NCBI RefSeq assembly: GCF_018595675.2
Contig: NZ_CP092333.1
Coordinates: 1 to 64,000, forward strand
Direction: 5' to 3'
DNA length: 64,000 nucleotides
Source: Flavihumibacter fluvii
Lineage (GTDB): Bacteria; Bacteroidota; Bacteroidia; Chitinophagales; Chitinophagaceae
This document shows positions 1 to 64,000 of this stretch, in pieces; the first letter of the stretch is position 1, and every line of letters starts with the position of its first letter. The notes beneath the pieces are model-generated. The model was not told the origin of the DNA. It did no database searches and worked only from the letters and a program-made list of their open reading frames with translations. Made by a program: the position numbers and the translations under genes.

Positions 1-1434
1 ATGACCAAAACCTTAGATACAGTCTGGAACAGTTGTCTGGAAATCATTAAGGATATCGTGGAGTGGCAGCATTTCAAAACCTGGTTCGAGCCTATTAAGC
101 CTGTTGAATTAAAAAGCACCGTACTTGTTATTCAGGTACCCAGTCAGTTTTTTTATGAATACCTTGAGGAACATTACGTAAACCTGCTGGCAAAAACATT
201 ACGCAGGGTTTTAGGAAAAGATGCACAATTGGAATATAGAATAATGGTAGATAGCGGCAATCATAAAAATAAGCCTTTAACGATGGACGTTCCCGCCCAT
301 GGTTACAAGACCTATTCCAATAATGAAATGGATTTTCCATTGGTGATCAATAATCCTGTGAAAAATCCGTTTGTGATACCTGGACTTAAGAAAATGCAGA
401 TTGATCCGCAACTGAACCCTATTTATACTTTCGAAGCCTATATAGAAGGTGATTGCAACCGGGTAGCTCGCAGGGCGGGTAAAACTGTTGCGGACAAACC
501 AGGTGCAAATTCTTTTAATCCACTCGTCATCTATGGCGGCGTTGGATTAGGAAAGACCCACCTGGCCCAGGCCATTGGTAACGAAGTGAAGCGGGTGAAT
601 CCAAATAAAGTGGTGTTATATGTTAGTTCGGAGAAATTCATCAACCAGTTTGTTGACCATAGCCGGAATAATGCGATCAATGATTTCATACATTTTTACC
701 AGTTGATCGATGTGCTCATTATTGATGATGTACAGTTTTTCAACCGTGCGGAAAAGTCCCAGGACGCTTTTTTTGCGATATTCAATCACCTGCACCAATC
801 CGGCAAACAATTGATCCTGACTTCAGATAAAGCACCAAAAGACCTTGAAGGTGTGCAGGAACGTTTGCTGAGCCGGTTCCGTTGGGGATTGAGCGCTGAC
901 TTGCAGGTGCCGGATTATGAGACCAGGATCGATATCCTGGAGCGGAAGATGAAGAATGACGGACTGGAGATGCCGCGTGAAGTAGTGAAGTACCTGGCAT
1001 ATAATATTAATAGTAATGTCCGCGAGCTGGAAGGAGCCCTGATCTCCCTTTTGGCACAATCTTCGCTTAATCGTAGGGAAATTGACCTTGATTTGGCGAA
1101 GAAAGTACTCCGTAATTTTGTGAAGACGTCATCCAAGGAAATCACGATTGAAGCCATCCAGAAAATGGTTTGCGACTATTTTGATGTTCCTTACGATAAA
1201 TTGCTTCAAAAGACCCGTAAACGAGAAATCGTACAGGCTCGCCAGATTACCATGTACCTGGCCAAATCCTTTACCAAAAATTCACTAAAGACCATCGGCG
1301 AACATTTTGGGGGGCGTGACCACACGACGGTGATCCACAGTTGCCAGACCGTTAAGGATCTCATGGATACGGACAATGTATTCCGGGAGAATGTAATGGA
1401 ATTACAGCAGAAAGTGCAGTTAGCAGCATTGTAG
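1..1434 (+). CDS. dnaA: Chromosomal replication initiator protein DnaA
   Basis: Binds DnaA boxes at oriC and opens the origin using ATP. The 477-aa protein has the full family layout: N-terminal domain I (about residues 1-85), a linker, the AAA+ domain with Walker A GGVGLGKT (179-186) and Walker B LIIDDVQF (239-246), and the C-terminal DNA-binding domain with the DnaA signature GGRDHTTVIHS near residue 440. The window begins on its ATG, so the assembly was probably rotated to dnaA. The upstream region, where a promoter and perhaps an origin would lie, is not visible. No DnaA-box cluster is evident in the 140 bp downstream. Confidence 0.98.
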   Translation: MTKTLDTVWNSCLEIIKDIVEWQHFKTWFEPIKPVELKSTVLVIQVPSQFFYEYLEEHYVNLLAKTLRRVLGKDAQLEYRIMVDSGNHKNKPLTMDVPAHGYKTYSNNEMDFPLVINNPVKNPFVIPGLKKMQIDPQLNPIYTFEAYIEGDCNRVARRAGKTVADKPGANSFNPLVIYGGVGLGKTHLAQAIGNEVKRVNPNKVVLYVSSEKFINQFVDHSRNNAINDFIHFYQLIDVLIIDDVQFFNRAEKSQDAFFAIFNHLHQSGKQLILTSDKAPKDLEGVQERLLSRFRWGLSADLQVPDYETRIDILERKMKNDGLEMPREVVKYLAYNINSNVRELEGALISLLAQSSLNRREIDLDLAKKVLRNFVKTSSKEITIEAIQKMVCDYFDVPYDKLLQKTRKREIVQARQITMYLAKSFTKNSLKTIGEHFGGRDHTTVIHSCQTVKDLMDTDNVFRENVMELQQKVQLAAL

Positions 1435-1445
1435 GCTGCATTTGG

Positions 1446-1483
1446 CAGTGGCCAGTAAGCACTGGACGGTCGTCTGGCCGCTG
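1446..1483 (+). terminator. Possible dnaA 3' hairpin
   Basis: Arms CAGTGGCCAG (1446-1455) and CTGGCCGCTG (1474-1483) pair with a single G-T wobble just after the dnaA stop codon. A competing small hairpin CCAGT-AAGC-ACTGG lies inside. There is no clean T-run directly after it, so a role in termination is uncertain. Confidence 0.35.
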
Positions 1484-1510
1484 AATCCATAAAAAATTTT
1501 GAACCTGTTT

Positions 1511-1543
1511 TTTGGGTAGTAAGTGGGATAATCCCTATTTTTG
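1511..1543 (+). promoter_or_regulatory. Bacteroidota-type promoter of the tRNA-Ser gene
   Basis: TTTG at 1511-1514 and TATTTTTG at 1536-1543 match the Bacteroidota -33 TTTG and -7 TAnnTTTG elements, 21 nt apart. The predicted start of transcription, about 1550, is some 25 bp before the tRNA. Confidence 0.6.
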
Positions 1544-1573
1544 CGTCCCCTCGAACCAGTTTTGAGGTAGGTA

Positions 1574-1664
1574 GGTGAGGTGCCTGAGTGGCCGAAAGGG
1601 CCGGTTTGCTAAACCGTTGTACGAGCTTAAACTTGTACCGAGGGTTCGAATCCCTCCCTCACCG
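1574..1664 (+). tRNA. tRNA-Ser (anticodon GCU)
   Basis: A class II tRNA of 91 nt. The acceptor stem GGTGAGG (1574-1580) pairs with CCTCACC (1657-1663), followed by discriminator G1664. The T arm is GAGGG-TTCGAAT-CCCTC (1640-1656). The anticodon GCT sits at 1608-1610 in the loop TTGCTAA, so it reads AGC/AGU serine codons. The long variable arm (about 1617-1639) is typical of tRNA-Ser. CCA is not encoded. Confidence 0.95.
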
Positions 1665-1679
1665 CGAAGACCAATATTG

Positions 1680-1708
1680 GCCGCTGACAATAGTCGGCGG
1701 CTTTTTTT
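1680..1708 (+). terminator. Rho-independent terminator after tRNA-Ser
   Basis: GCCGCTGA (1680-1687) pairs with TCGGCGGC (1694-1701), with one G-T wobble and a 6-nt loop, and is followed by seven T residues. It lies between the tRNA and the convergent sugar dehydrogenase gene. Confidence 0.8.
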
Positions 1709-1741
1709 TATCTCCCAGGGTATTTGTAACCTTTAACTATA

Positions 1742-2962
1742 TTATCCCTTTACAATTTTATACACGGCACCCTTAAAACCGGCTTTGGTATTCAGAATGC
1801 CTAAAACAATCAATTCATTGTTTTCATCAACACTGCTGCCGCAAATCAAAAATGGATCGGCCGGTTTATTTAATACTTGTCTTATCCAGCCATCCTTACC
1901 ATCTTTTGATAGGGCAAACAGGCTCCCGTTAAAATCAGCAAAAACATATTTATTCATTAATGGGGGAATATCCCTTCCATAATAAAAACTACCACCGATA
2001 ATACAGATACCGTCTTTGTGGGTATAAGCATAAATTGGTGCGACTAAAGTTGCCTGGTTATTTGAAGTGTTATTTTCAAAGATGCTGTCGCCTTCTTTAA
2101 TTGGCCAGCCATAATTTCCACCTTTCTTCACAATATTAATTTCCTCCTGTTTCAGTTCACCAACATCGGCCCCGAATAACTGGTGACTTGCAGAATCAAA
2201 GCAAAAACGCCACAATTTCCGAAACCCGTAGGCCCAGATTTCCGGCCTGGTATTTTTTATTCCAATAAAGGGATTGTCTGCCGGGATGGCATAGGGTGTT
2301 TTATTAACGTCAATCCGTAATAATTTCCCATTTAGATAATTCAAATCCTGTGCATGATAGATGTATGTGGAATCGCCTAATTTATCATCACCAATGGAAA
2401 TGTAAAGGTATCCATCTGGTCCAAAAGCTATCTGGGCACCATTGAACACAATATTTTTATTTTCCAGTTCCATTACCTGGCGCTCTGTTTTCAGGTCGGC
2501 AATATCCTGATTGCTTTTGTCAACTGTAAATTCTGAAACTATAAATTTGAAAGTCCCAGCCTGTTTGCCTGATGGTTTGGCATAGCACACAAAGAATTTG
2601 CTGTTACTTGCGAACTGGGGATGAAATGCAATACTGAATATTTCGCCCGGTTGTGATTTTTTATCTTTCTGCTCCAATCTGTTTTTGAAATTGAGGAAAG
2701 GCCTTGGATGTAATGAGTCATTTTTAAGCAGCCATATCATGCCCTTGTTATCTGTAATAAATATCCGGTGCGTATTATCAGGTGGTACAATATATTCAAT
2801 AGGGGCAGCAATTGCATCCGTCACTAATTCAAATTTTACCCCAATCGTATCAGTATGCTCCAGTTTTTTTTCTGCGGTAATTTTTTTTTCTAAGGGGCTA
2901 TGGCAGCCTATTAAAAGGGTAATACACAGCAAGCTGGTTAATGTGTAGGGTAATCCATTCAT
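1742..2962 (-). CDS. PQQ-type sugar (glucose/sorbosone) dehydrogenase lipoprotein
   Basis: Probable periplasmic, membrane-anchored quinoprotein that oxidises aldose sugars. The 406-aa product has a lipobox signal peptide with Cys20 (LLIGC). A GSDH-type six-bladed propeller follows, with AFGPDGYLYISIGD (179-192), WAYGFRKLWRF (243-253), GADVGELKQEEIN (264-276) and GGNYGWP (281-287), all hallmarks of the soluble glucose dehydrogenase/Hip family. It is the last of three leftward genes; 49 bp separate it from the RibD-like gene. The substrate cannot be read from sequence. Some family members are not true sugar dehydrogenases and may not bind PQQ. Confidence 0.85.
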   Translation of the reverse strand: MNGLPYTLTSLLCITLLIGCHSPLEKKITAEKKLEHTDTIGVKFELVTDAIAAPIEYIVPPDNTHRIFITDNKGMIWLLKNDSLHPRPFLNFKNRLEQKDKKSQPGEIFSIAFHPQFASNSKFFVCYAKPSGKQAGTFKFIVSEFTVDKSNQDIADLKTERQVMELENKNIVFNGAQIAFGPDGYLYISIGDDKLGDSTYIYHAQDLNYLNGKLLRIDVNKTPYAIPADNPFIGIKNTRPEIWAYGFRKLWRFCFDSASHQLFGADVGELKQEEINIVKKGGNYGWPIKEGDSIFENNTSNNQATLVAPIYAYTHKDGICIIGGSFYYGRDIPPLMNKYVFADFNGSLFALSKDGKDGWIRQVLNKPADPFLICGSSVDENNELIVLGILNTKAGFKGAVYKIVKG

Positions 2963-3011
2963 TATAAATTGGCTTATTCAATGAAATATAAGCTTTATAT
3001 TTCATGTGTCT

Positions 3012-3545
3012 TCAATTTCCTGCCCGCTTATAATGGCTCTTGACCAATCCGTTTTGAAATACCAGGGTCCCTTCGTGTTTAAATGACAATGCCTGGTCTA
3101 GCAGCCCAAACAAAGGAATGCCGTCTCCTAGCAAAACAGGTATCCTTGTAATGATCAACTCATCAACACAGTCTTCCTGCAGGAAATGCTGGATGACTTT
3201 TGCGCCATCGATATAAATATTGGAGAAGCCCAGGTCTGAAAGGTATTTTAATACTTCACGAGGTGCCATCGAAATGATTTCCACTTTTTGTTTCAGGTGG
3301 TTCGGCAGATCATTTAGGGTTGTACTAAGGACAAAAACTTTTTTTTCAAATGGCCATGGATCGAAGGTCAATACCTTGTCGAAAGTGTTACGTCCAATGA
3401 CATGCACATCTATATTGCGCATAAATTGCATATAGCTTTCCCCAATTTCGGGGCTTTCAAATTTTACCAGCCAGTCGATATTACCATCTTTCTTTGCAAT
3501 AAAGCCATCAAGGCTTGTGCCTATATATACTGCAGTTGTTATCAT
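3012..3545 (-). CDS. Dihydrofolate reductase family protein (RibD C-terminal-like)
   Basis: A 177-aa single-domain protein starting with the typical ITTAVYIGTSLDGFIA, where the SLDGFIA segment is the hallmark of the RibD_C/DHFR-like family. It also has the NAD(P)H-site region VIGRNTFDKV and the C-terminal LLGDGIPLFGLL segment. These proteins are NAD(P)H-dependent reductases of unsettled substrate (YyaP/YwjB type) and are not housekeeping folate or riboflavin enzymes. The start lies 12 bp after the MBL-fold gene, so the two are probably co-transcribed. Confidence 0.85.
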   Translation of the reverse strand: MITTAVYIGTSLDGFIAKKDGNIDWLVKFESPEIGESYMQFMRNIDVHVIGRNTFDKVLTFDPWPFEKKVFVLSTTLNDLPNHLKQKVEIISMAPREVLKYLSDLGFSNIYIDGAKVIQHFLQEDCVDELIITRIPVLLGDGIPLFGLLDQALSFKHEGTLVFQNGLVKSHYKRAGN

Positions 3546-3557
3546 ATTTTTTCCGGT

Positions 3558-4298
3558 TCAGGAATATTTAGCGATCAGTTTTTTCAGGGAAGGCATTATA
3601 TTGGTTTCTACTACACCCCCATGGTAACAGATGATTTTATGGATATCAAGTTCACTGATTTTTTTTACACTGTTTACAGCCATGGTGAGGTCAAGTGTGA
3701 AAGCAGGATTGGCAATCTCAAGTTCACCATTTTCGAAAACCAGGGCATCGGCAGCGATTAATGTCTTAGTGTCTTCAAGGTAAATGGAAATATGTCCGGG
3801 TGTATGTCCAGGTGTGGAAATAATTTTTGCACCTGGTAACAAATAGGTTTCACTTTCTGCAGGGAAGGTATGGTCAACCTTTACTGGTTTGACTTTTTTC
3901 AATAATTCCTGGAACCAGATAGCGCCTGGTTTTTGATCCTCGGGAAAAGTGGGGAATAGCTCCTCTGCCTGGATAAGCCGCAATGATTTTTCCACTCCGT
4001 TAATGTATTTCTCTTCCGTTGCAGAAGAATAAATTTTCAAATGTGGATAGGCAGTTACCAATTCATGTAATCCCCCAACATGATCCATATCATGGTGTGT
4101 GACCAGCACACCATGCAATTGCCCGGCTGAAATTGAACATTGCTGTAATGCCGCCTCTATTTTTGGTAAAAAACCAGTATAACCACAATCGACTAAAATG
4201 AACTGGCCGGGATTACCCATCACAACAGGGTAAATAATGTTTTCCCCTGCTCCAAAATCAAATCTGACTTCAAGGAGATGCAGTTGCATGTTTGTCAA
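3558..4298 (-). CDS. MBL-fold metallo-hydrolase
   Basis: A 246-aa metallo-beta-lactamase fold hydrolase. The metal motif reads THHDMDH (67-73), so the usual second histidine of HxHxDH is Asp, a variant known from YflN-like subfamilies. The other ligands look intact: TPGHTPGH (162-169), Asp184 in AADALV and His226 in CYHGG. It has no signal peptide, so it is cytoplasmic. It heads a probable three-gene leftward group. Family members include lactonases, glyoxalase II-like enzymes and phosphodiesterases; the substrate here is unknown. Confidence 0.88.
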   Translation of the reverse strand: MTNMQLHLLEVRFDFGAGENIIYPVVMGNPGQFILVDCGYTGFLPKIEAALQQCSISAGQLHGVLVTHHDMDHVGGLHELVTAYPHLKIYSSATEEKYINGVEKSLRLIQAEELFPTFPEDQKPGAIWFQELLKKVKPVKVDHTFPAESETYLLPGAKIISTPGHTPGHISIYLEDTKTLIAADALVFENGELEIANPAFTLDLTMAVNSVKKISELDIHKIICYHGGVVETNIMPSLKKLIAKYS

Positions 4299-4341
4299 GT
4301 TTCTAAGCGTATAAATTTCGTCAATAATTGATGTCCAACTG

Positions 4342-4426
4342 ACAAATGCCGTCTTGTTTTCGTTGCGCCACTACGGTTGGGTAAGGCATTTGTTAAAATA
4401 ATGTTAATGACAAATTTCTACCCAAC
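4342..4426. repeat. Nested inverted repeats in a divergent intergenic region
   Basis: ACAAATGCC (4342-4350) pairs with GGCATTTGT (4385-4393). GTTGGGTA (4376-4383) pairs with TACCCAAC (4419-4426). They lie in the 205 bp between the leftward MBL gene and the rightward lipoprotein gene, where both promoters must be. Possible operator or hairpin; no function assigned. Confidence 0.4.
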
Positions 4427-4503
4427 GCTTTTGATATCGGGTGGGGTATCTCTTTAAACCGCCAGTAAATCGCGGTTATTGTAAACCTTATATCAATATA
4501 AAA

Positions 4504-6042
4504 ATGAAACAGTTTTCAGTAAAGATGTTCACTTTGATTTTCGCCCTTGTATTGGGCCTTAGTGCTTGTAAAAAGGAAATTGACCCTATTAACATTCCAC
4601 CCAAACCGGTACCCGGGTTATCAAAAACCTTCCAGTTTAGCCTTGATTCCCTGCCCGGACAACCCATTGAACCGGTGACTAACTTATTTGCCTTTTTCAG
4701 TGTGGTGAATGAAAAAAATGAGGCGGTCCTTACCAATAAAAAGCTCCCGCTCAATTTCAATGGCAAATATGTAACGGATGAAATTGAGCTACCGTCCGGA
4801 AATTACCGGGTTAAGAAATTCTTTGTGGTTTCGCCCAACAACAAGGTTCTTTTTGCTACCCCATTGGTCAATTCAGTAAAAGCACCGCTGGTGAAAAATG
4901 CCCTGCCATTTGCCTTGATCCTGCCCCAGCAGGTAACGAAAGTCCTGGCTGTTGAAGTATTGAAAATAAACAAAGGCGATAAGTCTGAAGATTTTGGTTA
5001 TCCCCCTGGTATCTTCCAGGAATCTGATACACCTGTCGAAGTACCGCTTGCAAAAAGTATCCGGATTAGGACAGCCATCCGGATCGGTTCTGTACTTTAT
5101 GACAGTATTCCCTCATCCCTTATGTATAGGACCTGGGATGAGCAGCAGTTGCTGAAGACCCGGTTCATCAGCCTGGCCGCAGGAACCAATACCCTGAAAC
5201 TGGATTCAAACGCAGTGAAGCATGAACTGGTCGTTACAAAATGGGGCCAGGATTATAAGCTCGACCTGTTGAACAGTGATGTGAAGAATGATGACCTTTA
5301 TATATTTGGCGGAAATAAGGAAGCTAAGAAACTTAAGTCTGAACTGACAGCTAAATTAGTAAACGGGAAATATGTAGCTGAAAGCAAAACCAGTTATTTT
5401 TATAATGGAAGCAACCAGCTGGAAAAGATTAATTATTACAAAAAGCGGCCTGATAATACGCCCTACCTGGCAATGTATGATGACTTCAAATACAATAATA
5501 ATCAGGTTGACAAAATAACCCGGTTCGATGAGTCAAACAATAGTGTAGGTTCTACCACATTCACTTACAATGAGTTAGGTAAAGTAGCGGGTATCCGGGA
5601 AAGCTTCCAGAATGTACAAACCGAAGTTTCTGCCGTACACAATGAAATACCAGGCACCAATTTATATGGAGTGGAATTGCAATACCGGTATTCCAATACA
5701 AGCAATGGCATGCGGTATTACCAACGGTATGTAGCAGGAAACCTCATGGAGGATAATAGTGTTACAGACAATTACAGCACAGAGGTCGGAGTGTATACCT
5801 TTGATAACAACATTAATCCGTACATCCATATTGGCTGGCTAGACCTGTTTCTCTCTAACCAGTCAAAGAACAACATGACCAGCAAGGTGAAATCCTACTA
5901 TGGAAACTATCCTATTGTTGTAGAATATGGTCTTATATACAAGTATGATACTGAAGGGTACCCAATTGAATTGGTTAAGAGCTATAGGTCTTACCTAACC
6001 GGTGAGCATCTGTACACCACAAAAACCATTTATTTATACTAA
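4504..6042 (+). CDS. Lipoprotein of unknown function with YD-repeat-like C-terminus
   Basis: A 512-aa predicted lipoprotein from ATG 4504, which places a clean lipobox (LGLSAC, Cys22) at the N-terminus; an in-frame GTG 63 bp upstream would bury the signal peptide. The N-terminal half looks like a beta-sandwich with FSLDSLPGQPIEPV. The C-terminal half has aromatic repeats such as YFYNGSNQLEKINYY, FKYNNNQVDKITRFD and FTYNELGKVAGIRE, reminiscent of YD/Rhs repeats. It precedes another lipoprotein and an ECF sigma gene. The function is not known; a cell-surface role is inferred only from the signal peptide. Confidence 0.8.
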   Translation: MKQFSVKMFTLIFALVLGLSACKKEIDPINIPPKPVPGLSKTFQFSLDSLPGQPIEPVTNLFAFFSVVNEKNEAVLTNKKLPLNFNGKYVTDEIELPSGNYRVKKFFVVSPNNKVLFATPLVNSVKAPLVKNALPFALILPQQVTKVLAVEVLKINKGDKSEDFGYPPGIFQESDTPVEVPLAKSIRIRTAIRIGSVLYDSIPSSLMYRTWDEQQLLKTRFISLAAGTNTLKLDSNAVKHELVVTKWGQDYKLDLLNSDVKNDDLYIFGGNKEAKKLKSELTAKLVNGKYVAESKTSYFYNGSNQLEKINYYKKRPDNTPYLAMYDDFKYNNNQVDKITRFDESNNSVGSTTFTYNELGKVAGIRESFQNVQTEVSAVHNEIPGTNLYGVELQYRYSNTSNGMRYYQRYVAGNLMEDNSVTDNYSTEVGVYTFDNNINPYIHIGWLDLFLSNQSKNNMTSKVKSYYGNYPIVVEYGLIYKYDTEGYPIELVKSYRSYLTGEHLYTTKTIYLY

Positions 6043-6091
6043 CGGTAATTATTGCCAACTTATCCAGTATTAAATTTGCTAAAAATCATAT

Positions 6092-6940
6092 ATGTTCAAT
6101 AAAATTATAGGGGTGTTATTGTTTTTTTTAGCATCCTGTACCGCCGCTAAATTGTCGGTACCAACCGATTTCAGCTCCCAGGCTACAAAAATGCATGTAC
6201 AAGGTTTAAACGGCTGGATGGTGAACCAGCAACTGAACTTTGGCAATTATTCTACATCTGCTGTAAAAAGGGGCTGGGATTTTAACAGCTCCATACAGCA
6301 CACAAAATTCAATATCAAACCAGAAGAGATGGTGCTGCGTGTTTTTGATATTGATACCGATAAACGGACACTCAGCCAGCGCAATAAATTCCAGTACACC
6401 ATCCAGGATGGCAACCTGGTATCGGAAATATTTGCGACAGAGAAATTCACGGAAAAGCAACTCGTGTATAAAAGTAATAATCCATACCTGGGTGATGCCT
6501 CAAAAACAAACGGGTACCAGTATGCCTTTTCTGCAGCGATCCTTCCTTTAACAGCAAAGAATAATGATCCATGGTCATTGGTACTCATCAACAAATATGA
6601 TGCGAAGGCCGACACAGCCAAAGGATTATTTGACCGGCCCTATGTAGAAGAAGAGGGCTATGCCACCAATGGAAAGGAGAACATTGCCATCAGGCCATTG
6701 CGTATCGATAAAGTCACCACCAAGAATGGCAGGGATACTAAAGTATTTGGCGGGAAAATGCTGACCGGTTATGAATTGCGTTGGGATGATGGCGTTGTAG
6801 GCATTATCGATATTATGGATAACAATATCTGGCTGGCCAATAACCTGGATGACCATGACCGGTTGATCCTTTCCTCCATTTCCTCTGCGATCCTGCTGAA
6901 ACGCATGCAGGATGTTGAAAAAGATAAAGATAATTTGTAA
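6092..6940 (+). CDS. Lipoprotein of unknown function
   Basis: A 282-aa protein with a short lipobox signal peptide (LLFFLASC, Cys16). No family was recognised. The mature part is predicted beta-rich with many aromatic residues, suggesting a soluble envelope protein. It lies 49 bp after the previous lipoprotein and 9 bp before the GTG-started ECF sigma gene, so it is probably in the same transcript as the sigma factor and its one-TM partner. A role as an envelope sensor or target of that sigma factor is possible, but this rests on position alone. Confidence 0.75.
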   Translation: MFNKIIGVLLFFLASCTAAKLSVPTDFSSQATKMHVQGLNGWMVNQQLNFGNYSTSAVKRGWDFNSSIQHTKFNIKPEEMVLRVFDIDTDKRTLSQRNKFQYTIQDGNLVSEIFATEKFTEKQLVYKSNNPYLGDASKTNGYQYAFSAAILPLTAKNNDPWSLVLINKYDAKADTAKGLFDRPYVEEEGYATNGKENIAIRPLRIDKVTTKNGRDTKVFGGKMLTGYELRWDDGVVGIIDIMDNNIWLANNLDDHDRLILSSISSAILLKRMQDVEKDKDNL

Positions 6941-6949
6941 GGGATATTT

Positions 6950-7498
6950 GTGATCGCAGTTGCACCACATATTGACGAATTGGTAGATGGTTGCCGGCGT
7001 AACAACCGTGCTGCACAGGAGCAACTATACAGGCAGTTTTACAGACTGGCCATGACGGTCGCATTACGTTATTCCCGTGATGAAATGGATGCAGCTGATA
7101 TTGTCAGCCTGGCTTTTGTAAAGGTGTTTAAAAGCATCCACAGTTTCGATAGCGATAAAGGGGCCTTGCAGACCTGGATTAAAAAGATCGTGATGAATGA
7201 AGGACTGGATCACCTGAAATCACGGGAAAGGTTCAGCCATAATGTGGAACTGGAATCTGTACCTGAACCAGCTATCAGTAACAATGCCCTGGAACAGCTT
7301 GGTGCCGATGAGATCATGAAACTCATCCATCAGTTACCCCCGGCAACACATGCGGTGTTCGTATTGTATGCTGTTGAAGGCTATAATCACCGGGAAATAG
7401 CCGAACAGCTTTCTATCAGCGAGGGGACATCAAAATGGCACCTCAGTGAAGCCCGGAAAAAATTGCAACAACAACTCAGCAGGACAAGTTCCGGATGA
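6950..7498 (+). CDS. ECF-family RNA polymerase sigma factor
   Basis: A 182-aa sigma-70 family protein of ECF size. Region 2 (about residues 20-90) contains the core-binding stretch DIVSLAFVKVFKSIHSF and the -10 contact segment TWIKKIVMNEGLDHLKS. Region 4 (about 120-180) has the helix-turn-helix YNHREIAEQLSISEGTSKWHL. The start is GTG 6950, preceded by TAAGGGA; no better ATG gives full region 1.2/2. Its stop overlaps the next ATG in an ATGA junction at 7495, so the partner gene is translationally coupled, typical of a sigma/anti-sigma pair. Confidence 0.92.
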   Translation: MIAVAPHIDELVDGCRRNNRAAQEQLYRQFYRLAMTVALRYSRDEMDAADIVSLAFVKVFKSIHSFDSDKGALQTWIKKIVMNEGLDHLKSRERFSHNVELESVPEPAISNNALEQLGADEIMKLIHQLPPATHAVFVLYAVEGYNHREIAEQLSISEGTSKWHLSEARKKLQQQLSRTSSG

Positions 7499-8106
7499 AC
7501 AAAAAACAACCATACGAATTAACCATCACCGAAAAACTGGAACAATTGACTGTTCCGGATATGGTGGATGCTATATGGGCGAGGATTGAAACCCAGCTGG
7601 ACATTGATATGCCTACGGATGACGGTCCGCCTGAACCACCAACAACACCAACTACTGGTCCGGGTAAATGGATCAGTGCTGTTTTTTTCATTGCATTAAT
7701 TACCATTCTGTTTACACAGTTTTATAATCGACAAAAAAATAAAGACATATCAATTGACCAACCTGTTATTAATATACCGAATACCCCTGTAGGTAATGAT
7801 CCAAAGCCATTGAACAATTCTCCAGGTAATATAAGTGGAGGGAAGAAGGCAGTAAAAAATAATAAAGGCGGGCCGGCCTTATTGTCAGATCCTGATTCAA
7901 CCACGGTTAATAATGCCGTACCGGAAAATACAGTTGTCGTGGTGGATGACAGTAACCGGGCTGTACAACCCAATACAGGAAGTGATATTGGTCCGCCCGC
8001 AGCACTTGAAAATAAGGGAGATTCCATCAAGAAAAAATCGAGGGGTGTTAAAGGCATTAATGATGGCGATTACAGGATCGTTCCCAAAAAAGATAGCGGG
8101 GGGTAG
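7495..8106 (+). CDS. Single-TM protein, probable anti-sigma partner of the ECF factor
   Basis: A 203-aa protein with a short cytoplasmic N-terminus (about 60 aa, TEKLEQLTVPDMVDAIWARI), one TM helix (about 61-80, ISAVFFIALITILFTQF) and an Asn/Pro/Lys-rich, low-complexity outer tail. The topology and the 4-bp overlap with the sigma gene fit an anti-sigma factor. The N-terminal helix resembles the short RNAP/sigma-binding part of Bacteroidota anti-sigma proteins, but there is no zinc HxxxCxxC motif. The role is inferred from context; the membrane topology is seen directly. Confidence 0.75.
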   Translation: MNKKQPYELTITEKLEQLTVPDMVDAIWARIETQLDIDMPTDDGPPEPPTTPTTGPGKWISAVFFIALITILFTQFYNRQKNKDISIDQPVINIPNTPVGNDPKPLNNSPGNISGGKKAVKNNKGGPALLSDPDSTTVNNAVPENTVVVVDDSNRAVQPNTGSDIGPPAALENKGDSIKKKSRGVKGINDGDYRIVPKKDSGG

Positions 8107-8180
8107 AATTCCTGTAACATTTTTCGTTTTAAAGCGTCACACCACTTTGCCTGCGCCCGGGCTATTTCAAATACCAGTAT

Positions 8181-10553
8181 ATGATCAAGAACTTTTTGAA
8201 GGTGGCTTTCAGGAACCTGCTCCGTAACAAGGGATTTTCCGCTATCAATATTATAGGCCTGGCGATTGGTATGGCCAGCGCTATACTTATCTTGTTATGG
8301 ATCCAGAATGAAGTAAGTTATGACCAGTTTCATGATAAGAATGACCGGATCTATGAAGCCTGGAACCGGGCAAGCTTTGATGGAAAACTGTGGTGTTGGA
8401 ATACTACCCCAAAAATACTGGCCCGCACATTGGAACATGACTTGCCTGAAATAGAGCGGGCTGTTCGGGTAAACTGGAACAGTAATTTATTGTTTACCGT
8501 AGGCGATAAAAAAATCATGAAGAGCGGGAATATGGTCGATACTGGTTTCCTGCAGATGTTCAGTTTCCCGATGTTGAAGGGTAATCCGGCTACAGCCTTG
8601 AACGACATGCATTCTGTTGTGCTTACTGAAAAGTTGGCGAAGAGTTTATTCGGAAACCAGGAAGCGATGGGTAAAGTGATCAAGCTGGATAACAAGGATA
8701 ATTTCACGGTGACCGGAATTTTAAAAGACCTCCCCAATAATACACGCTTTGATTTTGAATATTTATTGCCCTGGTCCTACCTCAAATTCAGGAATGAAGA
8801 TGATTCCAGTTGGGGAAATAACAGTACGCGGACCTATGTACTACTGAAAAAAAATGTGCGTTTTGCATCAGTTGAGCCCAAGATAAAAGTACTGAAGCAA
8901 CATTATGATGAAGAGGCTAAGAAAGACAAATGGGAAATGTTTATTTATCCCATTAGTCGCTGGCGTTTGTATTCCAGTTTTACCAATGGCACAGAAGATA
9001 ATGGTGGCCGTTCCACTTTTGTGAAATTGTTTGGTACCATAGCAGGGTTTATCCTGTTGATCGCCTGCATCAATTTCATGAACCTCAGCACTGCGCGCAG
9101 TGAGAAAAGGGCCAAAGAAGTGGGTATACGAAAAGTAGTAGGTGCCCATAGGGGATCATTAATCGGGCAGTTCATCGCGGAGTCAATATTGATCGCATTT
9201 ATTGCCGCCATAATTGCCGTGGTGATCGTGCAGCTCAGTCTGCCTGGGTATAACCACCTGACAGATAAAAAATTGTTCATCAATTATGGCAGCGGCTGGA
9301 CCTGGATGGCCTGCATCGGATTTATTTTATTTACGGGTTTGTTGGCGGGCAGTTATCCGGCATTTTTCCTCTCTTCCTTCCAGCCTGTAAAAGTATTAAA
9401 AGGCACTTTCAAGAAAGCGAATGCATTGATCAGTCCACGGAAAGTCCTTGTGGTGATCCAATTTACGTTTGCAATTATTCTCATCATTTGTACTATTATA
9501 GTAAAGCAGCAGATCGATTATGCGCGTGATCGTGAAACCGGATATAATAAGGACAACCTGGTCTATCATTTCATGACTGGTGATATACCTAAAAATTATC
9601 CCCTCATCAAGAATGAATTGCTTGCAGCCGGTGTGGCTGTAGCCATAACTAAAACCAGTGCGCCATTGACGGAAAGCTGGAGCGATGGCTGGGGGCAGGA
9701 GTGGGAAGGTAAGGACCCAAATGATAAAACGGATTTTAACCGGTATGTCTGTGATGAGGGATTGGGCAAAACAGCAGGTTTACTATTTGTGCAGGGCCGG
9801 GATTTCGACCTGAAGCAATTCCCCACGGATTCAACGGGCATGATCATCAATGAGTCTTCCTTAAAAGTGATGAAGTTCAAAGACCCGATAGGCAAGATCG
9901 TGAAAGACAATGGTATTGATTGGCATATTATTGGTGTGATCAAGGATTTTATTTTGACCAACCCCTATGAACCTACAAGGCCAATGCTGATCTCTGGTGC
10001 AAAGAGTGATTGGTTCTCCATCCTGCAGATAAAACTGAACGGGAAAAATCCGACTGCCCAAAACCTCCAGAAAGCTGAAGCGATCTTTAAAAAATACAAT
10101 CCAGAGTATCCTTTCGATTACAAGTTTGTGGATGAGGCCTATGCGCAGAAATTCGAAAATGAACAAAGGCAGGGTACCCTGGCCGGATTGTTTGCAGGCC
10201 TTACTATATTCATTTCTTGTCTTGGACTATTTGGATTAGCTACCTATATGGCTGAGAACCGGATTAAGGAAATTGGCGTACGCAAAGTACTGGGTGCATC
10301 TGTGTCTGGTATCACAGCGCTGTTATCCAGGGATTTTGTGAAACTGGTGGTGATCTCTTTTTTAATTGCAGCACCTTTAGCATGGTGGGGCATGTACAAA
10401 TGGCTACAAGATTATACCTATAGGGTAGATATAAAATGGTGGGTCTTTGCGGCAGCCTGCGGACTTTCAGTTGCCATTGCGATCATCACGGTCAGTTACC
10501 AGGCGATCAGGGCAGCTGTGGCCAATCCTGTAAAGAGTTTAAGAACGGAATAA
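8181..10553 (+). CDS. FtsX/MacB-type ABC transporter permease
   Basis: A 790-aa permease of the large Bacteroidota type, with two MacB_PCD-FtsX halves. It starts with the typical MIKNFLKVAFRNLLRNKGFS, where the first TM helix (AINIIGLAIGMASAILILL) begins. It then has a periplasmic domain, three TM helices around residues 285-410 with the KRAKEVGIRKVVGA motif, a second core, and a second KEIGVRKVLGAS motif near residue 700. No ATPase is adjacent, so it may use a subunit encoded elsewhere. Such permeases act in efflux, lipoprotein export or stress sensing rather than import. Confidence 0.9.
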   Translation: MIKNFLKVAFRNLLRNKGFSAINIIGLAIGMASAILILLWIQNEVSYDQFHDKNDRIYEAWNRASFDGKLWCWNTTPKILARTLEHDLPEIERAVRVNWNSNLLFTVGDKKIMKSGNMVDTGFLQMFSFPMLKGNPATALNDMHSVVLTEKLAKSLFGNQEAMGKVIKLDNKDNFTVTGILKDLPNNTRFDFEYLLPWSYLKFRNEDDSSWGNNSTRTYVLLKKNVRFASVEPKIKVLKQHYDEEAKKDKWEMFIYPISRWRLYSSFTNGTEDNGGRSTFVKLFGTIAGFILLIACINFMNLSTARSEKRAKEVGIRKVVGAHRGSLIGQFIAESILIAFIAAIIAVVIVQLSLPGYNHLTDKKLFINYGSGWTWMACIGFILFTGLLAGSYPAFFLSSFQPVKVLKGTFKKANALISPRKVLVVIQFTFAIILIICTIIVKQQIDYARDRETGYNKDNLVYHFMTGDIPKNYPLIKNELLAAGVAVAITKTSAPLTESWSDGWGQEWEGKDPNDKTDFNRYVCDEGLGKTAGLLFVQGRDFDLKQFPTDSTGMIINESSLKVMKFKDPIGKIVKDNGIDWHIIGVIKDFILTNPYEPTRPMLISGAKSDWFSILQIKLNGKNPTAQNLQKAEAIFKKYNPEYPFDYKFVDEAYAQKFENEQRQGTLAGLFAGLTIFISCLGLFGLATYMAENRIKEIGVRKVLGASVSGITALLSRDFVKLVVISFLIAAPLAWWGMYKWLQDYTYRVDIKWWVFAAACGLSVAIAIITVSYQAIRAAVANPVKSLRTE

Positions 10554-10667
10554 ACTGTTGAAGTAACTGGGTTTTTAGTTTTATTTATGCATAATAGTAT
10601 GATCTGGTTGAACAATAATTCAATTCAGTAAGCTTACAACAAATTGTAAACGATTAAATTTAATGTG

Positions 10668-11858
10668 CTAGTTAGCGATCATACCATGCGGATCAATCAC
10701 AAATTTCTTAGCTGCTCCTTTATCAAAATCCGCATAGCCTCTTATCGAATCTTTCAGCGAGATCACTTCCACATTCACTGCTTTGGCAATTTTTATTTTA
10801 TCATATAGGATAGCATTCATCAGTTGGCGATGGTATTTCATCACCGGACATTGTCCTGTATGTATAGAATGCGATTTTGCCCAGCCCAGCCCGATCCTGA
10901 TTTTCAGGCTGCCTGTTTTTGCACCTTCATCAACACCACCTGGATCACCGGTTACATACAACCCGGGAACACCCAGTTGTCCGCCTGCCCGCGTAATTTC
11001 CATGATCGAATTCAATACGGTTGCGGGTTGTTCAATATTGCTGTCATGCCCATGTCCCTTTGCTTCAAAGCCAACGCAATCAACGGCGCAATCCACTTCC
11101 GGAACACCAACAATTGCAGCAATATGGTCTGCAAGACTGCCTTCTTTTTTCAGGTCAATTACCTCACAACCAAAACTCTTTGCCTGCGCCAGTCTTTCAT
11201 CAATCATATCACCTACAATAACTAATGCAGCGCCAAGTAAGTGGCATGAAGCTGCACATGCCAATCCAACTGGCCCGGCTCCTGCAACATATACAATGCT
11301 GCCCGGACCAACCCCAGCTGTTACTGCGCCATGAAATCCAGTTGGAAAGATATCAGACAATAAGGTAAGGTCCCTGATCTTTGCCATCGCCTGTTCGCTA
11401 TCAGGGAATTTCAACAAATTAAAATCAGCATATGGCACCATCACATATTCCGCTTGTCCGCCTACCCATCCGCCCATGTCTACATATCCATAAGCTGCAC
11501 CTGGGCGGGATGGATTCACATTCAGGCAAATGCCGGTTTGTCCGGCTTTACAATTACGGCAACGTCCACAAGCTATATTAAACGGAACTGAAACCAGGTC
11601 ACCCACTTTCACAAACTCCACATCTCGTCCGGCTTCAATGATCAGGCCGGTTATTTCATGACCCAGTACCAGCCCTGATGGCGCTGTAGTTCTGCCACGA
11701 ACCATGTGCTGGTCACTACCGCAGATATTGGTGGAAACAATTTTCAGGATAACACCGTGTTCACATTTACGATTACCCAGGGCAAGTTTGGGATATTCGA
11801 TTTCGCGAACTTCTACGATACCCGGACTAACATAAGCAACTCCATGATTTTGGCACAT
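10668..11858 (-). CDS. fdhA: Glutathione-independent formaldehyde dehydrogenase
   Basis: Zinc-dependent medium-chain dehydrogenase that oxidises formaldehyde (or acts as a dismutase) with tightly bound NAD, without glutathione. All zinc ligands are visible: catalytic Cys46 (NICGSDQH) and His67 (LGHE), and structural Cys97, Cys100, Cys103 and Cys111, the same spacing as the Pseudomonas putida enzyme. The NAD-binding GAGPVGLACAASCHLLGA motif follows. The 396-aa length is usual. It stands alone on the minus strand. It may detoxify formaldehyde; related members act on other aldehydes or alcohols. Confidence 0.92.
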   Translation of the reverse strand: MCQNHGVAYVSPGIVEVREIEYPKLALGNRKCEHGVILKIVSTNICGSDQHMVRGRTTAPSGLVLGHEITGLIIEAGRDVEFVKVGDLVSVPFNIACGRCRNCKAGQTGICLNVNPSRPGAAYGYVDMGGWVGGQAEYVMVPYADFNLLKFPDSEQAMAKIRDLTLLSDIFPTGFHGAVTAGVGPGSIVYVAGAGPVGLACAASCHLLGAALVIVGDMIDERLAQAKSFGCEVIDLKKEGSLADHIAAIVGVPEVDCAVDCVGFEAKGHGHDSNIEQPATVLNSIMEITRAGGQLGVPGLYVTGDPGGVDEGAKTGSLKIRIGLGWAKSHSIHTGQCPVMKYHRQLMNAILYDKIKIAKAVNVEVISLKDSIRGYADFDKGAAKKFVIDPHGMIAN

Positions 11859-11932
11859 ACAATTCGTTTTTGTTATGTAGAAATTAAGGAAACATTTGTA
11901 TATATACTCAAAATTTAAAAATAGCCCGACTG

Positions 11933-12025
11933 ATGAGGCAATATGCAGAGCTCATCAGAAGGATCATTGAAATCGCCAGGGCAGGTGCTTTTGTTTTGGG
12001 ATATCAATGTAGCCGGTCCATCTAA
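11933..12025 (+). other. Short unassigned reading frame in a gene-poor gap
   Basis: The 517 bp between fdhA (ends 11858) and the efflux operon (12376) have no intact gene. Here an open frame of 30 codons reads MRQYAELIRRIIEIARAGAF and continues to a stop at 12025. It looks protein-like but no family can be assigned. It may be another scrap of a decayed gene, like the dehydrogenase fragment 110 bp downstream. Confidence 0.2.
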
Positions 12026-12134
12026 GGCTTCTTTCATTGCACGGTTCCTGAAATTTAGTTTTTTTTATGAATATTATCCCAAATTCCTTCAATTATGATT
12101 CGGGAATAAAGCAATATGATCAGTTTGTTTTTAA

Positions 12135-12233
12135 GTGAAAGAGGCTATTGCTGCGATCCAACATGAACATGGTCCGGTTAACGTTCTTGTTAATCCTACA
12201 GGAATTGGGTATCATGCCTTTGAAGCGATTTAA
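12135..12233 (+). pseudogene. Remnant of a short-chain dehydrogenase/reductase gene
   Basis: A 32-codon frame between stops contains AIAAIQHEHGPVNVLVNPTG. This matches the alpha4-beta4 region of classical SDR enzymes, which reads (E)HGPIDVLVNNAG, with one N-A change to P-T. Nothing before it (the Rossmann TGxxxGIG) or after it (YxxxK) is present in frame, so it is a fragment, not a gene. The reading frame stops at a TAA directly before 12135. Confidence 0.55.
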
Positions 12234-12336
12234 AATAAGGTCGGGAAAATTTAACGAAATCAAACAAATTGTCCGGAACCGGACTATTTGTTTGATTTCC
12301 TGGTTTACAAATTGTTGTAATACAGCTTTTTAACTT

Positions 12337-12352
12337 TGGCATTGGGCTTGGT
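12337..12352 (+). promoter_or_regulatory. Candidate sigma-54 (-24/-12) promoter of the efflux operon
   Basis: TGGCAT-TGGGC-TTGGT resembles the sigma-54 consensus TGGCAC-N5-TTGCW, with mismatches at the last base of the -24 box and the C of the -12 GC. It lies 23 bp before the ATG at 12376, and the operon encodes a sigma-54 activator. A housekeeping -7-like TAACTTTG (12331-12338) overlaps it, so the two readings compete. Confidence 0.4.
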
Positions 12353-12375
12353 AGGATAAGGCCATATATTCTTCT

Positions 12376-13623
12376 ATGGACAAGGTTATTGAGACAGAAG
12401 TCATTCACCAAAAGCGAAAAAAAACCATTCTCGTTACAGTTTTAGCCGTTTGTATGGTGTTGATTGCTGTTTGGTGGTTGCGCGCCAACCTGGGATCTAC
12501 TGTATCGCGGACAGTGATTACAACAGCTATCGTGGAAAAAGGCAATGTAGAAAATACACTATCTGCTTCCGGTGAAGTATTGCCTGAGTTTGAAGAGACG
12601 GTGACCAGTCCGATTAACGCTTCGGTACAACAGGTGTTGTTGGATGCCGGAAGTACTGTGAAACCTGGACAATCAATCCTCACACTTGATAAATCTGCTG
12701 CCCAGGCTGAACTGGAAAAACAAAAATTCCAACTTGAATCAAAACGTAATGATATCAAAAAACTACGCTTGCAGCTGGATAAGAGTTTCTTTGATATCAA
12801 ATCCAGTAACGACATCAAACAACTACGGATCAGTAGCCTGGAAGCCGATGTTGAAAATGCCAGGCGATTATTTAAAGCGGGTGGGGGTACCCGTGAGGAT
12901 ATTGAAAAAGCAGAACAAAACCTGAATGTTGCCAGGCTGGAGAAGCTGCAACTGGAAAATGAGATCGGCACTAAACAGCAGACCATGAAGGTTGAAATGC
13001 GCGAAGCGGAGATCGCGGCAGCCATCCAGGAAAATGACCTTAAAGAGCTGGAACGCCGGCTGCAGCGGGCGAGTATTGTAGCTAGTCGAAATGGGGTGGT
13101 TACATGGGTCAATAAGAATATCGGCTCCGCAATACGTGAGGGCGATGCACTGGCGCGGATTGCTGACCTAAGTAGTTTTAAAATCCAGGGAAGTATCTCG
13201 GACAGCTACCTGGATCAATTACATCCCGGCATCAAGGCCATCATTCGTATTAATGATGAAAAACTACCTGGAACAGTCGTTAATATACAGCCATCCGTTC
13301 AAAACAGTATTGTTTACTTCGATGTACATCTAGATGAGGTTGACAATAAAATGTTACGACCTAATATGAAGGTAGAGGTCTTCCTGGTTACCGCCTCCAG
13401 CAATAATGTATTGCGTGTGGCCAATGGTCCGGCTTTCAGGGGGGCTGCCGACCAGGACATCTTTGTAGTGAAAGGAAACAAGGCAGAAAGAAGAAGTGTA
13501 CACCTCGGTATGAGCAATTTTGATTTTGTCGAGATCAAAGACAAAGTGAAACCCGGCGATGTTATTATAACCACAGACATGAGTGCCTTTAAAAATGCAC
13601 AAGCGATTACCATAACAGACTAA
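12376..13623 (+). CDS. Efflux periplasmic adaptor (membrane fusion protein, MacA/HlyD type)
   Basis: A 415-aa membrane fusion protein that joins an inner-membrane transporter to a TolC channel. An N-terminal TM anchor (about 16-34, TILVTVLAVCMVLIAVWWL) is followed by the split lipoyl half PINASVQQVLLDAGSTVKPGQS. A long alpha-helical hairpin (about 110-225, KQKFQLESKRNDIKKLRLQL onward) and a beta-barrel (about 250-340) come next. It is the first gene of a rightward operon: adaptor, TolC, ATPase, two FtsX permeases, response regulator, kinase. The substrate is unknown; related systems export antibiotics, toxins or lipids. Confidence 0.92.
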   Translation: MDKVIETEVIHQKRKKTILVTVLAVCMVLIAVWWLRANLGSTVSRTVITTAIVEKGNVENTLSASGEVLPEFEETVTSPINASVQQVLLDAGSTVKPGQSILTLDKSAAQAELEKQKFQLESKRNDIKKLRLQLDKSFFDIKSSNDIKQLRISSLEADVENARRLFKAGGGTREDIEKAEQNLNVARLEKLQLENEIGTKQQTMKVEMREAEIAAAIQENDLKELERRLQRASIVASRNGVVTWVNKNIGSAIREGDALARIADLSSFKIQGSISDSYLDQLHPGIKAIIRINDEKLPGTVVNIQPSVQNSIVYFDVHLDEVDNKMLRPNMKVEVFLVTASSNNVLRVANGPAFRGAADQDIFVVKGNKAERRSVHLGMSNFDFVEIKDKVKPGDVIITTDMSAFKNAQAITITD

Positions 13624-13629
13624 GCAGAT

Positions 13630-15090
13630 ATGATTACGCGATTATTTTATATTGTTTTATTGCTCTTTCCGCGTATGATGGTATTCGCGCAAAGTTCGGA
13701 TACCATTTTACTGAACCTGCAGGATGTTATCTTGATGGCCAGGGAGAAATCCATTGCCTCAAAACAGGCCATCACCACGAAAAAGACAAAATACTGGGAG
13801 TACCAGACCTTCCGGTCAAATTATAAACCACAATTATTACTCAGCGGAATATTGCCAGGATACAACAAAACCTTCACTGAAGTGCAGCAGCCTGATGGTA
13901 CCATTTTGTTTCAATCCATTCACAACAATAACTCCTCATTGGACCTTTCTTTCAGCCAAAGTATTTCAGCAACTGGAGGTACCATTTTTGGTACCACCCA
14001 ATTACAACGGTTCGAAGATTATGACAGGAAGAATAAACTGTATAATGGGGTTCCATTCGGTATTGGTTACAGCCAGCCGCTATGGCAATTCAATGCTCTT
14101 AAATGGGATAAAAAAATTGAACCCCTGAAATACCGCGAAAGTAACCAGGCCTATATTGAATCAATGGAACAGATATCCATACTTGCGAGTGGTTATTTTT
14201 TCGACCTACTGGTGGCACAGGTGAATCTCCAGATCGCTGAGACCAACCTGGCCAATACGCAAAAAATACAGGTGATCACCAATGAAAAATTAGCTCTTGG
14301 AAAAATCTCAAAAAATGAGGTACTGCAATTGCAACTTGAAGAACTTAAATCGCAGAAAGCGGTAGGTATTGCGCGGCGTGATATGGAGATAGCCCGCCTT
14401 AACCTCCGTTCGTATACAGGTTTGCAAAGCAACGTCCAGATTGCATTGTCCATGCCCAAGGCAACCATTTCCATGCAAGCACCGGCTGACAGGGTGTTGT
14501 CTGAAGCATTTGCCAACCGGAGTGATGCAATCGCTTTTGTGCGACGGATGGCTGAAGCAAGAAGGGACGTTTCCAAGGCAAAAGGAGACAACGGCCTAAA
14601 TGCTGCCCTGACTGCGCAATTGGGCTTTTCGAAAAGTGCGCCAACAATTCCAAAAGTCTACCAGTCACCGCAGGACCAGCAGGAGGTAAGATTGACCTTT
14701 ACTATTCCTATCCTCGATTGGGGAAGATCTAAGTCACGAACTAAAACCGCAGAAGCTAATCTGGAGTTTACGTCTTATGCTGTCGAGCAGGATAAGCAGG
14801 TCTTCATCCAGGAAATATTTACACAGGTGACCTTGTTTGAAATGATGCAGGACCAATTGGTTTTTACAGCAAGGGCCGATAGCATTGCCAGTGAAAAATA
14901 CCAGATTGCCAGTGAAAGGTACGTGCTTGGAAATCTTAGTATCACTGACCTAAGTATTGCTTTCCAGGAAAAGGACCAGGCTAAACGGGATTATATCGCA
15001 GCGCTGCGGGATTTCTGGGGTGCTTATTACCAGCTGCGGTACCTTTCTTTATATGACTTTGAAAAGAACGAAAAAATACATTACCCATAA
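13630..15090 (+). CDS. TolC-family outer membrane efflux protein
   Basis: A 486-aa outer membrane channel with a Sec signal peptide (MITRLFYIVLLLFPRMMVFAQ) and two OEP repeats. Long helices with coiled-coil character (about 190-250 and 380-460) alternate with beta-barrel strands. It starts 6 bp after the adaptor gene. It should be the exit duct for the ABC transporter encoded just downstream, giving a tripartite MacAB-TolC-like pump. The coupling is inferred from order and the absence of gaps. Confidence 0.9.
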   Translation: MITRLFYIVLLLFPRMMVFAQSSDTILLNLQDVILMAREKSIASKQAITTKKTKYWEYQTFRSNYKPQLLLSGILPGYNKTFTEVQQPDGTILFQSIHNNNSSLDLSFSQSISATGGTIFGTTQLQRFEDYDRKNKLYNGVPFGIGYSQPLWQFNALKWDKKIEPLKYRESNQAYIESMEQISILASGYFFDLLVAQVNLQIAETNLANTQKIQVITNEKLALGKISKNEVLQLQLEELKSQKAVGIARRDMEIARLNLRSYTGLQSNVQIALSMPKATISMQAPADRVLSEAFANRSDAIAFVRRMAEARRDVSKAKGDNGLNAALTAQLGFSKSAPTIPKVYQSPQDQQEVRLTFTIPILDWGRSKSRTKTAEANLEFTSYAVEQDKQVFIQEIFTQVTLFEMMQDQLVFTARADSIASEKYQIASERYVLGNLSITDLSIAFQEKDQAKRDYIAALRDFWGAYYQLRYLSLYDFEKNEKIHYP

Positions 15091-15106
15091 TTATAAACAT
15101 CAACAT

Positions 15107-15772
15107 ATGATCAGCTTAAAAAACATTGAAAAAGTATACCGCACAGATACAGTGGAAACCCTGGCGCTGAACAGCATCAGCCTTGATATCGCTAAAGGGG
15201 AATTCCTGTCGATTATGGGTCCATCAGGCTGCGGAAAAAGCACTTTATTGAATATAATGGGATTGTTAGATGCACCAACAAAAGGCGACCTGCGGATTAG
15301 TGAACAGCGGACCACTGATCTTTCAGATAAGGTGCTCGCAAAGTTCAGGAATAAAAAACTGGGATTTATTTTCCAGAGTTATCACCTGATCAATGACCTG
15401 AAGGTGTTGGATAATGTGGAGTTACCTCTCTTGTATAGAAGCAGTAGTTCTAAGGAAAGGAAGGAGCTGGCTAGTGAAGCACTTGGGAAAGTAGGGTTGA
15501 GTAACAGGATCAAACATTTTCCAAACCAATTATCGGGCGGACAAAAACAACGTGTAGCCATCGCCCGGGCTATCGTTGGCCGCCCCGAAATCATTTTGGC
15601 GGATGAACCTACCGGCAACCTGGACAGCGCCATGGGTAATGAGATCATGGATATCCTGCTGGACCTGAATAAGCGCGAAGGGACAACGATCGTAATGGTC
15701 ACCCATGATGAAAACATGGCAAGGAAAACCCATCGCCTGGTGCGGTTATTTGATGGTTCACAGGTTCAGTAA
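15107..15772 (+). CDS. ABC transporter ATP-binding protein (LolD/MacB type)
   Basis: A 221-aa ATPase powering the FtsX-type permeases that follow. Walker A is GPSGCGKST (residues 36-44), the signature motif is LSGGQKQR and Walker B is EIILADEPTGNLDS, the typical LolD/MacB/FtsE pattern. The ATG at 15107 is chosen because an upstream in-frame start would run through the end of the TolC gene and adds no conserved residues. Confidence 0.93.
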   Translation: MISLKNIEKVYRTDTVETLALNSISLDIAKGEFLSIMGPSGCGKSTLLNIMGLLDAPTKGDLRISEQRTTDLSDKVLAKFRNKKLGFIFQSYHLINDLKVLDNVELPLLYRSSSSKERKELASEALGKVGLSNRIKHFPNQLSGGQKQRVAIARAIVGRPEIILADEPTGNLDSAMGNEIMDILLDLNKREGTTIVMVTHDENMARKTHRLVRLFDGSQVQ

Positions 15773-15797
15773 TTGTTCATTTATAAATCTGGCAAAT

Positions 15798-17024
15798 ATG
15801 TTGCTCAATTATTTTAAGATCGCCCTGGCTGTATTGAAAAGAAGGAAATTCTTCACTTTTATAAGTTTGTTTGGCATCAGTTTTACACTGACCATTCTAC
15901 TGGTGATGACGGCCTTCATTGCCAAAATCATCGGTGACAATTATCCCGATAAAAAAAGAAGCAGGTCCCTCTATATTAATAATATTGAAGAAAGGGGAAA
16001 AGAATCCATGCAAAGCGGGTTATTATCCTTTTATTTCCTGGACCATTATGTAAGGAGCCTTAAAACGCCTGTGAAGGTGGCTATTTCATCGGGTTTTAAT
16101 GGCACCAATACCTATGTAAACAATAAGAAGATCGCCCTCAATTATAAATATACCAACGCAGATTTCTGGGAGGTGCTGGACCATGAATTTCTGGAAGGGA
16201 AGCCTTTTACGGCGCAGCAGATTGCCAATGGTGAATTGGTGACGGTGATCTCAGAAGACATTAAAAAAAGTTATTTTGGAAATATTGGTTCTGTGGTAGG
16301 TAAATATATTGAAGCTGATAATGTGCAGTACCGAGTTTGTGGCGTTGTGAAGAATGTGCCTATAACATTGTATATGATCTACAGTGATATTTACCTGCCA
16401 TATACCGTTTCCAAGATTGATTATAAGGGCACGGGGTACCAGGGAAATTACACCGGGATTCTATTGGCTAAATCCAAAGCTGATATTCCAGCCATCCAAA
16501 AGGAATATGATGCCATGATTGCAAAGCTGCCCATGCAGAGCAAGAAATTTACAAAGATATATAGTCATGCGGATACCTTTATCCGAGGATATGTCAGGAC
16601 AGGTAATGAAGAAAATTCCGGCGTTACCATTGCGCTGTTGGCCTTAGGGATTTTTGTATTGATTATCCTGGCACTGCCAACACTTAACCTGGTGAATATT
16701 AATATCACCAGGATCATGGAACGTTCTTCTGAAATTGGTGTACGGAAAGCTTTCGGTGCATCCTCTTCAATACTGGTTTATCAATTTATTGTGGAAAACC
16801 TTATCCTTACCATAATAGGTGGATTAATAGGATTGGTAATGACTGCCATCATCATCTATTTCATCAACCAGGCAGACCTGATTGCCTACCTTAAATTATC
16901 CATTAATTACAAAGTTTTGGGCATTGGGTTATTGACCTGCCTGGTTTTTGGATTGTTATCAGGTGTCTATCCTGCCTGGCGAATGTCGCGGTTGAATGTT
17001 GTTAATGCATTAAAGGCCCAATAA
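15798..17024 (+). CDS. FtsX/MacB-type ABC permease (first)
   Basis: A 408-aa single-core permease. It has an N-terminal TM helix (about 20-43, FFTFISLFGISFTLTILLVM), a periplasmic MacB core domain, then three TM helices with the hallmark SSEIGVRKAFGASSS before the second-last pair. The start at 15798 is preferred to an earlier in-frame start inside the ATPase gene because MLLNYFKIALAVLKRRKF is the family N-terminus. With the next gene it forms a heterodimer-type pair for one ATPase. Confidence 0.9.
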   Translation: MLLNYFKIALAVLKRRKFFTFISLFGISFTLTILLVMTAFIAKIIGDNYPDKKRSRSLYINNIEERGKESMQSGLLSFYFLDHYVRSLKTPVKVAISSGFNGTNTYVNNKKIALNYKYTNADFWEVLDHEFLEGKPFTAQQIANGELVTVISEDIKKSYFGNIGSVVGKYIEADNVQYRVCGVVKNVPITLYMIYSDIYLPYTVSKIDYKGTGYQGNYTGILLAKSKADIPAIQKEYDAMIAKLPMQSKKFTKIYSHADTFIRGYVRTGNEENSGVTIALLALGIFVLIILALPTLNLVNINITRIMERSSEIGVRKAFGASSSILVYQFIVENLILTIIGGLIGLVMTAIIIYFINQADLIAYLKLSINYKVLGIGLLTCLVFGLLSGVYPAWRMSRLNVVNALKAQ

Positions 17025-17051
17025 ATTTTCACATCTATAAAAGTTGTTATC

Positions 17052-18236
17052 ATGGTCAAGCATTTATTTACCCTAATATGGAATAAAAAGAAACAAAACG
17101 CCCTGCTACTGGCGGAGATGCTCATCTCTTTTTTGGTATTATTTGCCGTATTTAGTCTCCTGGTATATTTTTTTCGCAACTATAAAAAGCCCATGGGACT
17201 CGATTATGATGATGTTTGGGTAATTACCTATAGCCAAACCAATACGAACACTTCTTCAGATTCCCTGGTGCAGTTTTATCAAACTGTAAAGCAGAATCTT
17301 TTATCACTTCCGCAGGTAAAGTCAGTAAGTTTAAGTAGTGCAAATTTTCCGTTTTCGAATTCTCATATGCAAAACGGAATAATCCATAACAATAAAAATA
17401 TAGGTAGTATCAATACATTTGATACTGAAGATAGCTATGCATCGATATTGAACCTGAAGCTTGTCGAAGGCCGCTGGTTTAATGCTGCAGATATCACTTA
17501 CAAAAACAGGCCGGTTGTGATTAATGAATCCTTGCGGGCGGAGTTCTTTGGCACCGGAAAAGCTGTTGGTGAACTGATGGGTGACGGAAAAGAAGAAGAC
17601 AAGCGGAAAATCATTGGTGTGGTTAAAGATGCCAAAATGCAGGGCGAGTATACTAATCCGGGTTATGCTATGTACCAGAGGGTTGATACGGGTGGCATAA
17701 AATGGATAGGCCACATGTTGCTAAAAGTAGCGCCAGGAGCGGATGCTGCCTTTGAAGCAAAACTGTATAAAAACCTGGCCAATTCCATGAAAAGTGCAAA
17801 TGTGGAAATTGACCGGCTCGGCAACAAGTTGAAAAGTGCCAATAATTTTGCCCTGGTACCCATGATCGTATTGTCTATCATCTGTACATTTTTGATAGTC
17901 AATGTTGCATTGGGCTTATTTGGTGTATTGTGGTATAATATCAATAAACGGCGGGGTGAGATCGGGTTACGGAGGGCCGTAGGCGCCAGCGGGCAATCCA
18001 TATCGGTTCAATTGGTCACAGAATCGATACTATTGGCCAGCCTGGCTGTAATCATCGGAAGTTTTTTCGCTATACAATTTCCGTTGCTCAATGTATTTGA
18101 CCTGCCAGCCGGAATTTACCTTACAGCGCTCTTATTGGCCATTATTTTTGTGTATGTGCTGGTATTGGTTTGTTCTTTGTACCCTGGCAGGCAGGCCGCA
18201 GCGATTTATCCTGCTGCCGCCCTGCATGAAGAATAG
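17052..18236 (+). CDS. FtsX/MacB-type ABC permease (second)
   Basis: A 394-aa permease paralogous to the preceding gene, with an N-terminal TM helix (about 15-38), a periplasmic core (about 40-270) and three C-terminal TM helices holding RGEIGLRRAVGASGQS. It lies 27 bp downstream of its partner. Two distinct single-core permeases with one ATPase suggest a heteromeric transporter, unlike homodimeric MacB where ATPase and permease are fused. Confidence 0.9.
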   Translation: MVKHLFTLIWNKKKQNALLLAEMLISFLVLFAVFSLLVYFFRNYKKPMGLDYDDVWVITYSQTNTNTSSDSLVQFYQTVKQNLLSLPQVKSVSLSSANFPFSNSHMQNGIIHNNKNIGSINTFDTEDSYASILNLKLVEGRWFNAADITYKNRPVVINESLRAEFFGTGKAVGELMGDGKEEDKRKIIGVVKDAKMQGEYTNPGYAMYQRVDTGGIKWIGHMLLKVAPGADAAFEAKLYKNLANSMKSANVEIDRLGNKLKSANNFALVPMIVLSIICTFLIVNVALGLFGVLWYNINKRRGEIGLRRAVGASGQSISVQLVTESILLASLAVIIGSFFAIQFPLLNVFDLPAGIYLTALLLAIIFVYVLVLVCSLYPGRQAAAIYPAAALHEE

Positions 18237-18271
18237 GTGCATCAGATAATGTATTAATTTGTCCCGGTATT

Positions 18272-19645
18272 ATGGTATTGATAATTGACGATGATCATGC
18301 AGTAAGGACTTCCCTGCTGCTGTTGCTGAAGAGCGAAGGTTTTGAGACCCTGGAAGCAGCTGCACCGATGCAGGCGCTGGATATTGTTGCGAAGGAGCCA
18401 GTTACCCTGATCATTCTGGACCTGAATTTTTCCATCGAAACATCAGGCGTGGAAGGCATGGATCTGCTGCAAAAGATCAGGCAGTTAAAGCCTGGTGTTC
18501 CGGTAATCCTGATCACCGGCTGGGGTACCATTGAGTTGGCCGTTCAGGGAATGAAACTGGGGGCCAACGATTTTATTAACAAACCATGGGTTAATGAACA
18601 TTTACTGCAGTCTGTCAAGACATTACTGGAACTACGAAAAACAGTTACGGAGAAGCATACACGCCGGCAACTGGATGAACTTTACCATTTTGACCATATC
18701 ATCGGTGAAGACAAAAAAATGCTGGAAATCCTGGAAACAGTAGGAAGGGTTGCGGCTACGGATGCGGCGGTCCTGATCACGGGGGAGAGTGGCACAGGAA
18801 AGGAACTCATAGCCGAGGCCATCCACCAAAATAGCAGGCGCGGACAGAAGCCATTCGTGAAAGTGAACCTGGGCGGCGTTTCAACGTCACTATTCGAAAG
18901 TGAGATGTTCGGCCATGTTCGGGGCGCTTTTACAGATGCCCGCGCAGACCGGACAGGGCGTTTTGAAATGGCCAATAAAGGCACGATATTCCTGGATGAA
19001 ATTGGCGAACTGGAGATGAGCAGCCAGGTCAAATTATTGCGCGTTTTGCAGGACAGGACCTATGAAGTGCTGGGAAGCAGCCGCACGAGAACAGTTGATA
19101 TGCGGGTGGTGTGTGCAACCAACAGGGACCTGGAAGACATGGTAGCAAAAGGAAGTTTCCGGGAAGATCTTTTCTACCGGATCAACTTAATCAGTATCCA
19201 TTTGCCGCCACTGCGGGATAGGCCGGCCGATATTCCATTATTGGTGAATGCCTTTATCAAAAATCTGAAAATGCTGTACAACCGTCCAGGCCTTGCTGTT
19301 GGCCGGGATGCCATGAAATGGATGCAGCAATTGCCACTGCCAGGTAATATCAGGCAGTTGAAAAACCTTATAGAAAGATCGGTGCTCGTCAGCAGGAAGG
19401 ACTTACTCGAAGTGGATGATTTCATGTCGCAACTGGCTGCATCCACGGCAAAAAGGGGAAACCTGCAATTACCGGAGGTTGGCACACTGACACTTGATGA
19501 AATAGAAATGGGTATGATCAGGAAAGCACTGGCTTTTCATAAGAACAAAATTTCGAAAGCGGCAGCTTCCCTGGGCATCACCCGGAGTTCACTGTACCGG
19601 CGGCTGGATAAATACAATATTCCCTACGATGAGAACCAGGACTAA
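18272..19645 (+). CDS. Sigma-54-dependent response regulator (NtrC family)
   Basis: A 457-aa three-domain activator. The receiver (1-120) has the acidic pocket DDD (6-8), phospho-acceptor Asp50 (IILDLNF) and Lys in NKPW. The AAA+ domain (about 145-375) has Walker A GESGTGKE and the sigma-54-contact loop GAFTDA, so it should remodel the sigma-54 holoenzyme. The C-terminal Fis-type HTH reads NKISKAAASLGITRSSLYRR. It follows the transporter genes by 35 bp and overlaps the kinase gene by 17 bp, so the pair probably controls this same efflux operon. Confidence 0.95.
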   Translation: MVLIIDDDHAVRTSLLLLLKSEGFETLEAAAPMQALDIVAKEPVTLIILDLNFSIETSGVEGMDLLQKIRQLKPGVPVILITGWGTIELAVQGMKLGANDFINKPWVNEHLLQSVKTLLELRKTVTEKHTRRQLDELYHFDHIIGEDKKMLEILETVGRVAATDAAVLITGESGTGKELIAEAIHQNSRRGQKPFVKVNLGGVSTSLFESEMFGHVRGAFTDARADRTGRFEMANKGTIFLDEIGELEMSSQVKLLRVLQDRTYEVLGSSRTRTVDMRVVCATNRDLEDMVAKGSFREDLFYRINLISIHLPPLRDRPADIPLLVNAFIKNLKMLYNRPGLAVGRDAMKWMQQLPLPGNIRQLKNLIERSVLVSRKDLLEVDDFMSQLAASTAKRGNLQLPEVGTLTLDEIEMGMIRKALAFHKNKISKAAASLGITRSSLYRRLDKYNIPYDENQD

Positions 19646-20927
19646 ATATATCCTGTTTGTTGTCATCCTGCATTTAACTGCATTGCTGCTGACCTATTTT
19701 ATTTTCAGAGATAATAAATTGCTTTTTCTTGCCGCTGAAGTACTGATACTTATTTCAGTAATACTTTCCTGGCAGTTTTTTAAGCAATTGGTGCGGCCGC
19801 TGATGATGTTATCGCAAGGAGCGGAAGCTATGAAAGATCGGGATTTTACAGTCAAATTGGTGCCTTCAGGAAATTATGAGGTAGACCAACTCATCAATAT
19901 CTATAACCAGATGATGGATGAGTTACGCACAGAAAGGACACGGCAGGAACAACAACATCTGTTCCTGGAGAAATTGATCCAGACATCTCCAACAGGGATT
20001 ATTATTTTGGATTTTGATGACCATATACAGCAGGTGAATCCGAAAGCCCTCGAATTGCTGGATATGGAACCTTTAGAAATATTATCCACATCAATCCATG
20101 AATTATCGCATCCTGTTTTGGATCAGGTCAAATTGCTGGAATCTGGCAAATCCATTACATATACATTCAATGGCGCTATCACGTATAAGTTGCAAAAATC
20201 ACATTTCATCGACCGGGGCTTTCCCCGACATTTCATCATGATCGAAGAACTGACCGCAGAAATCCTTGCAGCTGAAAAGAAGGCCTATGGGAAAGTCATC
20301 CGTATGATGGCTCATGAGGTGAATAATAGTATAGGGCCGGTGAATTCCATTCTCTCATCAGCTTTGTCTGTTGAAAAAATCTGGTCGTCGAAAGAACATG
20401 AAATATTGCGGCAGGCGCTTGAAGTGGCCATAGGGCGGAACCAGAACCTGAATATATTCATGCGCAATTTTGCGGACCTGGTCAGGTTGCCGGCGCCCCA
20501 AAAAAAGTCAATTGACATCGTTGACCTCCTGCATGGTGTAATACAATTAATGGATCGCATGGCTGGGGAAAAGCAGATCATTTTCAATAATTTTATTACC
20601 AGTGAACCATTCTTTGTTATGGCAGATAACCAACAGATGGAACAGGTAATGATCAATATTGTAAAAAACTCCATTGAGGCCATTAAATCAGCCGGCGAGG
20701 TGGGTTTACACCTCGACCGGACCAGCCGTACCCTGATGATAACTGATAATGGCAAAGGCATCACACCTGCCGAATCCGAACAATTATTCAGTCCGTTTTT
20801 CAGTACAAAACCAGACGGGCAGGGAATAGGGCTGACGCTGGTAAAGGAAATTCTGATGAACCACGGTTATACGTTTTCGTTGAAACAGAGTAAGGAAAGA
20901 GTTACAGTTTTTTCAATTTATTTCTAA
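19629..20927 (+). CDS. Sensor histidine kinase (NtrB-like)
   Basis: A 432-aa kinase with two close N-terminal TM helices (about 7-27 and 31-50) and almost no periplasmic loop, then HAMP (about 50-100) and PAS (about 110-190). The H-box is MMAHEVNNSIGPVNS. The HATPase boxes are N (NIVKNSIEAI), G1 (ITDNGKGI) and G2 (GQGIGLTL). The lack of a periplasmic sensor domain suggests that the signal is read in the membrane or cytoplasm, as in envelope stress kinases. Its ATG lies inside the end of the regulator gene. Partner: the NtrC-type regulator just upstream. Confidence 0.93.
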   Translation: MRTRTKYILFVVILHLTALLLTYFIFRDNKLLFLAAEVLILISVILSWQFFKQLVRPLMMLSQGAEAMKDRDFTVKLVPSGNYEVDQLINIYNQMMDELRTERTRQEQQHLFLEKLIQTSPTGIIILDFDDHIQQVNPKALELLDMEPLEILSTSIHELSHPVLDQVKLLESGKSITYTFNGAITYKLQKSHFIDRGFPRHFIMIEELTAEILAAEKKAYGKVIRMMAHEVNNSIGPVNSILSSALSVEKIWSSKEHEILRQALEVAIGRNQNLNIFMRNFADLVRLPAPQKKSIDIVDLLHGVIQLMDRMAGEKQIIFNNFITSEPFFVMADNQQMEQVMINIVKNSIEAIKSAGEVGLHLDRTSRTLMITDNGKGITPAESEQLFSPFFSTKPDGQGIGLTLVKEILMNHGYTFSLKQSKERVTVFSIYF

Positions 20928-20956
20928 AACTTTAGCTGCTTACAACTCCCCGACTC

Positions 20957-21385
20957 CTAATTTTTTATGGTTGCTTTTGAAAATACACTGGAAGTCCCAT
21001 CAATATAATTATCAGTTACTTCAAGGGAAGTCTTGTTCACTTGCAGGACCATATATGCTTGTCCGCCTGAAAAATTAATAACGCTTTTGTCTTCACCATC
21101 CTTTATACTCTTGTCCTTGGTTAGGTGGTAGGTTCCTTTAGATTGAATCATTCCATTCAAGTAGATGAAATAGGTTTGGTTGGCATTGATTTCCCATTCA
21201 ATTATTTTCCCGGTTGAATTAGGGGTGTCATGTATGTGATTGGCAATTCCGCCATCCGTACTAACCCATGTCCATTTGCCCACCAGGGCCTCTTCATTAT
21301 TCAATGTTGCGGATTGCTTTGCACAACTCCACAAAGTACAAATGATGATTGCACCAACCAGAAGTGGGACTTTAGTTGATTTCAT
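20957..21385 (-). CDS. Lipocalin-like lipoprotein
   Basis: A 142-aa lipoprotein with lipobox Cys21 (TLWSC). The mature part begins with the lipocalin-like signature ALVGKWTWVSTDGG and has alternating beta strands ending in DNYIDGTSSVFSKATI, the pattern of small Bacteroidota lipocalin-like proteins. No enzymatic residues are seen. The ligand is unknown. It converges with the kinase gene, with 29 bp between stops. Confidence 0.75.
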   Translation of the reverse strand: MKSTKVPLLVGAIIICTLWSCAKQSATLNNEEALVGKWTWVSTDGGIANHIHDTPNSTGKIIEWEINANQTYFIYLNGMIQSKGTYHLTKDKSIKDGEDKSVINFSGGQAYMVLQVNKTSLEVTDNYIDGTSSVFSKATIKN

Positions 21386-21430
21386 TGTAACGTTTAACTA
21401 TTTGACAGTATCACATGAAAAACCGTTGCT

Positions 21431-22465
21431 TTATCCATTCACAAGAGGAGCAACTTTTCTACCAATCAGTTCAATGGCCTGCTTAAGTTTTTCGTGGGAT
21501 AGTCCGGCATTATCCATCTGAAAACTGATTCTTGAAATACCGCCCAAGGCCTCCGAATGCCGCAAGATTTTCGCGGCTATTTCCTCGGGGCCGCCAATCA
21601 GTAAGGCGCCGGTTGGACCGATTTGCGCATTGAAGTGCCCCCTGGTAACTGGCGGCCAGCCGCGTTCTTTACCAATCCTCGTAAAAGTTTCTGCATAACC
21701 GGGATAATAATCTTCGATGGCCTCTTCGATAGAATTGGCCACATAACCCAAAGAATGCAATCCGACCTTTAATTGTTCGGGTTCAAATCCGGCTTTTAAT
21801 CCTGCATTCCTGTACATGTCGATGAGTGGCCGGAAACGATGGGTTTCCCCGCCAATGATGGCCACCATCAAGGGGAGCCCGAGCATGCCGGCCCGGACAA
21901 AAGAAGCTGGTGTACCACCAACACCTAGCCAGATGGGGAATGGCGATTGTAAAGGTCTTGGGTAGATGGCTTGGTTTTTTAAGGCTGGCCTGAATTTGCC
22001 GGACCAGTTCACTATTTCGTTTTCGCGAATATTCAGCAGGAGCTCCAGCTTTTCAGCAAAAAGTTCATCATAATCGTTAAGGTTTAGGCCGAAAAGCGGA
22101 TAAGCTTCTATGAAGGAACCACGGCCAACCACCATTTCTGCCCGGCCCTGGGAGATCAGGTCAAGGGTGGCGAAATTCTGGAATACTCTTACCGGATCAG
22201 CTGCACTTAAAACGGTAACTGCACTGGTCAGCCGAATGCTTTTGGTGCGGGCTGCAGCAGCGGCAAGAATGACAACGGGGGCGGAATCCAGGAATTCTTT
22301 GCGATGGTGTTCGCCAATACCAAACACATCAAGGCCACATTGATCGGCGAATTCAATCCTTTCCAGCAATTCTGCCAGGGATTGTTTTGAATCGTTGGCG
22401 GTATTTGCCTGGATACCTGTTGAAGCAGCAGCGAAACTGTCTATTCCTATTTCCATGGTGATCAT
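21431..22465 (-). CDS. LLM-class flavin-dependent oxidoreductase
   Basis: A 344-aa luciferase-like TIM-barrel monooxygenase, probably FMN-dependent. Supporting motifs are ADQCGLDVFGIGEHHRKEF, the SAVTVLSAADPVRVFQNFAT segment, and EMVVGRGSFIEAYPLFG. The exact start is either the ATG at 22465 or a second in-frame ATG three codons later. The substrate is unknown; such proteins often arrive singly in genomes. It stands alone, leftward, after the lipocalin-like gene. Confidence 0.88.
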   Translation of the reverse strand: MITMEIGIDSFAAASTGIQANTANDSKQSLAELLERIEFADQCGLDVFGIGEHHRKEFLDSAPVVILAAAAARTKSIRLTSAVTVLSAADPVRVFQNFATLDLISQGRAEMVVGRGSFIEAYPLFGLNLNDYDELFAEKLELLLNIRENEIVNWSGKFRPALKNQAIYPRPLQSPFPIWLGVGGTPASFVRAGMLGLPLMVAIIGGETHRFRPLIDMYRNAGLKAGFEPEQLKVGLHSLGYVANSIEEAIEDYYPGYAETFTRIGKERGWPPVTRGHFNAQIGPTGALLIGGPEEIAAKILRHSEALGGISRISFQMDNAGLSHEKLKQAIELIGRKVAPLVNG

Positions 22466-22623
22466 CGGTTGGATTGTTCAACAGCAATATTAAAGAGTTT
22501 GTTGTTGATAACCTTGTTATATGGTTAAGTCTGGATGACAAGTATCATCATCCGGTGAAATATTGATCAGTGAACCTTTGCAACTTAAGCACTACCTTAA
22601 TACAATAATCATAAATAAATTTT

Positions 22624-22779
22624 ATGGGAAATCTATTGTATATCATCGCTGTTATCCTTGTAATTGGATGGCTAATTGGGTTCTTCGCCTTTCATGTTGG
22701 TGGAATTATCCATATTTTGCTGGTAATCGCATTAATAGCTATAATTCTTAGGGTTATACAAGGGAAAAAAGTGCTGTGA
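22624..22779 (+). CDS. Small membrane protein, lmo0937/DUF5670-like
   Basis: A 51-aa protein with two TM segments (MGNLLYIIAVILVIGWLIGF and HILLVIALIAIILRVIQ) and a short Lys-rich tail (GKKVL). This matches the lmo0937 family of tiny membrane proteins common in Bacteroidota and Firmicutes. Those I know of accompany stress genes, but no function is established. It stands alone between the LLM oxidoreductase and the phospholipase gene. Confidence 0.75.
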   Translation: MGNLLYIIAVILVIGWLIGFFAFHVGGIIHILLVIALIAIILRVIQGKKVL

Positions 22780-22794
22780 AAATAGTGGCACTTT
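22768..22794 (+). terminator. Weak hairpin over the stop of the small membrane protein
   Basis: AAAGTGC (22768-22774) and GCACTTT (22788-22794) pair around a 13-nt loop and span the stop codon. There is no strong T-run after it. In the following 195 bp, a 25-codon frame at 22905-22982 (MYYISGVHVGIGEKTGKG...) is open but unassigned. Confidence 0.35.
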
Positions 22795-22988
22795 CAGCTA
22801 TTTGAATCGTATTGTATGAGTTTATTCCGAATAACTGATTGGCGATTTTTTTATCCTGCCATTTATTCGCACCTGCACAGGCGGGCCGGGGTTTACTATT
22901 GAAGATGTATTACATCTCAGGAGTACACGTTGGAATTGGTGAAAAAACTGGTAAGGGAACTGTAGTGGTTATTGCTCTTTAACCCATA

Positions 22989-25502
22989 TCATATATATCC
23001 CATTGCAGGATCACTGATACTCGTTTCTCCGGTTTCAACATGGCCAGCATATCTTGCCATGAATAAAGGGTTATTCCTTATGGCTACGGTGAAATCATAC
23101 CAATACCCGTTTTTAGATAAATTTAAAATTATAGAGGTAGCTGAATTATTTGCGTCTATTTTTTTATGAATTGCAGGGGATTTGTAGGAATTATCCTCAA
23201 TGTCTATCTCCTGTGTTTTGCCAGATTTATTTTGTATGGTTAAAACAATGTTTCCGGTAAAGCGATTTTTTATGGATTCATAGGTGCATTTGATCACGAG
23301 TTCGGGATCATTTCCATGGCCGCTGAATTCCCGGAAAAAGCCATTAACTCCATAGATTCGGAGGTGGTAATGCCCATTTTCGAATTTTGACATTTGCCAG
23401 TTATCTATTAATGAATCGCCGGGAATCACAGTATAAGCCCGGTTATCCGCTGTTTCATCATTATATTTTCCAGGAGCGTACACATTAAAAGCTGCTCCGG
23501 CTGTGCGCGACCCAAAAACCTGGTTACCGGATCTGAACTGCACCTCAAATGTTTTTTTATCCGCACTTAATAATCCGTCAACGTACATTTCATAAGGTAT
23601 TGCACAAGAAGGTTTAGTCCCTTTTTCCTGCCGGGCCATAAACGGCATTGCATACGGATTCTTATTAAAGGATTCAATTTCTTCTGCCGATAATTTTTTG
23701 AAATTAGCCGGCAGACCCTTAAACTTGGCCTTGTGGATGTTTTCCACCACTTCGTTTCTTTTCAATGAAGAGGGGGTATTGATCTTTTCGCCGTGAAATG
23801 GTTGAAAGCTTGAACTGAGGTCGCCGCAAATGGCACGACGCCATGATGTAATATTTGTTTCTGAAATCTGCTTTCCATATTTAGTATTCAGGAACTTCTC
23901 AAGAAACTGTAAAGTTGAAGTATGGTCGAAAACTTCTGAGCAGACATATCCCCCGCGGCTCCATGGTGAAGCAATTACCAAGGGGACCCTAAAGCCAAGC
24001 CCGATTGGGCTTTCACGACTATCTTTCGGGGATGATGATTGTTGTTTTTTAGTTACGAATTCAAGGCTTGTATCTATTCCGCCAGAAGTTAGACCGGTCC
24101 CTTCCTTGTATGGGTTGGGTACAGTAAAAGGAGGTACATGGTCAAAATATCCATCATTTTCATCATAGGCCAGGATAAAAATTGTTTTTTTCCAGACCTC
24201 AGGATTTTTAGTAAGGATATCCATGACTTCACTAATATACCATGCGCCATACCAGGCAGCGCCAGGATGATCTGAGAAGTTTTCAGGGGCAACGATCCAG
24301 GAGACGGTAGGCAGTTGGCCGTTTGTAACATCTTCGCGGAACTGGAACAAAACGTCTCCTTTGGGTACCAGCACTTCCCTTTCTGTTTTACCATCCATAT
24401 ATCTCAATGGAGTTAATTCATGGTAATGCGGATCCTTCTTATTAGTCGTAAAAGCCTTCTCGTGGATACTTTTTTCAGTTGCGGTTAATTGGTTGAATTT
24501 CTCTTGTGTATATAACTTTTGCTCATCCGCATTTCGGACCATGTATTGTTTATAGGCGGCAATTTTTTTCTGAAGTGCTGCTGCATTCTCACTGCTGGCG
24601 GTTTGAAGTGCCAGTTCCATTTTATTTATTTCATCTGCAGCAAGTTGTGCAGATTTTGGCAGGTTGGCTATATAGCCTGGGGAAAGTTTTACCTGGTATT
24701 GTGCATAAAACTCTAAAGGATTATCGGTGAAGTTTGCCAGCCATGAATCCTCTTCGCCTTCAAGGCCAACACCTACGCTGATTTCATTCTGGTAAACTTT
24801 CCAGGAAATATCATTTTCTTCGAGTCTTTCCGGGAAGGTTTTCCAGTTTGCCCAGTTGTCGTAGTCTGCATCTCCGTTCCATACACGTGCCAAAACATCG
24901 GCCTGAAGTTTTTCGCGGATGGTACCAGACCAGAAATATAGCCTGTTTGGTGTAGTGCCGGTAAGTGCTGAGCAGAAATTCTGGTCACAAACTGTAAACG
25001 CATCTGCCAGCGCATAATAAAATGGAATATCCTGGCGGGTATAGTAACCCATCGTAAGCGGCATGCTGCTGTATGCTTTATTTCCAGATGGTTTAGCATC
25101 CAGCCATTTGTCATATTTGCCGTTATTGCGGGCATCGACCTGGTTGCTCCAGGAATGTGGCAAGGAACTCATCCAGGTAGCTTTAGTGTCTTTTATATCG
25201 AGGTGGAAAGGGGCGAAGGTTTCTCCTGCTTTATTAGTTTGTAACCAGACCGGATTTTTATTTGGCAGGAAGATGGCCCTGGGGTCATTAAATCCACGTA
25301 CTCCTTTTAATGTACCGTAAGTGTGATCGAAAGACCGGTTTTCCTGCATGAGGATAACGATATGCTCAGCATCCATGTAAGTAGATCCTGGTGCCGGGTT
25401 GATGGCGAGTGCTTTTTGAATTGACATAGGCAGTATATTCAGCATACCGGCACCACCAGCTAATATAGAAGCCTGTTTTAAAAATTCCCTTCTGTTATCC
25501 AT
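22989..25502 (-). CDS. Phosphocholine-specific phospholipase C
   Basis: An 837-aa secreted phospholipase C of the PlcN/PlcH family, which cleaves phosphatidylcholine or sphingomyelin head groups. The N-terminus RREFLKQASILAGGAG is a Tat-type signal, and these enzymes are Tat-exported in Pseudomonas. Conserved blocks include HIVILMQENRSFDHTYGTLKGVRGF, the FSDHPGAAWYGAWY segment, and the AYDENDGYFDHVPPF metal-site region. The C-terminus (about residues 640-837) matches the paired DUF756-type beta domains. It is monocistronic and leftward. A role in phosphate or choline scavenging is plausible. Confidence 0.92.
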   Translation of the reverse strand: MDNRREFLKQASILAGGAGMLNILPMSIQKALAINPAPGSTYMDAEHIVILMQENRSFDHTYGTLKGVRGFNDPRAIFLPNKNPVWLQTNKAGETFAPFHLDIKDTKATWMSSLPHSWSNQVDARNNGKYDKWLDAKPSGNKAYSSMPLTMGYYTRQDIPFYYALADAFTVCDQNFCSALTGTTPNRLYFWSGTIREKLQADVLARVWNGDADYDNWANWKTFPERLEENDISWKVYQNEISVGVGLEGEEDSWLANFTDNPLEFYAQYQVKLSPGYIANLPKSAQLAADEINKMELALQTASSENAAALQKKIAAYKQYMVRNADEQKLYTQEKFNQLTATEKSIHEKAFTTNKKDPHYHELTPLRYMDGKTEREVLVPKGDVLFQFREDVTNGQLPTVSWIVAPENFSDHPGAAWYGAWYISEVMDILTKNPEVWKKTIFILAYDENDGYFDHVPPFTVPNPYKEGTGLTSGGIDTSLEFVTKKQQSSSPKDSRESPIGLGFRVPLVIASPWSRGGYVCSEVFDHTSTLQFLEKFLNTKYGKQISETNITSWRRAICGDLSSSFQPFHGEKINTPSSLKRNEVVENIHKAKFKGLPANFKKLSAEEIESFNKNPYAMPFMARQEKGTKPSCAIPYEMYVDGLLSADKKTFEVQFRSGNQVFGSRTAGAAFNVYAPGKYNDETADNRAYTVIPGDSLIDNWQMSKFENGHYHLRIYGVNGFFREFSGHGNDPELVIKCTYESIKNRFTGNIVLTIQNKSGKTQEIDIEDNSYKSPAIHKKIDANNSATSIILNLSKNGYWYDFTVAIRNNPLFMARYAGHVETGETSISDPAMGYI

Positions 25503-25678
25503 GCTTTATAGAATAATAATTGGCTGAAAAATTAGTGTTTAAATCGATAGCCTATCTAAAAAAATCAAATAAAGTGCAGGTAATTATTGTTAAAAAGTAA
25601 GTATTAAAACAAGAGCAGAATATAGCGCACGTAATTAGTTATATTTATCAGCATGTATAAGCTTTAATAATAATAGGA

Positions 25679-26839
25679 ATGAAAAAATACCTGACCATAT
25701 GTCTATTGTATCTCTTGCAAAATAAACTGGCCATTTCACAGAATGCAGGTTCAGTCGCTTCGCAGACACCAGTTCATTTCAGGATGCAAAAAGTATCTGC
25801 TGAAACCTTTGAATCAGTTGGCGTTTTTGATGTGAATAATGATGGCAACAAAGACCTGGTATCTGGCGGCTTCTGGTACCCGGGCCCGGAATATTCCAAA
25901 CGATTTCCTCTCCGCGACGTGAAACGTACCGGTGAATATTACGATGATTTTTTTACACTGCCAATGGATGTAAATGGTGATGGTCGGATGGATTTTGTTG
26001 CCGGTGGTTGGTTTGGGGGTACCATATTCTGGTATGAGAATACTGGTAAATTTGACCAGTTATGGCCCGAACATACTATTGCAAATATTGGTAATCTCGA
26101 GACCGCAAGGGCATGGGATATTGATGGTGATGGAGTGGCGGAGATTGTTCCGAACAATCTCGGAAAGCCCTTTCGTTTCTACCGGCTCAACCTGGATGTT
26201 GCCGGAAAAGGCAAAGGGTCATTTACCGAACATACCATTCACAATACCCAGGGGCATGGTGTAGGGTTTGGTGATATCAATAAAGATGGTCGTGCTGATT
26301 TTGTGCTGGCTGATGGTTGGTTGGAAGCACCTGTTAAACCTCTAACTGAAACCTGGACATGGCATCCTGAATTCCATCTTGAGAATGCCAGTATCCCCAT
26401 CCTGGTGGTGGACCTGAATAAGGATGGCCGGAATGATTTTATTGTAGGGAATGGCCACGGATATGGGCTGAATTGGATGGAGCAGGTATCAGGTGGGAAA
26501 TGGATCAGGCATTCCATCGATCCCTTCAATTCCCAATTTCATACCATGGCCTGGCTGGATATCACGGGCGACAAAATACCGGAACTATTAACCGGCAAAC
26601 GGTACCGTGCTCATAATGATGGTGATGACGGAGCTTTTGATGATTATGGCTTATATTATTACCAATGGGATGGCCAGGCTTTCAGCAAACAGGTCGTATC
26701 CTTTGGTCCGCTTGGTATAGGAAAAGGAACAGGTAATTATTTTGAAGTAACTGACCTTAATGCCGATGGCCGCCTTGATTGGGTAGTTGCCGGAAAAGAT
26801 GGCCTATCCATATTTTTTAGTGAGGGCACAAGGAAATAG
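25679..26839 (+). CDS. FG-GAP/VCBS repeat beta-propeller protein
   Basis: A 386-aa secreted protein with a Sec signal peptide. Seven Asp-rich loops fit a seven-bladed propeller: DVNNDGNKD, DVNGDGRMD, DIDGDGVAE, DINKDGRAD, DLNKDGRND, a degenerate DITGDKIPE, and DLNADGRLD, each typical of Ca2+-binding FG-GAP repeats. No catalytic residues are seen. It starts the sugar-type operon and may be the surface or periplasmic ligand-binding partner of the oxidoreductase. Confidence 0.88.
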   Translation: MKKYLTICLLYLLQNKLAISQNAGSVASQTPVHFRMQKVSAETFESVGVFDVNNDGNKDLVSGGFWYPGPEYSKRFPLRDVKRTGEYYDDFFTLPMDVNGDGRMDFVAGGWFGGTIFWYENTGKFDQLWPEHTIANIGNLETARAWDIDGDGVAEIVPNNLGKPFRFYRLNLDVAGKGKGSFTEHTIHNTQGHGVGFGDINKDGRADFVLADGWLEAPVKPLTETWTWHPEFHLENASIPILVVDLNKDGRNDFIVGNGHGYGLNWMEQVSGGKWIRHSIDPFNSQFHTMAWLDITGDKIPELLTGKRYRAHNDGDDGAFDDYGLYYYQWDGQAFSKQVVSFGPLGIGKGTGNYFEVTDLNADGRLDWVVAGKDGLSIFFSEGTRK

Positions 26840-26878
26840 GCCAATAAATTGGCGGTAATTCAATTTTTGCTTATTTTA

Positions 26879-26892
26879 CGTGTACGTACACG
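26879..26892. promoter_or_regulatory. LacI-like operator palindrome inside the sugar operon
   Basis: CGTGTACGTACACG is a perfect 14-bp palindrome with a central CG, the pattern of LacI-family operators. It sits 22 bp before the ATG of the Gfo/Idh/MocA gene, and a LacI-family regulator lies in the same operon (32408). Binding is inference. Confidence 0.5.
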
Positions 26893-26914
26893 GAAAATCA
26901 CGAAAATCATTTGT

Positions 26915-28132
26915 ATGCCTGTGCCTGTTTTATCAAGACGGAAATTTGTAGCTGATTCAGCTATTACACTGGGCGGACTCGCCGCTATGAACATACCATT
27001 CCTGGCAACTGCAGCGGAATTGGCTGCAGATCCGATACGAATCGGGTTAATAGGCTCAGGAAGCCGTGGATCCGGACTGGCCAATACCATCAAAGACCTT
27101 CCGGGAGCGCAGATCGTGGCCTGTTGTGATATTATCCCTGAGCATTTGCAGAACGGGTTAGCTGAAGCAGTAAAAGGTGCTAAGGGATATAGCGATTACC
27201 GTAAACTGCTTGACGATAAAAATATCCAGGCGGTTATCATTGCAACGCCACATTACCTCCATGCTCCTATGAGTATTGATGCACTGGAGGCAGGTAAACA
27301 TGTATACCTTGAAAAGTCGCTTGCCTTCAGCATTCCTCAGACCCTTGAACTTGTAAAAAAAGTAGAAGCATCCACACTTGTTTTCCAGGTAGGATATCAA
27401 TACCGGTATTATCCATTATACCATCGGGTGAAAGAGATCATCGGACAAAACTGGCTGGGAAAAATTACGCATTTTGAGAGCCAGTACAATCGAAATTCGA
27501 ACTGGCGGGTTCCTGTATCCGATCCTAAAATGGAAAGGGCATTAAACTGGCGCATGTATCGTGAATATTGCGGTGGGCCTTTATCTGAACTTTGCGCACA
27601 CCAGATCGATATGGTCAATTATTTGGTGGGTGAACATCCGCTTAAAGTAATCGGAATGGGTGGCGTCAATTACTGGAAAGATGGCCGGGATACTTACGAT
27701 AATGTTCATACGATTTATGAATATCCGGGTGGCGTAAAATCGGCTGTCTATTCTGTTTTATCCAATGCCTTCAATGGGTATAGTATCAAGGTGTTTGGAG
27801 ATAAGGCAACGGTAGAGATCCAACGGGAGAAGGCCTTTATTTATGCAGAATCATTCGACCATGCAAAAGGTGTGGTGGATGGTGTAAGCGGGGCTACGAT
27901 CGAAGCTATTACCCAGGGTAAAGCAATTGAACTACAAGTTTATAAAGAGGGCATGAAGGAAGAAGAGCCTACCATCACTGCCCTGCGGGATTTTATCGAT
28001 TGTATCCGCAACAAAAAGAAGCCGGTTTCCAATGTGCAGACTGCAAGAGATACCTCCATTGCCATTTTAATGGGTAATGCAGCCATGGATACCAATACTC
28101 TTCAGAATTGGAAACCTGAATATTCGAAGTAA
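26915..28132 (+). CDS. Gfo/Idh/MocA-family oxidoreductase, probably Tat-exported
   Basis: A 405-aa NAD(P)-dependent sugar dehydrogenase family protein. SRRKFVADSAITLGG is a Tat-type signal peptide, so it is probably periplasmic like glucose-fructose oxidoreductase. The Rossmann motif is IGLIGSGSRGSG. The usual catalytic EKP motif reads EKSLAF here, with Pro changed to Ser. ATG 26915 is chosen over an upstream TTG that would place the Tat motif internally. It is second in the operon, after the FG-GAP gene. Confidence 0.9.
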   Translation: MPVPVLSRRKFVADSAITLGGLAAMNIPFLATAAELAADPIRIGLIGSGSRGSGLANTIKDLPGAQIVACCDIIPEHLQNGLAEAVKGAKGYSDYRKLLDDKNIQAVIIATPHYLHAPMSIDALEAGKHVYLEKSLAFSIPQTLELVKKVEASTLVFQVGYQYRYYPLYHRVKEIIGQNWLGKITHFESQYNRNSNWRVPVSDPKMERALNWRMYREYCGGPLSELCAHQIDMVNYLVGEHPLKVIGMGGVNYWKDGRDTYDNVHTIYEYPGGVKSAVYSVLSNAFNGYSIKVFGDKATVEIQREKAFIYAESFDHAKGVVDGVSGATIEAITQGKAIELQVYKEGMKEEEPTITALRDFIDCIRNKKKPVSNVQTARDTSIAILMGNAAMDTNTLQNWKPEYSK

Positions 28133-28147
28133 TTAAAACTGCGAGCC

Positions 28148-29167
28148 ATGATTGGGTCTATTAAAGAACAATACCAGGCCTTATTAAGACCTTCTGATGT
28201 GCTGGTGAACGATATGAAAGCCATTGAAGGCGATATTATTTTGCTGGGCGTTGGTGGAAAAATGGGTCCAGCCCTGGCCCGCCTGGCCAAACAGGCAGTT
28301 GATAAAGCGGGGGTACAAAAACGCATCATCGGTATCTCCCGTTTTTCAGAAGCCGGACTGGAAGAAGAACTGCAGCAGGCAGGCATTGAGACCATTTCAG
28401 CTGACCTCCTGAATGAAAAGGATCTAAAGTCACTGCCGGATGCAAAGAACATCATCTATCTCGCCGGCACCAAATTTGGCACCACAGGTAATGAGTCATT
28501 TACCTGGGCCATCAATTCTTACCTGCCCGGACGCGTTGCGGAAAAATACCATAGCTCAAATATTGTGGTCTTTTCTACCGGCAATATATATCCGCTTACA
28601 TCAGTGTCTGGTGGTGGGGCATCCGAAGATCTGGCCCCGCAGCCGATTGGGGAATATGCGCAATCCTGCCTTGGCCGGGAAAGAATATTCCAGCATTTCG
28701 GATTGAAAAATAACACCCCCTTACTGATCTACCGGCTGAATTATGCCAATGATGTTTCCTATGGCGTATTATTGGAGATTGCCAAAGCGGTAATGGCCGA
28801 AAAGCCCATAGATCTTGCGATGGGCAATGTGAATGTGATCTGGCAGGGTGATGCCAATGAAATTGCGATCAGGTGTCTGCTGCATTGTAGTGTGCCTTCA
28901 AAGATACTTAATGTGACCGGGCCTGAAACCCTTTCTGTACGCTGGCTGGCGAACCAGTTTGGCGTGTTGTTTGGGAAATCACCCATTTTTGTGAATGATG
29001 AACAACCTACTGCATTGCTTAGCAATGCTTCAGAATCATTCCGGATTTTCGGTTACCCACACATACCATTAAAGACAATGATGAACCTGCTGGTGGGTTG
29101 GCTCAATGAAGGTGGAAAGACAATCAATAAGGAAACACATTTTCAGGAAAGAAAAGGGCAATTCTGA
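28148..29167 (+). CDS. NAD-dependent epimerase/dehydratase family protein
   Basis: A 339-aa Rossmann-fold protein of the extended SDR/epimerase type. The nucleotide loop is LLGVGGKMGPALA, followed by IIYLAGTKFG, NSYLPGRVAEKY and VFSTGNIYP, then a substrate-domain region. The classical YxxxK is not clearly aligned; the QPIGEYAQSCLGRERIF segment holds the Tyr but not a Lys at the usual spacing. Its stop overlaps the next ATG by one base. Probably acts on the sugar or keto-acid handled by the neighbouring lyase (inference). Confidence 0.8.
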   Translation: MIGSIKEQYQALLRPSDVLVNDMKAIEGDIILLGVGGKMGPALARLAKQAVDKAGVQKRIIGISRFSEAGLEEELQQAGIETISADLLNEKDLKSLPDAKNIIYLAGTKFGTTGNESFTWAINSYLPGRVAEKYHSSNIVVFSTGNIYPLTSVSGGGASEDLAPQPIGEYAQSCLGRERIFQHFGLKNNTPLLIYRLNYANDVSYGVLLEIAKAVMAEKPIDLAMGNVNVIWQGDANEIAIRCLLHCSVPSKILNVTGPETLSVRWLANQFGVLFGKSPIFVNDEQPTALLSNASESFRIFGYPHIPLKTMMNLLVGWLNEGGKTINKETHFQERKGQF

Positions 29168-30228
29168 TGAACAGTTATCCAACTATTACCGATAGGGCAG
29201 TGCATTCCTTGTTGATGCAGGGAACTGTTATCCCGGCGCATCCGCTTGCACTTAACCCCGCTTTACAACTTGATGAAAGAATGCAGCGCCAGTTAACCCG
29301 GTATTATATCTCTACAGGCGCAGGTGGAATTGCCATTGGAGTGCATACCACCCAATTTGAAATCAGAAATAAGGGCATTGACCTGTTAGAGCCGGTTTTG
29401 CGTCTCGCTGCTGAAGAGATAAGCCTGGCAAAACCGGACCGGCCCTTTTTAAAAGTTGCGGGCATTTGCGGTCCAACTGCACAGGCAATCGAAGAAGCAA
29501 GGCTTGCCGTGAAGTATGGATACCACCTTGGTTTGCTGAGTATGGGCGGATTGCGGCACGAAACTGAAGCTGCATTGCTGGATCGCGCCTGGGCAGTAGC
29601 TGAAGTGATTCCTTTATTCGGGTTTTACCTGCAGCCCGCAGTGGGCGGACGTTTGCTGAGTTATGATTTCTGGCGTGCATTTGCTGATATCCCTAATGTT
29701 TACGCCATTAAAGTTGCCGCATTTAACCGTTATCAAACCTTGGATGTGGTAAGGGCGGTGGCTGCATCAGTAAGAAGAAATGAAATCGCATTATACACAG
29801 GTAATGATGATAATATTGTAGCCGACCTGCTTACGCCTTATAGGTTTACAATACAAGGTGAGGCTGTTGAGAAAAGGTTTGTTGGCGGTTTATTGGGGCA
29901 TTGGGCCGTATGGACCAGTAAAGCGGTTGCATTATTGCAGGAAGTAAAGGAATGCCTTTCGAACAATGGAATAGGTATGGAAGACCTGTTAGCAAAGGGT
30001 ATCGGTACAACTGATGTCAATGCAGTGTTATTCGACGCCAAAAACGAATTCCATGGCTGCATACCGGGAATCCATGAAGTCCTGCGCAGGCAAGGTTTGC
30101 TGCAAGGAAGGTATTGCCTGAATAAGGCAGAGGAGTTATCTCCCGGGCAAATGGAAGAGATCGACAGGGTATATGCGAGCTATCCTGCTTTTAATGATGA
30201 TGCATTCGTTCAACAGTTTCTTACATGA
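29167..30228 (+). CDS. DapA-like (DHDPS/NAL family) aldolase or lyase
   Basis: A 353-aa TIM-barrel protein of the dihydrodipicolinate synthase/N-acetylneuraminate lyase family. The Schiff-base lysine is probably in YAIKVAAFNRYQ, followed by ALYTGNDDN where family members have the substrate loop. It is longer than DapA (about 295 aa). It is in an operon with a dehydrogenase and an epimerase-like gene, so it may cleave a 2-keto-3-deoxy acid. ATGA overlap with the next gene at 30225. Confidence 0.82.
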   Translation: MNSYPTITDRAVHSLLMQGTVIPAHPLALNPALQLDERMQRQLTRYYISTGAGGIAIGVHTTQFEIRNKGIDLLEPVLRLAAEEISLAKPDRPFLKVAGICGPTAQAIEEARLAVKYGYHLGLLSMGGLRHETEAALLDRAWAVAEVIPLFGFYLQPAVGGRLLSYDFWRAFADIPNVYAIKVAAFNRYQTLDVVRAVAASVRRNEIALYTGNDDNIVADLLTPYRFTIQGEAVEKRFVGGLLGHWAVWTSKAVALLQEVKECLSNNGIGMEDLLAKGIGTTDVNAVLFDAKNEFHGCIPGIHEVLRRQGLLQGRYCLNKAEELSPGQMEEIDRVYASYPAFNDDAFVQQFLT

Positions 30229-31214
30229 AGTTGTTAGCATGCATAGGATTTTTTTATTTGGTCATTGGCCAGCCGCCAATGAAGTCTTTTTTCATTACCG
30301 GGGAAGCACAGGGAACAACTTATCATATCAGTTATTATGCAACAGATAGTTTGGTAAGCCGTACAGCAATAGAACATATTTTTAGCCAGGTAGACAGTTC
30401 GTTGTCTATTTATAAACCCTATTCACTAATCAGCAGGTTTAATCGCAGCGAGAAAGGCATTCAGATGGATACACACCTGGAGACCGTTGTGCGAAAATCC
30501 TTAGAGATTTATCGCGCTACCGATGGTATTTCAGACCTTACTGTCCTTCCTTTGGTCAATGCATGGGGATTTGGTCCGTCAAAGCCCTTGAATCCACCTG
30601 ATTCTGCCAGCATCCTTAACATCCTGCCATGTATTGGTGCCGGTAAATTATACATCAAAGGAAACTGGTTACAGAAAGAACTTCCCTGCATGCAGATTGA
30701 CCTGAATGGCATAGCACAGGGATATACGGTTGACCTGCTGGCAGATTACCTGGAATCAAAAAATATCAGTAATTACCTGGTTGAAGTAGGGGGTGAGATC
30801 AGGTTGAAAGGCAAGAAGTATCCGTCCGGTGATCCGATGAAACTGGGTATTGAGGCGCCATCCAATGAAGCATTACAGCAAACTATTATATACAAGGTCA
30901 TACAACCGCCGGCAGGTGCGATCACAACATCTGGCAACTACCGGAAATTCCACATGAGTGGCGGTAAACGTGTTTCACACCTCATCGATCCGAAATCTGG
31001 CTATCCTTTCTCCAATGAATTGATCAGTGTAACAGTTTATGCAAAAAAAGCAATTATAGCGGATGGTTATGACAATGCTTTAATGGGGATGGGACTGGCT
31101 AAAGCGCTTCGATTTATGGAAAAACAGCGCGATATGGAAGCGTATTTTATTTACCGGAAAACCGATGGTACTATTGGGGATTCCGCAACCATGGGATTTT
31201 ATAAATTGTTCTAA
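30225..31214 (+). CDS. apbE: FAD:protein FMN transferase (ApbE)
   Basis: A 329-aa flavin transferase that attaches FMN to Thr/Ser of exported flavoproteins. It has GEAQGTTYHISYY (about 23-35), the acidic DLNGIAQGYTVDLLADYL motif and HLIDPKSGYPFSN with the Mg-binding region ADGYDNALMG. It begins with a Sec-type hydrophobic stretch, so it faces the periplasm. It overlaps the lyase gene by ATGA. An exported flavoprotein partner is not obvious in the operon. Confidence 0.9.
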   Translation: MKLLACIGFFYLVIGQPPMKSFFITGEAQGTTYHISYYATDSLVSRTAIEHIFSQVDSSLSIYKPYSLISRFNRSEKGIQMDTHLETVVRKSLEIYRATDGISDLTVLPLVNAWGFGPSKPLNPPDSASILNILPCIGAGKLYIKGNWLQKELPCMQIDLNGIAQGYTVDLLADYLESKNISNYLVEVGGEIRLKGKKYPSGDPMKLGIEAPSNEALQQTIIYKVIQPPAGAITTSGNYRKFHMSGGKRVSHLIDPKSGYPFSNELISVTVYAKKAIIADGYDNALMGMGLAKALRFMEKQRDMEAYFIYRKTDGTIGDSATMGFYKLF

Positions 31215-32393
31215 ATGAAAACAGCCATCAGGGCGTTAGCCGCAATTGCACATGCTCGAATCATAGAAAACAGGCGGCACCTGCATGCCAATCCCGAATT
31301 ATCTTACCAGGAAAAAAATACATCGGCATATATCAAATCCTGTCTGGATGAACTGGGCATCAGCTGGAAACCCATGGCAGAAACCGGAGTTGTAGCAGTG
31401 ATCACCGGGGAATTGGCTTCGGATAAAGTGGTGGCGTTAAGGGCTGATATTGATGCCCTCCCCATCAATGAATTGACAAACCTGCCATTCAGGTCAAACC
31501 AGGCTGGCGTAATGCATGCCTGTGGACATGATGCGCATACGGCTTCCCTATTGGGTGTTGCATTTATCCTGCAATCCCTCAGGAATAGTTTTGCCGGCAC
31601 AGTGAAACTGATCTTTCAGCCCGGGGAAGAAAAATTGCCAGGCGGTGCCAGTATCATGATCAAAGAAGGGGTATTGGATAATCCGGTACCCATGGCCGTT
31701 ATAGGGCAACATGTTATGCCTTCGATTGCTGCGGGCAAAATCGGGATCAGGAAAGGAAAATTCATGGCTTCGATGGATGAATTATATGTGCGGATAAAAG
31801 GTAAGGGTGGCCACGGCGCCATGCCAAACCAGAATATTGATCCTGTCCTTATCGCATCACATATTGTAGTGGCCCTCCAGCAGATCGTAAGTCGCACCTG
31901 TAACCCCCTGGTACCGGCTGTTTTGTCCTTCGGCAGGTTTATCGCCGATGGATCTAACAATATTATTCCGGATGAAGTGTTGCTTGAAGGCACATTCAGG
32001 ACCGTTGATGAAAAGCAGCGTTGCGAAGCCCATGAACATATGCGCCAGCTGGCTTGTGGATTGGCGGAAAGCCTGGGCGCTTCCTGCGATTTTGATATCA
32101 GGGTGGGTTACCCGGTATTGGTGAATGCTGAAGAATTAACCAATGCTGTAAAGACCTATGCGGCCGAATATATGGGATCCGAAAATATTGAAGAAGTGGA
32201 TATCTGGATGGCCGCGGAAGACTTCTCCTATTATTCGCAAGCAACGGATGCCTGTTTTTATTTGTTGGGGATCGCTAAAGAAGATGGCATCAAACGATCG
32301 CTGCATAGCCCGTTTTTTGACCTGGATGAATCTGCCCTTGAAGCAGGCGCTGGTTTAATGGCTTATATTGCCTTGAAGCAATTGGGAAATTAA
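31215..32393 (+). CDS. M20-family amidohydrolase
   Basis: A 392-aa zinc-dependent hydrolase of the hippurate/IAA-amino-acid hydrolase type. Metal-binding motifs include MHACGHDAHTASLLG, QPGEEKLPGGASIMI and the GKGGHGAMPNQNIDPV lid region. It starts one base after the ApbE stop. It may release an acyl group or amino acid from an N-acylated substrate (inference). No signal peptide, so cytoplasmic. Confidence 0.88.
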   Translation: MKTAIRALAAIAHARIIENRRHLHANPELSYQEKNTSAYIKSCLDELGISWKPMAETGVVAVITGELASDKVVALRADIDALPINELTNLPFRSNQAGVMHACGHDAHTASLLGVAFILQSLRNSFAGTVKLIFQPGEEKLPGGASIMIKEGVLDNPVPMAVIGQHVMPSIAAGKIGIRKGKFMASMDELYVRIKGKGGHGAMPNQNIDPVLIASHIVVALQQIVSRTCNPLVPAVLSFGRFIADGSNNIIPDEVLLEGTFRTVDEKQRCEAHEHMRQLACGLAESLGASCDFDIRVGYPVLVNAEELTNAVKTYAAEYMGSENIEEVDIWMAAEDFSYYSQATDACFYLLGIAKEDGIKRSLHSPFFDLDESALEAGAGLMAYIALKQLGN

Positions 32394-32407
32394 AGTGACT
32401 GGCAGAT

Positions 32408-33481
32408 ATGACGAAGCAGGCATCCAATGAATTGATCGGTGTTAAAGAAATAGCAAGGCGGGCCAATGTCTCCATTGGTACCGTTGACCGTGTATTGCAC
32501 AACCGGTCCGGTGTTTCAGAAAAGACCCGGAACAAGATCAACCAGATTATTGCAGAACTGAATTACCAGCCGAATATCCTGGCACGCAGGCTGGCTTCAC
32601 GCAATGTGTTGCAGTTTGCTGTTCTTATTCCAGCGGTTTCACCTGAATCCGACTACTGGACAGCACCCATTGATGGTGTATTGCAGGCCGCGGCTGAATT
32701 AAAGCCCTTCGGCATTCAGGTGCTCATCTTCTTATATAACCAGAATGATAAGCAAACCTTCCTGGAGCAGGTTAAAAAAGTGAAAAGGAAGAAGGTGGAT
32801 GCAGTTTTGCTTGCACCATTCTTTATTGATGCTGCCATTGAATTCACTGATGAATGCAAGTCCGCAGGGATTCCATTTGTTTTTATCAATTCAGATATCC
32901 CAAACCAGGGTAGCCTCTGTTATATTGGTCCGAATTTATTCCAAAGCGGACATCTTGCTGCACAACTTGTTAATTTTAATGTGCCGGCCAACAGTAAAAT
33001 ACTTGTGGTCAATATCTCCCATGAAATAAAGAACAGCAGCTTTAACCGCCTCCTGAGGAAGGAAGAGGGATTCCGGGCATTTTTTGAAAAATGGAAAATT
33101 TCGCAACAAATCATCAGGCTTGATATCAGGAAAACGAGTGAGGTTTCAGTGGTTAAAAAAATTTCTGAAGTAGTACAGGCCAATCCCGATTTAAAGGCTG
33201 TGTTTGTGACCAATTCAAGGGTGGGATCTGTTGCAGCTGCCATTCACCAGCAAAAGAAGGATGACCTCTTTTTAGTAGGGTATGATTACCTTGATGATAA
33301 TAATGACTGGCTCAGAAAAGGGGTGATCAAATTCCTGATTTGCCACAAGCCGCAGGAGCAGGGTTATAAGGGCATTATGACCTTATACCAGAACCTTGTA
33401 CTGGGACAGGCTATTGCGCCTGTATATTACATGCCCATTGATATTGTGTCTAGTGAGAACCAGGAATTTTACAGGAACTGA
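32408..33481 (+). CDS. LacI-family transcriptional regulator
   Basis: A 357-aa regulator with an N-terminal LacI helix-turn-helix (VKEIARRANVSIGTVDRVLHNRSGVSEKTR, about residues 11-41 when aligned) and hinge (NILARRLAS). A periplasmic-binding-protein-like effector domain follows (about 65-340). It is last in the operon and probably controls it through sites such as the palindrome at 26879. Its stop TGA directly abuts the stop of the convergent esterase gene, with no base between them. Confidence 0.9.
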   Translation: MTKQASNELIGVKEIARRANVSIGTVDRVLHNRSGVSEKTRNKINQIIAELNYQPNILARRLASRNVLQFAVLIPAVSPESDYWTAPIDGVLQAAAELKPFGIQVLIFLYNQNDKQTFLEQVKKVKRKKVDAVLLAPFFIDAAIEFTDECKSAGIPFVFINSDIPNQGSLCYIGPNLFQSGHLAAQLVNFNVPANSKILVVNISHEIKNSSFNRLLRKEEGFRAFFEKWKISQQIIRLDIRKTSEVSVVKKISEVVQANPDLKAVFVTNSRVGSVAAAIHQQKKDDLFLVGYDYLDDNNDWLRKGVIKFLICHKPQEQGYKGIMTLYQNLVLGQAIAPVYYMPIDIVSSENQEFYRN

Positions 33482-34378
33482 TCAGCGGTTGAAGCTTTGG
33501 CCTATAAACTGCAAGGCAGGAATCAATCCATCGCGCCAGTAAGACCATTGGTGAGTACCGGCACGCATACGGAATTCATGCTGGATCTTTCTTTTCCGCA
33601 GCGTAATATGCATCAGGGCATTGCCTTCATATAAAAAATCCTGGTCGCCACAATCAAAATACCACCGTACTTTTTTTAGGGTTTCTTCCGGAAGGGTTTT
33701 AGCCAGTTCGAGGGTGCTGTTTTTGTGCCAGGTGTCAGTAAGACGTGCCTTGCCGGTGACGTTTCCACTAAAAAGTTCAGCAAAGGTGCGGTTATAATCT
33801 TTGTCGGGCATATTCGCGAGGTATTCATCTGAAAAAATGGCTGAACTGAATGCAGCACAGGCCGTAAAAAGATCGGGATGGTGCATGGCATAAAGTAAAG
33901 CGCCATGGCCACCCATGGACAAACCGGAGATACCCCTGAATTCTTTTTTGGGGCGGGTTCTGTAGGTGGAATCAATGAAGGGAATCAATTCATTGATGAA
34001 CATGTCTTCATATCTTTTTTTATTCAGGTAATCATTCACATACCAGGTTACTCCAGCATCGGGCATCACGATGATCATGGGCGGAATGGTGCCGTTTGCA
34101 ATTGCTTTGCCAGCAATTGAATTGGCTTCTCCAAACTGGATCCAGGAAGTTTCATCATCAGTATACCCATGCAACAGGTAGACTACCGGATATTTCCGGG
34201 TGCCTGCTTCGTAATCAGCCGGCAGGTAAATAGAATATTTTACCTCCTGCCCCAGGATATTACTTTTCATGGACTGGCTTTCCTTGGTGGTGCCGGTTGG
34301 ACTGACCTGGGCGATTGCAGTTGAACCAATCAGCATTAGAATTAACAACCAGAATTGTACATGTTTTCTTTTTAACAT
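33482..34378 (-). CDS. Esterase, putative acetyl-xylan/esterase-D type
   Basis: A 298-aa secreted alpha/beta hydrolase with a Sec signal peptide (FWLLILMLIGSTAIAQ). It has the YLLHGYTDDETSW oxyanion region and the nucleophile elbow GISGLSMGGHGALLYAMHHP, with Ser in GLSMG; the late FDCGDQDFLYEGN and HQWSYWRDGL supply Asp and His. Similar proteins are carbohydrate esterases (feruloyl or acetyl-xylan). It is monocistronic. Confidence 0.88.
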   Translation of the reverse strand: MLKRKHVQFWLLILMLIGSTAIAQVSPTGTTKESQSMKSNILGQEVKYSIYLPADYEAGTRKYPVVYLLHGYTDDETSWIQFGEANSIAGKAIANGTIPPMIIVMPDAGVTWYVNDYLNKKRYEDMFINELIPFIDSTYRTRPKKEFRGISGLSMGGHGALLYAMHHPDLFTACAAFSSAIFSDEYLANMPDKDYNRTFAELFSGNVTGKARLTDTWHKNSTLELAKTLPEETLKKVRWYFDCGDQDFLYEGNALMHITLRKRKIQHEFRMRAGTHQWSYWRDGLIPALQFIGQSFNR

Positions 34379-34439
34379 CGGCCTGATTTATTTGCATAGA
34401 TATTTAAAAAAAGTGAAAGGCGGGTTGTAGTCGCTTACC

Positions 34440-35396
34440 CTATTTGTCAAGCACCAAGCCCATCTGGATATTACTTCTTGCATATGGCGATTCCCTTCCG
34501 GAAACTTTTTGGAAACCCAGCTTATGGTAAAGGTTGATGGCTGGCTTTAAGAGGGTATTGCTTTCAAGGTAGAGTTTTTTGGCGCCCAGAGACCTGGCTT
34601 TTTCAATGATGGCCTGCGCCAGTAAAAAGCCGATATTCCTGCCCTGGGCTTTTGGTGCCACCGCCATTTTGGCCAGTTCATAATCATATTCCGGGTCTTT
34701 CATTTTGATGAGGGCGCATATGCCAACTGCTTCACCATTTAAAAGGGCCACTATTATACTACCACCTTTATCGAGAATATACTCTTTTGGATTATCCAGG
34801 GCTTTGTAATCTTCCTTTTCCATGGCAAAATAGGTAGAGATCCATTCTTCGTTGAGGTCCCTGAAGGCTTTTTTATGTTTAGCTGAATAGGGTACAAGGG
34901 AGACTTCCCTGGAAGCGCGGATTTTTTGCTGTTCCTGTACCCTTCGCAATAATGATTTTTGTTGCAACACGAATTCCCATTCTTCCAGAGCTTTCCAAAG
35001 ATTGTGGTTGGTTTGAGATAGAATTTCTTCAATCACCTGGTTCACATCTTCATATTGAAACTGGATTTTATGGCTGATCTCCAGCCCTTTTTTGGAAAGA
35101 CTGACCACATTCTTACGTGCATCCTTTGGATCTTTTTTCTCCACTAAAAGCCCCTTTATCTGCATCTCACGGATGATCTTACTTACAGATGGATGGGAGT
35201 GCCCGATCTCTTTTGAAATGGTGGTCACTGCTTTTTGCTCGCCATTTGACAGGACATAATAAACCGGGAACCACTTAGGATTAAAATCAATATCATATAG
35301 TTTGTAAATATGGCTGGCATCCTCAGTAATCTGTTCGCTTAGCCGCCGCAGCCTGCTGCCTATGGCTTTTTTCCCCATTTTGCTGAAATAGTCCAT
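34440..35396 (-). CDS. MarR-type regulator fused to a GNAT acetyltransferase
   Basis: A 318-aa bifunctional protein. Residues about 1-150 are a winged-helix MarR domain (AVTTISKEIGHSHPSVSKIIREMQ). Residues about 155-318 are GNAT, with the acetyl-CoA loop KMAVAPKAQGRNIGFLLAQAI. Such fusions are widespread, but their acetylation target is unclear. A perfect palindrome lies 11 bp upstream, consistent with self-repression. Confidence 0.9.
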   Translation of the reverse strand: MDYFSKMGKKAIGSRLRRLSEQITEDASHIYKLYDIDFNPKWFPVYYVLSNGEQKAVTTISKEIGHSHPSVSKIIREMQIKGLLVEKKDPKDARKNVVSLSKKGLEISHKIQFQYEDVNQVIEEILSQTNHNLWKALEEWEFVLQQKSLLRRVQEQQKIRASREVSLVPYSAKHKKAFRDLNEEWISTYFAMEKEDYKALDNPKEYILDKGGSIIVALLNGEAVGICALIKMKDPEYDYELAKMAVAPKAQGRNIGFLLAQAIIEKARSLGAKKLYLESNTLLKPAINLYHKLGFQKVSGRESPYARSNIQMGLVLDK

Positions 35397-35407
35397 TGTG
35401 TTATTAG

Positions 35408-35427
35408 TTATGTAACTGGTTACATAA
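35408..35427. promoter_or_regulatory. Perfect palindromic operator of the MarR-GNAT gene
   Basis: TTATGTAAC-TG-GTTACATAA: 9-bp arms with a 2-bp centre, a typical MarR-dimer site. It lies 11 bp upstream of the start codon at 35396, where repressor binding would block transcription. A -7-like TACCTTTA is just upstream on the minus strand. Confidence 0.7.
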
Positions 35428-35575
35428 ATAAAGGTACACGGTTATTTATCGTCAAATTATTTTTACTGAAAGGATTTTATGTAAGCTAAGTTCCATTTTA
35501 ACAGATTTCAGCACACCGTATTGCTGAAATTCGGAAATTGGGTATATTCTCCGCTTAATTGATAAAGCCTGCTAA

Positions 35576-38500
35576 ATGCCAAATATGAAGAAGATTTTTA
35601 TTCCTGTTTTTTTGTGTTCCATCTCCTGGCTGTTTTCCTGCAAGGAACCTGCAAAGGATAATAATGTCAAACAAATGGATCCTGCTGCTGCGTTGCGGAT
35701 GTCCGATTCCATTGGTGGGGTCGTGAAGCCGCAAATGGCAGATGGCCTGGTCGCTACACTCTGGGGTGTTGACTCTTTGGTGTTTCCGCCTATTGGGATC
35801 GATATAGATGACCAGGGAAGGTTGTACTACAATAGGACCAACCGGCAAACGAACTCTGAATTTGATATCCGGGCCCACCGCGATTGGGAGATCCCGTCTA
35901 TCAGCCTGCAAACTGTTGAAGAAAGACGCAATTTCCTGCATGCTGAGTTGTCGCCGGAGAACAGCGCCCGGAATACCTGGTTAAAAGATGTGAATGGCGA
36001 TAGCTCCCGCGACTGGCGTGACCTTGCCATTGAAAAGGATAATATTTTCCGGCTCGATGACAGTAATGGTGATGGAATTGCCGATCGTTCACAATTGGTA
36101 GTGGATGATTTTCATGACGAAGTGACCGATGTGGGTGGTGGCGTGCTGGCCGATGGGGATGACCTATATGTAGCTATTGCGCCCGACCTCTGGCGTATGA
36201 AAGATAAAAATGGCGATGGGGTAGCCGATGAAAAAACTTCTATTTCACACGGTTATGGCGTGCATATTGGCTTCAGCGGCCATGGCATGTCTGGCGTAGA
36301 AATGGGCCCGGACGGCAAGATTTACTGGCAGATCGGGGATATAGGATTCAACGGGCAAACTGCTGACGGCAAAAAACACGAATACCCAAACAGTGGTGTA
36401 GTCGTGCGGAGTAACCCGGATGGCAGTGATTTTGAAGTTTTTGCCTATGGCAACAGAAATACCCATGAGTTTGCTTTTGATGAATATGGTAACCTGATCA
36501 GTGAAGACAATGATGGCGACCATGCAGGTGAAAAAGAGAGATTGGTATATATAGTAAACGGGGCTGATATCGGCTGGCGCTCCAACTGGCAATATGGCAA
36601 GTACAATGATCCTGATAACAATAGCTATAAGGTTTGGATGGATGAGAAAATGTACTTGCCCCGTTTTGATGGCCAGGCAGCTTATATCACACCCTGCATT
36701 ACCAATTATGTAAGTGGTCCGGCAGGTTTCGTGTATAATCCTGGTACAGCACTGGGACCACAATACAAGAACCATTTTTTTGTCGCCGAGTTTGTTGGTA
36801 GTCCCGCAGGCTCTGCCATCCATAGTTTTACTTTAAAGCCAAAGGGTGCAACTTTTGAACTGGGCGATACCAAAAAGATCATAAGTGGTATCCTGCCTAC
36901 CGGCCTCGATTTTGGTCCGGATGGCGCTTTGTACGCTGCTGACTGGATTGATGGCTGGGGGACTGGCCCGTTTGGCCGAATCTGGAAATTTGATGACAAG
37001 GCTGGTGCGGTTATGCCAGAACGCAAATTGACACGGGAATTGCTCGCAGCAGATTTTAAACAGAAAAAAATTGAGCAACTGGGTGAATACCTGGGTAATG
37101 CAGATATGCGGGTTCGACTGAAAGCACAGTTTGAACTGGTCAAAAGAGGGACTAAAGCAATGCCTGTATTTCAGCAGAGACTTGCACAAAAGGACAACCA
37201 ACTTGCCCGGGTGCATGCCATTTGGGGCATCAGCCAATTTTCACGTAAAGAGAAAGACCAGGCTGCAATATTGATTCCTTACCTGAAAGATGATGATGAT
37301 GAAATCAGGGCCCAGGTAGCAAAATGGTTGGGTGATATCCGTTACAAAGAAGCCAGTGAAGCATTGTTACCGCTTTTGAAGGATACTTATAGCCGCGCAC
37401 GTTTCTTTGCTGCTGAGGCGCTGGGCAGAATTGGTTATGAAGCAGGCATCCAACCAATCATTACCATGCTGCGCGATAATAATGATGTTGATGCTTACCT
37501 GCGTCATGCAGGAAGCCTTGCATTATCACGTATCGGAAAGGCTGAACCGCTTATTGCACTCTCAAAGGACAGTTCCCGGGCTTTACGCATTGCTGCTGTC
37601 GTTGCGTTAAGAAGAATGAGTGACGCCGGAGTGGCCAGTTTCCTTAATGATTCAGACGAATTTGTGGTTACGGAAGCAGCCCGGGCGATTAATGATGACC
37701 TTTCTATACCTGCTGCCTTGCCCGCACTTGGCGAAATTCTCAACACGACTAAGTTTACTAATGAAGCACTCATCAGAAGAGTGATAAGTGCCAACCTGCG
37801 TGTGGGTTCTGATAAAGGGCTGCAAAACCTGATCGATTATGCCGCCAGAGAAGGTAATCCCGTGAGTATGCGCACAGAAGCCCTGGCTGCTTTAAGTGTC
37901 TGGTCAAAACCATCCGTACTTGATCGCGTCGATGGCCGGTTAAGGGGGCTGGTGAAAAGGGATTCAGTATTAGTGCGGACAAGGTCAGAAGCAACACTAT
38001 TGAAATTATTGAATAATAAGGATGGGCAGATCAGGTTGAGCACAGTGAAAGCTGCGAGCAAATTGCAGGTCAAAGCTACTGAGACGCAATTAATGGCGCT
38101 GCTAAAAAAAGATCCGCAACCTGATGTGCGGAAGGAAGCGCTGAATGCCCTGGCAAAATTGAGCAGTCCGCAAATCAGTGATGCCATACAGCAAGCGCTT
38201 ACTGATAAGGAAAAAATTGTTCGGGTGGCCGGAATAGATTTATTGGGTAAGACGGCCGTATCCACTGACCTGGTGGTGAAATTATTGTCTGATGTCATTA
38301 ATACAAAATCGTCAGAAGAGAAACAGGCAGCCTTGCTGATGCTGGGGAAACTGCCCGTGAGCCAGACACAAAAAGTTTTTGACGCCCAACTGGATAAAAT
38401 GGCTAAAGGCAGTTTGTCGCCCGATGTATATATCGAACTTTCAGAAGCTATTGACAGCACCCATTCCAGCATCCTTGCCTCACGATTCAAAACGATCAGT

Positions 38501-38977
38501 GCAAGTTTGTCTTCGGATGATCTAACGGCGACGTATGCAGGAAGCTTATATGGTGGTAATCCGGATAAGGGCAGGGATATCTTTTATGGTGGAGAAGCAG
38601 CCCAGTGCATCCGCTGCCATGCATATGGTGACTATGGCGGCAACGCTGGTCCGCGTTTAAATGGTATTGCATCACGGCTAACACGCCCGCAATTACTGGA
38701 AGCACTGATCAATCCAAGCGCCAGGCTATCACCAGGCTATGGTATGGTGACCCTGAAGACTAAAGATGGAAAAACCATTTCCGGTATCCTGCAGGAAGAA
38801 ACAGCAACTGGCCTAAGAGTGAAATCAGGTGATGATGCGCCAGTGGTAATTGCGAAAGACAAAGTGGAGAAAAGGATCAATGCGGCATCGAGCATGCCTG
38901 AAATGCGGTATATATTAGATAAAAAGCAGATCAGGGATGTTGTGAGTTTCCTCGCCACACTTACTGATACTAATTAA
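35576..38977 (+). CDS. Lipoprotein with NHL/GSDH-type propeller, HEAT repeats and cytochrome c domain
   Basis: A 1133-aa envelope protein of the PVC-type heme-binding class. A lipobox signal is near Cys22 (FSCKEP); a second ATG at 35585 is equally plausible as the start. The N-terminal propeller (about 60-470) carries EF-hand-like DSNGDGIAD and DKNGDGVADE. The middle (about 480-970) is HEAT-repeat helices. The C-terminal cytochrome c has one CIRCH heme motif (Cys1011, Cys1014, His1015), then EMRYILDKKQIRDVVSFLATL. It probably oxidises a sugar-like substrate and passes electrons to a quinone or cytochrome; the substrate is unknown. Confidence 0.88.
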   Translation: MPNMKKIFIPVFLCSISWLFSCKEPAKDNNVKQMDPAAALRMSDSIGGVVKPQMADGLVATLWGVDSLVFPPIGIDIDDQGRLYYNRTNRQTNSEFDIRAHRDWEIPSISLQTVEERRNFLHAELSPENSARNTWLKDVNGDSSRDWRDLAIEKDNIFRLDDSNGDGIADRSQLVVDDFHDEVTDVGGGVLADGDDLYVAIAPDLWRMKDKNGDGVADEKTSISHGYGVHIGFSGHGMSGVEMGPDGKIYWQIGDIGFNGQTADGKKHEYPNSGVVVRSNPDGSDFEVFAYGNRNTHEFAFDEYGNLISEDNDGDHAGEKERLVYIVNGADIGWRSNWQYGKYNDPDNNSYKVWMDEKMYLPRFDGQAAYITPCITNYVSGPAGFVYNPGTALGPQYKNHFFVAEFVGSPAGSAIHSFTLKPKGATFELGDTKKIISGILPTGLDFGPDGALYAADWIDGWGTGPFGRIWKFDDKAGAVMPERKLTRELLAADFKQKKIEQLGEYLGNADMRVRLKAQFELVKRGTKAMPVFQQRLAQKDNQLARVHAIWGISQFSRKEKDQAAILIPYLKDDDDEIRAQVAKWLGDIRYKEASEALLPLLKDTYSRARFFAAEALGRIGYEAGIQPIITMLRDNNDVDAYLRHAGSLALSRIGKAEPLIALSKDSSRALRIAAVVALRRMSDAGVASFLNDSDEFVVTEAARAINDDLSIPAALPALGEILNTTKFTNEALIRRVISANLRVGSDKGLQNLIDYAAREGNPVSMRTEALAALSVWSKPSVLDRVDGRLRGLVKRDSVLVRTRSEATLLKLLNNKDGQIRLSTVKAASKLQVKATETQLMALLKKDPQPDVRKEALNALAKLSSPQISDAIQQALTDKEKIVRVAGIDLLGKTAVSTDLVVKLLSDVINTKSSEEKQAALLMLGKLPVSQTQKVFDAQLDKMAKGSLSPDVYIELSEAIDSTHSSILASRFKTISASLSSDDLTATYAGSLYGGNPDKGRDIFYGGEAAQCIRCHAYGDYGGNAGPRLNGIASRLTRPQLLEALINPSARLSPGYGMVTLKTKDGKTISGILQEETATGLRVKSGDDAPVVIAKDKVEKRINAASSMPEMRYILDKKQIRDVVSFLATLTDTN

Positions 38978-38992
38978 ATCTTTTGGTAATGC

Positions 38993-39028
38993 AAAAAAGG
39001 CCGGATGATTCTTCATCCGGCCTTTTTT
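38993..39028. terminator. Bidirectional terminator
   Basis: A 10-bp perfect stem, GGCCGGATGA (38999-39008) with TCATCCGGCC (39013-39022), loop TTCT, flanked by A6 before and T6 after. It serves both the heme-c lipoprotein gene and the convergent metalloprotease. Confidence 0.93.
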
Positions 39029-39046
39029 ATTTCAATACAAAAACTA

Positions 39047-39850
39047 TTAATAGAGATAAGTTAAAGCTGTCTTATCATTTGGATTAAATGGCCTGTTCTG
39101 GCCACTTCCGATACAAGCCAACATCCAGGAATCAGGATCAGGACCCGCAGGCGTTCCCGGAACCTGAATAGCACCAACGGTTGATGCACCTTCATTTGCA
39201 GTACTTCCACCACAACTATAGCTACGATCCATATAATCTGTGTGACGGAATCCGATGCAATGCCCAATTTCATGCGCCAGGATAGAAGCTACGGTATTCA
39301 GCGGTTGGGTTCCAATCTGGCGGGTTGCCACCAATACTGTATTATAAGGATTGCCCGACGAAGTTGGGAATCCTGCTGAAGCCAGGTACCGGGCACTTTT
39401 CGGAGCATCCTTAATCGTGATAGTTGGAGTTCCTGACGTAATGCGTCTGAATGTCAGTTGCAGGTTTTGAGCATTATACCGTGAAATAGCTTCATCAGTA
39501 GCACTTGCATAAGAAGCAGGTAAACTGGTAGCCACTAAAATGGAAATTACCCTTGGTAAACCCGTAACCAGGTTGGTCGTGCGATACTGTTCAGATTGTC
39601 CAACTCTCAGAATACTGCCACTCATGGACCTGGAGAGATCGCTGCTGGAAATAAAGATATCCCCTTCAACAATATATCCCCCTTCAGTAGATTCAATATT
39701 AGAAGTGGTAAACCCCATTTCTTTAATGCTGTTGATAACAGAAGGCGTAACGGCATTAATTTCTTCCGATGTGGTAGCAGATTTCTTACAGGAAATGCCG
39801 GCAATCAGCAACAAAGCTGCTAGTGCCGACAAGCGTAAACTCTTTTGCAT
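39047..39850 (-). CDS. M57-type HEIGH metallo-peptidase lipoprotein
   Basis: A 267-aa lipoprotein (Cys21, AGISC) with a zincin motif HEIGHCIGFRHTD: ligands His193, His197 and His203, catalytic Glu194. Two Cys in the DRSYSCGG and WMLACIGS segments may form a disulfide. A secreted, cell-surface protease of the dual-action HEIGH/M57 family. It is divergently oriented to the S8 protease. The cleavage target is unknown. Confidence 0.88.
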   Translation of the reverse strand: MQKSLRLSALAALLLIAGISCKKSATTSEEINAVTPSVINSIKEMGFTTSNIESTEGGYIVEGDIFISSSDLSRSMSGSILRVGQSEQYRTTNLVTGLPRVISILVATSLPASYASATDEAISRYNAQNLQLTFRRITSGTPTITIKDAPKSARYLASAGFPTSSGNPYNTVLVATRQIGTQPLNTVASILAHEIGHCIGFRHTDYMDRSYSCGGSTANEGASTVGAIQVPGTPAGPDPDSWMLACIGSGQNRPFNPNDKTALTYLY

Positions 39851-39994
39851 GTGTGTTTCGTTTTGGGAAATTTAATTAATTTTTTTTGAAAAAGATCCAT
39901 ATTATAGTAAGATGGTAAATTTCCTCTATGGCTATAGTAGTTCTACCAGGCATTTTCACATACGGTTTACTTATATTTATTGTTTGGTAAACAC

Positions 39995-42838
39995 ATGCGA
40001 CCCTTCCTCTTATTCTTTTGCTGGCTCTTATTTGCTCAAAGACTTTGGTCGCAACTTCCCGGCGAGAATAACAGGGCACTTGCCCCTTTCTTTCTGCATA
40101 AGGCTGACCAAAATAATTCCCTTGACACAGTTTCACGGTATATTGCTGGCCATTTTGCTTATGCAACTTCTTCACAAAAACAAATAACCGGTGATAGGGT
40201 ACTCCGGAAAATAAATGACCATACCTATATCATAGCGGTTCATACATCCGATGAATGGACTGCCCTGGATAACAAAAGCCTCAACTTGGTACCGGTTAAT
40301 AATTACTGGAAATTGTCGCCTGATTTGTTAGCGGAAAACAACCTGCAAAAAACAGCAACTGGATATAGGCAACTGGTCATCAGTGTACTGGATTCCTGGG
40401 AATTTATTTCAGCACAGGGAAAAATCATTAAGATAATAGAACAGGACCTTCCATCGAAAACATTCAGGGTTGAAGTCCCATACCGCTGGATCAACGACCA
40501 GGGGCTACCTGACAAGAATATTTTATTTATTGCATTAAGCCGCAAAGCGCATACCGAGCGGGAATTGACCGGATTCGACCTTTCTGCCAACCAGGTAAAT
40601 ACTGCTCATCGCTATTGGCCTGGCATCAATGGTAATGGACTAACAATTTCAATTAAGGAAAACAGGATGGATACGGCAGATATTGATTTCAGTGGCCGGT
40701 ATGTTTTCTCCCCAGGCGCGTCACCTATTATGCAAACCCATGCAACCACTATGGCAACTATTGCTGCAGGCGGTGGTAACAGTTTTTATACCGGCAAAGG
40801 TGTAGCCTGGGGTAGCAGGATCAGTTCTTCAGATTTTGCCAACCTGCTACCTGATGATGCACGGACTCTGGCGGCCCTCAATGTTTCTGTCCAGAACCAT
40901 TCTTATGGTACGGGTATCGAAAATTATTATGGCGCTGATGCACGGGCATATGACTTACAGGTAAGTAATCAACCTTTCCTGGTGCATGTTTTTTCCGCAG
41001 GAAACTCCGGGTTACAAACAAGTTCAAATGGAAACTATTCCGGCGTTACGCAAATGGCGAACATCACCGGAAGTTTTAAAATGGCCAAGAACACATTGGT
41101 CGTTGCAGCAATGGATTCTATAGGCGATATTCCGGTTTTGATTTCAAGAGGTCCGGCATTTGATGGGCGGGTTAAACCTGAACTGGTGGCATTCGGGGAA
41201 GACGGCAGCTCCGGTGCGGCAGCCATTGCCAGCGGGCTCGCTGTCCTCATTCAGGATGCCTATAAACAACAGCACGGTCAATTGCCGACGGCATCCATGG
41301 TGAAGGCCATTATGATCAATTCGGCAACTGATATAGGTGCGGCCGGTATTGATTTTTATTCGGGTTACGGTGCTGTTAATGCATTCAATTCAATAGAAAC
41401 TATTCAGCGCCTTCAGTATGCGTCAGGTAGTATCAGTAATGGCGAAACGAAAAATTTCCAGCTTAGCATACCCAATAATGCCCGAAACCTGAAAGTAACC
41501 ATAAGCTGGACCGATCCTGCGGCATTGGCCAATTCGGGTATAGCCTTGGTAAATGACCTTGACCTCAGGGTTATAGAAGAAAGCAGTGGTTCGACCTTGC
41601 TTCCCTGGGTATTAAATAGTTCTCCAAATATTGATTCACTATTGCTATTGCCCCTTCGAAAAAGGGATAGTCTGAACAATACCGAACAGGTGAGTTTACT
41701 TCAACCCAGCGCCGGAAATTACACGATCAGTGTAGTTTGCAATAGTTTTTTGGCCAACCCGCAGGAATTTGCGCTTGCCTGGGATTATGATACCACCAAT
41801 TTATTTCAATTCAACTATCCGGTTAAGGGTGATAACATTCTTCCCGCTAAAAATAATACCATCCGATGGTCTACCACAATGCAAGGACAGGGAACCCTTG
41901 AATACCGCCTGGATGGTAAGCCGGACTGGCAGGTGGCCGTTAGCCAGGTTAATTTGTCCGCAGGATATTTGAAATGGTCTGCACCTCATCAGTTTACCAT
42001 AATTCAATTCAGGATGAAAGCCTCCGGCCTCGAGTCTTTGTCAGATACAGTAAGTGTTTCAGATAACCTGTTCATCAGGACTGGTTTCGATTGCGTGGAT
42101 TCCTTTCTCATCTATTGGCAAAAAGCACCTGAATTTGACCATTACAGGCTTTATCGCCTCCAGGATAAATACCTGGAGCCTTACCTTGACCTGCAGGATA
42201 CGGCTGTAGTTCAATATAAAGCAAATAATCCCGGTGAATGGTTTACAGTAGCACCGGTCCTTGCCAATGGTATTGAAGGTGTAAAAGCCTATACGTTCAA
42301 TTATACACAACAGGAAACAGGCTGTTATATCCGCAATTTCCTGGCAGATCCTGCAGCCACCAACCAAGCCCGGCTAACACTGGAACTCGGAACGGTCTAT
42401 GGTGTAAAAAGGATCCAATTCGAAAAACAAAACAATTCTGCATTTGTACCTGTAGGTGAATTGCGTCCGGTTAATTCAACTGTAAATATTTTTACCACTC
42501 CTGCGCAGGATGGCCTGAATATTTACAGGGCACTTGTTGAATTAGAGGATGGAACAAATTATTATACAACGTCCGAATCTGTTTACCAGTTTGGAAACCA
42601 GTCTTATTTTGTATTCCCAAATCCGGCACAGGGTGGGACATCCATTCGTATCATGGCGGAGGAGCCTGTGGGTAGCCAGTTTATTTTATATGACTTCCTG
42701 GGCCGCAAGATACTGGTAACAGAACTTACCAGCACCATTCAAACCATTGATATATCGCAATTATCGCGGGGTATTTATTTTTACATTATCCTGAAAGATG
42801 GTGTAAAGACGGTCAGTAAAAAACTTTTGATTCAATAA
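39995..42838 (+). CDS. S8-family serine protease with T9SS sorting domain
   Basis: A 947-aa secreted subtilisin-like protease. It has a Sec signal peptide (MRPFLLFFCWLLFAQRLWSQ), a pro-region (about 20-195) and the S8 domain. The catalytic Ser is probably in GSSGAAAIASG, the His in MQTHATTMAT and the oxyanion Asn in FSAGNSG. The position of the usual catalytic Asp reads IKENRMD, so it is Glu (about residue 222). A C-terminal T9SS type A sorting domain (FVFPNPAQGG... to KKLLIQ) targets it to the surface. The start is ATG 39995; the in-frame TTG five codons earlier is less likely. Confidence 0.87.
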   Translation: MRPFLLFFCWLLFAQRLWSQLPGENNRALAPFFLHKADQNNSLDTVSRYIAGHFAYATSSQKQITGDRVLRKINDHTYIIAVHTSDEWTALDNKSLNLVPVNNYWKLSPDLLAENNLQKTATGYRQLVISVLDSWEFISAQGKIIKIIEQDLPSKTFRVEVPYRWINDQGLPDKNILFIALSRKAHTERELTGFDLSANQVNTAHRYWPGINGNGLTISIKENRMDTADIDFSGRYVFSPGASPIMQTHATTMATIAAGGGNSFYTGKGVAWGSRISSSDFANLLPDDARTLAALNVSVQNHSYGTGIENYYGADARAYDLQVSNQPFLVHVFSAGNSGLQTSSNGNYSGVTQMANITGSFKMAKNTLVVAAMDSIGDIPVLISRGPAFDGRVKPELVAFGEDGSSGAAAIASGLAVLIQDAYKQQHGQLPTASMVKAIMINSATDIGAAGIDFYSGYGAVNAFNSIETIQRLQYASGSISNGETKNFQLSIPNNARNLKVTISWTDPAALANSGIALVNDLDLRVIEESSGSTLLPWVLNSSPNIDSLLLLPLRKRDSLNNTEQVSLLQPSAGNYTISVVCNSFLANPQEFALAWDYDTTNLFQFNYPVKGDNILPAKNNTIRWSTTMQGQGTLEYRLDGKPDWQVAVSQVNLSAGYLKWSAPHQFTIIQFRMKASGLESLSDTVSVSDNLFIRTGFDCVDSFLIYWQKAPEFDHYRLYRLQDKYLEPYLDLQDTAVVQYKANNPGEWFTVAPVLANGIEGVKAYTFNYTQQETGCYIRNFLADPAATNQARLTLELGTVYGVKRIQFEKQNNSAFVPVGELRPVNSTVNIFTTPAQDGLNIYRALVELEDGTNYYTTSESVYQFGNQSYFVFPNPAQGGTSIRIMAEEPVGSQFILYDFLGRKILVTELTSTIQTIDISQLSRGIYFYIILKDGVKTVSKKLLIQ

Positions 42839-43366
42839 ATGACCAAATATTTTATCATACCAGGACTTGGTAATTCGGGTGAAGAACATTGGTAAACCTG
42901 GTTCGAACAATCCGGACCAGATTTTATCCGGATTAACCAGAAGGATTGGGACGCACCCTATTGCAACGACTGGGTAACAACAATTGAAGCTGCTATTGAT
43001 GGCTATGATCCATCTGATATAGTTTTGATTGCCCATAGCCTTGGTTGTTCAACAGTCGCCCAATGGACCTGGAAAAACCAGAAAGCTGTCAAAGGCGCTT
43101 TGCTTGTTGCGCCAAGTGACCTGGAAGCACCGGTATATACTTTCCCGGCACAAGGATTTTTTCCAATTCCCCAGGATAAATTACCTTTCCGTAGCATTAT
43201 GGTGGCCAGCGATGATGATCCCTGGGTGAGCCTGGACCGAGCCCAATTCTTTGCCAATAACTGTGGAAGTGAATACATTAATATCGGTGCAGCCGGACAT
43301 ATCAATGCCGCAGCAGGTTTTGGCCCCTGGCCACAGGGATTGGATATCCTGAAAACCCTGGGATAA
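42839..43366 (+). pseudogene. Alpha/beta hydrolase (RBBP9/YdeN family) with an in-frame stop
   Basis: The frame opens MTKYFIIPGLGNSGEEHW, then a TAA at 42893-42895, then continues without shift as TWFEQSGPDFIRINQKDWD to 43366. This is a clear match to the RBBP9/YdeN family, whose start reads (P)GxGNSGPEHWQxxWE, so a single C-to-T change of CAA (Gln) to TAA explains the break. The rest is intact, including the nucleophile elbow AHSLGCSTVAQW and the downstream GAAGHINAAAGFGPW. No ribosome restart site is obvious. Sequencing error, recoding or a recent pseudogene are all possible. Confidence 0.75.
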
Positions 43367-43451
43367 TATATTTTCCCGAAACTGTCCAATTCCGGAATCT
43401 CGTACTGTTAATAAGTGATAAACGCAATTGTTAACGATAAAATTTCCCAAA

Positions 43452-43835
43452 ATGACAGCGAAGGAAAATGCCATCAATTGGTTTGAGATACCCGCTCTGG
43501 ATATCAGCCGCGCAAAAAAATTTTATGAAACCATTTTCGGCATTACTATGCACCAGGAAGAAATGATGGGCATGCAAATGGCGGGGTTTCCTGGTGAACA
43601 GATGAGTGGCAAAGTATCTGGGGCCCTGGTGCAGAGTCCCCAGCACAAGCCCGGCACAGATGGGGTCAAAATTTACCTTAATGCTAACCCCGATTTGTCC
43701 CTTCCGCTTTCCAGGGTTGAACCGGCTGGCGGCAAGGTTTTACTGACCAAAACCAAGATTGCCGACGATATCGGTTTCATGGCTTTTTTTATAGATTCCG
43801 AAGGCAATGCCATGGCATTACATTCCACCAAATAA
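43452..43835 (+). CDS. VOC (glyoxalase/bleomycin resistance) family protein
   Basis: A 127-aa single-domain protein with the betaalphabetabetabeta fold of the VOC superfamily, AINWFEIPALDISRAKKFYETIFG at the start and DIGFMAFFIDSEGNAMALHS at the end, typical of the PhnB/glyoxalase-like subgroup. Metal ligands cannot be certain. The start at 43452 is chosen over an upstream in-frame ATG. Function unknown. Confidence 0.85.
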   Translation: MTAKENAINWFEIPALDISRAKKFYETIFGITMHQEEMMGMQMAGFPGEQMSGKVSGALVQSPQHKPGTDGVKIYLNANPDLSLPLSRVEPAGGKVLLTKTKIADDIGFMAFFIDSEGNAMALHSTK

Positions 43836-43869
43836 CTTAACCAGTAGTATTCGGTAATTTATATTGATT

Positions 43870-43897
43870 TTCAGGCAGGAGGATGAAAACCTGAAAC
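43870..43897 (+). repeat. Inverted repeat after the VOC gene, in a 400-bp gene-poor stretch
   Basis: TTTCAGG (43870-43876) and CCTGAAA (43891-43897) form a small hairpin after the VOC gene. The region 43836-44242 otherwise has no recognised gene; a 60-codon frame at 44027-44209 is open but I assign it no family and it lacks a convincing ribosome binding site. Confidence 0.3.
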
Positions 43898-44242
43898 TTG
43901 GATGTCGCCCGAATTTTTTTTCAATCGTATAGATGCTAATGGCAAATTGAATATTCAAAGATTGCTGCTTTAAATTGAAGCTATCCGTTATCAAAGGCAA
44001 ATTCAAAGCAGGAATCGCTTCGCTAAGTGGAAAAACTTGTCTTTAAAGGCTATAAATTGTGTTATTGCTTACTCGCTGAGCTCTATTTTGGAATTTGTGG
44101 AGACTTCGTCTTGCTTGATTTGCAAAAAGTATTATCCATAGCCTGCATACAAGCAGATAAAAAACTCATTGCCGATCGTATAGCCCGGTTGCCAGGGCGA
44201 AAAGCCTGAACATTTTTTGCTGCCGATGTTGTACTTTAGGAT

Positions 44243-45406
44243 ATGTCCAACAAAAATTTACTAAGGCTATTTAGCTTTTCCTTTTTATTGAGTTGTACTT
44301 TTACAGTTAAAAGTCAGTCCACCTATTTTCCAGATAGGAAATGGCAAATCAAATCCCCCGCTGATCTGAATATGAATGGCCGACTGCTGGATGGCGCAGT
44401 TCAGTTTGCTATTTCTAATGAGAACAAAGTTGATACAAACCTGCGGATGGCTATCATGAAGGCGTATGACCGCGAACCCAATTACCAGGTTTTTGGACCG
44501 GTGAAATCAAGGGGCCGGTCTGCTGGAATTATCATCCGGAATGGTTATATCGTAGCACAATGGGGCGATGTTAACAGGGTGGATATGACCTTCAGTGTAA
44601 CGAAAAGTTATTTGTCGACAATAGCCGGACTTGGCCTGGATGAACATTTGATCAGTAGCCTTGATGATAAGGTAAAAGATTATGTACAGGATGATAAATT
44701 TTATGGGGTTCATAATGAAAAAATCAGCTGGCGTCATTTGTTGACCCAAAGTTCGGACTGGTCGGGTTGCTTGTTTGATTTTTGTGATTGGGCCGATCGT
44801 CCACCAAAAACCGGTGGCATAGATGAATGGAAGAACCGTCCACTCATTGAACCCGGTTCACAATTTGAATACAATGATGTGCGAGTAAATCTCCTGGCTT
44901 ACTCTTTGTTGCAGGTTTGGCGTAAACCACTTCCAGTTGTCTTAAAGGATAAAATCATGGATCCTATCCAGGCCTCAACCACTTGGCGATGGTATGGTTA
45001 TGAAAATTCCTGGGTGAATATAGATGGTGTGATGACGCAATCGGTGAGTGGCGGCGGACATTTTGGTGGTGGCCTTTTTATAAATACACTCGACCAGGCC
45101 CGGTTCGGATTGCTGTTTTTACGAAAAGGGAAATGGAAGAGCAAGCAATTGATTTCACCCCAATGGGTGGAGGAAGTGCATAAGGGTTCAGCGCCAAATA
45201 AATCGTATGGATTGATGTGGTGGACCAACAGGGCCCTGGAATTACCCGGGCTATCCCCAGATCTATATTATGCGGATGGGTTTGGCGGCAATTATATTGT
45301 CGTGGACAATGAACATGACCTGGTAGTAGCAGTTAGGTGGCTGGATTCAAGTAAGCTGGGAGAATTGATGAAACTAATTACGAATGCTATTCAGGAAAAA
45401 AAATAG
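44243..45406 (+). CDS. Serine hydrolase of the beta-lactamase/class C family
   Basis: A 387-aa protein with a Sec-type signal peptide (SFSFLLSCTFTVKSQ). The SxxK motif is SVTK (FSVTKSYLS), followed by a Tyr-box EYNDVRVNLLAYS and a late GFGGNYIVVD loop. This is the esterase/peptidase-like group of class C beta-lactamases, probably acting on small esters or peptides in the periplasm. Alone on the plus strand; it converges with the molybdopterin gene cluster end. Confidence 0.88.
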   Translation: MSNKNLLRLFSFSFLLSCTFTVKSQSTYFPDRKWQIKSPADLNMNGRLLDGAVQFAISNENKVDTNLRMAIMKAYDREPNYQVFGPVKSRGRSAGIIIRNGYIVAQWGDVNRVDMTFSVTKSYLSTIAGLGLDEHLISSLDDKVKDYVQDDKFYGVHNEKISWRHLLTQSSDWSGCLFDFCDWADRPPKTGGIDEWKNRPLIEPGSQFEYNDVRVNLLAYSLLQVWRKPLPVVLKDKIMDPIQASTTWRWYGYENSWVNIDGVMTQSVSGGGHFGGGLFINTLDQARFGLLFLRKGKWKSKQLISPQWVEEVHKGSAPNKSYGLMWWTNRALELPGLSPDLYYADGFGGNYIVVDNEHDLVVAVRWLDSSKLGELMKLITNAIQEKK

Positions 45407-45462
45407 ATATACTATACAATGGCATTCTAACTTCCTGGATGGAATGTTTGTATCATAATCTG

Positions 45463-45483
45463 TTCCAAGTTAATGCCTTGGAA
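45463..45483 (+). repeat. Small inverted repeat downstream of the serine hydrolase
   Basis: TTCCAAG (45463-45469) and CTTGGAA (45477-45483) with a 7-nt loop; a wider TGTTCC/GGAACA pair surrounds them. It has no T-run, so any role in termination is doubtful. Confidence 0.3.
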
Positions 45484-45598
45484 TGGAACACTGTATTGAT
45501 CCTGATTGACTAACAAATATTATTTATCTGTTAAAGAATTTAGGTAACTTATAACTGATATTCTTCAACGATTGCCCATATTGACACTGATTTTACTG

Positions 45599-45630
45599 TG
45601 CGAAACCCTTTATTAATAAAGGGTTTCGCA
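45599..45630. terminator. Perfect 32-nt palindrome between convergent transcripts
   Basis: Arms TGCGAAACCCTTTATT and AATAAAGGGTTTCGCA are exact reverse complements. It lies 50 bp beyond the end of the last molybdenum-cofactor gene and about 190 bp after the serine hydrolase, so it is best read as a two-way terminator. It lacks a T-run beyond the stem, so another role is not excluded. Confidence 0.6.
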
Positions 45631-45680
45631 ACTTGCCGGAAAACATGTTCTGAATGCAGCGCCAGCTAAAGTGTGCCTGA

Positions 45681-46592
45681 TCAATTATGCCGCAAGCCTT
45701 CAGCTACTTTAAATACATGTAACACGTGCGGGAAAAGCGCATCCATGGTTTCTTCTGAGCCCCGGGGTGAACCGGGCATGGTTAATACCAGCATATCACC
45801 AACAAAGCCTGCAATACCGCGGGATAGCATAGCATAAGGCATGCGTTGCTGGCCATAATGGCGTGCTGTTTCCATAATACCTGGGATTTCACGGTCTATC
45901 AATGGGGCAATGGCATCCGGGGTGAGGTCGCGGGGTGACAGACCGGTTCCGCCCGCAAAGATGGCCAGCCTGAAACCTGCTGCAGACAATTCTTTTACTT
46001 TCTCCTGGATGGTGCTGAAATCATCAGGGATAGCCAGGTGTTGGTGTGGAACAATTTTATAATCATTGAGTTTTCGGGCAATCCTTTCGCCGGTAAAATC
46101 TTCATTGATTCCTGCAGCAACACTATCAGAGCAAATGATCACAGCTGTTTTTACCATATCGGGATACGCATACTTCAAATCAGATTTACCGCCTTTTTTT
46201 TCCTGTAACCTGATGGTGGAAATTTCGATGCCTTTATCCAATGGTTTCAACATATCATACATAGTTAATGCCACAACTGAGGCGCCATGCATGGCTTCAA
46301 CTTCCACACCTGTTTTGTAAATGGTATGTACTTCTACCGTGATGAGGATTGTGAGTCCTTCAATCTTATGGCTAATGGCCGCATATTCGATGGGCAATGG
46401 ATGGCAATCCGGGATGACATCACTTGTTTTTTTTATGGCCAATAATCCTGCGGCGCGGGAAAATTCAAAGACATCCCCTTTCGGAACTTTTCGTTGTTCA
46501 ATGGCGTCTATGGTGGCTTGGGCAGACACTTTTACAGTAGCAGTGGCTATTGCCTGCCGTAAGCTGGGTGATTTATGGGTGATATTAACCAT
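45681..46592 (-). CDS. moaCB: MoaC-MoaB bifunctional molybdenum cofactor protein
   Basis: A 303-aa fusion. The N-terminal MoaC (about 1-150) has CHPLPI, EVEAMHGASVVALTMYDMLK and GGKS, and makes cyclic pyranopterin monophosphate with MoaA. The C-terminal MoaB/MogA domain (about 155-303) has GGTGLSPRDLTPDAI and LTMPGSPRGSEETM, and adenylates molybdopterin. It is the last gene of the cox-Moco unit, 3 bp after MoaE. The fusion puts early and late steps of cofactor synthesis in one chain. Confidence 0.92.
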   Translation of the reverse strand: MVNITHKSPSLRQAIATATVKVSAQATIDAIEQRKVPKGDVFEFSRAAGLLAIKKTSDVIPDCHPLPIEYAAISHKIEGLTILITVEVHTIYKTGVEVEAMHGASVVALTMYDMLKPLDKGIEISTIRLQEKKGGKSDLKYAYPDMVKTAVIICSDSVAAGINEDFTGERIARKLNDYKIVPHQHLAIPDDFSTIQEKVKELSAAGFRLAIFAGGTGLSPRDLTPDAIAPLIDREIPGIMETARHYGQQRMPYAMLSRGIAGFVGDMLVLTMPGSPRGSEETMDALFPHVLHVFKVAEGLRHN

Positions 46593-46595
46593 TCA

Positions 46596-47039
46596 TTATT
46601 TATTTTCTTTCCATTGGTAGGCGGCATTATCAAATATTTCCTTTCCCCAAACCGGCAATTCAGCCTTTAATCGTTCCACCATTTCATTACAGGCATCAAT
46701 GGCTGGTTTTCGATGCGCTGAAGAAGTAAATACAAATAAACAGATCTCGCCAGCCTGCACAGCACCCAGGCTATGGTAAACATGTGCACAGGAGAGGGGG
46801 TATTTTGCAAAGATGGCTTCCCGGATCTCGTGCATTTTTTCAAGTGCCATTTCTTCGTAGGTAGTGTATTCTATTGCGGCTACCTTCTTCCCTTCAATGA
46901 GGTCGGCCCTTACCTGGCCCAGGAATATACTGTGCCCCCCGATATCCTGCCGGCTGCTGTGTTTCTGGATACTGTCGGCTATAAAGCCGGCACTAATGGC
47001 ACCTTGTACAAATATATTCTTAGGTTTCCTGGGTTCCAT
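46596..47039 (-). CDS. moaE: Molybdopterin synthase catalytic subunit MoaE
   Basis: A 147-aa subunit that transfers sulfur from thiocarboxylated MoaD to precursor Z. It has the conserved FTSSAHRKPAIDACNEMVERLKAELPVWGKE, with the catalytic lysines in the last part. It follows MoeB by 1 bp, so translation is coupled. Partner: MoaD (48155-48397). Confidence 0.92.
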   Translation of the reverse strand: MEPRKPKNIFVQGAISAGFIADSIQKHSSRQDIGGHSIFLGQVRADLIEGKKVAAIEYTTYEEMALEKMHEIREAIFAKYPLSCAHVYHSLGAVQAGEICLFVFTSSAHRKPAIDACNEMVERLKAELPVWGKEIFDNAAYQWKENK

Positions 47040-47040
47040 A

Positions 47041-48153
47041 TTATTCGTTTGTTGGTGATTGATAGTTTATCAATCCACCTTGTAAACTAAAAATGTTTTT
47101 GACCGGTCCATTGATGGCCTTTAACCAATTTGCAGCCTGCAGGCTTCTTTTGCCGGATTGGCATATAAACACAATGGTTTCTGCCCGCAATCCTGATAAT
47201 TTTTCCCTGATTAAAGATAATGGAAGCTTTTCATGGGTAAATGCAGTGATTGCCGGTGATTCTCCAGGTTCGCGTACATCAATAACCCTTACATTTTGTT
47301 GCCTGAGAAGCTCGTTAAATGCCGGTCCACTGATCTCCAGATCATCAGGCATTGTGCCACATAGCCATTCGTAATTGGTTTGTTCGAATTCATTGATATC
47401 GGCAGGTAAAAATGTTTTTGATGCCTGGGTTGGCGTTATATCCAGTTCATATGCCTGGTTTGTTAAGACATTAAAATTGTACAGGCGATTGACCAGCACA
47501 TCGCCAATTCCCGTAATGAGTTTAATGGTTTCATTTGCCTGCATAGTACCAATTAGCCCGGGTAAAACACCCAGTACACCTGATTCTGCGCAATTTAAAA
47601 CCTCGCCTGCTTTTGGTGGCTGGGGAAATATGTCGCGGTAATTAGCACTAGCCGGACCTTCATTGAATACAGCCACCTGGCCTTCGTATTGAGAAACTGC
47701 GCCATATATTAATGGTTTTTCCATTAAGGCGCAGGCGTCATTGATCATATACCTTGTGGCGAAATTGTCTGTCCCGTCAATAATGATATCAAATTGGGAA
47801 AATATCCTGATGCAGTTGGCAGGGTCTATCCGCTCAGTATAGGTAATTAAATGGAGCTGGTCGTTGAGCGCTTTCAATCTATGCGCCGCACATACCGCCT
47901 TGGGATGGCCAATATCTTCCATCGTGTATAATACCTGCCGGTGCAGGTTGCTTAAGGTTACCCGGTCGAAATCAATTATCCCAAGTGTTCCTACACCTGC
48001 TCCTGCCAGGTATAATAGTGCCGGGCAACCGAGCCCGCCTGCCCCAACCACCAATACCTTTGCCTGCCCCAGTTTTTGCTGGGCAGTTTCACCAAATCCC
48101 TTGAGGATCATCTGCCTTTGGTATCGTTCTGTTATGTTCTCTTTGCTGGACAT
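47041..48153 (-). CDS. moeB: MoeB-type adenylyltransferase with rhodanese domain
   Basis: A 370-aa protein that activates the C-terminus of MoaD. It has the ATP-binding VVGAGGLGCPALLYLAGAGV and NLHRQVLYTMEDIGHPK segments, zinc cysteines less clear, and a C-terminal rhodanese domain with active-site CQSGKRS. The start chosen is ATG 48153, one base after the MoaD stop, giving MSSKENITERYQRQMIL; an upstream in-frame ATG would overlap MoaD needlessly. The rhodanese fusion suggests that it may also supply the sulfur. Confidence 0.9.
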   Translation of the reverse strand: MSSKENITERYQRQMILKGFGETAQQKLGQAKVLVVGAGGLGCPALLYLAGAGVGTLGIIDFDRVTLSNLHRQVLYTMEDIGHPKAVCAAHRLKALNDQLHLITYTERIDPANCIRIFSQFDIIIDGTDNFATRYMINDACALMEKPLIYGAVSQYEGQVAVFNEGPASANYRDIFPQPPKAGEVLNCAESGVLGVLPGLIGTMQANETIKLITGIGDVLVNRLYNFNVLTNQAYELDITPTQASKTFLPADINEFEQTNYEWLCGTMPDDLEISGPAFNELLRQQNVRVIDVREPGESPAITAFTHEKLPLSLIREKLSGLRAETIVFICQSGKRSLQAANWLKAINGPVKNIFSLQGGLINYQSPTNE

Positions 48154-48154
48154 G

Positions 48155-48397
48155 TTATCCTCCGGAAAATGGTGGTAATAAAGCAATGCTGGATGTTACG
48201 GTTATAGGAATGTTTCCACTGACTAATTTTTTGTCCACGGCGATTACATAGCTCATCCTGGAAAATTCCGGGTAATATTCCAGCAAAAGTTCCCTTAATG
48301 CATTTGCATCATGAACTATTGGCACAGTTAACCTTCCTGTTCCCGTGATATCAGTTAGCTGACCAAATACCAATATGTTTAATTCCTGTTCACTCAT
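48155..48397 (-). CDS. moaD: Molybdopterin synthase sulfur carrier subunit MoaD
   Basis: An 80-aa ubiquitin-like protein ending in the required Gly-Gly (LLPPFSGG), which is adenylated and thiocarboxylated. Its GGA-GGA codons at the end also look like a Shine-Dalgarno sequence 5 nt before the MoeB start. ATGA overlap with the TauE gene upstream. Confidence 0.92.
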   Translation of the reverse strand: MSEQELNILVFGQLTDITGTGRLTVPIVHDANALRELLLEYYPEFSRMSYVIAVDKKLVSGNIPITVTSSIALLPPFSGG

Positions 48398-49131
48398 GCA
48401 GATGTAAATAATAATTTAAAGGCCGCAACACTCAACGCACTAGCCAGAATAAATTTCAGGACTTCCTGTTTAAACTTTTGCGATCCCAGCCACGCACCTA
48501 TTAGCCCGCCCGAAAAAGCAATCAATACCATCAGGATCATATCACTGCTAAAATGAATGCCTTTGGTCAACTGGCCAAATAGCCCGGACAACGAATTTAC
48601 GAAAATGAATAAGGCACTGATAGCTGCAGTTTGTTTTTGATTGGTCCATTTTAACAATATTAATACAGGTGATAAGATAATGCCGCCGCCAATTCCGATC
48701 ATGCCGGATAATAATCCGATCAGACCCCCAAAAAGCAGGGAAATGGCAAAATTCGGACTTTTTAAATCCACAACTTCTGTATTCCTGAAAAAGATAAAGC
48801 GGATAATGGGAATCAGTAAAAGTATTCCTAGTATTTTTTTATATACTATAGCATCAATATTGATTAATCCACCAACAAAAGCCATGGGTATGGAAGCGAG
48901 CGCGAGCGGAAAAAATATTTTCCAGTTAAAATGTTTTCCCCGGTAAAACTGGATGAATGAAGTAAGTGACACGAAAAGATTCAGTAACAAGGCAGTGGGT
49001 TTCATCACTTCGGGTGCAAAGCCATAAATGGCCATTAAAGCAAGATAACCGCTGGCGCCGCCATGCCCAACGGATGCGTATAAAAATGCCACAGTAAACA
49101 GGAGCAGGCAAAAGATCAGGGTGAAATCCAT
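48394..49131 (-). CDS. TauE/SafE-family membrane transporter
   Basis: A 245-aa protein with about seven or eight TM helices of the sulfite exporter TauE/SafE family, with the two repeats LLLFTVAFLYASVGHGGASG and LIGLLSGMIGIGGGIILSPV (the GxGGG motif typical of the family). It lies between MoeA and MoaD, so a role in sulfur or molybdate-related anion transport is suggested by position only. No ATP-binding partner is present. Confidence 0.85.
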   Translation of the reverse strand: MDFTLIFCLLLFTVAFLYASVGHGGASGYLALMAIYGFAPEVMKPTALLLNLFVSLTSFIQFYRGKHFNWKIFFPLALASIPMAFVGGLINIDAIVYKKILGILLLIPIIRFIFFRNTEVVDLKSPNFAISLLFGGLIGLLSGMIGIGGGIILSPVLILLKWTNQKQTAAISALFIFVNSLSGLFGQLTKGIHFSSDMILMVLIAFSGGLIGAWLGSQKFKQEVLKFILASALSVAAFKLLFTSA

Positions 49132-49139
49132 AGACTATA

Positions 49140-50324
49140 TTAAATCGGTAGGCGATGTATTTCTACCAGATCGCCAGCCTGGCATTCAGTACTATTTTCA
49201 GGAATCACAATAAGGCAATTCGCTTTAGCAAATGAATTGAGTTTATATGATTCCTGGCCATCCAATGAAAGTACAGTTTCTCCCAATAATAATCCTTTCA
49301 AAAAATGGGTAATACCGGCTGGTTTTTTATAAGGCCCGGCCAGTGGTACAAACTGTTGATGCAGGGTGATTGGGCTGTTTTGTAGAATACAGATGGCTTC
49401 CAACACATATTCATAAAAACAGGTCAGTACAGAAGCCGGATTTCCGGGCAAGCCAAATACTAATTTTTTGCCTTTCCGGGCAAACAAAATTGGTTTCCCG
49501 GGTTTCTGTCTGATCTTATGGAATATCGTTTCAACTTCACATAACATCGCTGCTTTCAGCGTAAAATCATAGTCGCCAACACTGATGCCGCCCGTCAATA
49601 AAACAATATCGCTGTTTTCCAGGCAATGGGCAAGGGTTTTAGCCAGTGCATCCAATTGGTCTTCTACCCGATAGACAATGGGCAGGGGAATGGACAATTG
49701 TTCCAATGCTGCTTTAAGTGAAAGGGAGTTTGATTCATATACCTGGCCATAGGACAGTGGGTTACCTGGCGTTTGCAATTCATTGCCGGTAACGATGATG
49801 CTTACTTTTGGTGATGGATATATGCTGATCTCTGTCAGGCCTATACCTGCAAGAAAACCAATAGCAGCGGGTGTCAGCAGGGTACCTTTTTCAAGCGCCA
49901 GGGCACCTTTACTGATTTCGGAACCGGTTGGACGAACATTGTCCCCCGTTTTCAGCAGGGGGTCTTCTATGATGACCTGGTCATCCTCAACCCTGCATTT
50001 TTCCTGCATCACAACAGTATCGGCACCAGGCGGAACAGGCGCCCCGGTGAAAATACGAACAGCCTTTCCTTTAGGGAGTTCGATCTGGTCTCCGCGGCCG
50101 GCGGCTATTTCGCCGAACAGGTCCAATTCTCCGGATGCCTTCCAATCTTTAAACAAAAGCGCATAACCATCCATGGAAGACTGCGGGTAGGCAGGTATAT
50201 CTATTGGCGCAACAATATCTTCGGCCAGTGTTTTTCCCGCCGCCAATGCTAATGCTGCCTGGACCGGTGTAAGTGGGTTACTGTTTTTCCTGATGAATTC
50301 TTTAGCTTCGGAAACTGATATCAT
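49140..50324 (-). CDS. moeA: Molybdopterin molybdenumtransferase MoeA
   Basis: A 394-aa enzyme inserting molybdate into adenylated molybdopterin. It has the SMDGYALL segment, the GGISVGDYDF motif and FGLPGNPASVLTCFYEYV, all typical of MoeA. It lies 11 bp after the TonB receptor gene and 8 bp before TauE, inside the Moco run. Confidence 0.92.
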   Translation of the reverse strand: MISVSEAKEFIRKNSNPLTPVQAALALAAGKTLAEDIVAPIDIPAYPQSSMDGYALLFKDWKASGELDLFGEIAAGRGDQIELPKGKAVRIFTGAPVPPGADTVVMQEKCRVEDDQVIIEDPLLKTGDNVRPTGSEISKGALALEKGTLLTPAAIGFLAGIGLTEISIYPSPKVSIIVTGNELQTPGNPLSYGQVYESNSLSLKAALEQLSIPLPIVYRVEDQLDALAKTLAHCLENSDIVLLTGGISVGDYDFTLKAAMLCEVETIFHKIRQKPGKPILFARKGKKLVFGLPGNPASVLTCFYEYVLEAICILQNSPITLHQQFVPLAGPYKKPAGITHFLKGLLLGETVLSLDGQESYKLNSFAKANCLIVIPENSTECQAGDLVEIHRLPI

Positions 50325-50335
50325 ATTGTTTTTTC

Positions 50336-52894
50336 TTATAGTCCCCAGGTGGCAGTAAGATAATACATGCCTCCGATTGATGGCCCCCCCAATATAGAAT
50401 AATAATACTTGTTCGTAATATTACTGCCACCTAATTTTAGCCGGAATGGTGATTTAGCGAAACGGTAACTGATGTGCATATCAAACGCAGTGGTGGCCGG
50501 CACGTCGCCGTTGATCAGGAAAGATTGCCAGTAATACTCGCTTTGCCACCGGAAACTGACACCTGCACCAAATTGTTTGTATATTTTTTCATTGGCAATG
50601 GATGTAAAGTACATCCATTCTGGCGTATTGAAGCCATCTTCCAATCCATCCTCCCCTTTAGCTTTGTGCAATTTGGCATAGGTGGTATGTGCAGTAACCA
50701 AATATCCCTTATTAAGTTTCCATTGCAACCCGATACTTCCACCGTATTGGTATACTGATGTTTTTGAATTGGTCCACATGCGGTATTGGTCCTGCTTCGT
50801 ATTGTCGGCTAAATAATAGGGAATGGAATCGGGTGTATCCGTTTTGGGCACATTCATATTGGCCTGGGCAATAAAGGACCTGTATTTGTTCATGTAAATT
50901 TCTATGTCCAGCAATAATTTTCCATTGGCCATACCTCTTTTGTATCCGGCATCAAAAGACTGTACATGTTCAGGCTGGATATAGGTGTATGGATTTTTTA
51001 CCAGTAATTCCTTGTTTTTTTCAATAGCGGCCGGCCTTGATATTCCGCCTTGGTTAACATCTTTTAAGATAGCCGATTGGAAAGCAGCAATGGAGGTCTG
51101 CAACCAGGCATTCTCAAATATTCCGTCCGACATTACGGGTAATCCACCAACACGTTTTACCCCACCGCTATTTACATTGGAAAAAGCTTCAAACAAAATC
51201 GGGTACCGATATCCTGCCTGGTATGACATCCGGATACTCTGTGAAGCTGAAGGCGCATAAACTACAGTTACACGTGGATTAAACAATACCTGGTAATAGT
51301 CATTTTTATCGGCCCTGCCTGCAGCACCCAGCCGGAGCTTTCCGGCGAAAAAATTCCGGTTAACAGAAAGGAAAACACCTGTTCTGCTATACACAATATT
51401 CTTGCCTTCCTTACCTGCTGCAGGATTCATGAAATAATTGCCATCGGGCACTACAAAATAACTTCGATGATCCCCACCTGCCAGCAATTCCAGTCCTGTT
51501 TTTTCCTTCCATTTCCTTAGCCAGCTATCGGTAAGGTTTAGTTGCATTTCTGCGTGGATAAAGCTGGCTTTTACTTTCAGGGCGGCTCCCTGGTCCCAGT
51601 TGTTGATCTGTTGTAATTGTCCAAGTACATCATTAAATGCACTGGTTCCCGGTTCATACCGGCCATTGTCTGCAAATTGCCTGGCCTGTCTGTGTGCGTT
51701 AACAGCATCTGCGCCATTCTGTTGCGCCTGGTTGTAACCGGTAGTATAATCTGCAAACCAGGTTTTGTCGGTTTTGTAATTCCGGTCTATATTTTCAGCC
51801 ATGGATCGAAGGTTGTAGGAGTTGCCGGTATTTTCATTATTCAGGTAAACCCTTGCCTGCAAGGCTTTGGATTGGTAGGTGAGGGCGTGTTGCTGCAAAA
51901 AATAATCAGTCAGCCGGAACCGGTTAGCCCGCTGGTAAATATTGTCCAGGACGGCAAAACGGAATGTATAAGAAAATTTATCCCCTTTACTGTTCTGGTA
52001 GAAAATCCCGGCGTCTGCTTTTATATTCTGAAGGGTATATTCAGTTACTTCCATTTCTGTATAACCGGTCCTTGCAACAACATATGATTTGCCGTCCAGG
52101 GTCAGCGTCTTCCGGTTCGATGATTCATTCCCATAACTGTTCACCGGGTTCAGTGCCGGATTCTCGGTACCGAATAACTGGGTACTGGAATTTGCATCAG
52201 GATTGATGTCCTGGTAATTATCAGCCATCCAGTCATAACCTTTTGTAAAGGTTCCGTTGAAACGAAGTGCCCAGTTAGTGTTGAGTTTTTTTACATACCG
52301 CAGGCTGGTTTCAGAAAATAATTTAGCGCTGGAATTGGCATCACCAAGGTGGGTAACTGCAGTTTTTTGCTGTACGCTCAAACCTTCTGATTGAAAGGGA
52401 TCCCTGCTGTTGAATTGCGCCAATCCATTTACGGTATTCATCCCATACAGGGCAGACGACATGCCTGGTATAATTTCCACACTTTCAATGTCGAGGTCTC
52501 CCGGCCCAAGGACATTACCTATCGGACTGCCTATATGTGGTGATTGTATATCCATTCCATCTACCAATTGGGTAAAGCGCACATTGGTCGTATTAGCGAA
52601 ACCGCGGGTGTTCACGATACGAAAGCCCAAACTGGGTGTGATCATTTGGACACCTTTGATATTTTCAAGGGCGTCAAAAAAAGACGGGGCTGAGCTATTT
52701 GTAAAAAAGACGCGGCCAGCTTTTTGGATACTTACTGGGCTGCGTAAAATATTTTCCGGTAACCTTGACGCAGTGACGACAACTTCATTTAGCAAAGTGC
52801 TGTGAAATGTATCCGTGGTTGGTTTTGCTTCATTATTCTGACCAAATGTTATACGTCCAATGAGCAATATAAATATGGCCAAATAAATTCTCAT
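50336..52894 (-). CDS. TonB-dependent outer membrane receptor in the Moco run
   Basis: An 852-aa receptor with a Sec signal peptide (AIFILLIGRITFGQ), a TonB-box-like LNEVVVTASRLPENI, plug domain motifs (RGFANTTNVRFTQLVDGMD), and a long beta-barrel ending in aromatic GGMYYLTATWGL. It lacks the carboxypeptidase-like N-terminal domain of SusC. It overlaps MoaA by ATGA and precedes MoeA by 11 bp, so it is co-translated with cofactor genes. Uptake of a Mo, W or Cu chelate is plausible but unproven. Confidence 0.9.
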   Translation of the reverse strand: MRIYLAIFILLIGRITFGQNNEAKPTTDTFHSTLLNEVVVTASRLPENILRSPVSIQKAGRVFFTNSSAPSFFDALENIKGVQMITPSLGFRIVNTRGFANTTNVRFTQLVDGMDIQSPHIGSPIGNVLGPGDLDIESVEIIPGMSSALYGMNTVNGLAQFNSRDPFQSEGLSVQQKTAVTHLGDANSSAKLFSETSLRYVKKLNTNWALRFNGTFTKGYDWMADNYQDINPDANSSTQLFGTENPALNPVNSYGNESSNRKTLTLDGKSYVVARTGYTEMEVTEYTLQNIKADAGIFYQNSKGDKFSYTFRFAVLDNIYQRANRFRLTDYFLQQHALTYQSKALQARVYLNNENTGNSYNLRSMAENIDRNYKTDKTWFADYTTGYNQAQQNGADAVNAHRQARQFADNGRYEPGTSAFNDVLGQLQQINNWDQGAALKVKASFIHAEMQLNLTDSWLRKWKEKTGLELLAGGDHRSYFVVPDGNYFMNPAAGKEGKNIVYSRTGVFLSVNRNFFAGKLRLGAAGRADKNDYYQVLFNPRVTVVYAPSASQSIRMSYQAGYRYPILFEAFSNVNSGGVKRVGGLPVMSDGIFENAWLQTSIAAFQSAILKDVNQGGISRPAAIEKNKELLVKNPYTYIQPEHVQSFDAGYKRGMANGKLLLDIEIYMNKYRSFIAQANMNVPKTDTPDSIPYYLADNTKQDQYRMWTNSKTSVYQYGGSIGLQWKLNKGYLVTAHTTYAKLHKAKGEDGLEDGFNTPEWMYFTSIANEKIYKQFGAGVSFRWQSEYYWQSFLINGDVPATTAFDMHISYRFAKSPFRLKLGGSNITNKYYYSILGGPSIGGMYYLTATWGL

Positions 52895-53880
52895 CCTCCA
52901 ATAGTTATCATCGACCTGTTATGAATTTCTTCTACGTGGATATTTTCGAAATCTGTGGTAAATTGGCCACCCAGCTCCTTTACCTTTGCCCGGATATTTG
53001 CCTGAATGAGCGGCAATATTTCAACGCCCTGCCTTAATGGACCCAGCAGGTCTGTTTCATGTTCTGAGAAGAGACAGTTCTTGATCTTGCCATCTGCCGT
53101 AAGGCGGATCCTGTTGCAGCTTCCACAGAAATTGGCGCTCATGGTGCTGATTACCGCGAATGTCCCGGCATGGCCCGGAACAATATATTTTTTGGCAGTA
53201 TCATGGGGTTCACCGGCTAGTGGAAGGATATCAAAACGTTCTCCGACAACCGATAAAATATCCTGCCAGGTTACCACTTTATTACTTGTCCAGCGATTTC
53301 CGCTAAATGGCATGAATTCAATAAACCGTACGTGCACAGGCTCGTTTTTTGTCCAGTTGACAAAGTCATTGATTTCAATGTCGTTCATGCCTTTCATTAC
53401 CACAACATTCACTTTTACATGAAATCCTTCCTTTAGCAAAAGGTGGATATTGTCGTAAACCCGTTTGAATTGGTCGCGCCTGGTGACTAACATAAATTTG
53501 TCGCGGTCCAGGGTGTCGAGGCTAATATTTAAAGACTTTATACCCGCCTCTTTCAGCAGGTTAATGAATTCATGGATACGGGTGCCATTAGTGGTCATGG
53601 TCAGGTTCACCGGCAATTGGGATAAGGAAAGAATAACTTCAGCAGCATCCTTCCTCACCAGGGGTTCTCCACCCGTAAGTCGGATTTTATTCACACCCTG
53701 TTCAACAAATATTTTGGCGATAGCGCTGATCTCATGGGTTTGCATCAGCCTGCTTACTGGTGTAAAATCATAGTCTTCTTCGGGCATGCAGTAAAAACAA
53801 CGCAGGTTGCAATTATCGGTCAGGGATATCCTGAGGTAATTGTGCACCCTGTTAAACGTATCTACTAGTTTGTTTTCCAT
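52891..53880 (-). CDS. moaA: GTP 3',8-cyclase MoaA
   Basis: A 329-aa radical SAM enzyme. The N-terminal cluster is CNLRCFYC (SAM motif CxxxCxxC), the C-terminal cluster has NFCGSCNRIRLTADGKIKNC, and the chain ends in ITIGG, the C-terminal Gly-Gly that members need. The true start is ATG 53880, overlapping MocA by 16 bp; a longer in-frame run upstream is a MocA shadow. Confidence 0.94.
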   Translation of the reverse strand: MENKLVDTFNRVHNYLRISLTDNCNLRCFYCMPEEDYDFTPVSRLMQTHEISAIAKIFVEQGVNKIRLTGGEPLVRKDAAEVILSLSQLPVNLTMTTNGTRIHEFINLLKEAGIKSLNISLDTLDRDKFMLVTRRDQFKRVYDNIHLLLKEGFHVKVNVVVMKGMNDIEINDFVNWTKNEPVHVRFIEFMPFSGNRWTSNKVVTWQDILSVVGERFDILPLAGEPHDTAKKYIVPGHAGTFAVISTMSANFCGSCNRIRLTADGKIKNCLFSEHETDLLGPLRQGVEILPLIQANIRAKVKELGGQFTTDFENIHVEEIHNRSMITIGG

Positions 53881-54494
53881 TTTTCTGGCTGAATAAATGA
53901 TTCGTAATCGTTTTTTGTATCGATATCTATATAACCATCCGGAAAATCTATAGTGGCCACCTTGTTGCCAAGGGTTTTGATGAGTTTTCTTGCACCGGCG
54001 TCTCCGGTTAAATCCCTCAACGAAGGAAAGACTTCCCTGGCAAATAACGCAGGTGTTCCTGAAACATCTTTGTAAGAGCAGGCAACGATCGGTTTTCCGG
54101 TTGCCCAATGGGTTTTTAACAATTCCTGCAGCAGGGTTGTTGTCACCATAGGCTGGTCGCAGACCATAAATATAAGGGCATCCAGGTCGGGGGCCAATTC
54201 TTCTGCTTTTGCCAGTCCGGCTTGTAGGGAAGTGGACATCCCTTTGTTCCATTCGTGATTTTCGGCCAGGGTGATTTTCATCCCCGTTAATGTTTTACTG
54301 ATGGCTTCATGATGGGCACCTACTACCACAACAATCGGCTGCCATCCTGTATTGAGTGCGGTTTCTGCTGCCTGCCGCAACAAAGTGTTCCCTTTATAAG
54401 GCAAGAGCTGTTTGGGTTCGCCCAACCGGCTGGAGCCGCCAGCGGCAAGGATCACAATGCCACAATTCGCACCGGTATGTTGGTTTGGGTTCAG
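53865..54494 (-). CDS. mocA: Molybdenum cofactor cytidylyltransferase MocA
   Basis: About a 209-aa enzyme making molybdopterin cytosine dinucleotide, the cofactor form used by CO dehydrogenase. The nucleotide loop is ILAAGGSSRLGEPKQLLPYKG. No ATG is near. A GTG at 54455 would cut the first beta strand (GIVILAAGG), so I extend to a CTG at 54494 (LNPNQHTGANCGIV...), which overlaps the XdhC stop as CTGA. Substrate class (CTP rather than GTP) is inferred from operon context. Confidence 0.85.
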   Translation of the reverse strand: MNPNQHTGANCGIVILAAGGSSRLGEPKQLLPYKGNTLLRQAAETALNTGWQPIVVVVGAHHEAISKTLTGMKITLAENHEWNKGMSTSLQAGLAKAEELAPDLDALIFMVCDQPMVTTTLLQELLKTHWATGKPIVACSYKDVSGTPALFAREVFPSLRDLTGDAGARKLIKTLGNKVATIDFPDGYIDIDTKNDYESFIQPEKWKTN

Positions 54495-55648
54495 TTGATT
54501 TTTTTTTCGGTGATTTGTGTTTGCTGCCGGGCATGGATTACTTCTTCGCGGAGTCTTAACGATAGACTGCTTTTGCCGGCCATGATGGCTTTGATTTCAG
54601 CAATAATGGATAAAGCGATCTCCTCAGCCGTCTCACCGCCGAGATCCAGTCCCACAGGGCCATACACCCTGCTGAGTTGTTCTTCAGAAAGCGTGATACC
54701 TTCCGCCTGCATGTCCCCCAGCATGCGATCGAGTTTTTTCCTGGGGCCCAGTACCCCGATATATGGCACATGGGTTTTTACCAGGGCCTTCAGCATGGCG
54801 AGGTCATAATTATAGTTATGGGTCATGAGGACAAAGGCAGTTTGATCATCGATGGCCATTTGTTCAAGTACATTTTCAGGTTTGGATACCAGCACCTGGC
54901 AGGCACTGGCAAAACGTTCCCTTTTAGCATGGGTTGGTCGTCCGTCTACCACATTACTTTCCCAGCCCAGGGTATCAGCTATGGCCACCACCGGCATCAC
55001 ATCATTGCCGGCGCCAACGATCACCAGGGAAATGGATGGGGGTACGTATTCTATAAATGCCGTGATATTTTGGTCATGCCATATGTACTGCCTGAAGGAA
55101 GATTTTTTTTGCGCAAAAGCCAGGGCAACATCTTCAAGCATGGCTGCTAGCAATAATTCATCACCGGGCTGTCCACTCACGCTTCCATCCTGTTCCACCA
55201 GCAGGCAGGTGCCTGCCTGGCTGCTTTTTTTATGCTCCAGTGAAAATCCGGTTACCAGCACAAACTCCTGGCGTTTGGCGGTAGCTTTTCGTAATAATTC
55301 AATAGGATTATCCGGATGTGCAGGCAGGATAGGTTCCATCAGCACCTGGATCACTCCGGCACAACCTAGCTGTACACCAATTGTTGCATCATCTTCATCG
55401 CTGGTATCATAGGTGACGAGCCTGGATTGTTGCTGGGCCAGTACCAGCAAGGCTTTACGAAGGGCATCGCCTTCCAGGCAACCACCGCTTATCGCGCCGG
55501 TCATCTGGCCATCATCTGATACCAGCATCCGGGCACCGGGCCTGCGATAAGAAGATCCTTCAAGGTGAACTACCGTAACCAATGCGGATTTTTGCCCATT
55601 TTTGCGGGTGGCATCATACGCATTTATGATGGTTTTAATTTCTTTCAT
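54491..55648 (-). CDS. XdhC/CoxI-family maturation protein (second copy)
   Basis: A 385-aa XdhC/CoxI-type protein, thought to carry Moco and help sulfurate or insert it into molybdo-hydroxylases. It has SGGCLEGDALRKALL near residue 55 and a Rossmann-like SLVIVGAGNDVMPVVAIA later, then EEIALSIIAEIKAIM at the end. Its start overlaps the YHS-fused XdhC by ATGA. It has two Cys in the GCLEG/GCAG regions that could bind metal or sulfur. Confidence 0.87.
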   Translation of the reverse strand: MKEIKTIINAYDATRKNGQKSALVTVVHLEGSSYRRPGARMLVSDDGQMTGAISGGCLEGDALRKALLVLAQQQSRLVTYDTSDEDDATIGVQLGCAGVIQVLMEPILPAHPDNPIELLRKATAKRQEFVLVTGFSLEHKKSSQAGTCLLVEQDGSVSGQPGDELLLAAMLEDVALAFAQKKSSFRQYIWHDQNITAFIEYVPPSISLVIVGAGNDVMPVVAIADTLGWESNVVDGRPTHAKRERFASACQVLVSKPENVLEQMAIDDQTAFVLMTHNYNYDLAMLKALVKTHVPYIGVLGPRKKLDRMLGDMQAEGITLSEEQLSRVYGPVGLDLGGETAEEIALSIIAEIKAIMAGKSSLSLRLREEVIHARQQTQITEKKIN

Positions 55649-56643
55649 GGCATCAGGCCTTTGGCTTTGTTCATATATTTCTCAGGCTCCAGTTCAAATT
55701 TAACCTTACATCCATCACAACAGAAATACACTTTTTCGTTGTTGTATTCGATGATATGTTTTGGATTATTGATATCTACGGGTACACCGCAAACCGGGTT
55801 AATATAGAATTTGGGTTTGCCGGCTTCCTGGCGGGTTTCATCGAACTTGCTGAAGCCTGCCGTTCCAGGTAACTCACTTTTTACAGCAATGACCTCAGCC
55901 AGGATACTGATTGCTACTTCTTCCGGTGTTTTTGCATTGATATCAATTCCTGCGGGAGACCTTATTGCAGAAATGGCAGTTTCGTTGAGTCCGGCATTCT
56001 TCAGGTAATCCATCACCGTCAGGCCTTTTTTACGGCTTGAAACAAACCCAATATAGCCATGTTCCTTACCAAGTGCCTGTTCCAGTGCAGGTTCATCCTG
56101 GTCGCCTTGTGTTGCAACGACGATACAGGTTGATGGACCGGTATTCACCTGGTCGAGGTTATAACGCGTGATCAGTTCATCGGGCTTTTCGAAAGTGTCG
56201 ATTTTGGCATCAGGCGCCACGGCGGTCACTTTAAATCCGCTTGCCTTGCCCAGTTTGACCAGTGCTTTGGCGATCGCTGTTTTCCCCATCACCACAAGGT
56301 GGGGAAGAGGTAAAATGGGTTCAATAAAAACTTCTACAGTGCCTTCACTCTGGCAGGTCATTTTATATTCCATAACAGATTCCTGTTGGGTATTTTGTAT
56401 GGATTGGCCGATCCGCACCAGCCTCGGTTTGCCGGATTTCATGGCGTCTTCAGATTCTTTTATGATAATTGCCCGCACACAACCACCGCCAACCCAGCCA
56501 ATAATATCGCCGAATTTATCCACGATGGCTTTATCGCCGGTTTTGCCGCTACTGGGTGCATCTCTTCGCACCACGATGGCAATCGCAAAGGGTTCCTGCT
56601 TTTTCCGCAGTTCCTGGCTTTTATCTAAAAATTGGTCAAGCAT
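55645..56643 (-). CDS. XdhC/CoxI-family protein with C-terminal YHS domain
   Basis: A 332-aa fusion. Residues 1-260 are XdhC-like (VGGGCVRAIIIKESEDAM; AISILAEVIAVK). Residues 281-326 are a YHS metal-binding domain: Cys285, then CCDGC at 308-312, as found in copper ATPases. The YHS domain may deliver copper for the [CuSMoO2] active site (inference). Overlaps CoxE by 8 bp. Confidence 0.88.
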   Translation of the reverse strand: MLDQFLDKSQELRKKQEPFAIAIVVRRDAPSSGKTGDKAIVDKFGDIIGWVGGGCVRAIIIKESEDAMKSGKPRLVRIGQSIQNTQQESVMEYKMTCQSEGTVEVFIEPILPLPHLVVMGKTAIAKALVKLGKASGFKVTAVAPDAKIDTFEKPDELITRYNLDQVNTGPSTCIVVATQGDQDEPALEQALGKEHGYIGFVSSRKKGLTVMDYLKNAGLNETAISAIRSPAGIDINAKTPEEVAISILAEVIAVKSELPGTAGFSKFDETRQEAGKPKFYINPVCGVPVDINNPKHIIEYNNEKVYFCCDGCKVKFELEPEKYMNKAKGLMP

Positions 56644-57775
56644 CTTGTAAAATATTTTCCAGTTCCAATAAACTTTTCAGGTTATGTGCCGGCCTGAATT
56701 CATCAATAGAAGGCATGGCAGCCTTCATTCCCCTTGCTGTTGGTGTATACCCTTTCATCCCTTTCAGCGGATTCAGCCAGATGATCTTTTTCGCACGTCC
56801 CTTGACCTGCTTCAATACTGCAGCCAATTGTTCTGGATCCCCGGTATCCAGGCCATCGCTTAAGATTAAAACAATTGGCGATCCGTTCAATAATTGTTTC
56901 CCGTATTTTTCTGAAAACTCTTGCAGGCAGGCACCAATTCTTGTGCCGCCCGACCAGTTTTCAGCCTGTTTGCCAATTGTGGCCAGCAGGTGATCCATTT
57001 GCCTGAATGCCAATGCCCTGGTAACGCGTAAAAGGGAAGTACTGAATATAAAAGCTTCGAGCTGCCTAAATTGTTCGCGCAGGGCACAAATAAATCGCAG
57101 AAGATAATGGCTGTATTTATCCATTGAGCCGCTGACATCCAGTAAAATAATCAATCTTTGTTTTTTCGGCTTTTTGGACCGGCGGAAAAGTTCAAGTGGT
57201 TCACCACCATAGGGGATACTTTTCCTTATAGTTCTTCGAAGGTGTACAGTACCTTTTTTTGTTGATTCTTTCATCCTTCGCCGCATCCTCATCGCCATTT
57301 CCCGGAATAGTCTGCGCGAAAGTTCTTCCAGTTGCGCTGCATCCATTTCACCAATTTTTGCCAGGTCGGTGGTTTTTAGCCTTTCCGCTTCATTGGCTCC
57401 GGAAACATTTTTGGCCTCAGTTTCGTCAACTGTTGACCTCCCCCTTCCAAGCATCACCAGCGATGCATTGGTTTTTTTATCTACCAATCCCAACACTGAG
57501 GTCTTGTTTTTATTGGGCTGCAGGTCAACTGGATTGGTGTCCCAGTAGAGTAAAAAAATCTTTTCAAATATACGGGCCTCTTCCGGCGATTTGCACATGA
57601 TGGATTTAAGCGCACTTTTGAAATGCACACGGCTCATTAATAGTCCGGCATCAGCAGCGAGTAAAGCATCCTGGGTCTCCGTCAGCCCAACATTCAAACC
57701 ATGGCTTCTGGCAAACTGCGCAAAAGCCACAATACTTTGGGTAATACTGTTGGTTTCAAATGCCTGTTGTTTCAT
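56636..57775 (-). CDS. coxE: CoxE-like VWA domain protein
   Basis: A 379-aa protein of the CoxE family, a VWA-containing partner of the MoxR ATPase CoxD. The MIDAS motif is DVSGS (213-217, LLDVSGSMDKYSHY). The VWA domain runs to about residue 360. CoxD/E help install the copper-sulfur part of CO dehydrogenase in Oligotropha (now Afipia). It lies 19 bp after CoxD. Confidence 0.9.
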   Translation of the reverse strand: MKQQAFETNSITQSIVAFAQFARSHGLNVGLTETQDALLAADAGLLMSRVHFKSALKSIMCKSPEEARIFEKIFLLYWDTNPVDLQPNKNKTSVLGLVDKKTNASLVMLGRGRSTVDETEAKNVSGANEAERLKTTDLAKIGEMDAAQLEELSRRLFREMAMRMRRRMKESTKKGTVHLRRTIRKSIPYGGEPLELFRRSKKPKKQRLIILLDVSGSMDKYSHYLLRFICALREQFRQLEAFIFSTSLLRVTRALAFRQMDHLLATIGKQAENWSGGTRIGACLQEFSEKYGKQLLNGSPIVLILSDGLDTGDPEQLAAVLKQVKGRAKKIIWLNPLKGMKGYTPTARGMKAAMPSIDEFRPAHNLKSLLELENILQDA

Positions 57776-57793
57776 GGGACTAACTTAATACGA

Positions 57794-58675
57794 TCAGTTC
57801 ACAAATGCGCCCATTCCTTCCGTCCTGATCAGCGAAATGTCTTCTGCCGATTTCAGGATACTACCCAGTGATACATTAAATGCGGCTTCATTGATTTCAC
57901 GGTATCCCAGGGCCATTAAAGATTCAGCCCAATCGATGGTTTCTGAAACGCCTGGTGTCTTCACCAGTTTTCGCATCCTGAATTGTTGTGCTGCGTGCAC
58001 TACCTGCCCTAATAGTTTTCCCTCAATTGCGGGCAAGCGCTTGCGTACAATCTGCATCTCCTTGTCCAGGTCAGGGTAATCAATCCAATGGTATAAACAC
58101 CTTCTTTTCAGGGCATCACTTAATTCACGGGTACGGTTAGACGTTAGGATAACATATGGCTTATGTTTTGCCTTAATGGTGCCGATCTCCGGTATGCTGA
58201 TCTGGAAGGCCGATAATAATTCGAGCAAAAAGGCCTCAAACTCTTCGTCGGAACGGTCCAGTTCATCAATCAGCAGAACAGGTGATTGTAACTCCTGGGT
58301 AATAGATTCCAGAAGGGGCCTTTTCAGCAAATAATCGTGCCCGAAAATATGTTTCTCTTTTTCTTCAACACTTAAGCCGCTGTCTTCCTGTAACTTGATA
58401 CCCAATAATTGTTTCTGGTAATTCCATTCATATAATGCGGCATTCACGTCTAATCCTTCATAGCACTGCAGCCGTATTAATTTCGTTTCCAGTAATTGTG
58501 ACAAGGCTAACGCCACTTCCGTTTTTCCTACGCCAGGCGGACCTTCCAGCAGGAGCGGTTTCCGCAGTTTCAATAACAGGAAAAGGGAAGTGGCGAATTC
58601 CTCGTCCACAACATATTGCATTTTGTCAAGCGCTTCAATGATCTGTTCCTGGTTCTCAATTGTATTCACCGGCAT
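57794..58675 (-). CDS. coxD: CoxD-like MoxR AAA+ ATPase
   Basis: A 293-aa AAA+ ATPase with Walker A GPPGVGKT (45-52), Walker B LLIDELD (134-140), and a LTSNRTRELSDALKRRC arginine-finger region, typical of MoxR/CoxD chaperones. It acts with CoxE in maturation of CO dehydrogenase. Its ATG overlaps the CoxG stop by one base (TAATG). Confidence 0.92.
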   Translation of the reverse strand: MPVNTIENQEQIIEALDKMQYVVDEEFATSLFLLLKLRKPLLLEGPPGVGKTEVALALSQLLETKLIRLQCYEGLDVNAALYEWNYQKQLLGIKLQEDSGLSVEEKEKHIFGHDYLLKRPLLESITQELQSPVLLIDELDRSDEEFEAFLLELLSAFQISIPEIGTIKAKHKPYVILTSNRTRELSDALKRRCLYHWIDYPDLDKEMQIVRKRLPAIEGKLLGQVVHAAQQFRMRKLVKTPGVSETIDWAESLMALGYREINEAAFNVSLGSILKSAEDISLIRTEGMGAFVN

Positions 58676-59199
58676 TATTTTTTACCAAACATTCCTTTCA
58701 GCATGCCACCAACCATGGATCCGGCACTCAGTGTATTGTCTACCTGTTCGCCGGCAAGCTGTTTTTTAAAATTATTCACAAACTGGTCAAAGACCTGGTT
58801 GGACACATCATTGATCAGTCTGGAACCGAACTGTGCCATCATGCCGGTTACATTCACTTCCATAGTGACGTTCACATCAGTGCCACCGTCCTTTTCAGAA
58901 AGCTGCCCGTCCATCTTCATGTCTGCGCCACCTTTACCCTTGCTGTCAGTACCAATGCCCTTGAGTGACATTTTCCTGGTCGTTGCATTCCTTTCCAGGA
59001 AAGTGATCAGGCCGTCATACTTGGCTTTGACCGGACCGAACTTTAATTCTACCTCGCCTTTGTAATTATCATTATCCACCGTTTCAGTTAGTGATGCACC
59101 CGGCACACAGGTTACTACCTGTGCCGGGTTCGTGAGGTTGTTCCATACTGCATCGATGGGGAACTCCACGTGGAATGATTTTGTTATGCTCGTTGTCAT
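58675..59199 (-). CDS. coxG: CoxG-family SRPBCC protein
   Basis: A 174-aa START-like (SRPBCC) protein. The N-terminal domain begins FHVEFPIDAVWNNLTNPAQVV and contains CVPGASLTE. The C-terminal hydrophobic-basic tail GSMVGGMLKGMFGKK fits the membrane-recruiting tail of CoxG. CoxG is proposed to tether CO dehydrogenase and pass electrons to the quinone pool. It lies 20 bp after CoxL. Confidence 0.9.
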   Translation of the reverse strand: MTTSITKSFHVEFPIDAVWNNLTNPAQVVTCVPGASLTETVDNDNYKGEVELKFGPVKAKYDGLITFLERNATTRKMSLKGIGTDSKGKGGADMKMDGQLSEKDGGTDVNVTMEVNVTGMMAQFGSRLINDVSNQVFDQFVNNFKKQLAGEQVDNTLSAGSMVGGMLKGMFGKK

Positions 59200-59218
59200 G
59201 ATCTGTTTTTTTTACTGT

Positions 59219-61585
59219 TTAGATGGCTCCCTTGTCTTTTAATGCCTTCCATACCTTGGCTGGTGTGATCGGGATATCCAGGTGGGTAATGCCAAATGGA
59301 CTTAACGCATCTACAATGGCATTGGCTATGGCCGGCGGTGCACCTACAGTTGGTGATTCACCAACACCTTTTGCACCAATAGGATGGTGTGGTGATGGTG
59401 TAATGACGTGTCCGGTTTCCCAGCTGGGTGATTCTACGGCCGTAGGCACCAGGTAGTCCATCAGTGTTCCATTCAGAATATTCCCATCTTCATCATAGAT
59501 CAGTTCTTCATACATGGCCGGTGCAATGCCTTGTGTCAGACCGCCGTGTACCTGTCCCTGTACGATCATGGGATTGATGATATTACCGCAATCGTCGATG
59601 GCTACAAAACGCCGCACATGGATGCCACCGGTTTCCTTGTCAATATCAACCACGCAGATATAAGCACCGGAAGGGAAAGTGAGGTTTGGCGGATCGTAAT
59701 AGTGTGTGGCTTCAAACCCGGCTTCCATGCCCTGTGGGTGATTGGTATAAGATGCAAAAACGATTTCCTGGATGGTCTTTGACTTTTCAGGGGCACCCTT
59801 TACCCAGAATTTTCCTGGTTCCCATTCCAGGTCTTCTTCACTTACTTCAAGCAGGTAGGCTGCAATTTTTCGGGCTTTGGCGACCAGTTTACGGGAGGCC
59901 ATAGCAGCAGCTGCACCAGCCGTTGGCGTACTTCGTGATGCATAGGTTCCTAACCCATAAGGTGCGGTATCTGTATCTCCTTCTTCGATCTGGATATTCT
60001 CTGCCGGGATGCCCAATTCTTCAGCAATGATCTGTGCATAGGTCGTTTCATGGCCTTGTCCCTGTGATTTTGTACCGAAGCGTGCGATGGCCTTACCTGT
60101 CGGGTGCACTCTGATTTCAGCGCTGTCGAACATTTTAATACCGAGGATATCAAAGTCTTTTGACGGGCCAGCACCTACGATTTCTGTAAATGTGGAGAGG
60201 CCAATACCCATCAGCTCACCTTTCTTCCTTTTTTCAGCCTGCTCTTTCCGCAATTCCCAATAGCCAACAGCATCCATCGCTTTCAATAATCCTTTATGGT
60301 AATCCCCGCTATCGTAGATCCAGCCGGTTGGTGATTTCCAGGGGAAGTCTTCTTTCTTGATGAAGTTTTCCATCCTCAGGTCTGCAGGGTCTTTTCCTAT
60401 TTCAAGTGCGAACCTGTCGGTCATGCGTTCGATGGCATGCACTGCTTCGGTAACCCTGAATGAACAACGATAAGCAACACCACCCGGGGGTTTGTTGGTA
60501 TAAACGGCATCGCATTCCATATAGGAGGTGTCGTAATCATAGGAGCCTGTGGCAATGGAGAACATGCCGGTCGGGAATTTGGAAGGATTCGCAGACGCAT
60601 CGGTATACCCATGGTCAGCTAATATTTTGAACCGTGTGGCCAGGATCTTGCCTTCTTTTGTGCCCGCCATTTCTGCGGTAATATGGTAGTCGCGCGCGAA
60701 TGAATCGGCCTGCAGGTTTTCGCTGCGGTCTTCGATCCACTTAACGGGCTTGCCTACCAGGAAGGAAACAGCAATTGCAATTACATAACCAGGATATACG
60801 GGCACTTTACCGCCGAATCCACCCCCGATATCAGGGGAAATAACCCGGATCTTTTCTTCTGTTAATCCAACATGACCTGCCACCAACGCAATAACCGTGC
60901 GAATGGCATGCGGCGCCTGTGTGGTCATATACATCGTAAGGTGGTTATTGATCTTGTCATAATCAGCTACGCAGCCACAGGTTTCGATGGATGCCACATG
61001 TATGCGGGGGATATGCATCTGTTCTTTCACCACTACATCGGCTGATGCGAAAACCGCTTCAGTTTTGGCTTTGTCGCCTGCTTCCCAATGCCAGATATGG
61101 TTATCTGTTTTGCCGGCTTTGTCTGATCTTAAAACGGGGGCGCCAGGATCCATGGATTTGTAAGGATCGATCACGGGTTTCATCTTCTCATAATCAACTT
61201 TCACTGCTTCGCGGCCATCACGTGCAGCATACCTGCTGGTGGCGATCACCGCAGCCACTTCCTGCGCCTGGTACATTACCGTGTCTGTTGGTAAGACCAT
61301 CTGGGTATCAGACATCAGTGTTGGCATCCAGTGGAGGTTGTATTTCTCAAGGTCCCGGCCGGTAACTACTGCCACCACCCCGGGTACTTTCATGGCATCC
61401 TCAATATTGATCTTTTTGATTTTGGCATACGCATATGGACTTCTTACAATATCCATATACAACATACCCGGAAGCTTGATATCATCCACATAATGGCCTT
61501 TACCCTGGATGAAACGGATATCTTCCTTTCTTTTCAGGGAATGGCCCATGCCACCGATTTCCTTTGATGTTTTACACTTATTCAT
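59219..61585 (-). CDS. coxL: Form I aerobic carbon monoxide dehydrogenase, large subunit CoxL
   Basis: A 788-aa molybdo-hydroxylase that oxidises CO to CO2. The AYRCSFR motif (371-377) marks form I, with Cys374 as the expected copper-sulfur ligand; form II would read AYRGAGR. Other Mo-site features are PDIGGGFGGKVPVY (251-264) and a late GAKGVGESPTVGAPP with the catalytic Glu. ATG 61585 (MNKCKTSKEIGGMGHSLKRK) is the start; an upstream in-frame ATG adds a poor extension. Partners: CoxM and CoxS just upstream. Confidence 0.96.
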   Translation of the reverse strand: MNKCKTSKEIGGMGHSLKRKEDIRFIQGKGHYVDDIKLPGMLYMDIVRSPYAYAKIKKINIEDAMKVPGVVAVVTGRDLEKYNLHWMPTLMSDTQMVLPTDTVMYQAQEVAAVIATSRYAARDGREAVKVDYEKMKPVIDPYKSMDPGAPVLRSDKAGKTDNHIWHWEAGDKAKTEAVFASADVVVKEQMHIPRIHVASIETCGCVADYDKINNHLTMYMTTQAPHAIRTVIALVAGHVGLTEEKIRVISPDIGGGFGGKVPVYPGYVIAIAVSFLVGKPVKWIEDRSENLQADSFARDYHITAEMAGTKEGKILATRFKILADHGYTDASANPSKFPTGMFSIATGSYDYDTSYMECDAVYTNKPPGGVAYRCSFRVTEAVHAIERMTDRFALEIGKDPADLRMENFIKKEDFPWKSPTGWIYDSGDYHKGLLKAMDAVGYWELRKEQAEKRKKGELMGIGLSTFTEIVGAGPSKDFDILGIKMFDSAEIRVHPTGKAIARFGTKSQGQGHETTYAQIIAEELGIPAENIQIEEGDTDTAPYGLGTYASRSTPTAGAAAAMASRKLVAKARKIAAYLLEVSEEDLEWEPGKFWVKGAPEKSKTIQEIVFASYTNHPQGMEAGFEATHYYDPPNLTFPSGAYICVVDIDKETGGIHVRRFVAIDDCGNIINPMIVQGQVHGGLTQGIAPAMYEELIYDEDGNILNGTLMDYLVPTAVESPSWETGHVITPSPHHPIGAKGVGESPTVGAPPAIANAIVDALSPFGITHLDIPITPAKVWKALKDKGAI

Positions 61586-61619
61586 AATTATTGATGAATT
61601 AAATCGTTTTAAATGATGT

Positions 61620-62123
61620 TTATACAAATTGCGGTTCGGTGGAAGGCAATTCTTCGCCGCGCATTTTAGCGCCGGCATAAATGATCGCTTTCACGATATT
61701 GTTATACCCGGTACATCGGCAAAGGTTACCTGAAATGCCCCAGCGGATCTCCTCTTCGGTGGGATTGGGATTATTGGCCAGCAATTCTGTTGCGCGCAGG
61801 ATCATGCCCGGCGTACAGAAGCCGCAATGTAGTCCGTGGTTTTCCTTGAATCCTTCCTGAAGCGCAGAAAGTTCCCCATTTACGGCTACCGCTTCGATAG
61901 TGGTAAGCGATTTCCCATTGGCCTGTACTGCCAGGATGGTGCAGGATTTTACCGATTTGCCATCCATTAATATGGTGCATGCGCCGCAACTGGATGTATC
62001 GCAACCAATATGCGTGCCTGTCAGGTTCAGTAGTTCCCTGATCATATGTACCAGTAGTAAACGGGGCTCCACTTCTAAGGTGTGCTTTTCGCCATTAACA
62101 GTTACGGTGATTTCCTTTAGCAT
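61620..62123 (-). CDS. coxS: CO dehydrogenase small [2Fe-2S] subunit CoxS
   Basis: A 167-aa iron-sulfur protein with two [2Fe-2S] clusters: Cys41, Cys46, Cys49 and Cys61 (plant-ferredoxin-like) and Cys100, Cys103, Cys135 and Cys137 (CGFC and CRC). It passes electrons from the Mo site in CoxL to FAD in CoxM. It lies 34 bp before CoxL. Confidence 0.95.
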
Positions 62124-62148
62124 ATATTTTAATGTTTTTCGGTTTTTG

Positions 62149-63021
62149 TTAATTGTTACTGGCCCGGTTGGCTGCTTCGTGGATCATGCGCTTCACCAGC
62201 ACGGCTACCATGGCACGCTTATATTCTTCAGAGCCACGCAGGTCTGCAGAGGGATTACAGTCTTCCGATGCATATTGGGCAGCTTCAGCAATACTGTGTT
62301 CGGTAAGCGGTTTGCCGATAAGTGCTTGTTCGGAACGCACTGCCCGCAATGGTGTCGGGTTCACATTGGTTAATCCGATTCCGGCGGCTTTCACGATGCC
62401 ATCGTCGCCAATGGTAATTTGAACAGCAACTCCTGCTGTAGCATAATCGCCAACTTTCCGTTCCAGCTTGTGGTAAGCACTTCCTGTACCGGACGGTGGA
62501 ACCGGTATCTGGATCTCGGTGAGGATTTCTCCATGTTGAAGGGCTGTCGTATAAAACCCGAAGAAGAATTCATCAATTGGAATTTCCCGGGTGCCTTCAG
62601 CACCTGTTGCAATTACAGTGGCGTTGAGCGCAAGCATTACAGCCGGATGGTCATTGGCTGCATCGCCATGGGCCAGGTTGCCGCCAATGGTGCCACGGTT
62701 GCGCACCTGCGGATCGGCAATCAGCTTGGTGACATCTTTAAAAATGGGGAAGCGTTTAATCAGCAGGTCAGCGTGTTCGATTTCTGCTTCCCTGGCGAGT
62801 CCGCCGATTTTCATCTTGCCGTTTTCTTCAACAATGTGGGTGAGCCCGGGAATGTTATTAATGTCCACCAACACTTCGGGTGTGGCGAACCTTAATTTCA
62901 TCATGGGAATCAGGCTATGACCCCCGGACAGGATCTTTGCCTCATCGCCATACTGGTGTAATAACTGAATTGCTTCTGCTAATGTGCCTGGTGATTCGTA
63001 CTGGAAGGATTGGGGGATCAT
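62149..63021 (-). CDS. coxM: CO dehydrogenase medium FAD subunit CoxM
   Basis: A 290-aa flavoprotein. The FAD-binding motifs are SGGHS (32-36) and TIGGN (111-115), at the same residue numbers as in the Oligotropha enzyme (AGGHS and TIGGN). It is upstream of CoxS and CoxL, the usual M-S-L order of form I cox operons. It starts 12 bp after the Cys-rich membrane protein. Confidence 0.95.
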
Positions 63022-63032
63022 AACTGTTTGAT

Positions 63033-63527
63033 TTATTGCTTGGTCAGAAAATTGTTTGAGCGAAGATTGATGGGCAGGATATGGCTGATTCTTTCAAGCC
63101 AGCGAAACCTTTTCATGTTCATGCCAATGCCCGTAAGTACGATCAGTACACCGGTATAATATAAAACCTGTCCGCCTGCAATGGCCACACTGTAAATGAT
63201 GCAGCAACTGCCTGCAAAGGCAAATGCTAAAGCATACCAGGTCCTTTTATCCTTGAAACTTAGGGCCAGGCTGAGCAAGGTGATAAAACAAAAAAACAAG
63301 GAAATGTATATACTGAGCGGTGAGCTATGGGTTTGGTTAAAAGTTTCATCTCCACCTTTGCCGCAAAGCACGATGGTGCTGGAGAAAGCTAATACACAGA
63401 ATGGACATTTAGGGAGTACTGCCAATAGAATGCCAGCAAGGATTCCTATACTTTTTTTAGGATGCATAGGCGGAGCAGACCCGCCTTTGCAAGGCGAGCA
63501 ATCGTTTACATTTTGAGTGCAGGGCAT
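63033..63527 (-). CDS. Cys-rich small membrane protein heading the cox unit
   Basis: A 164-aa protein from ATG 63527 (MPCTQNVNDC); an earlier in-frame ATG is possible. It has Cys3, Cys10 and Cys13 (CSPC) before the first TM helix, Cys41 and Cys44 (CPFC) at its end, Cys55, and about four TM helices. It resembles MerC-like or CPFC membrane proteins only loosely. Its position 12 bp before CoxM suggests a metal role, such as copper, for the enzyme (inference). Confidence 0.7.
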   Translation of the reverse strand: MPCTQNVNDCSPCKGGSAPPMHPKKSIGILAGILLAVLPKCPFCVLAFSSTIVLCGKGGDETFNQTHSSPLSIYISLFFCFITLLSLALSFKDKRTWYALAFAFAGSCCIIYSVAIAGGQVLYYTGVLIVLTGIGMNMKRFRWLERISHILPINLRSNNFLTKQ

Positions 63528-63713
63528 CTCAACAAGTTTTATATGGCAATAATCCCGGAGGACTCTTAATTTACGAAAATTCGACCATATAACAAGCAGG
63601 TGCAATCGTTAAAATGGATAGCTTTTACTCATTAAACAATTCCACGCTGATTAAATGATTCAGGCAATTTTTACCTCAGGTGAAACCGTACTAATTGTGT
63701 TCTAAGGATAAAG

Positions 63714-63734
63714 TTTCAGTGATATATACTGAAA
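63714..63734. promoter_or_regulatory. Inverted repeat upstream of the cox unit
   Basis: TTTCAGT (63714-63720) and ACTGAAA (63728-63734) around the 7-nt centre GATATAT. It is about 190 bp before the first gene of the unit, in a stretch (63606-64000) with no gene. Possible regulator site; no -7 element was confidently found nearby on the minus strand. Confidence 0.4.
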
Positions 63735-64000
63735 AAATGGTTGAACAATGAATATAAAGTAATCAACCAGTAAATTCAAAATTTGTTGAAGGCGGACAAT
63801 AATTTATTGTATAATTATTTTGGTAATTAGAAACCTGCCTGGTCAATTGCCGATGTATGGTATCCATTCCTAGTTAATGGCTTTTCGGGAGATGATTAAA
63901 GAAGATAATTCTAATATGGGATATTTGTTTTAGGGATATGATATTAATTGTATATTTTGTGGTATTTATTTTAGACTGATTGTAGCCATCGGAAGGATGC

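Follow-up and report, generated by a model that had tools for sequence, protein, structure and literature searches.

The locus analyzed here raises the question of whether a single run of genes in Flavihumibacter fluvii can encode a carbon monoxide (CO) dehydrogenase together with everything that is needed to mature it. The run lies in a window of 64,000 nucleotides, by which we mean the whole stretch of DNA that was analyzed. We consider it likely that the run is a self-sufficient, two-module CO-oxidation island, which would include a copper part (a YHS domain on CoxF) and molybdate import by TauE. Family knowledge or observed patterns are the basis for inferring its activities, its co-transcription and what the TauE, TonB-receptor and MerC-like proteins act on. 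The features are as follows.

63033..63527, minus strand: MerC-like membrane protein with an LPKCPFC motif, candidate copper handler (Pfam MerC below cut-off)
62149..63021, minus strand: coxM, FAD subunit (Pfam)
61620..62123, minus strand: coxS, 2Fe-2S subunit (Pfam)
59219..61585, minus strand: coxL, predicted form I CO dehydrogenase large subunit with AYRCSFR (TIGR02416, solved relatives, motif in the open reading frame)
58675..59199, minus strand: coxG, proposed membrane anchor (Pfam COXG; role from excerpts of PMC4240915)
57794..58675, minus strand: coxD, AAA+ ATPase, putative sulfuration factor (Pfam AAA; role from excerpts of PMC4240915)
56636..57775, minus strand: coxE, VWA protein (Pfam VWA_CoxE)
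55645..56643, minus strand: coxF, XdhC-family protein with a C-terminal YHS domain (residues 281-326), candidate copper donor (Pfam; relatives group with Afipia CoxF)
54491..55648, minus strand: xdhC, putative generic Moco sulfuration/insertion chaperone (Pfam; NF045664 is the best match, under its cut-off)
53865..54455, minus strand: mocA, putative molybdopterin cytidylyltransferase, GTG start (Pfam; TIGR03310 is the best match, under its cut-off)
52891..53880, minus strand: moaA (TIGR02666 above cut-off; the genome's single PF06463 match)
50336..52894, minus strand: TonB-dependent outer-membrane receptor (Pfam)
49140..50324, minus strand: moeA (Pfam)
48394..49131, minus strand: TauE/SafE-family permease, candidate molybdate importer (Pfam; near mutual exclusion with ModA)
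48155..48397, minus strand: moaD (Pfam ThiS)
47041..48153, minus strand: moeB with a rhodanese domain (Pfam)
46596..47039, minus strand: moaE (Pfam)
45681..46592, minus strand: moaC-moaB fusion (NF002947 above cut-off)
45599..45630, no strand: perfect palindrome of 32 bp that separates convergent genes, possibly a terminator in both directions

A first-pass annotation had described this run, and both its span (45681-63527) and its gene order hold. Its count of 19 genes does not, as there are 18 on the same strand and its own list also names 18. The gene assignments are borne out by Pfam on 18/18 proteins and by NCBIfam on 10/18, the first gene being a MerC match under the cut-off only. Intergenic gaps are indeed no wider than 35 bp, the widest being xdhC-mocA with a GTG start for mocA. 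Where at least seven overlaps had been claimed we count six: coxG/coxD (1 bp), coxE/coxF (8), coxF/xdhC (4), mocA/moaA (16), moaA/tonB (4) and tauE/moaD (4). The moaD/moeB junction is a 1-base gap if the ATG at 48153 is the moeB start. The perfect palindrome is present where the run closes (45599-45630), and a search of the window with its inner 30 bases, allowing up to three mismatches, finds that single copy (0.00 expected). It is predicted to fold into a hairpin of 14 pairs (z -4.37); because no T-run follows, we infer a terminator function tentatively.

As had been proposed, enzyme, maturation and cofactor genes share one uninterrupted co-directional run. The statement that it covers most of molybdenum cofactor (Moco) synthesis was right as to the presence of these genes and too cautious as to "most", since every step of the complete MCD-type pathway has a gene (MoaA, MoaC, MoaD, MoaE, MoeB, MoaB/MogA, MoeA and MocA, the last under the TIGR03310 cut-off). 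The whole-genome search covered MoaA, with one match (PF06463), and XdhC, with two genes only (PF02625), all of them in the run; second copies of the other Moco genes are possible. Since the sole MoaA and XdhC matches lie here, five other molybdoenzyme loci of this genome seem to depend on the run. The TonB receptor had no match among PDB sequences, and its NCBIfam matches cover only about residues 7-182, far below cut-off. In F. stibioxidans L019/L040, L027/L046, L044 and L058, the stretch from moaA to moeA yielded no TonB receptor gene.

Two modules that are also found separately, one of cox genes and the other a Moco operon, are joined in the run. The core order merC-coxM-coxS-coxL-coxG-coxD-coxE-coxF is seen repeatedly in Bacteroidota, though not in every locus: in L103, L104 and L106, for example, coxG is elsewhere. 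A search of other genomes for the same join, as the first-pass annotation had suggested, found moaA no more than 4 kb after CoxF in 12 loci, namely the window's own and 11 named ones. Ten of the 11 come from the window's family, and L045 is placed only as Sphingobacteriales; L055 was counted as unjoined by the filter, yet moaA lies directly after coxF there. As to what has been described for Bacteroidota, coxL has already been published there (excerpts of PMC6794299 and PMC13203968). A cox-less congener, G179, carries the Moco tail in the same order minus tonB. One downstream neighbour gene is shared between G179 and the window (62% identity), and the G179 upstream flank gave no match to the window; that the two operons may occupy the same genomic place rests on that one shared gene.

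The gaps and overlaps are compatible with co-transcription of the whole run. A serious competitor, to which we give somewhat less than even weight, is that there are several transcripts, in which cox would be induced by CO or starvation and a promoter within coxF or at xdhC would keep the Moco genes constantly expressed. Five other molybdoenzyme loci seem to be served by the Moco genes, which also occur without cox in G179, and both points seem to oppose a simple scheme of one transcript for one enzyme. Against several transcripts stand the 4-bp start/stop overlap across the coxF/xdhC junction and the low number of -7 motifs of the Bacteroidota type in the coding strand (3 observed vs 7.3 expected, using what we take to be the Bacteroidota motif). 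Such a motif lies near xdhC in 3/12 joined loci (the window, L039 and L040). The one just before xdhC was rejected as a promoter, as it equals the codons for Lys-Phe-Glu in the YHS domain, where Phe316 is invariant. A sigma-70-type scan (52 promoter-like sites vs 37.7 expected) and a terminator scan (13 terminator-like sites vs 22.0 expected) were set aside. No convincing internal promoter was found in the run.

In a tree of 103 rows, for which the program issued a long-branch warning, 73 CoxF rows split from 30 XdhC rows (100/97), and the Afipia CoxF falls within the 73; the XdhC-family protein that follows CoxE in the window thus groups with characterized CoxF. The best structural matches of its model are the XdhC structures 2we7, 2we8 and 3on5. 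An unselected motif search found YHS on the XdhC protein at the coxF position in 59/60 Bacteroidota-type loci, the exception being cut by a contig end. Pfam also reports YHS in 47/47 proteins of a further alignment (the window and 46 of 58 listed), which confirms the motif, as these proteins were chosen by it. Rhodothermaceae-class CoxF carries at the same place an HMA domain, which is unrelated to YHS and best known from copper proteins. HMA was found by Pfam in 3/3 scanned and by motif in four other distinct sequences (seven in all); the motif pattern missed L165, where Pfam detects HMA. Generic XdhC had neither domain in 58 distinct sequences by motif or in 18 scanned by Pfam, the latter being the window's and 17 over 290 aa out of 64 full rows.

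In excerpts of PMC4240915, Oligotropha coxE and coxF mutants are without Cu, and CoxF is put forward as the protein that supplies it. A YHS domain activates a cyclase with Cu and not with six other metal ions tried, according to excerpts of PMC4626032. The YHS domain of the window's CoxF contains conserved Cys residues. It is probable that the YHS- or HMA-bearing CoxF donates copper to the Mo-Cu site, perhaps with the Cys-rich MerC-like membrane protein as its partner. The YHS/HMA part would be dispensable for copper insertion in general, because four alphaproteobacterial CoxF had neither domain (Afipia, Shinella and Roseivivax by Pfam, Bradyrhizobium by motif).

The MerC-like protein of the window scores 21.3 bits against a curated Pfam cut-off of 27.6, and 11/46 homologues match MerC at E 0.01. 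KCxxC and a later Cys occur in 55/56 tblastn homologues, the exception being a fragment. K40, C41 and C44 are invariant in an alignment of 46 rows (the window and 45 MerC-like proteins), which is partly built in, as the rows were chosen by a KCxxC-type motif. In the predicted structure (mean pLDDT 73.7), some four helices are long enough to span a membrane. The gene was not found in 12/71 loci with coverage.

Rather unlikely, in our judgment, is that the YHS domain of CoxF senses or stores another metal or is structural, with the MerC-like protein acting as a toxic-metal exporter or a redox partner. YHS does fall among the TRASH metal domains in general, and the first of four proposed Cu ligands is Asn (N282) in the window as opposed to Asp in the published domain (PMC4626032, excerpts); Foldseek found no PDB relative of the MerC-like model at E 0.001 (best E 2.3). 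The HMA domain that takes the position of YHS in the Rhodothermaceae class, and the role already proposed for CoxF as Cu supplier, argue instead for copper donation.

The product of tauE is probably the molybdate importer. Among 140 MoaA-bearing genomes of the family, 109 have TauE only, 27 ModA only, one both (G141) and three neither (Fisher p 2e-24, treating each genome as independent). The TauE threshold of 1e-30 excludes weaker matches (E 1e-27 to 1e-29) in the ModA genomes G005, G176 and G228. TauE lies within 15 kb of MoaA in 84/110 genomes with both, and in G163 it is on a different contig. TauE thus accompanies Moco genes and takes the place of ModA, with exceptions. The genome of the window gave no ModA match and no ModB above cut-off; two adjacent ModB candidates far under the cut-off are probably other ABC permeases. 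Two proteins of 543 and 554 aa are borderline MFS_MOT1 matches (one at the cut-off line, one under); they are perhaps SulP proteins and could carry molybdate. One TauE homologue, from Pseudomonas, takes up sulfate, which is a tetrahedral dianion (PMC11535334, excerpts). Among named relatives in the TauE/TSUP family are exporters of sulfite and importers of sulfate (excerpts of PMC11535334 and PMC5840216). TauE might accordingly handle sulfur and not molybdate, exporting sulfite or bringing in sulfate, with the Moco link reflecting the sulfur need of the molybdopterin dithiolene and of Mo sulfuration. We regard this as unlikely, as a sulfur need would not remove TauE where ModA appears, even within the five genera that contain both TauE-state and ModA-state genomes.

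By its sequence, CoxL is the large subunit of a form I Mo-Cu CO dehydrogenase. It scores 1228 bits against TIGR02416 (cut-off 991), its solved relatives are 8uem, 1ffu and 1n5w, the form I order coxM-coxS-coxL is present, and AYRCSFR, which fits the form I pattern AYXCSFR, occurs in the window and in 80/80 named loci. An aldehyde- or purine-type hydroxylase of the same superfamily mistaken for a CO dehydrogenase is highly improbable given the Cu-binding Cys of that motif, the coxMSL order, the TIGR02416 score far over cut-off and a CO dehydrogenase as best PDB match.

It is hypothesized that module 1 (63527-55645) supplies the form I Mo-Cu enzyme CoxMSL, with CoxG as membrane link and CoxD-E-F as maturation set, in which the CoxF YHS domain would hold copper that the MerC-like membrane protein perhaps supplies. 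The Moco operon, with the sole MoaA of the genome, would be module 2 (55648-45681). Its MoaA and MoaC would form the precursor, MoaD/E and MoeB would convert it to molybdopterin, and MoaB would adenylate it; TauE would import molybdate, MoeA would insert Mo, MocA would add CMP and XdhC would hand over the cofactor in sulfurated form. Respiration probably receives the electrons from CO.

We lean modestly towards a broader reading, in which a TauE/SafE permease would be the molybdate importer of most Moco-making Chitinophagaceae, repeatedly swapped with ModABC, and in which form I CO dehydrogenases not of the Oligotropha type would load copper via a CoxF with an interchangeable YHS/HMA copper domain, in Bacteroidia with a Cys-rich MerC-like partner. 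The YHS/HMA part, absent from the CoxF of the model organism, is addressable by point mutants. A TauE-type molybdate importer, if true, would be a new transporter class and would rename TauE genes beside Moco genes, and the joined run is a possible cassette for heterologous CO dehydrogenase.

The proposed role of TauE is like that of ModABC, molybdate import, whereas TauE is a single membrane protein. The stand-alone Chitinophagaceae Moco operon of G179 (L132) shares xdhC-mocA-moaA-moeA-tauE-moaD-moeB-moaE-moaCB with the run and is without cox genes and the TonB receptor gene. Afipia (Oligotropha) carboxidovorans pHCG3 has the coxMSL order, CoxD/E/F/G-type genes and an XdhC-type CoxF with a second XdhC protein, and its CoxL is 58% identical to that of the window. 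Its CoxF, in contrast, is 280 aa long without YHS, CoxG is placed after CoxF, and no moa or moe gene is annotated in the 26 kb read, where the PLSDB annotation is incomplete. In the form I cox loci of Natronorubrum and Paraburkholderia plasmids, an XdhC protein with YHS adjoins cox, as here, and a nucleotidyltransferase-family gene (possibly mocA) is nearby, with moeA beside it in Natronorubrum. Single Moco genes are thus annotated beside cox in those loci, whereas the window holds the whole pathway.

All 18 genes of the run point left, between 63527 and 45681; neighbours are never more than 35 bp apart, and six pairs overlap. The first-pass annotation had the coordinates, the direction and the gap limit (~35 bp) right, but its nineteen genes and at least seven overlaps did not stand. 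Its gene assignments held up, as Pfam backs the run's proteins, with the MerC match of the first gene falling below the cut-off. In an NCBIfam scan covering 10 of the 18 proteins, CoxL, MoaA and MoaCB were above curated cut-offs. The window is the beginning of one 5.0-Mb contig. CoxL contains AYRCSFR, which is among the form I motifs given in the excerpted text of PMC13203968, and its gene stands in the order coxM-S-L. Among solved structures its best matches are the CO dehydrogenases 8uem, 1ffu and 1n5w, and the CoxL of the nearest named record, Flavihumibacter profundi, is 99% identical to it. Because excerpts of PMC6794299 and PMC13203968 already report coxL in Bacteroidota, its presence there is not new. 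CoxL matches occurred in 12 of 294 genomes of the family at E 1e-200, own genome counted, and at E 1e-220 in 8 of 395 genomes drawn across the phylum and, within the class of genome G296, in 7 of 146; these draws overlap one another.

The cox module and the molybdenum cofactor (Moco) half appear to be two units conserved independently, whose join is a variant of the Chitinophagaceae, since the modules recur both joined and apart among the loci and genomes compared. The first-pass annotation had proposed looking for the same gene order in other Bacteroidota. The cox-moaA join does recur: in 12 of 81 loci moaA follows CoxF within 4 kb, namely in the window and 11 of the named loci (the best 80 of 173 confirmed CoxL loci, a sample therefore biased toward close relatives). 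It is missing from 45 of the 81 with sufficient sequence, L055 wrongly included; 8 others had too little sequence and 16 had no CoxF in range. The joined named loci are those of Flavihumibacter (L039-L041) and others labelled Chitinophagaceae (L044, L047, L058), Chitinophaga (L046) or Sphingobacteriales (L045), besides L042, L052 and L054. Among the 12 CoxL-bearing family genomes, the modules are joined in 8 (in G163 the contig stops at moaA) and unjoined in G045 and G288; the contigs of G043 and G290 end before the join could be judged. The order moaA-moeA-tauE-moaD-(moeB)-moaE-moaCB is kept in 11 of 20 fetched MoaA regions. In a twelfth, L145, a hydroxylase set separates moaA from the remainder, and in L133-L136, L139 and L146-L148 the order is different or the region is cut. 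A cox-less congener, G179, has the entire Moco tail, including xdhC and mocA; genome search of G108, from the same genus, found no match for MoaA, XdhC or CoxL.

The TonB receptor gene (50336-52894) is present or absent within an otherwise fixed order even inside the genus, and is missing from the F. stibioxidans run. A divergent pair of molybdenum hydroxylase genes (coxL-/coxS-like) on the opposite strand separates coxD from coxE in the cox cluster of L106 (13874-16000). In L112 (14511-19945; labelled Deltaproteobacteria), a second coxD/E/S set follows a cysteine-desulfurase-like gene and a small gene.

Genome-wide searches for MoaA and XdhC found a single MoaA match (profile search) and two genes matching XdhC, both of these inside the run, in a genome with five further MoCoBD_1 loci (L153-L157). 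The proteins of all five have Tat-like RR starts, and a small protein of 2Fe-2S type adjoins four of the five. The Moco half seems to serve molybdoenzymes beyond CO dehydrogenase. A single CO-controlled transcript would place the five other enzymes under the same control, and it is mainly on this ground that a second promoter is argued; no convincing one was found in the run or near xdhC in the joined loci. In L155 and L156 a small cytochrome-like gene lies beside the molybdoenzyme.

The TauE/SafE-family permease within the Moco half is probably a molybdate importer, judging from its distribution. The own genome yielded no match for ModA and none above cut-off for ModB, parts of the known importer ModABC. 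MoaA, ModA and window-type TauE were searched in the 294 family genomes. For ModA, 29 genomes passed the curated cut-off and were counted, and 20 with weaker matches were left out. TauE required an E value of 1e-30 or lower, a threshold chosen after the list was seen; at 1e-10, three ModA genomes (G005, G176, G228) would join those having both. The 140 MoaA-bearing genomes comprised 109 with TauE only, 27 with ModA only, one with both (G141) and three with neither (G043, G120 and G248; completeness 83, 78 and 65%). The 154 without MoaA included TauE in four and ModA in one. The exclusion among MoaA genomes gives a Fisher p of 2e-24, on the assumption that the genomes are independent. It is safer to rely on the occurrence of both kinds within each of five genera (g45, g71, g18, g88, g35). 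In 84 of the 110 genomes having both, TauE and MoaA are no more than 15 kb apart. Of 25 fetched Moco regions containing TauE, 20 have moeA within ~110 bases of it and moaD within ~560 on the same strand, two loci being counted twice. A TauE homologue from Pseudomonas restores uptake of sulfate (PMC11535334, in excerpt), and among the literature matches listed none was seen to assign TauE a molybdate role.

Of the 71 named loci with coverage, 59 have a MerC-like gene near coxM (56 detected by tblastn; L065, L077 and L109 by motif), either directly upstream or ~1.2-1.7 kb off with 1-2 genes between. KCxxC followed by a third Cys is present in 55 of the 56 tblastn-found homologues, the exception being an 86-residue fragment. 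The gene was not seen in any of the four listed HMA-class cox regions that include upstream sequence (L161, L163, L165, L167). We infer that the protein may act in copper transport. In L079 (7077-8425), L051 and L068, the MerC-like gene and coxM are separated by a gene for a ~360-aa protein whose repeat motifs look sialidase-like by eye; in L079 a MoaD-like small protein comes before it.

Pfam places a YHS domain on the window XdhC at the coxF position. By motif, with no preselection, YHS is found in 59 of 60 loci, a count leaving aside L111, L112, L113 and L116 (other taxonomic labels); the exception, L062, is cut by a contig end. The Pfam YHS count of 47 of 47 concerns proteins already chosen by motif and confirms the motif only; the counts made without preselection agree with it. 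Distinct full CoxF sequences over all loci number 64 with YHS, seven with HMA (six by motif, L165 by Pfam) and four with neither: L111 and L112 (labelled Deltaproteobacteria), Afipia, and a single fragment of the split L044 gene. The L044 coxF (14203-15058) occupies two frames of a MAG contig, possibly through assembly error. Generic XdhC, the next gene of the run, had YHS/HMA in 0 of 58 distinct full sequences by motif and 0 of 18 scanned by Pfam. Pfam detected HMA in all 3 CoxF examined from the G296 class, to which a Rhodothermaceae-labelled MAG belongs, and YHS in XdhC-type proteins of Thermomicrobium, Natronorubrum and Paraburkholderia; in Deinococcus the YHS match was slightly under the cut-off. 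Neither domain was found by Pfam in CoxF of Afipia, Shinella and Roseivivax, or by motif in that of Bradyrhizobium. The tree groups the HMA rows in a single clade adjoining the Bacteroidota YHS clade, L165 being labelled 'none' though Pfam finds HMA. Across 47 aligned CoxF-YHS proteins, Cys 55, 97, 285, 308, 309 and 312 (window CoxF numbering) are invariant, of which 285, 308 and 312 belonged to the motif used in choosing the rows.

CoxF with YHS or HMA may well be a copper donor, a candidacy we hold slightly less firmly than that of TauE. The value of the finding lies in these two testable proposals from comparison, molybdate import by TauE and copper donation by CoxF-YHS/HMA. Among the papers of the library searched, none mentions XdhC and YHS together. 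According to the excerpted PMC4240915, coxE and coxF mutants of Oligotropha make CO dehydrogenase that lacks Cu, and CoxF has been proposed to supply it. In PMC4626032 (in excerpt), Cu triggers a YHS domain that does not respond to six other metal ions tried; its first proposed Cu ligand is Asp, whereas window CoxF has Asn. The CO dehydrogenase and Moco run is a new variant of a cluster type already known.
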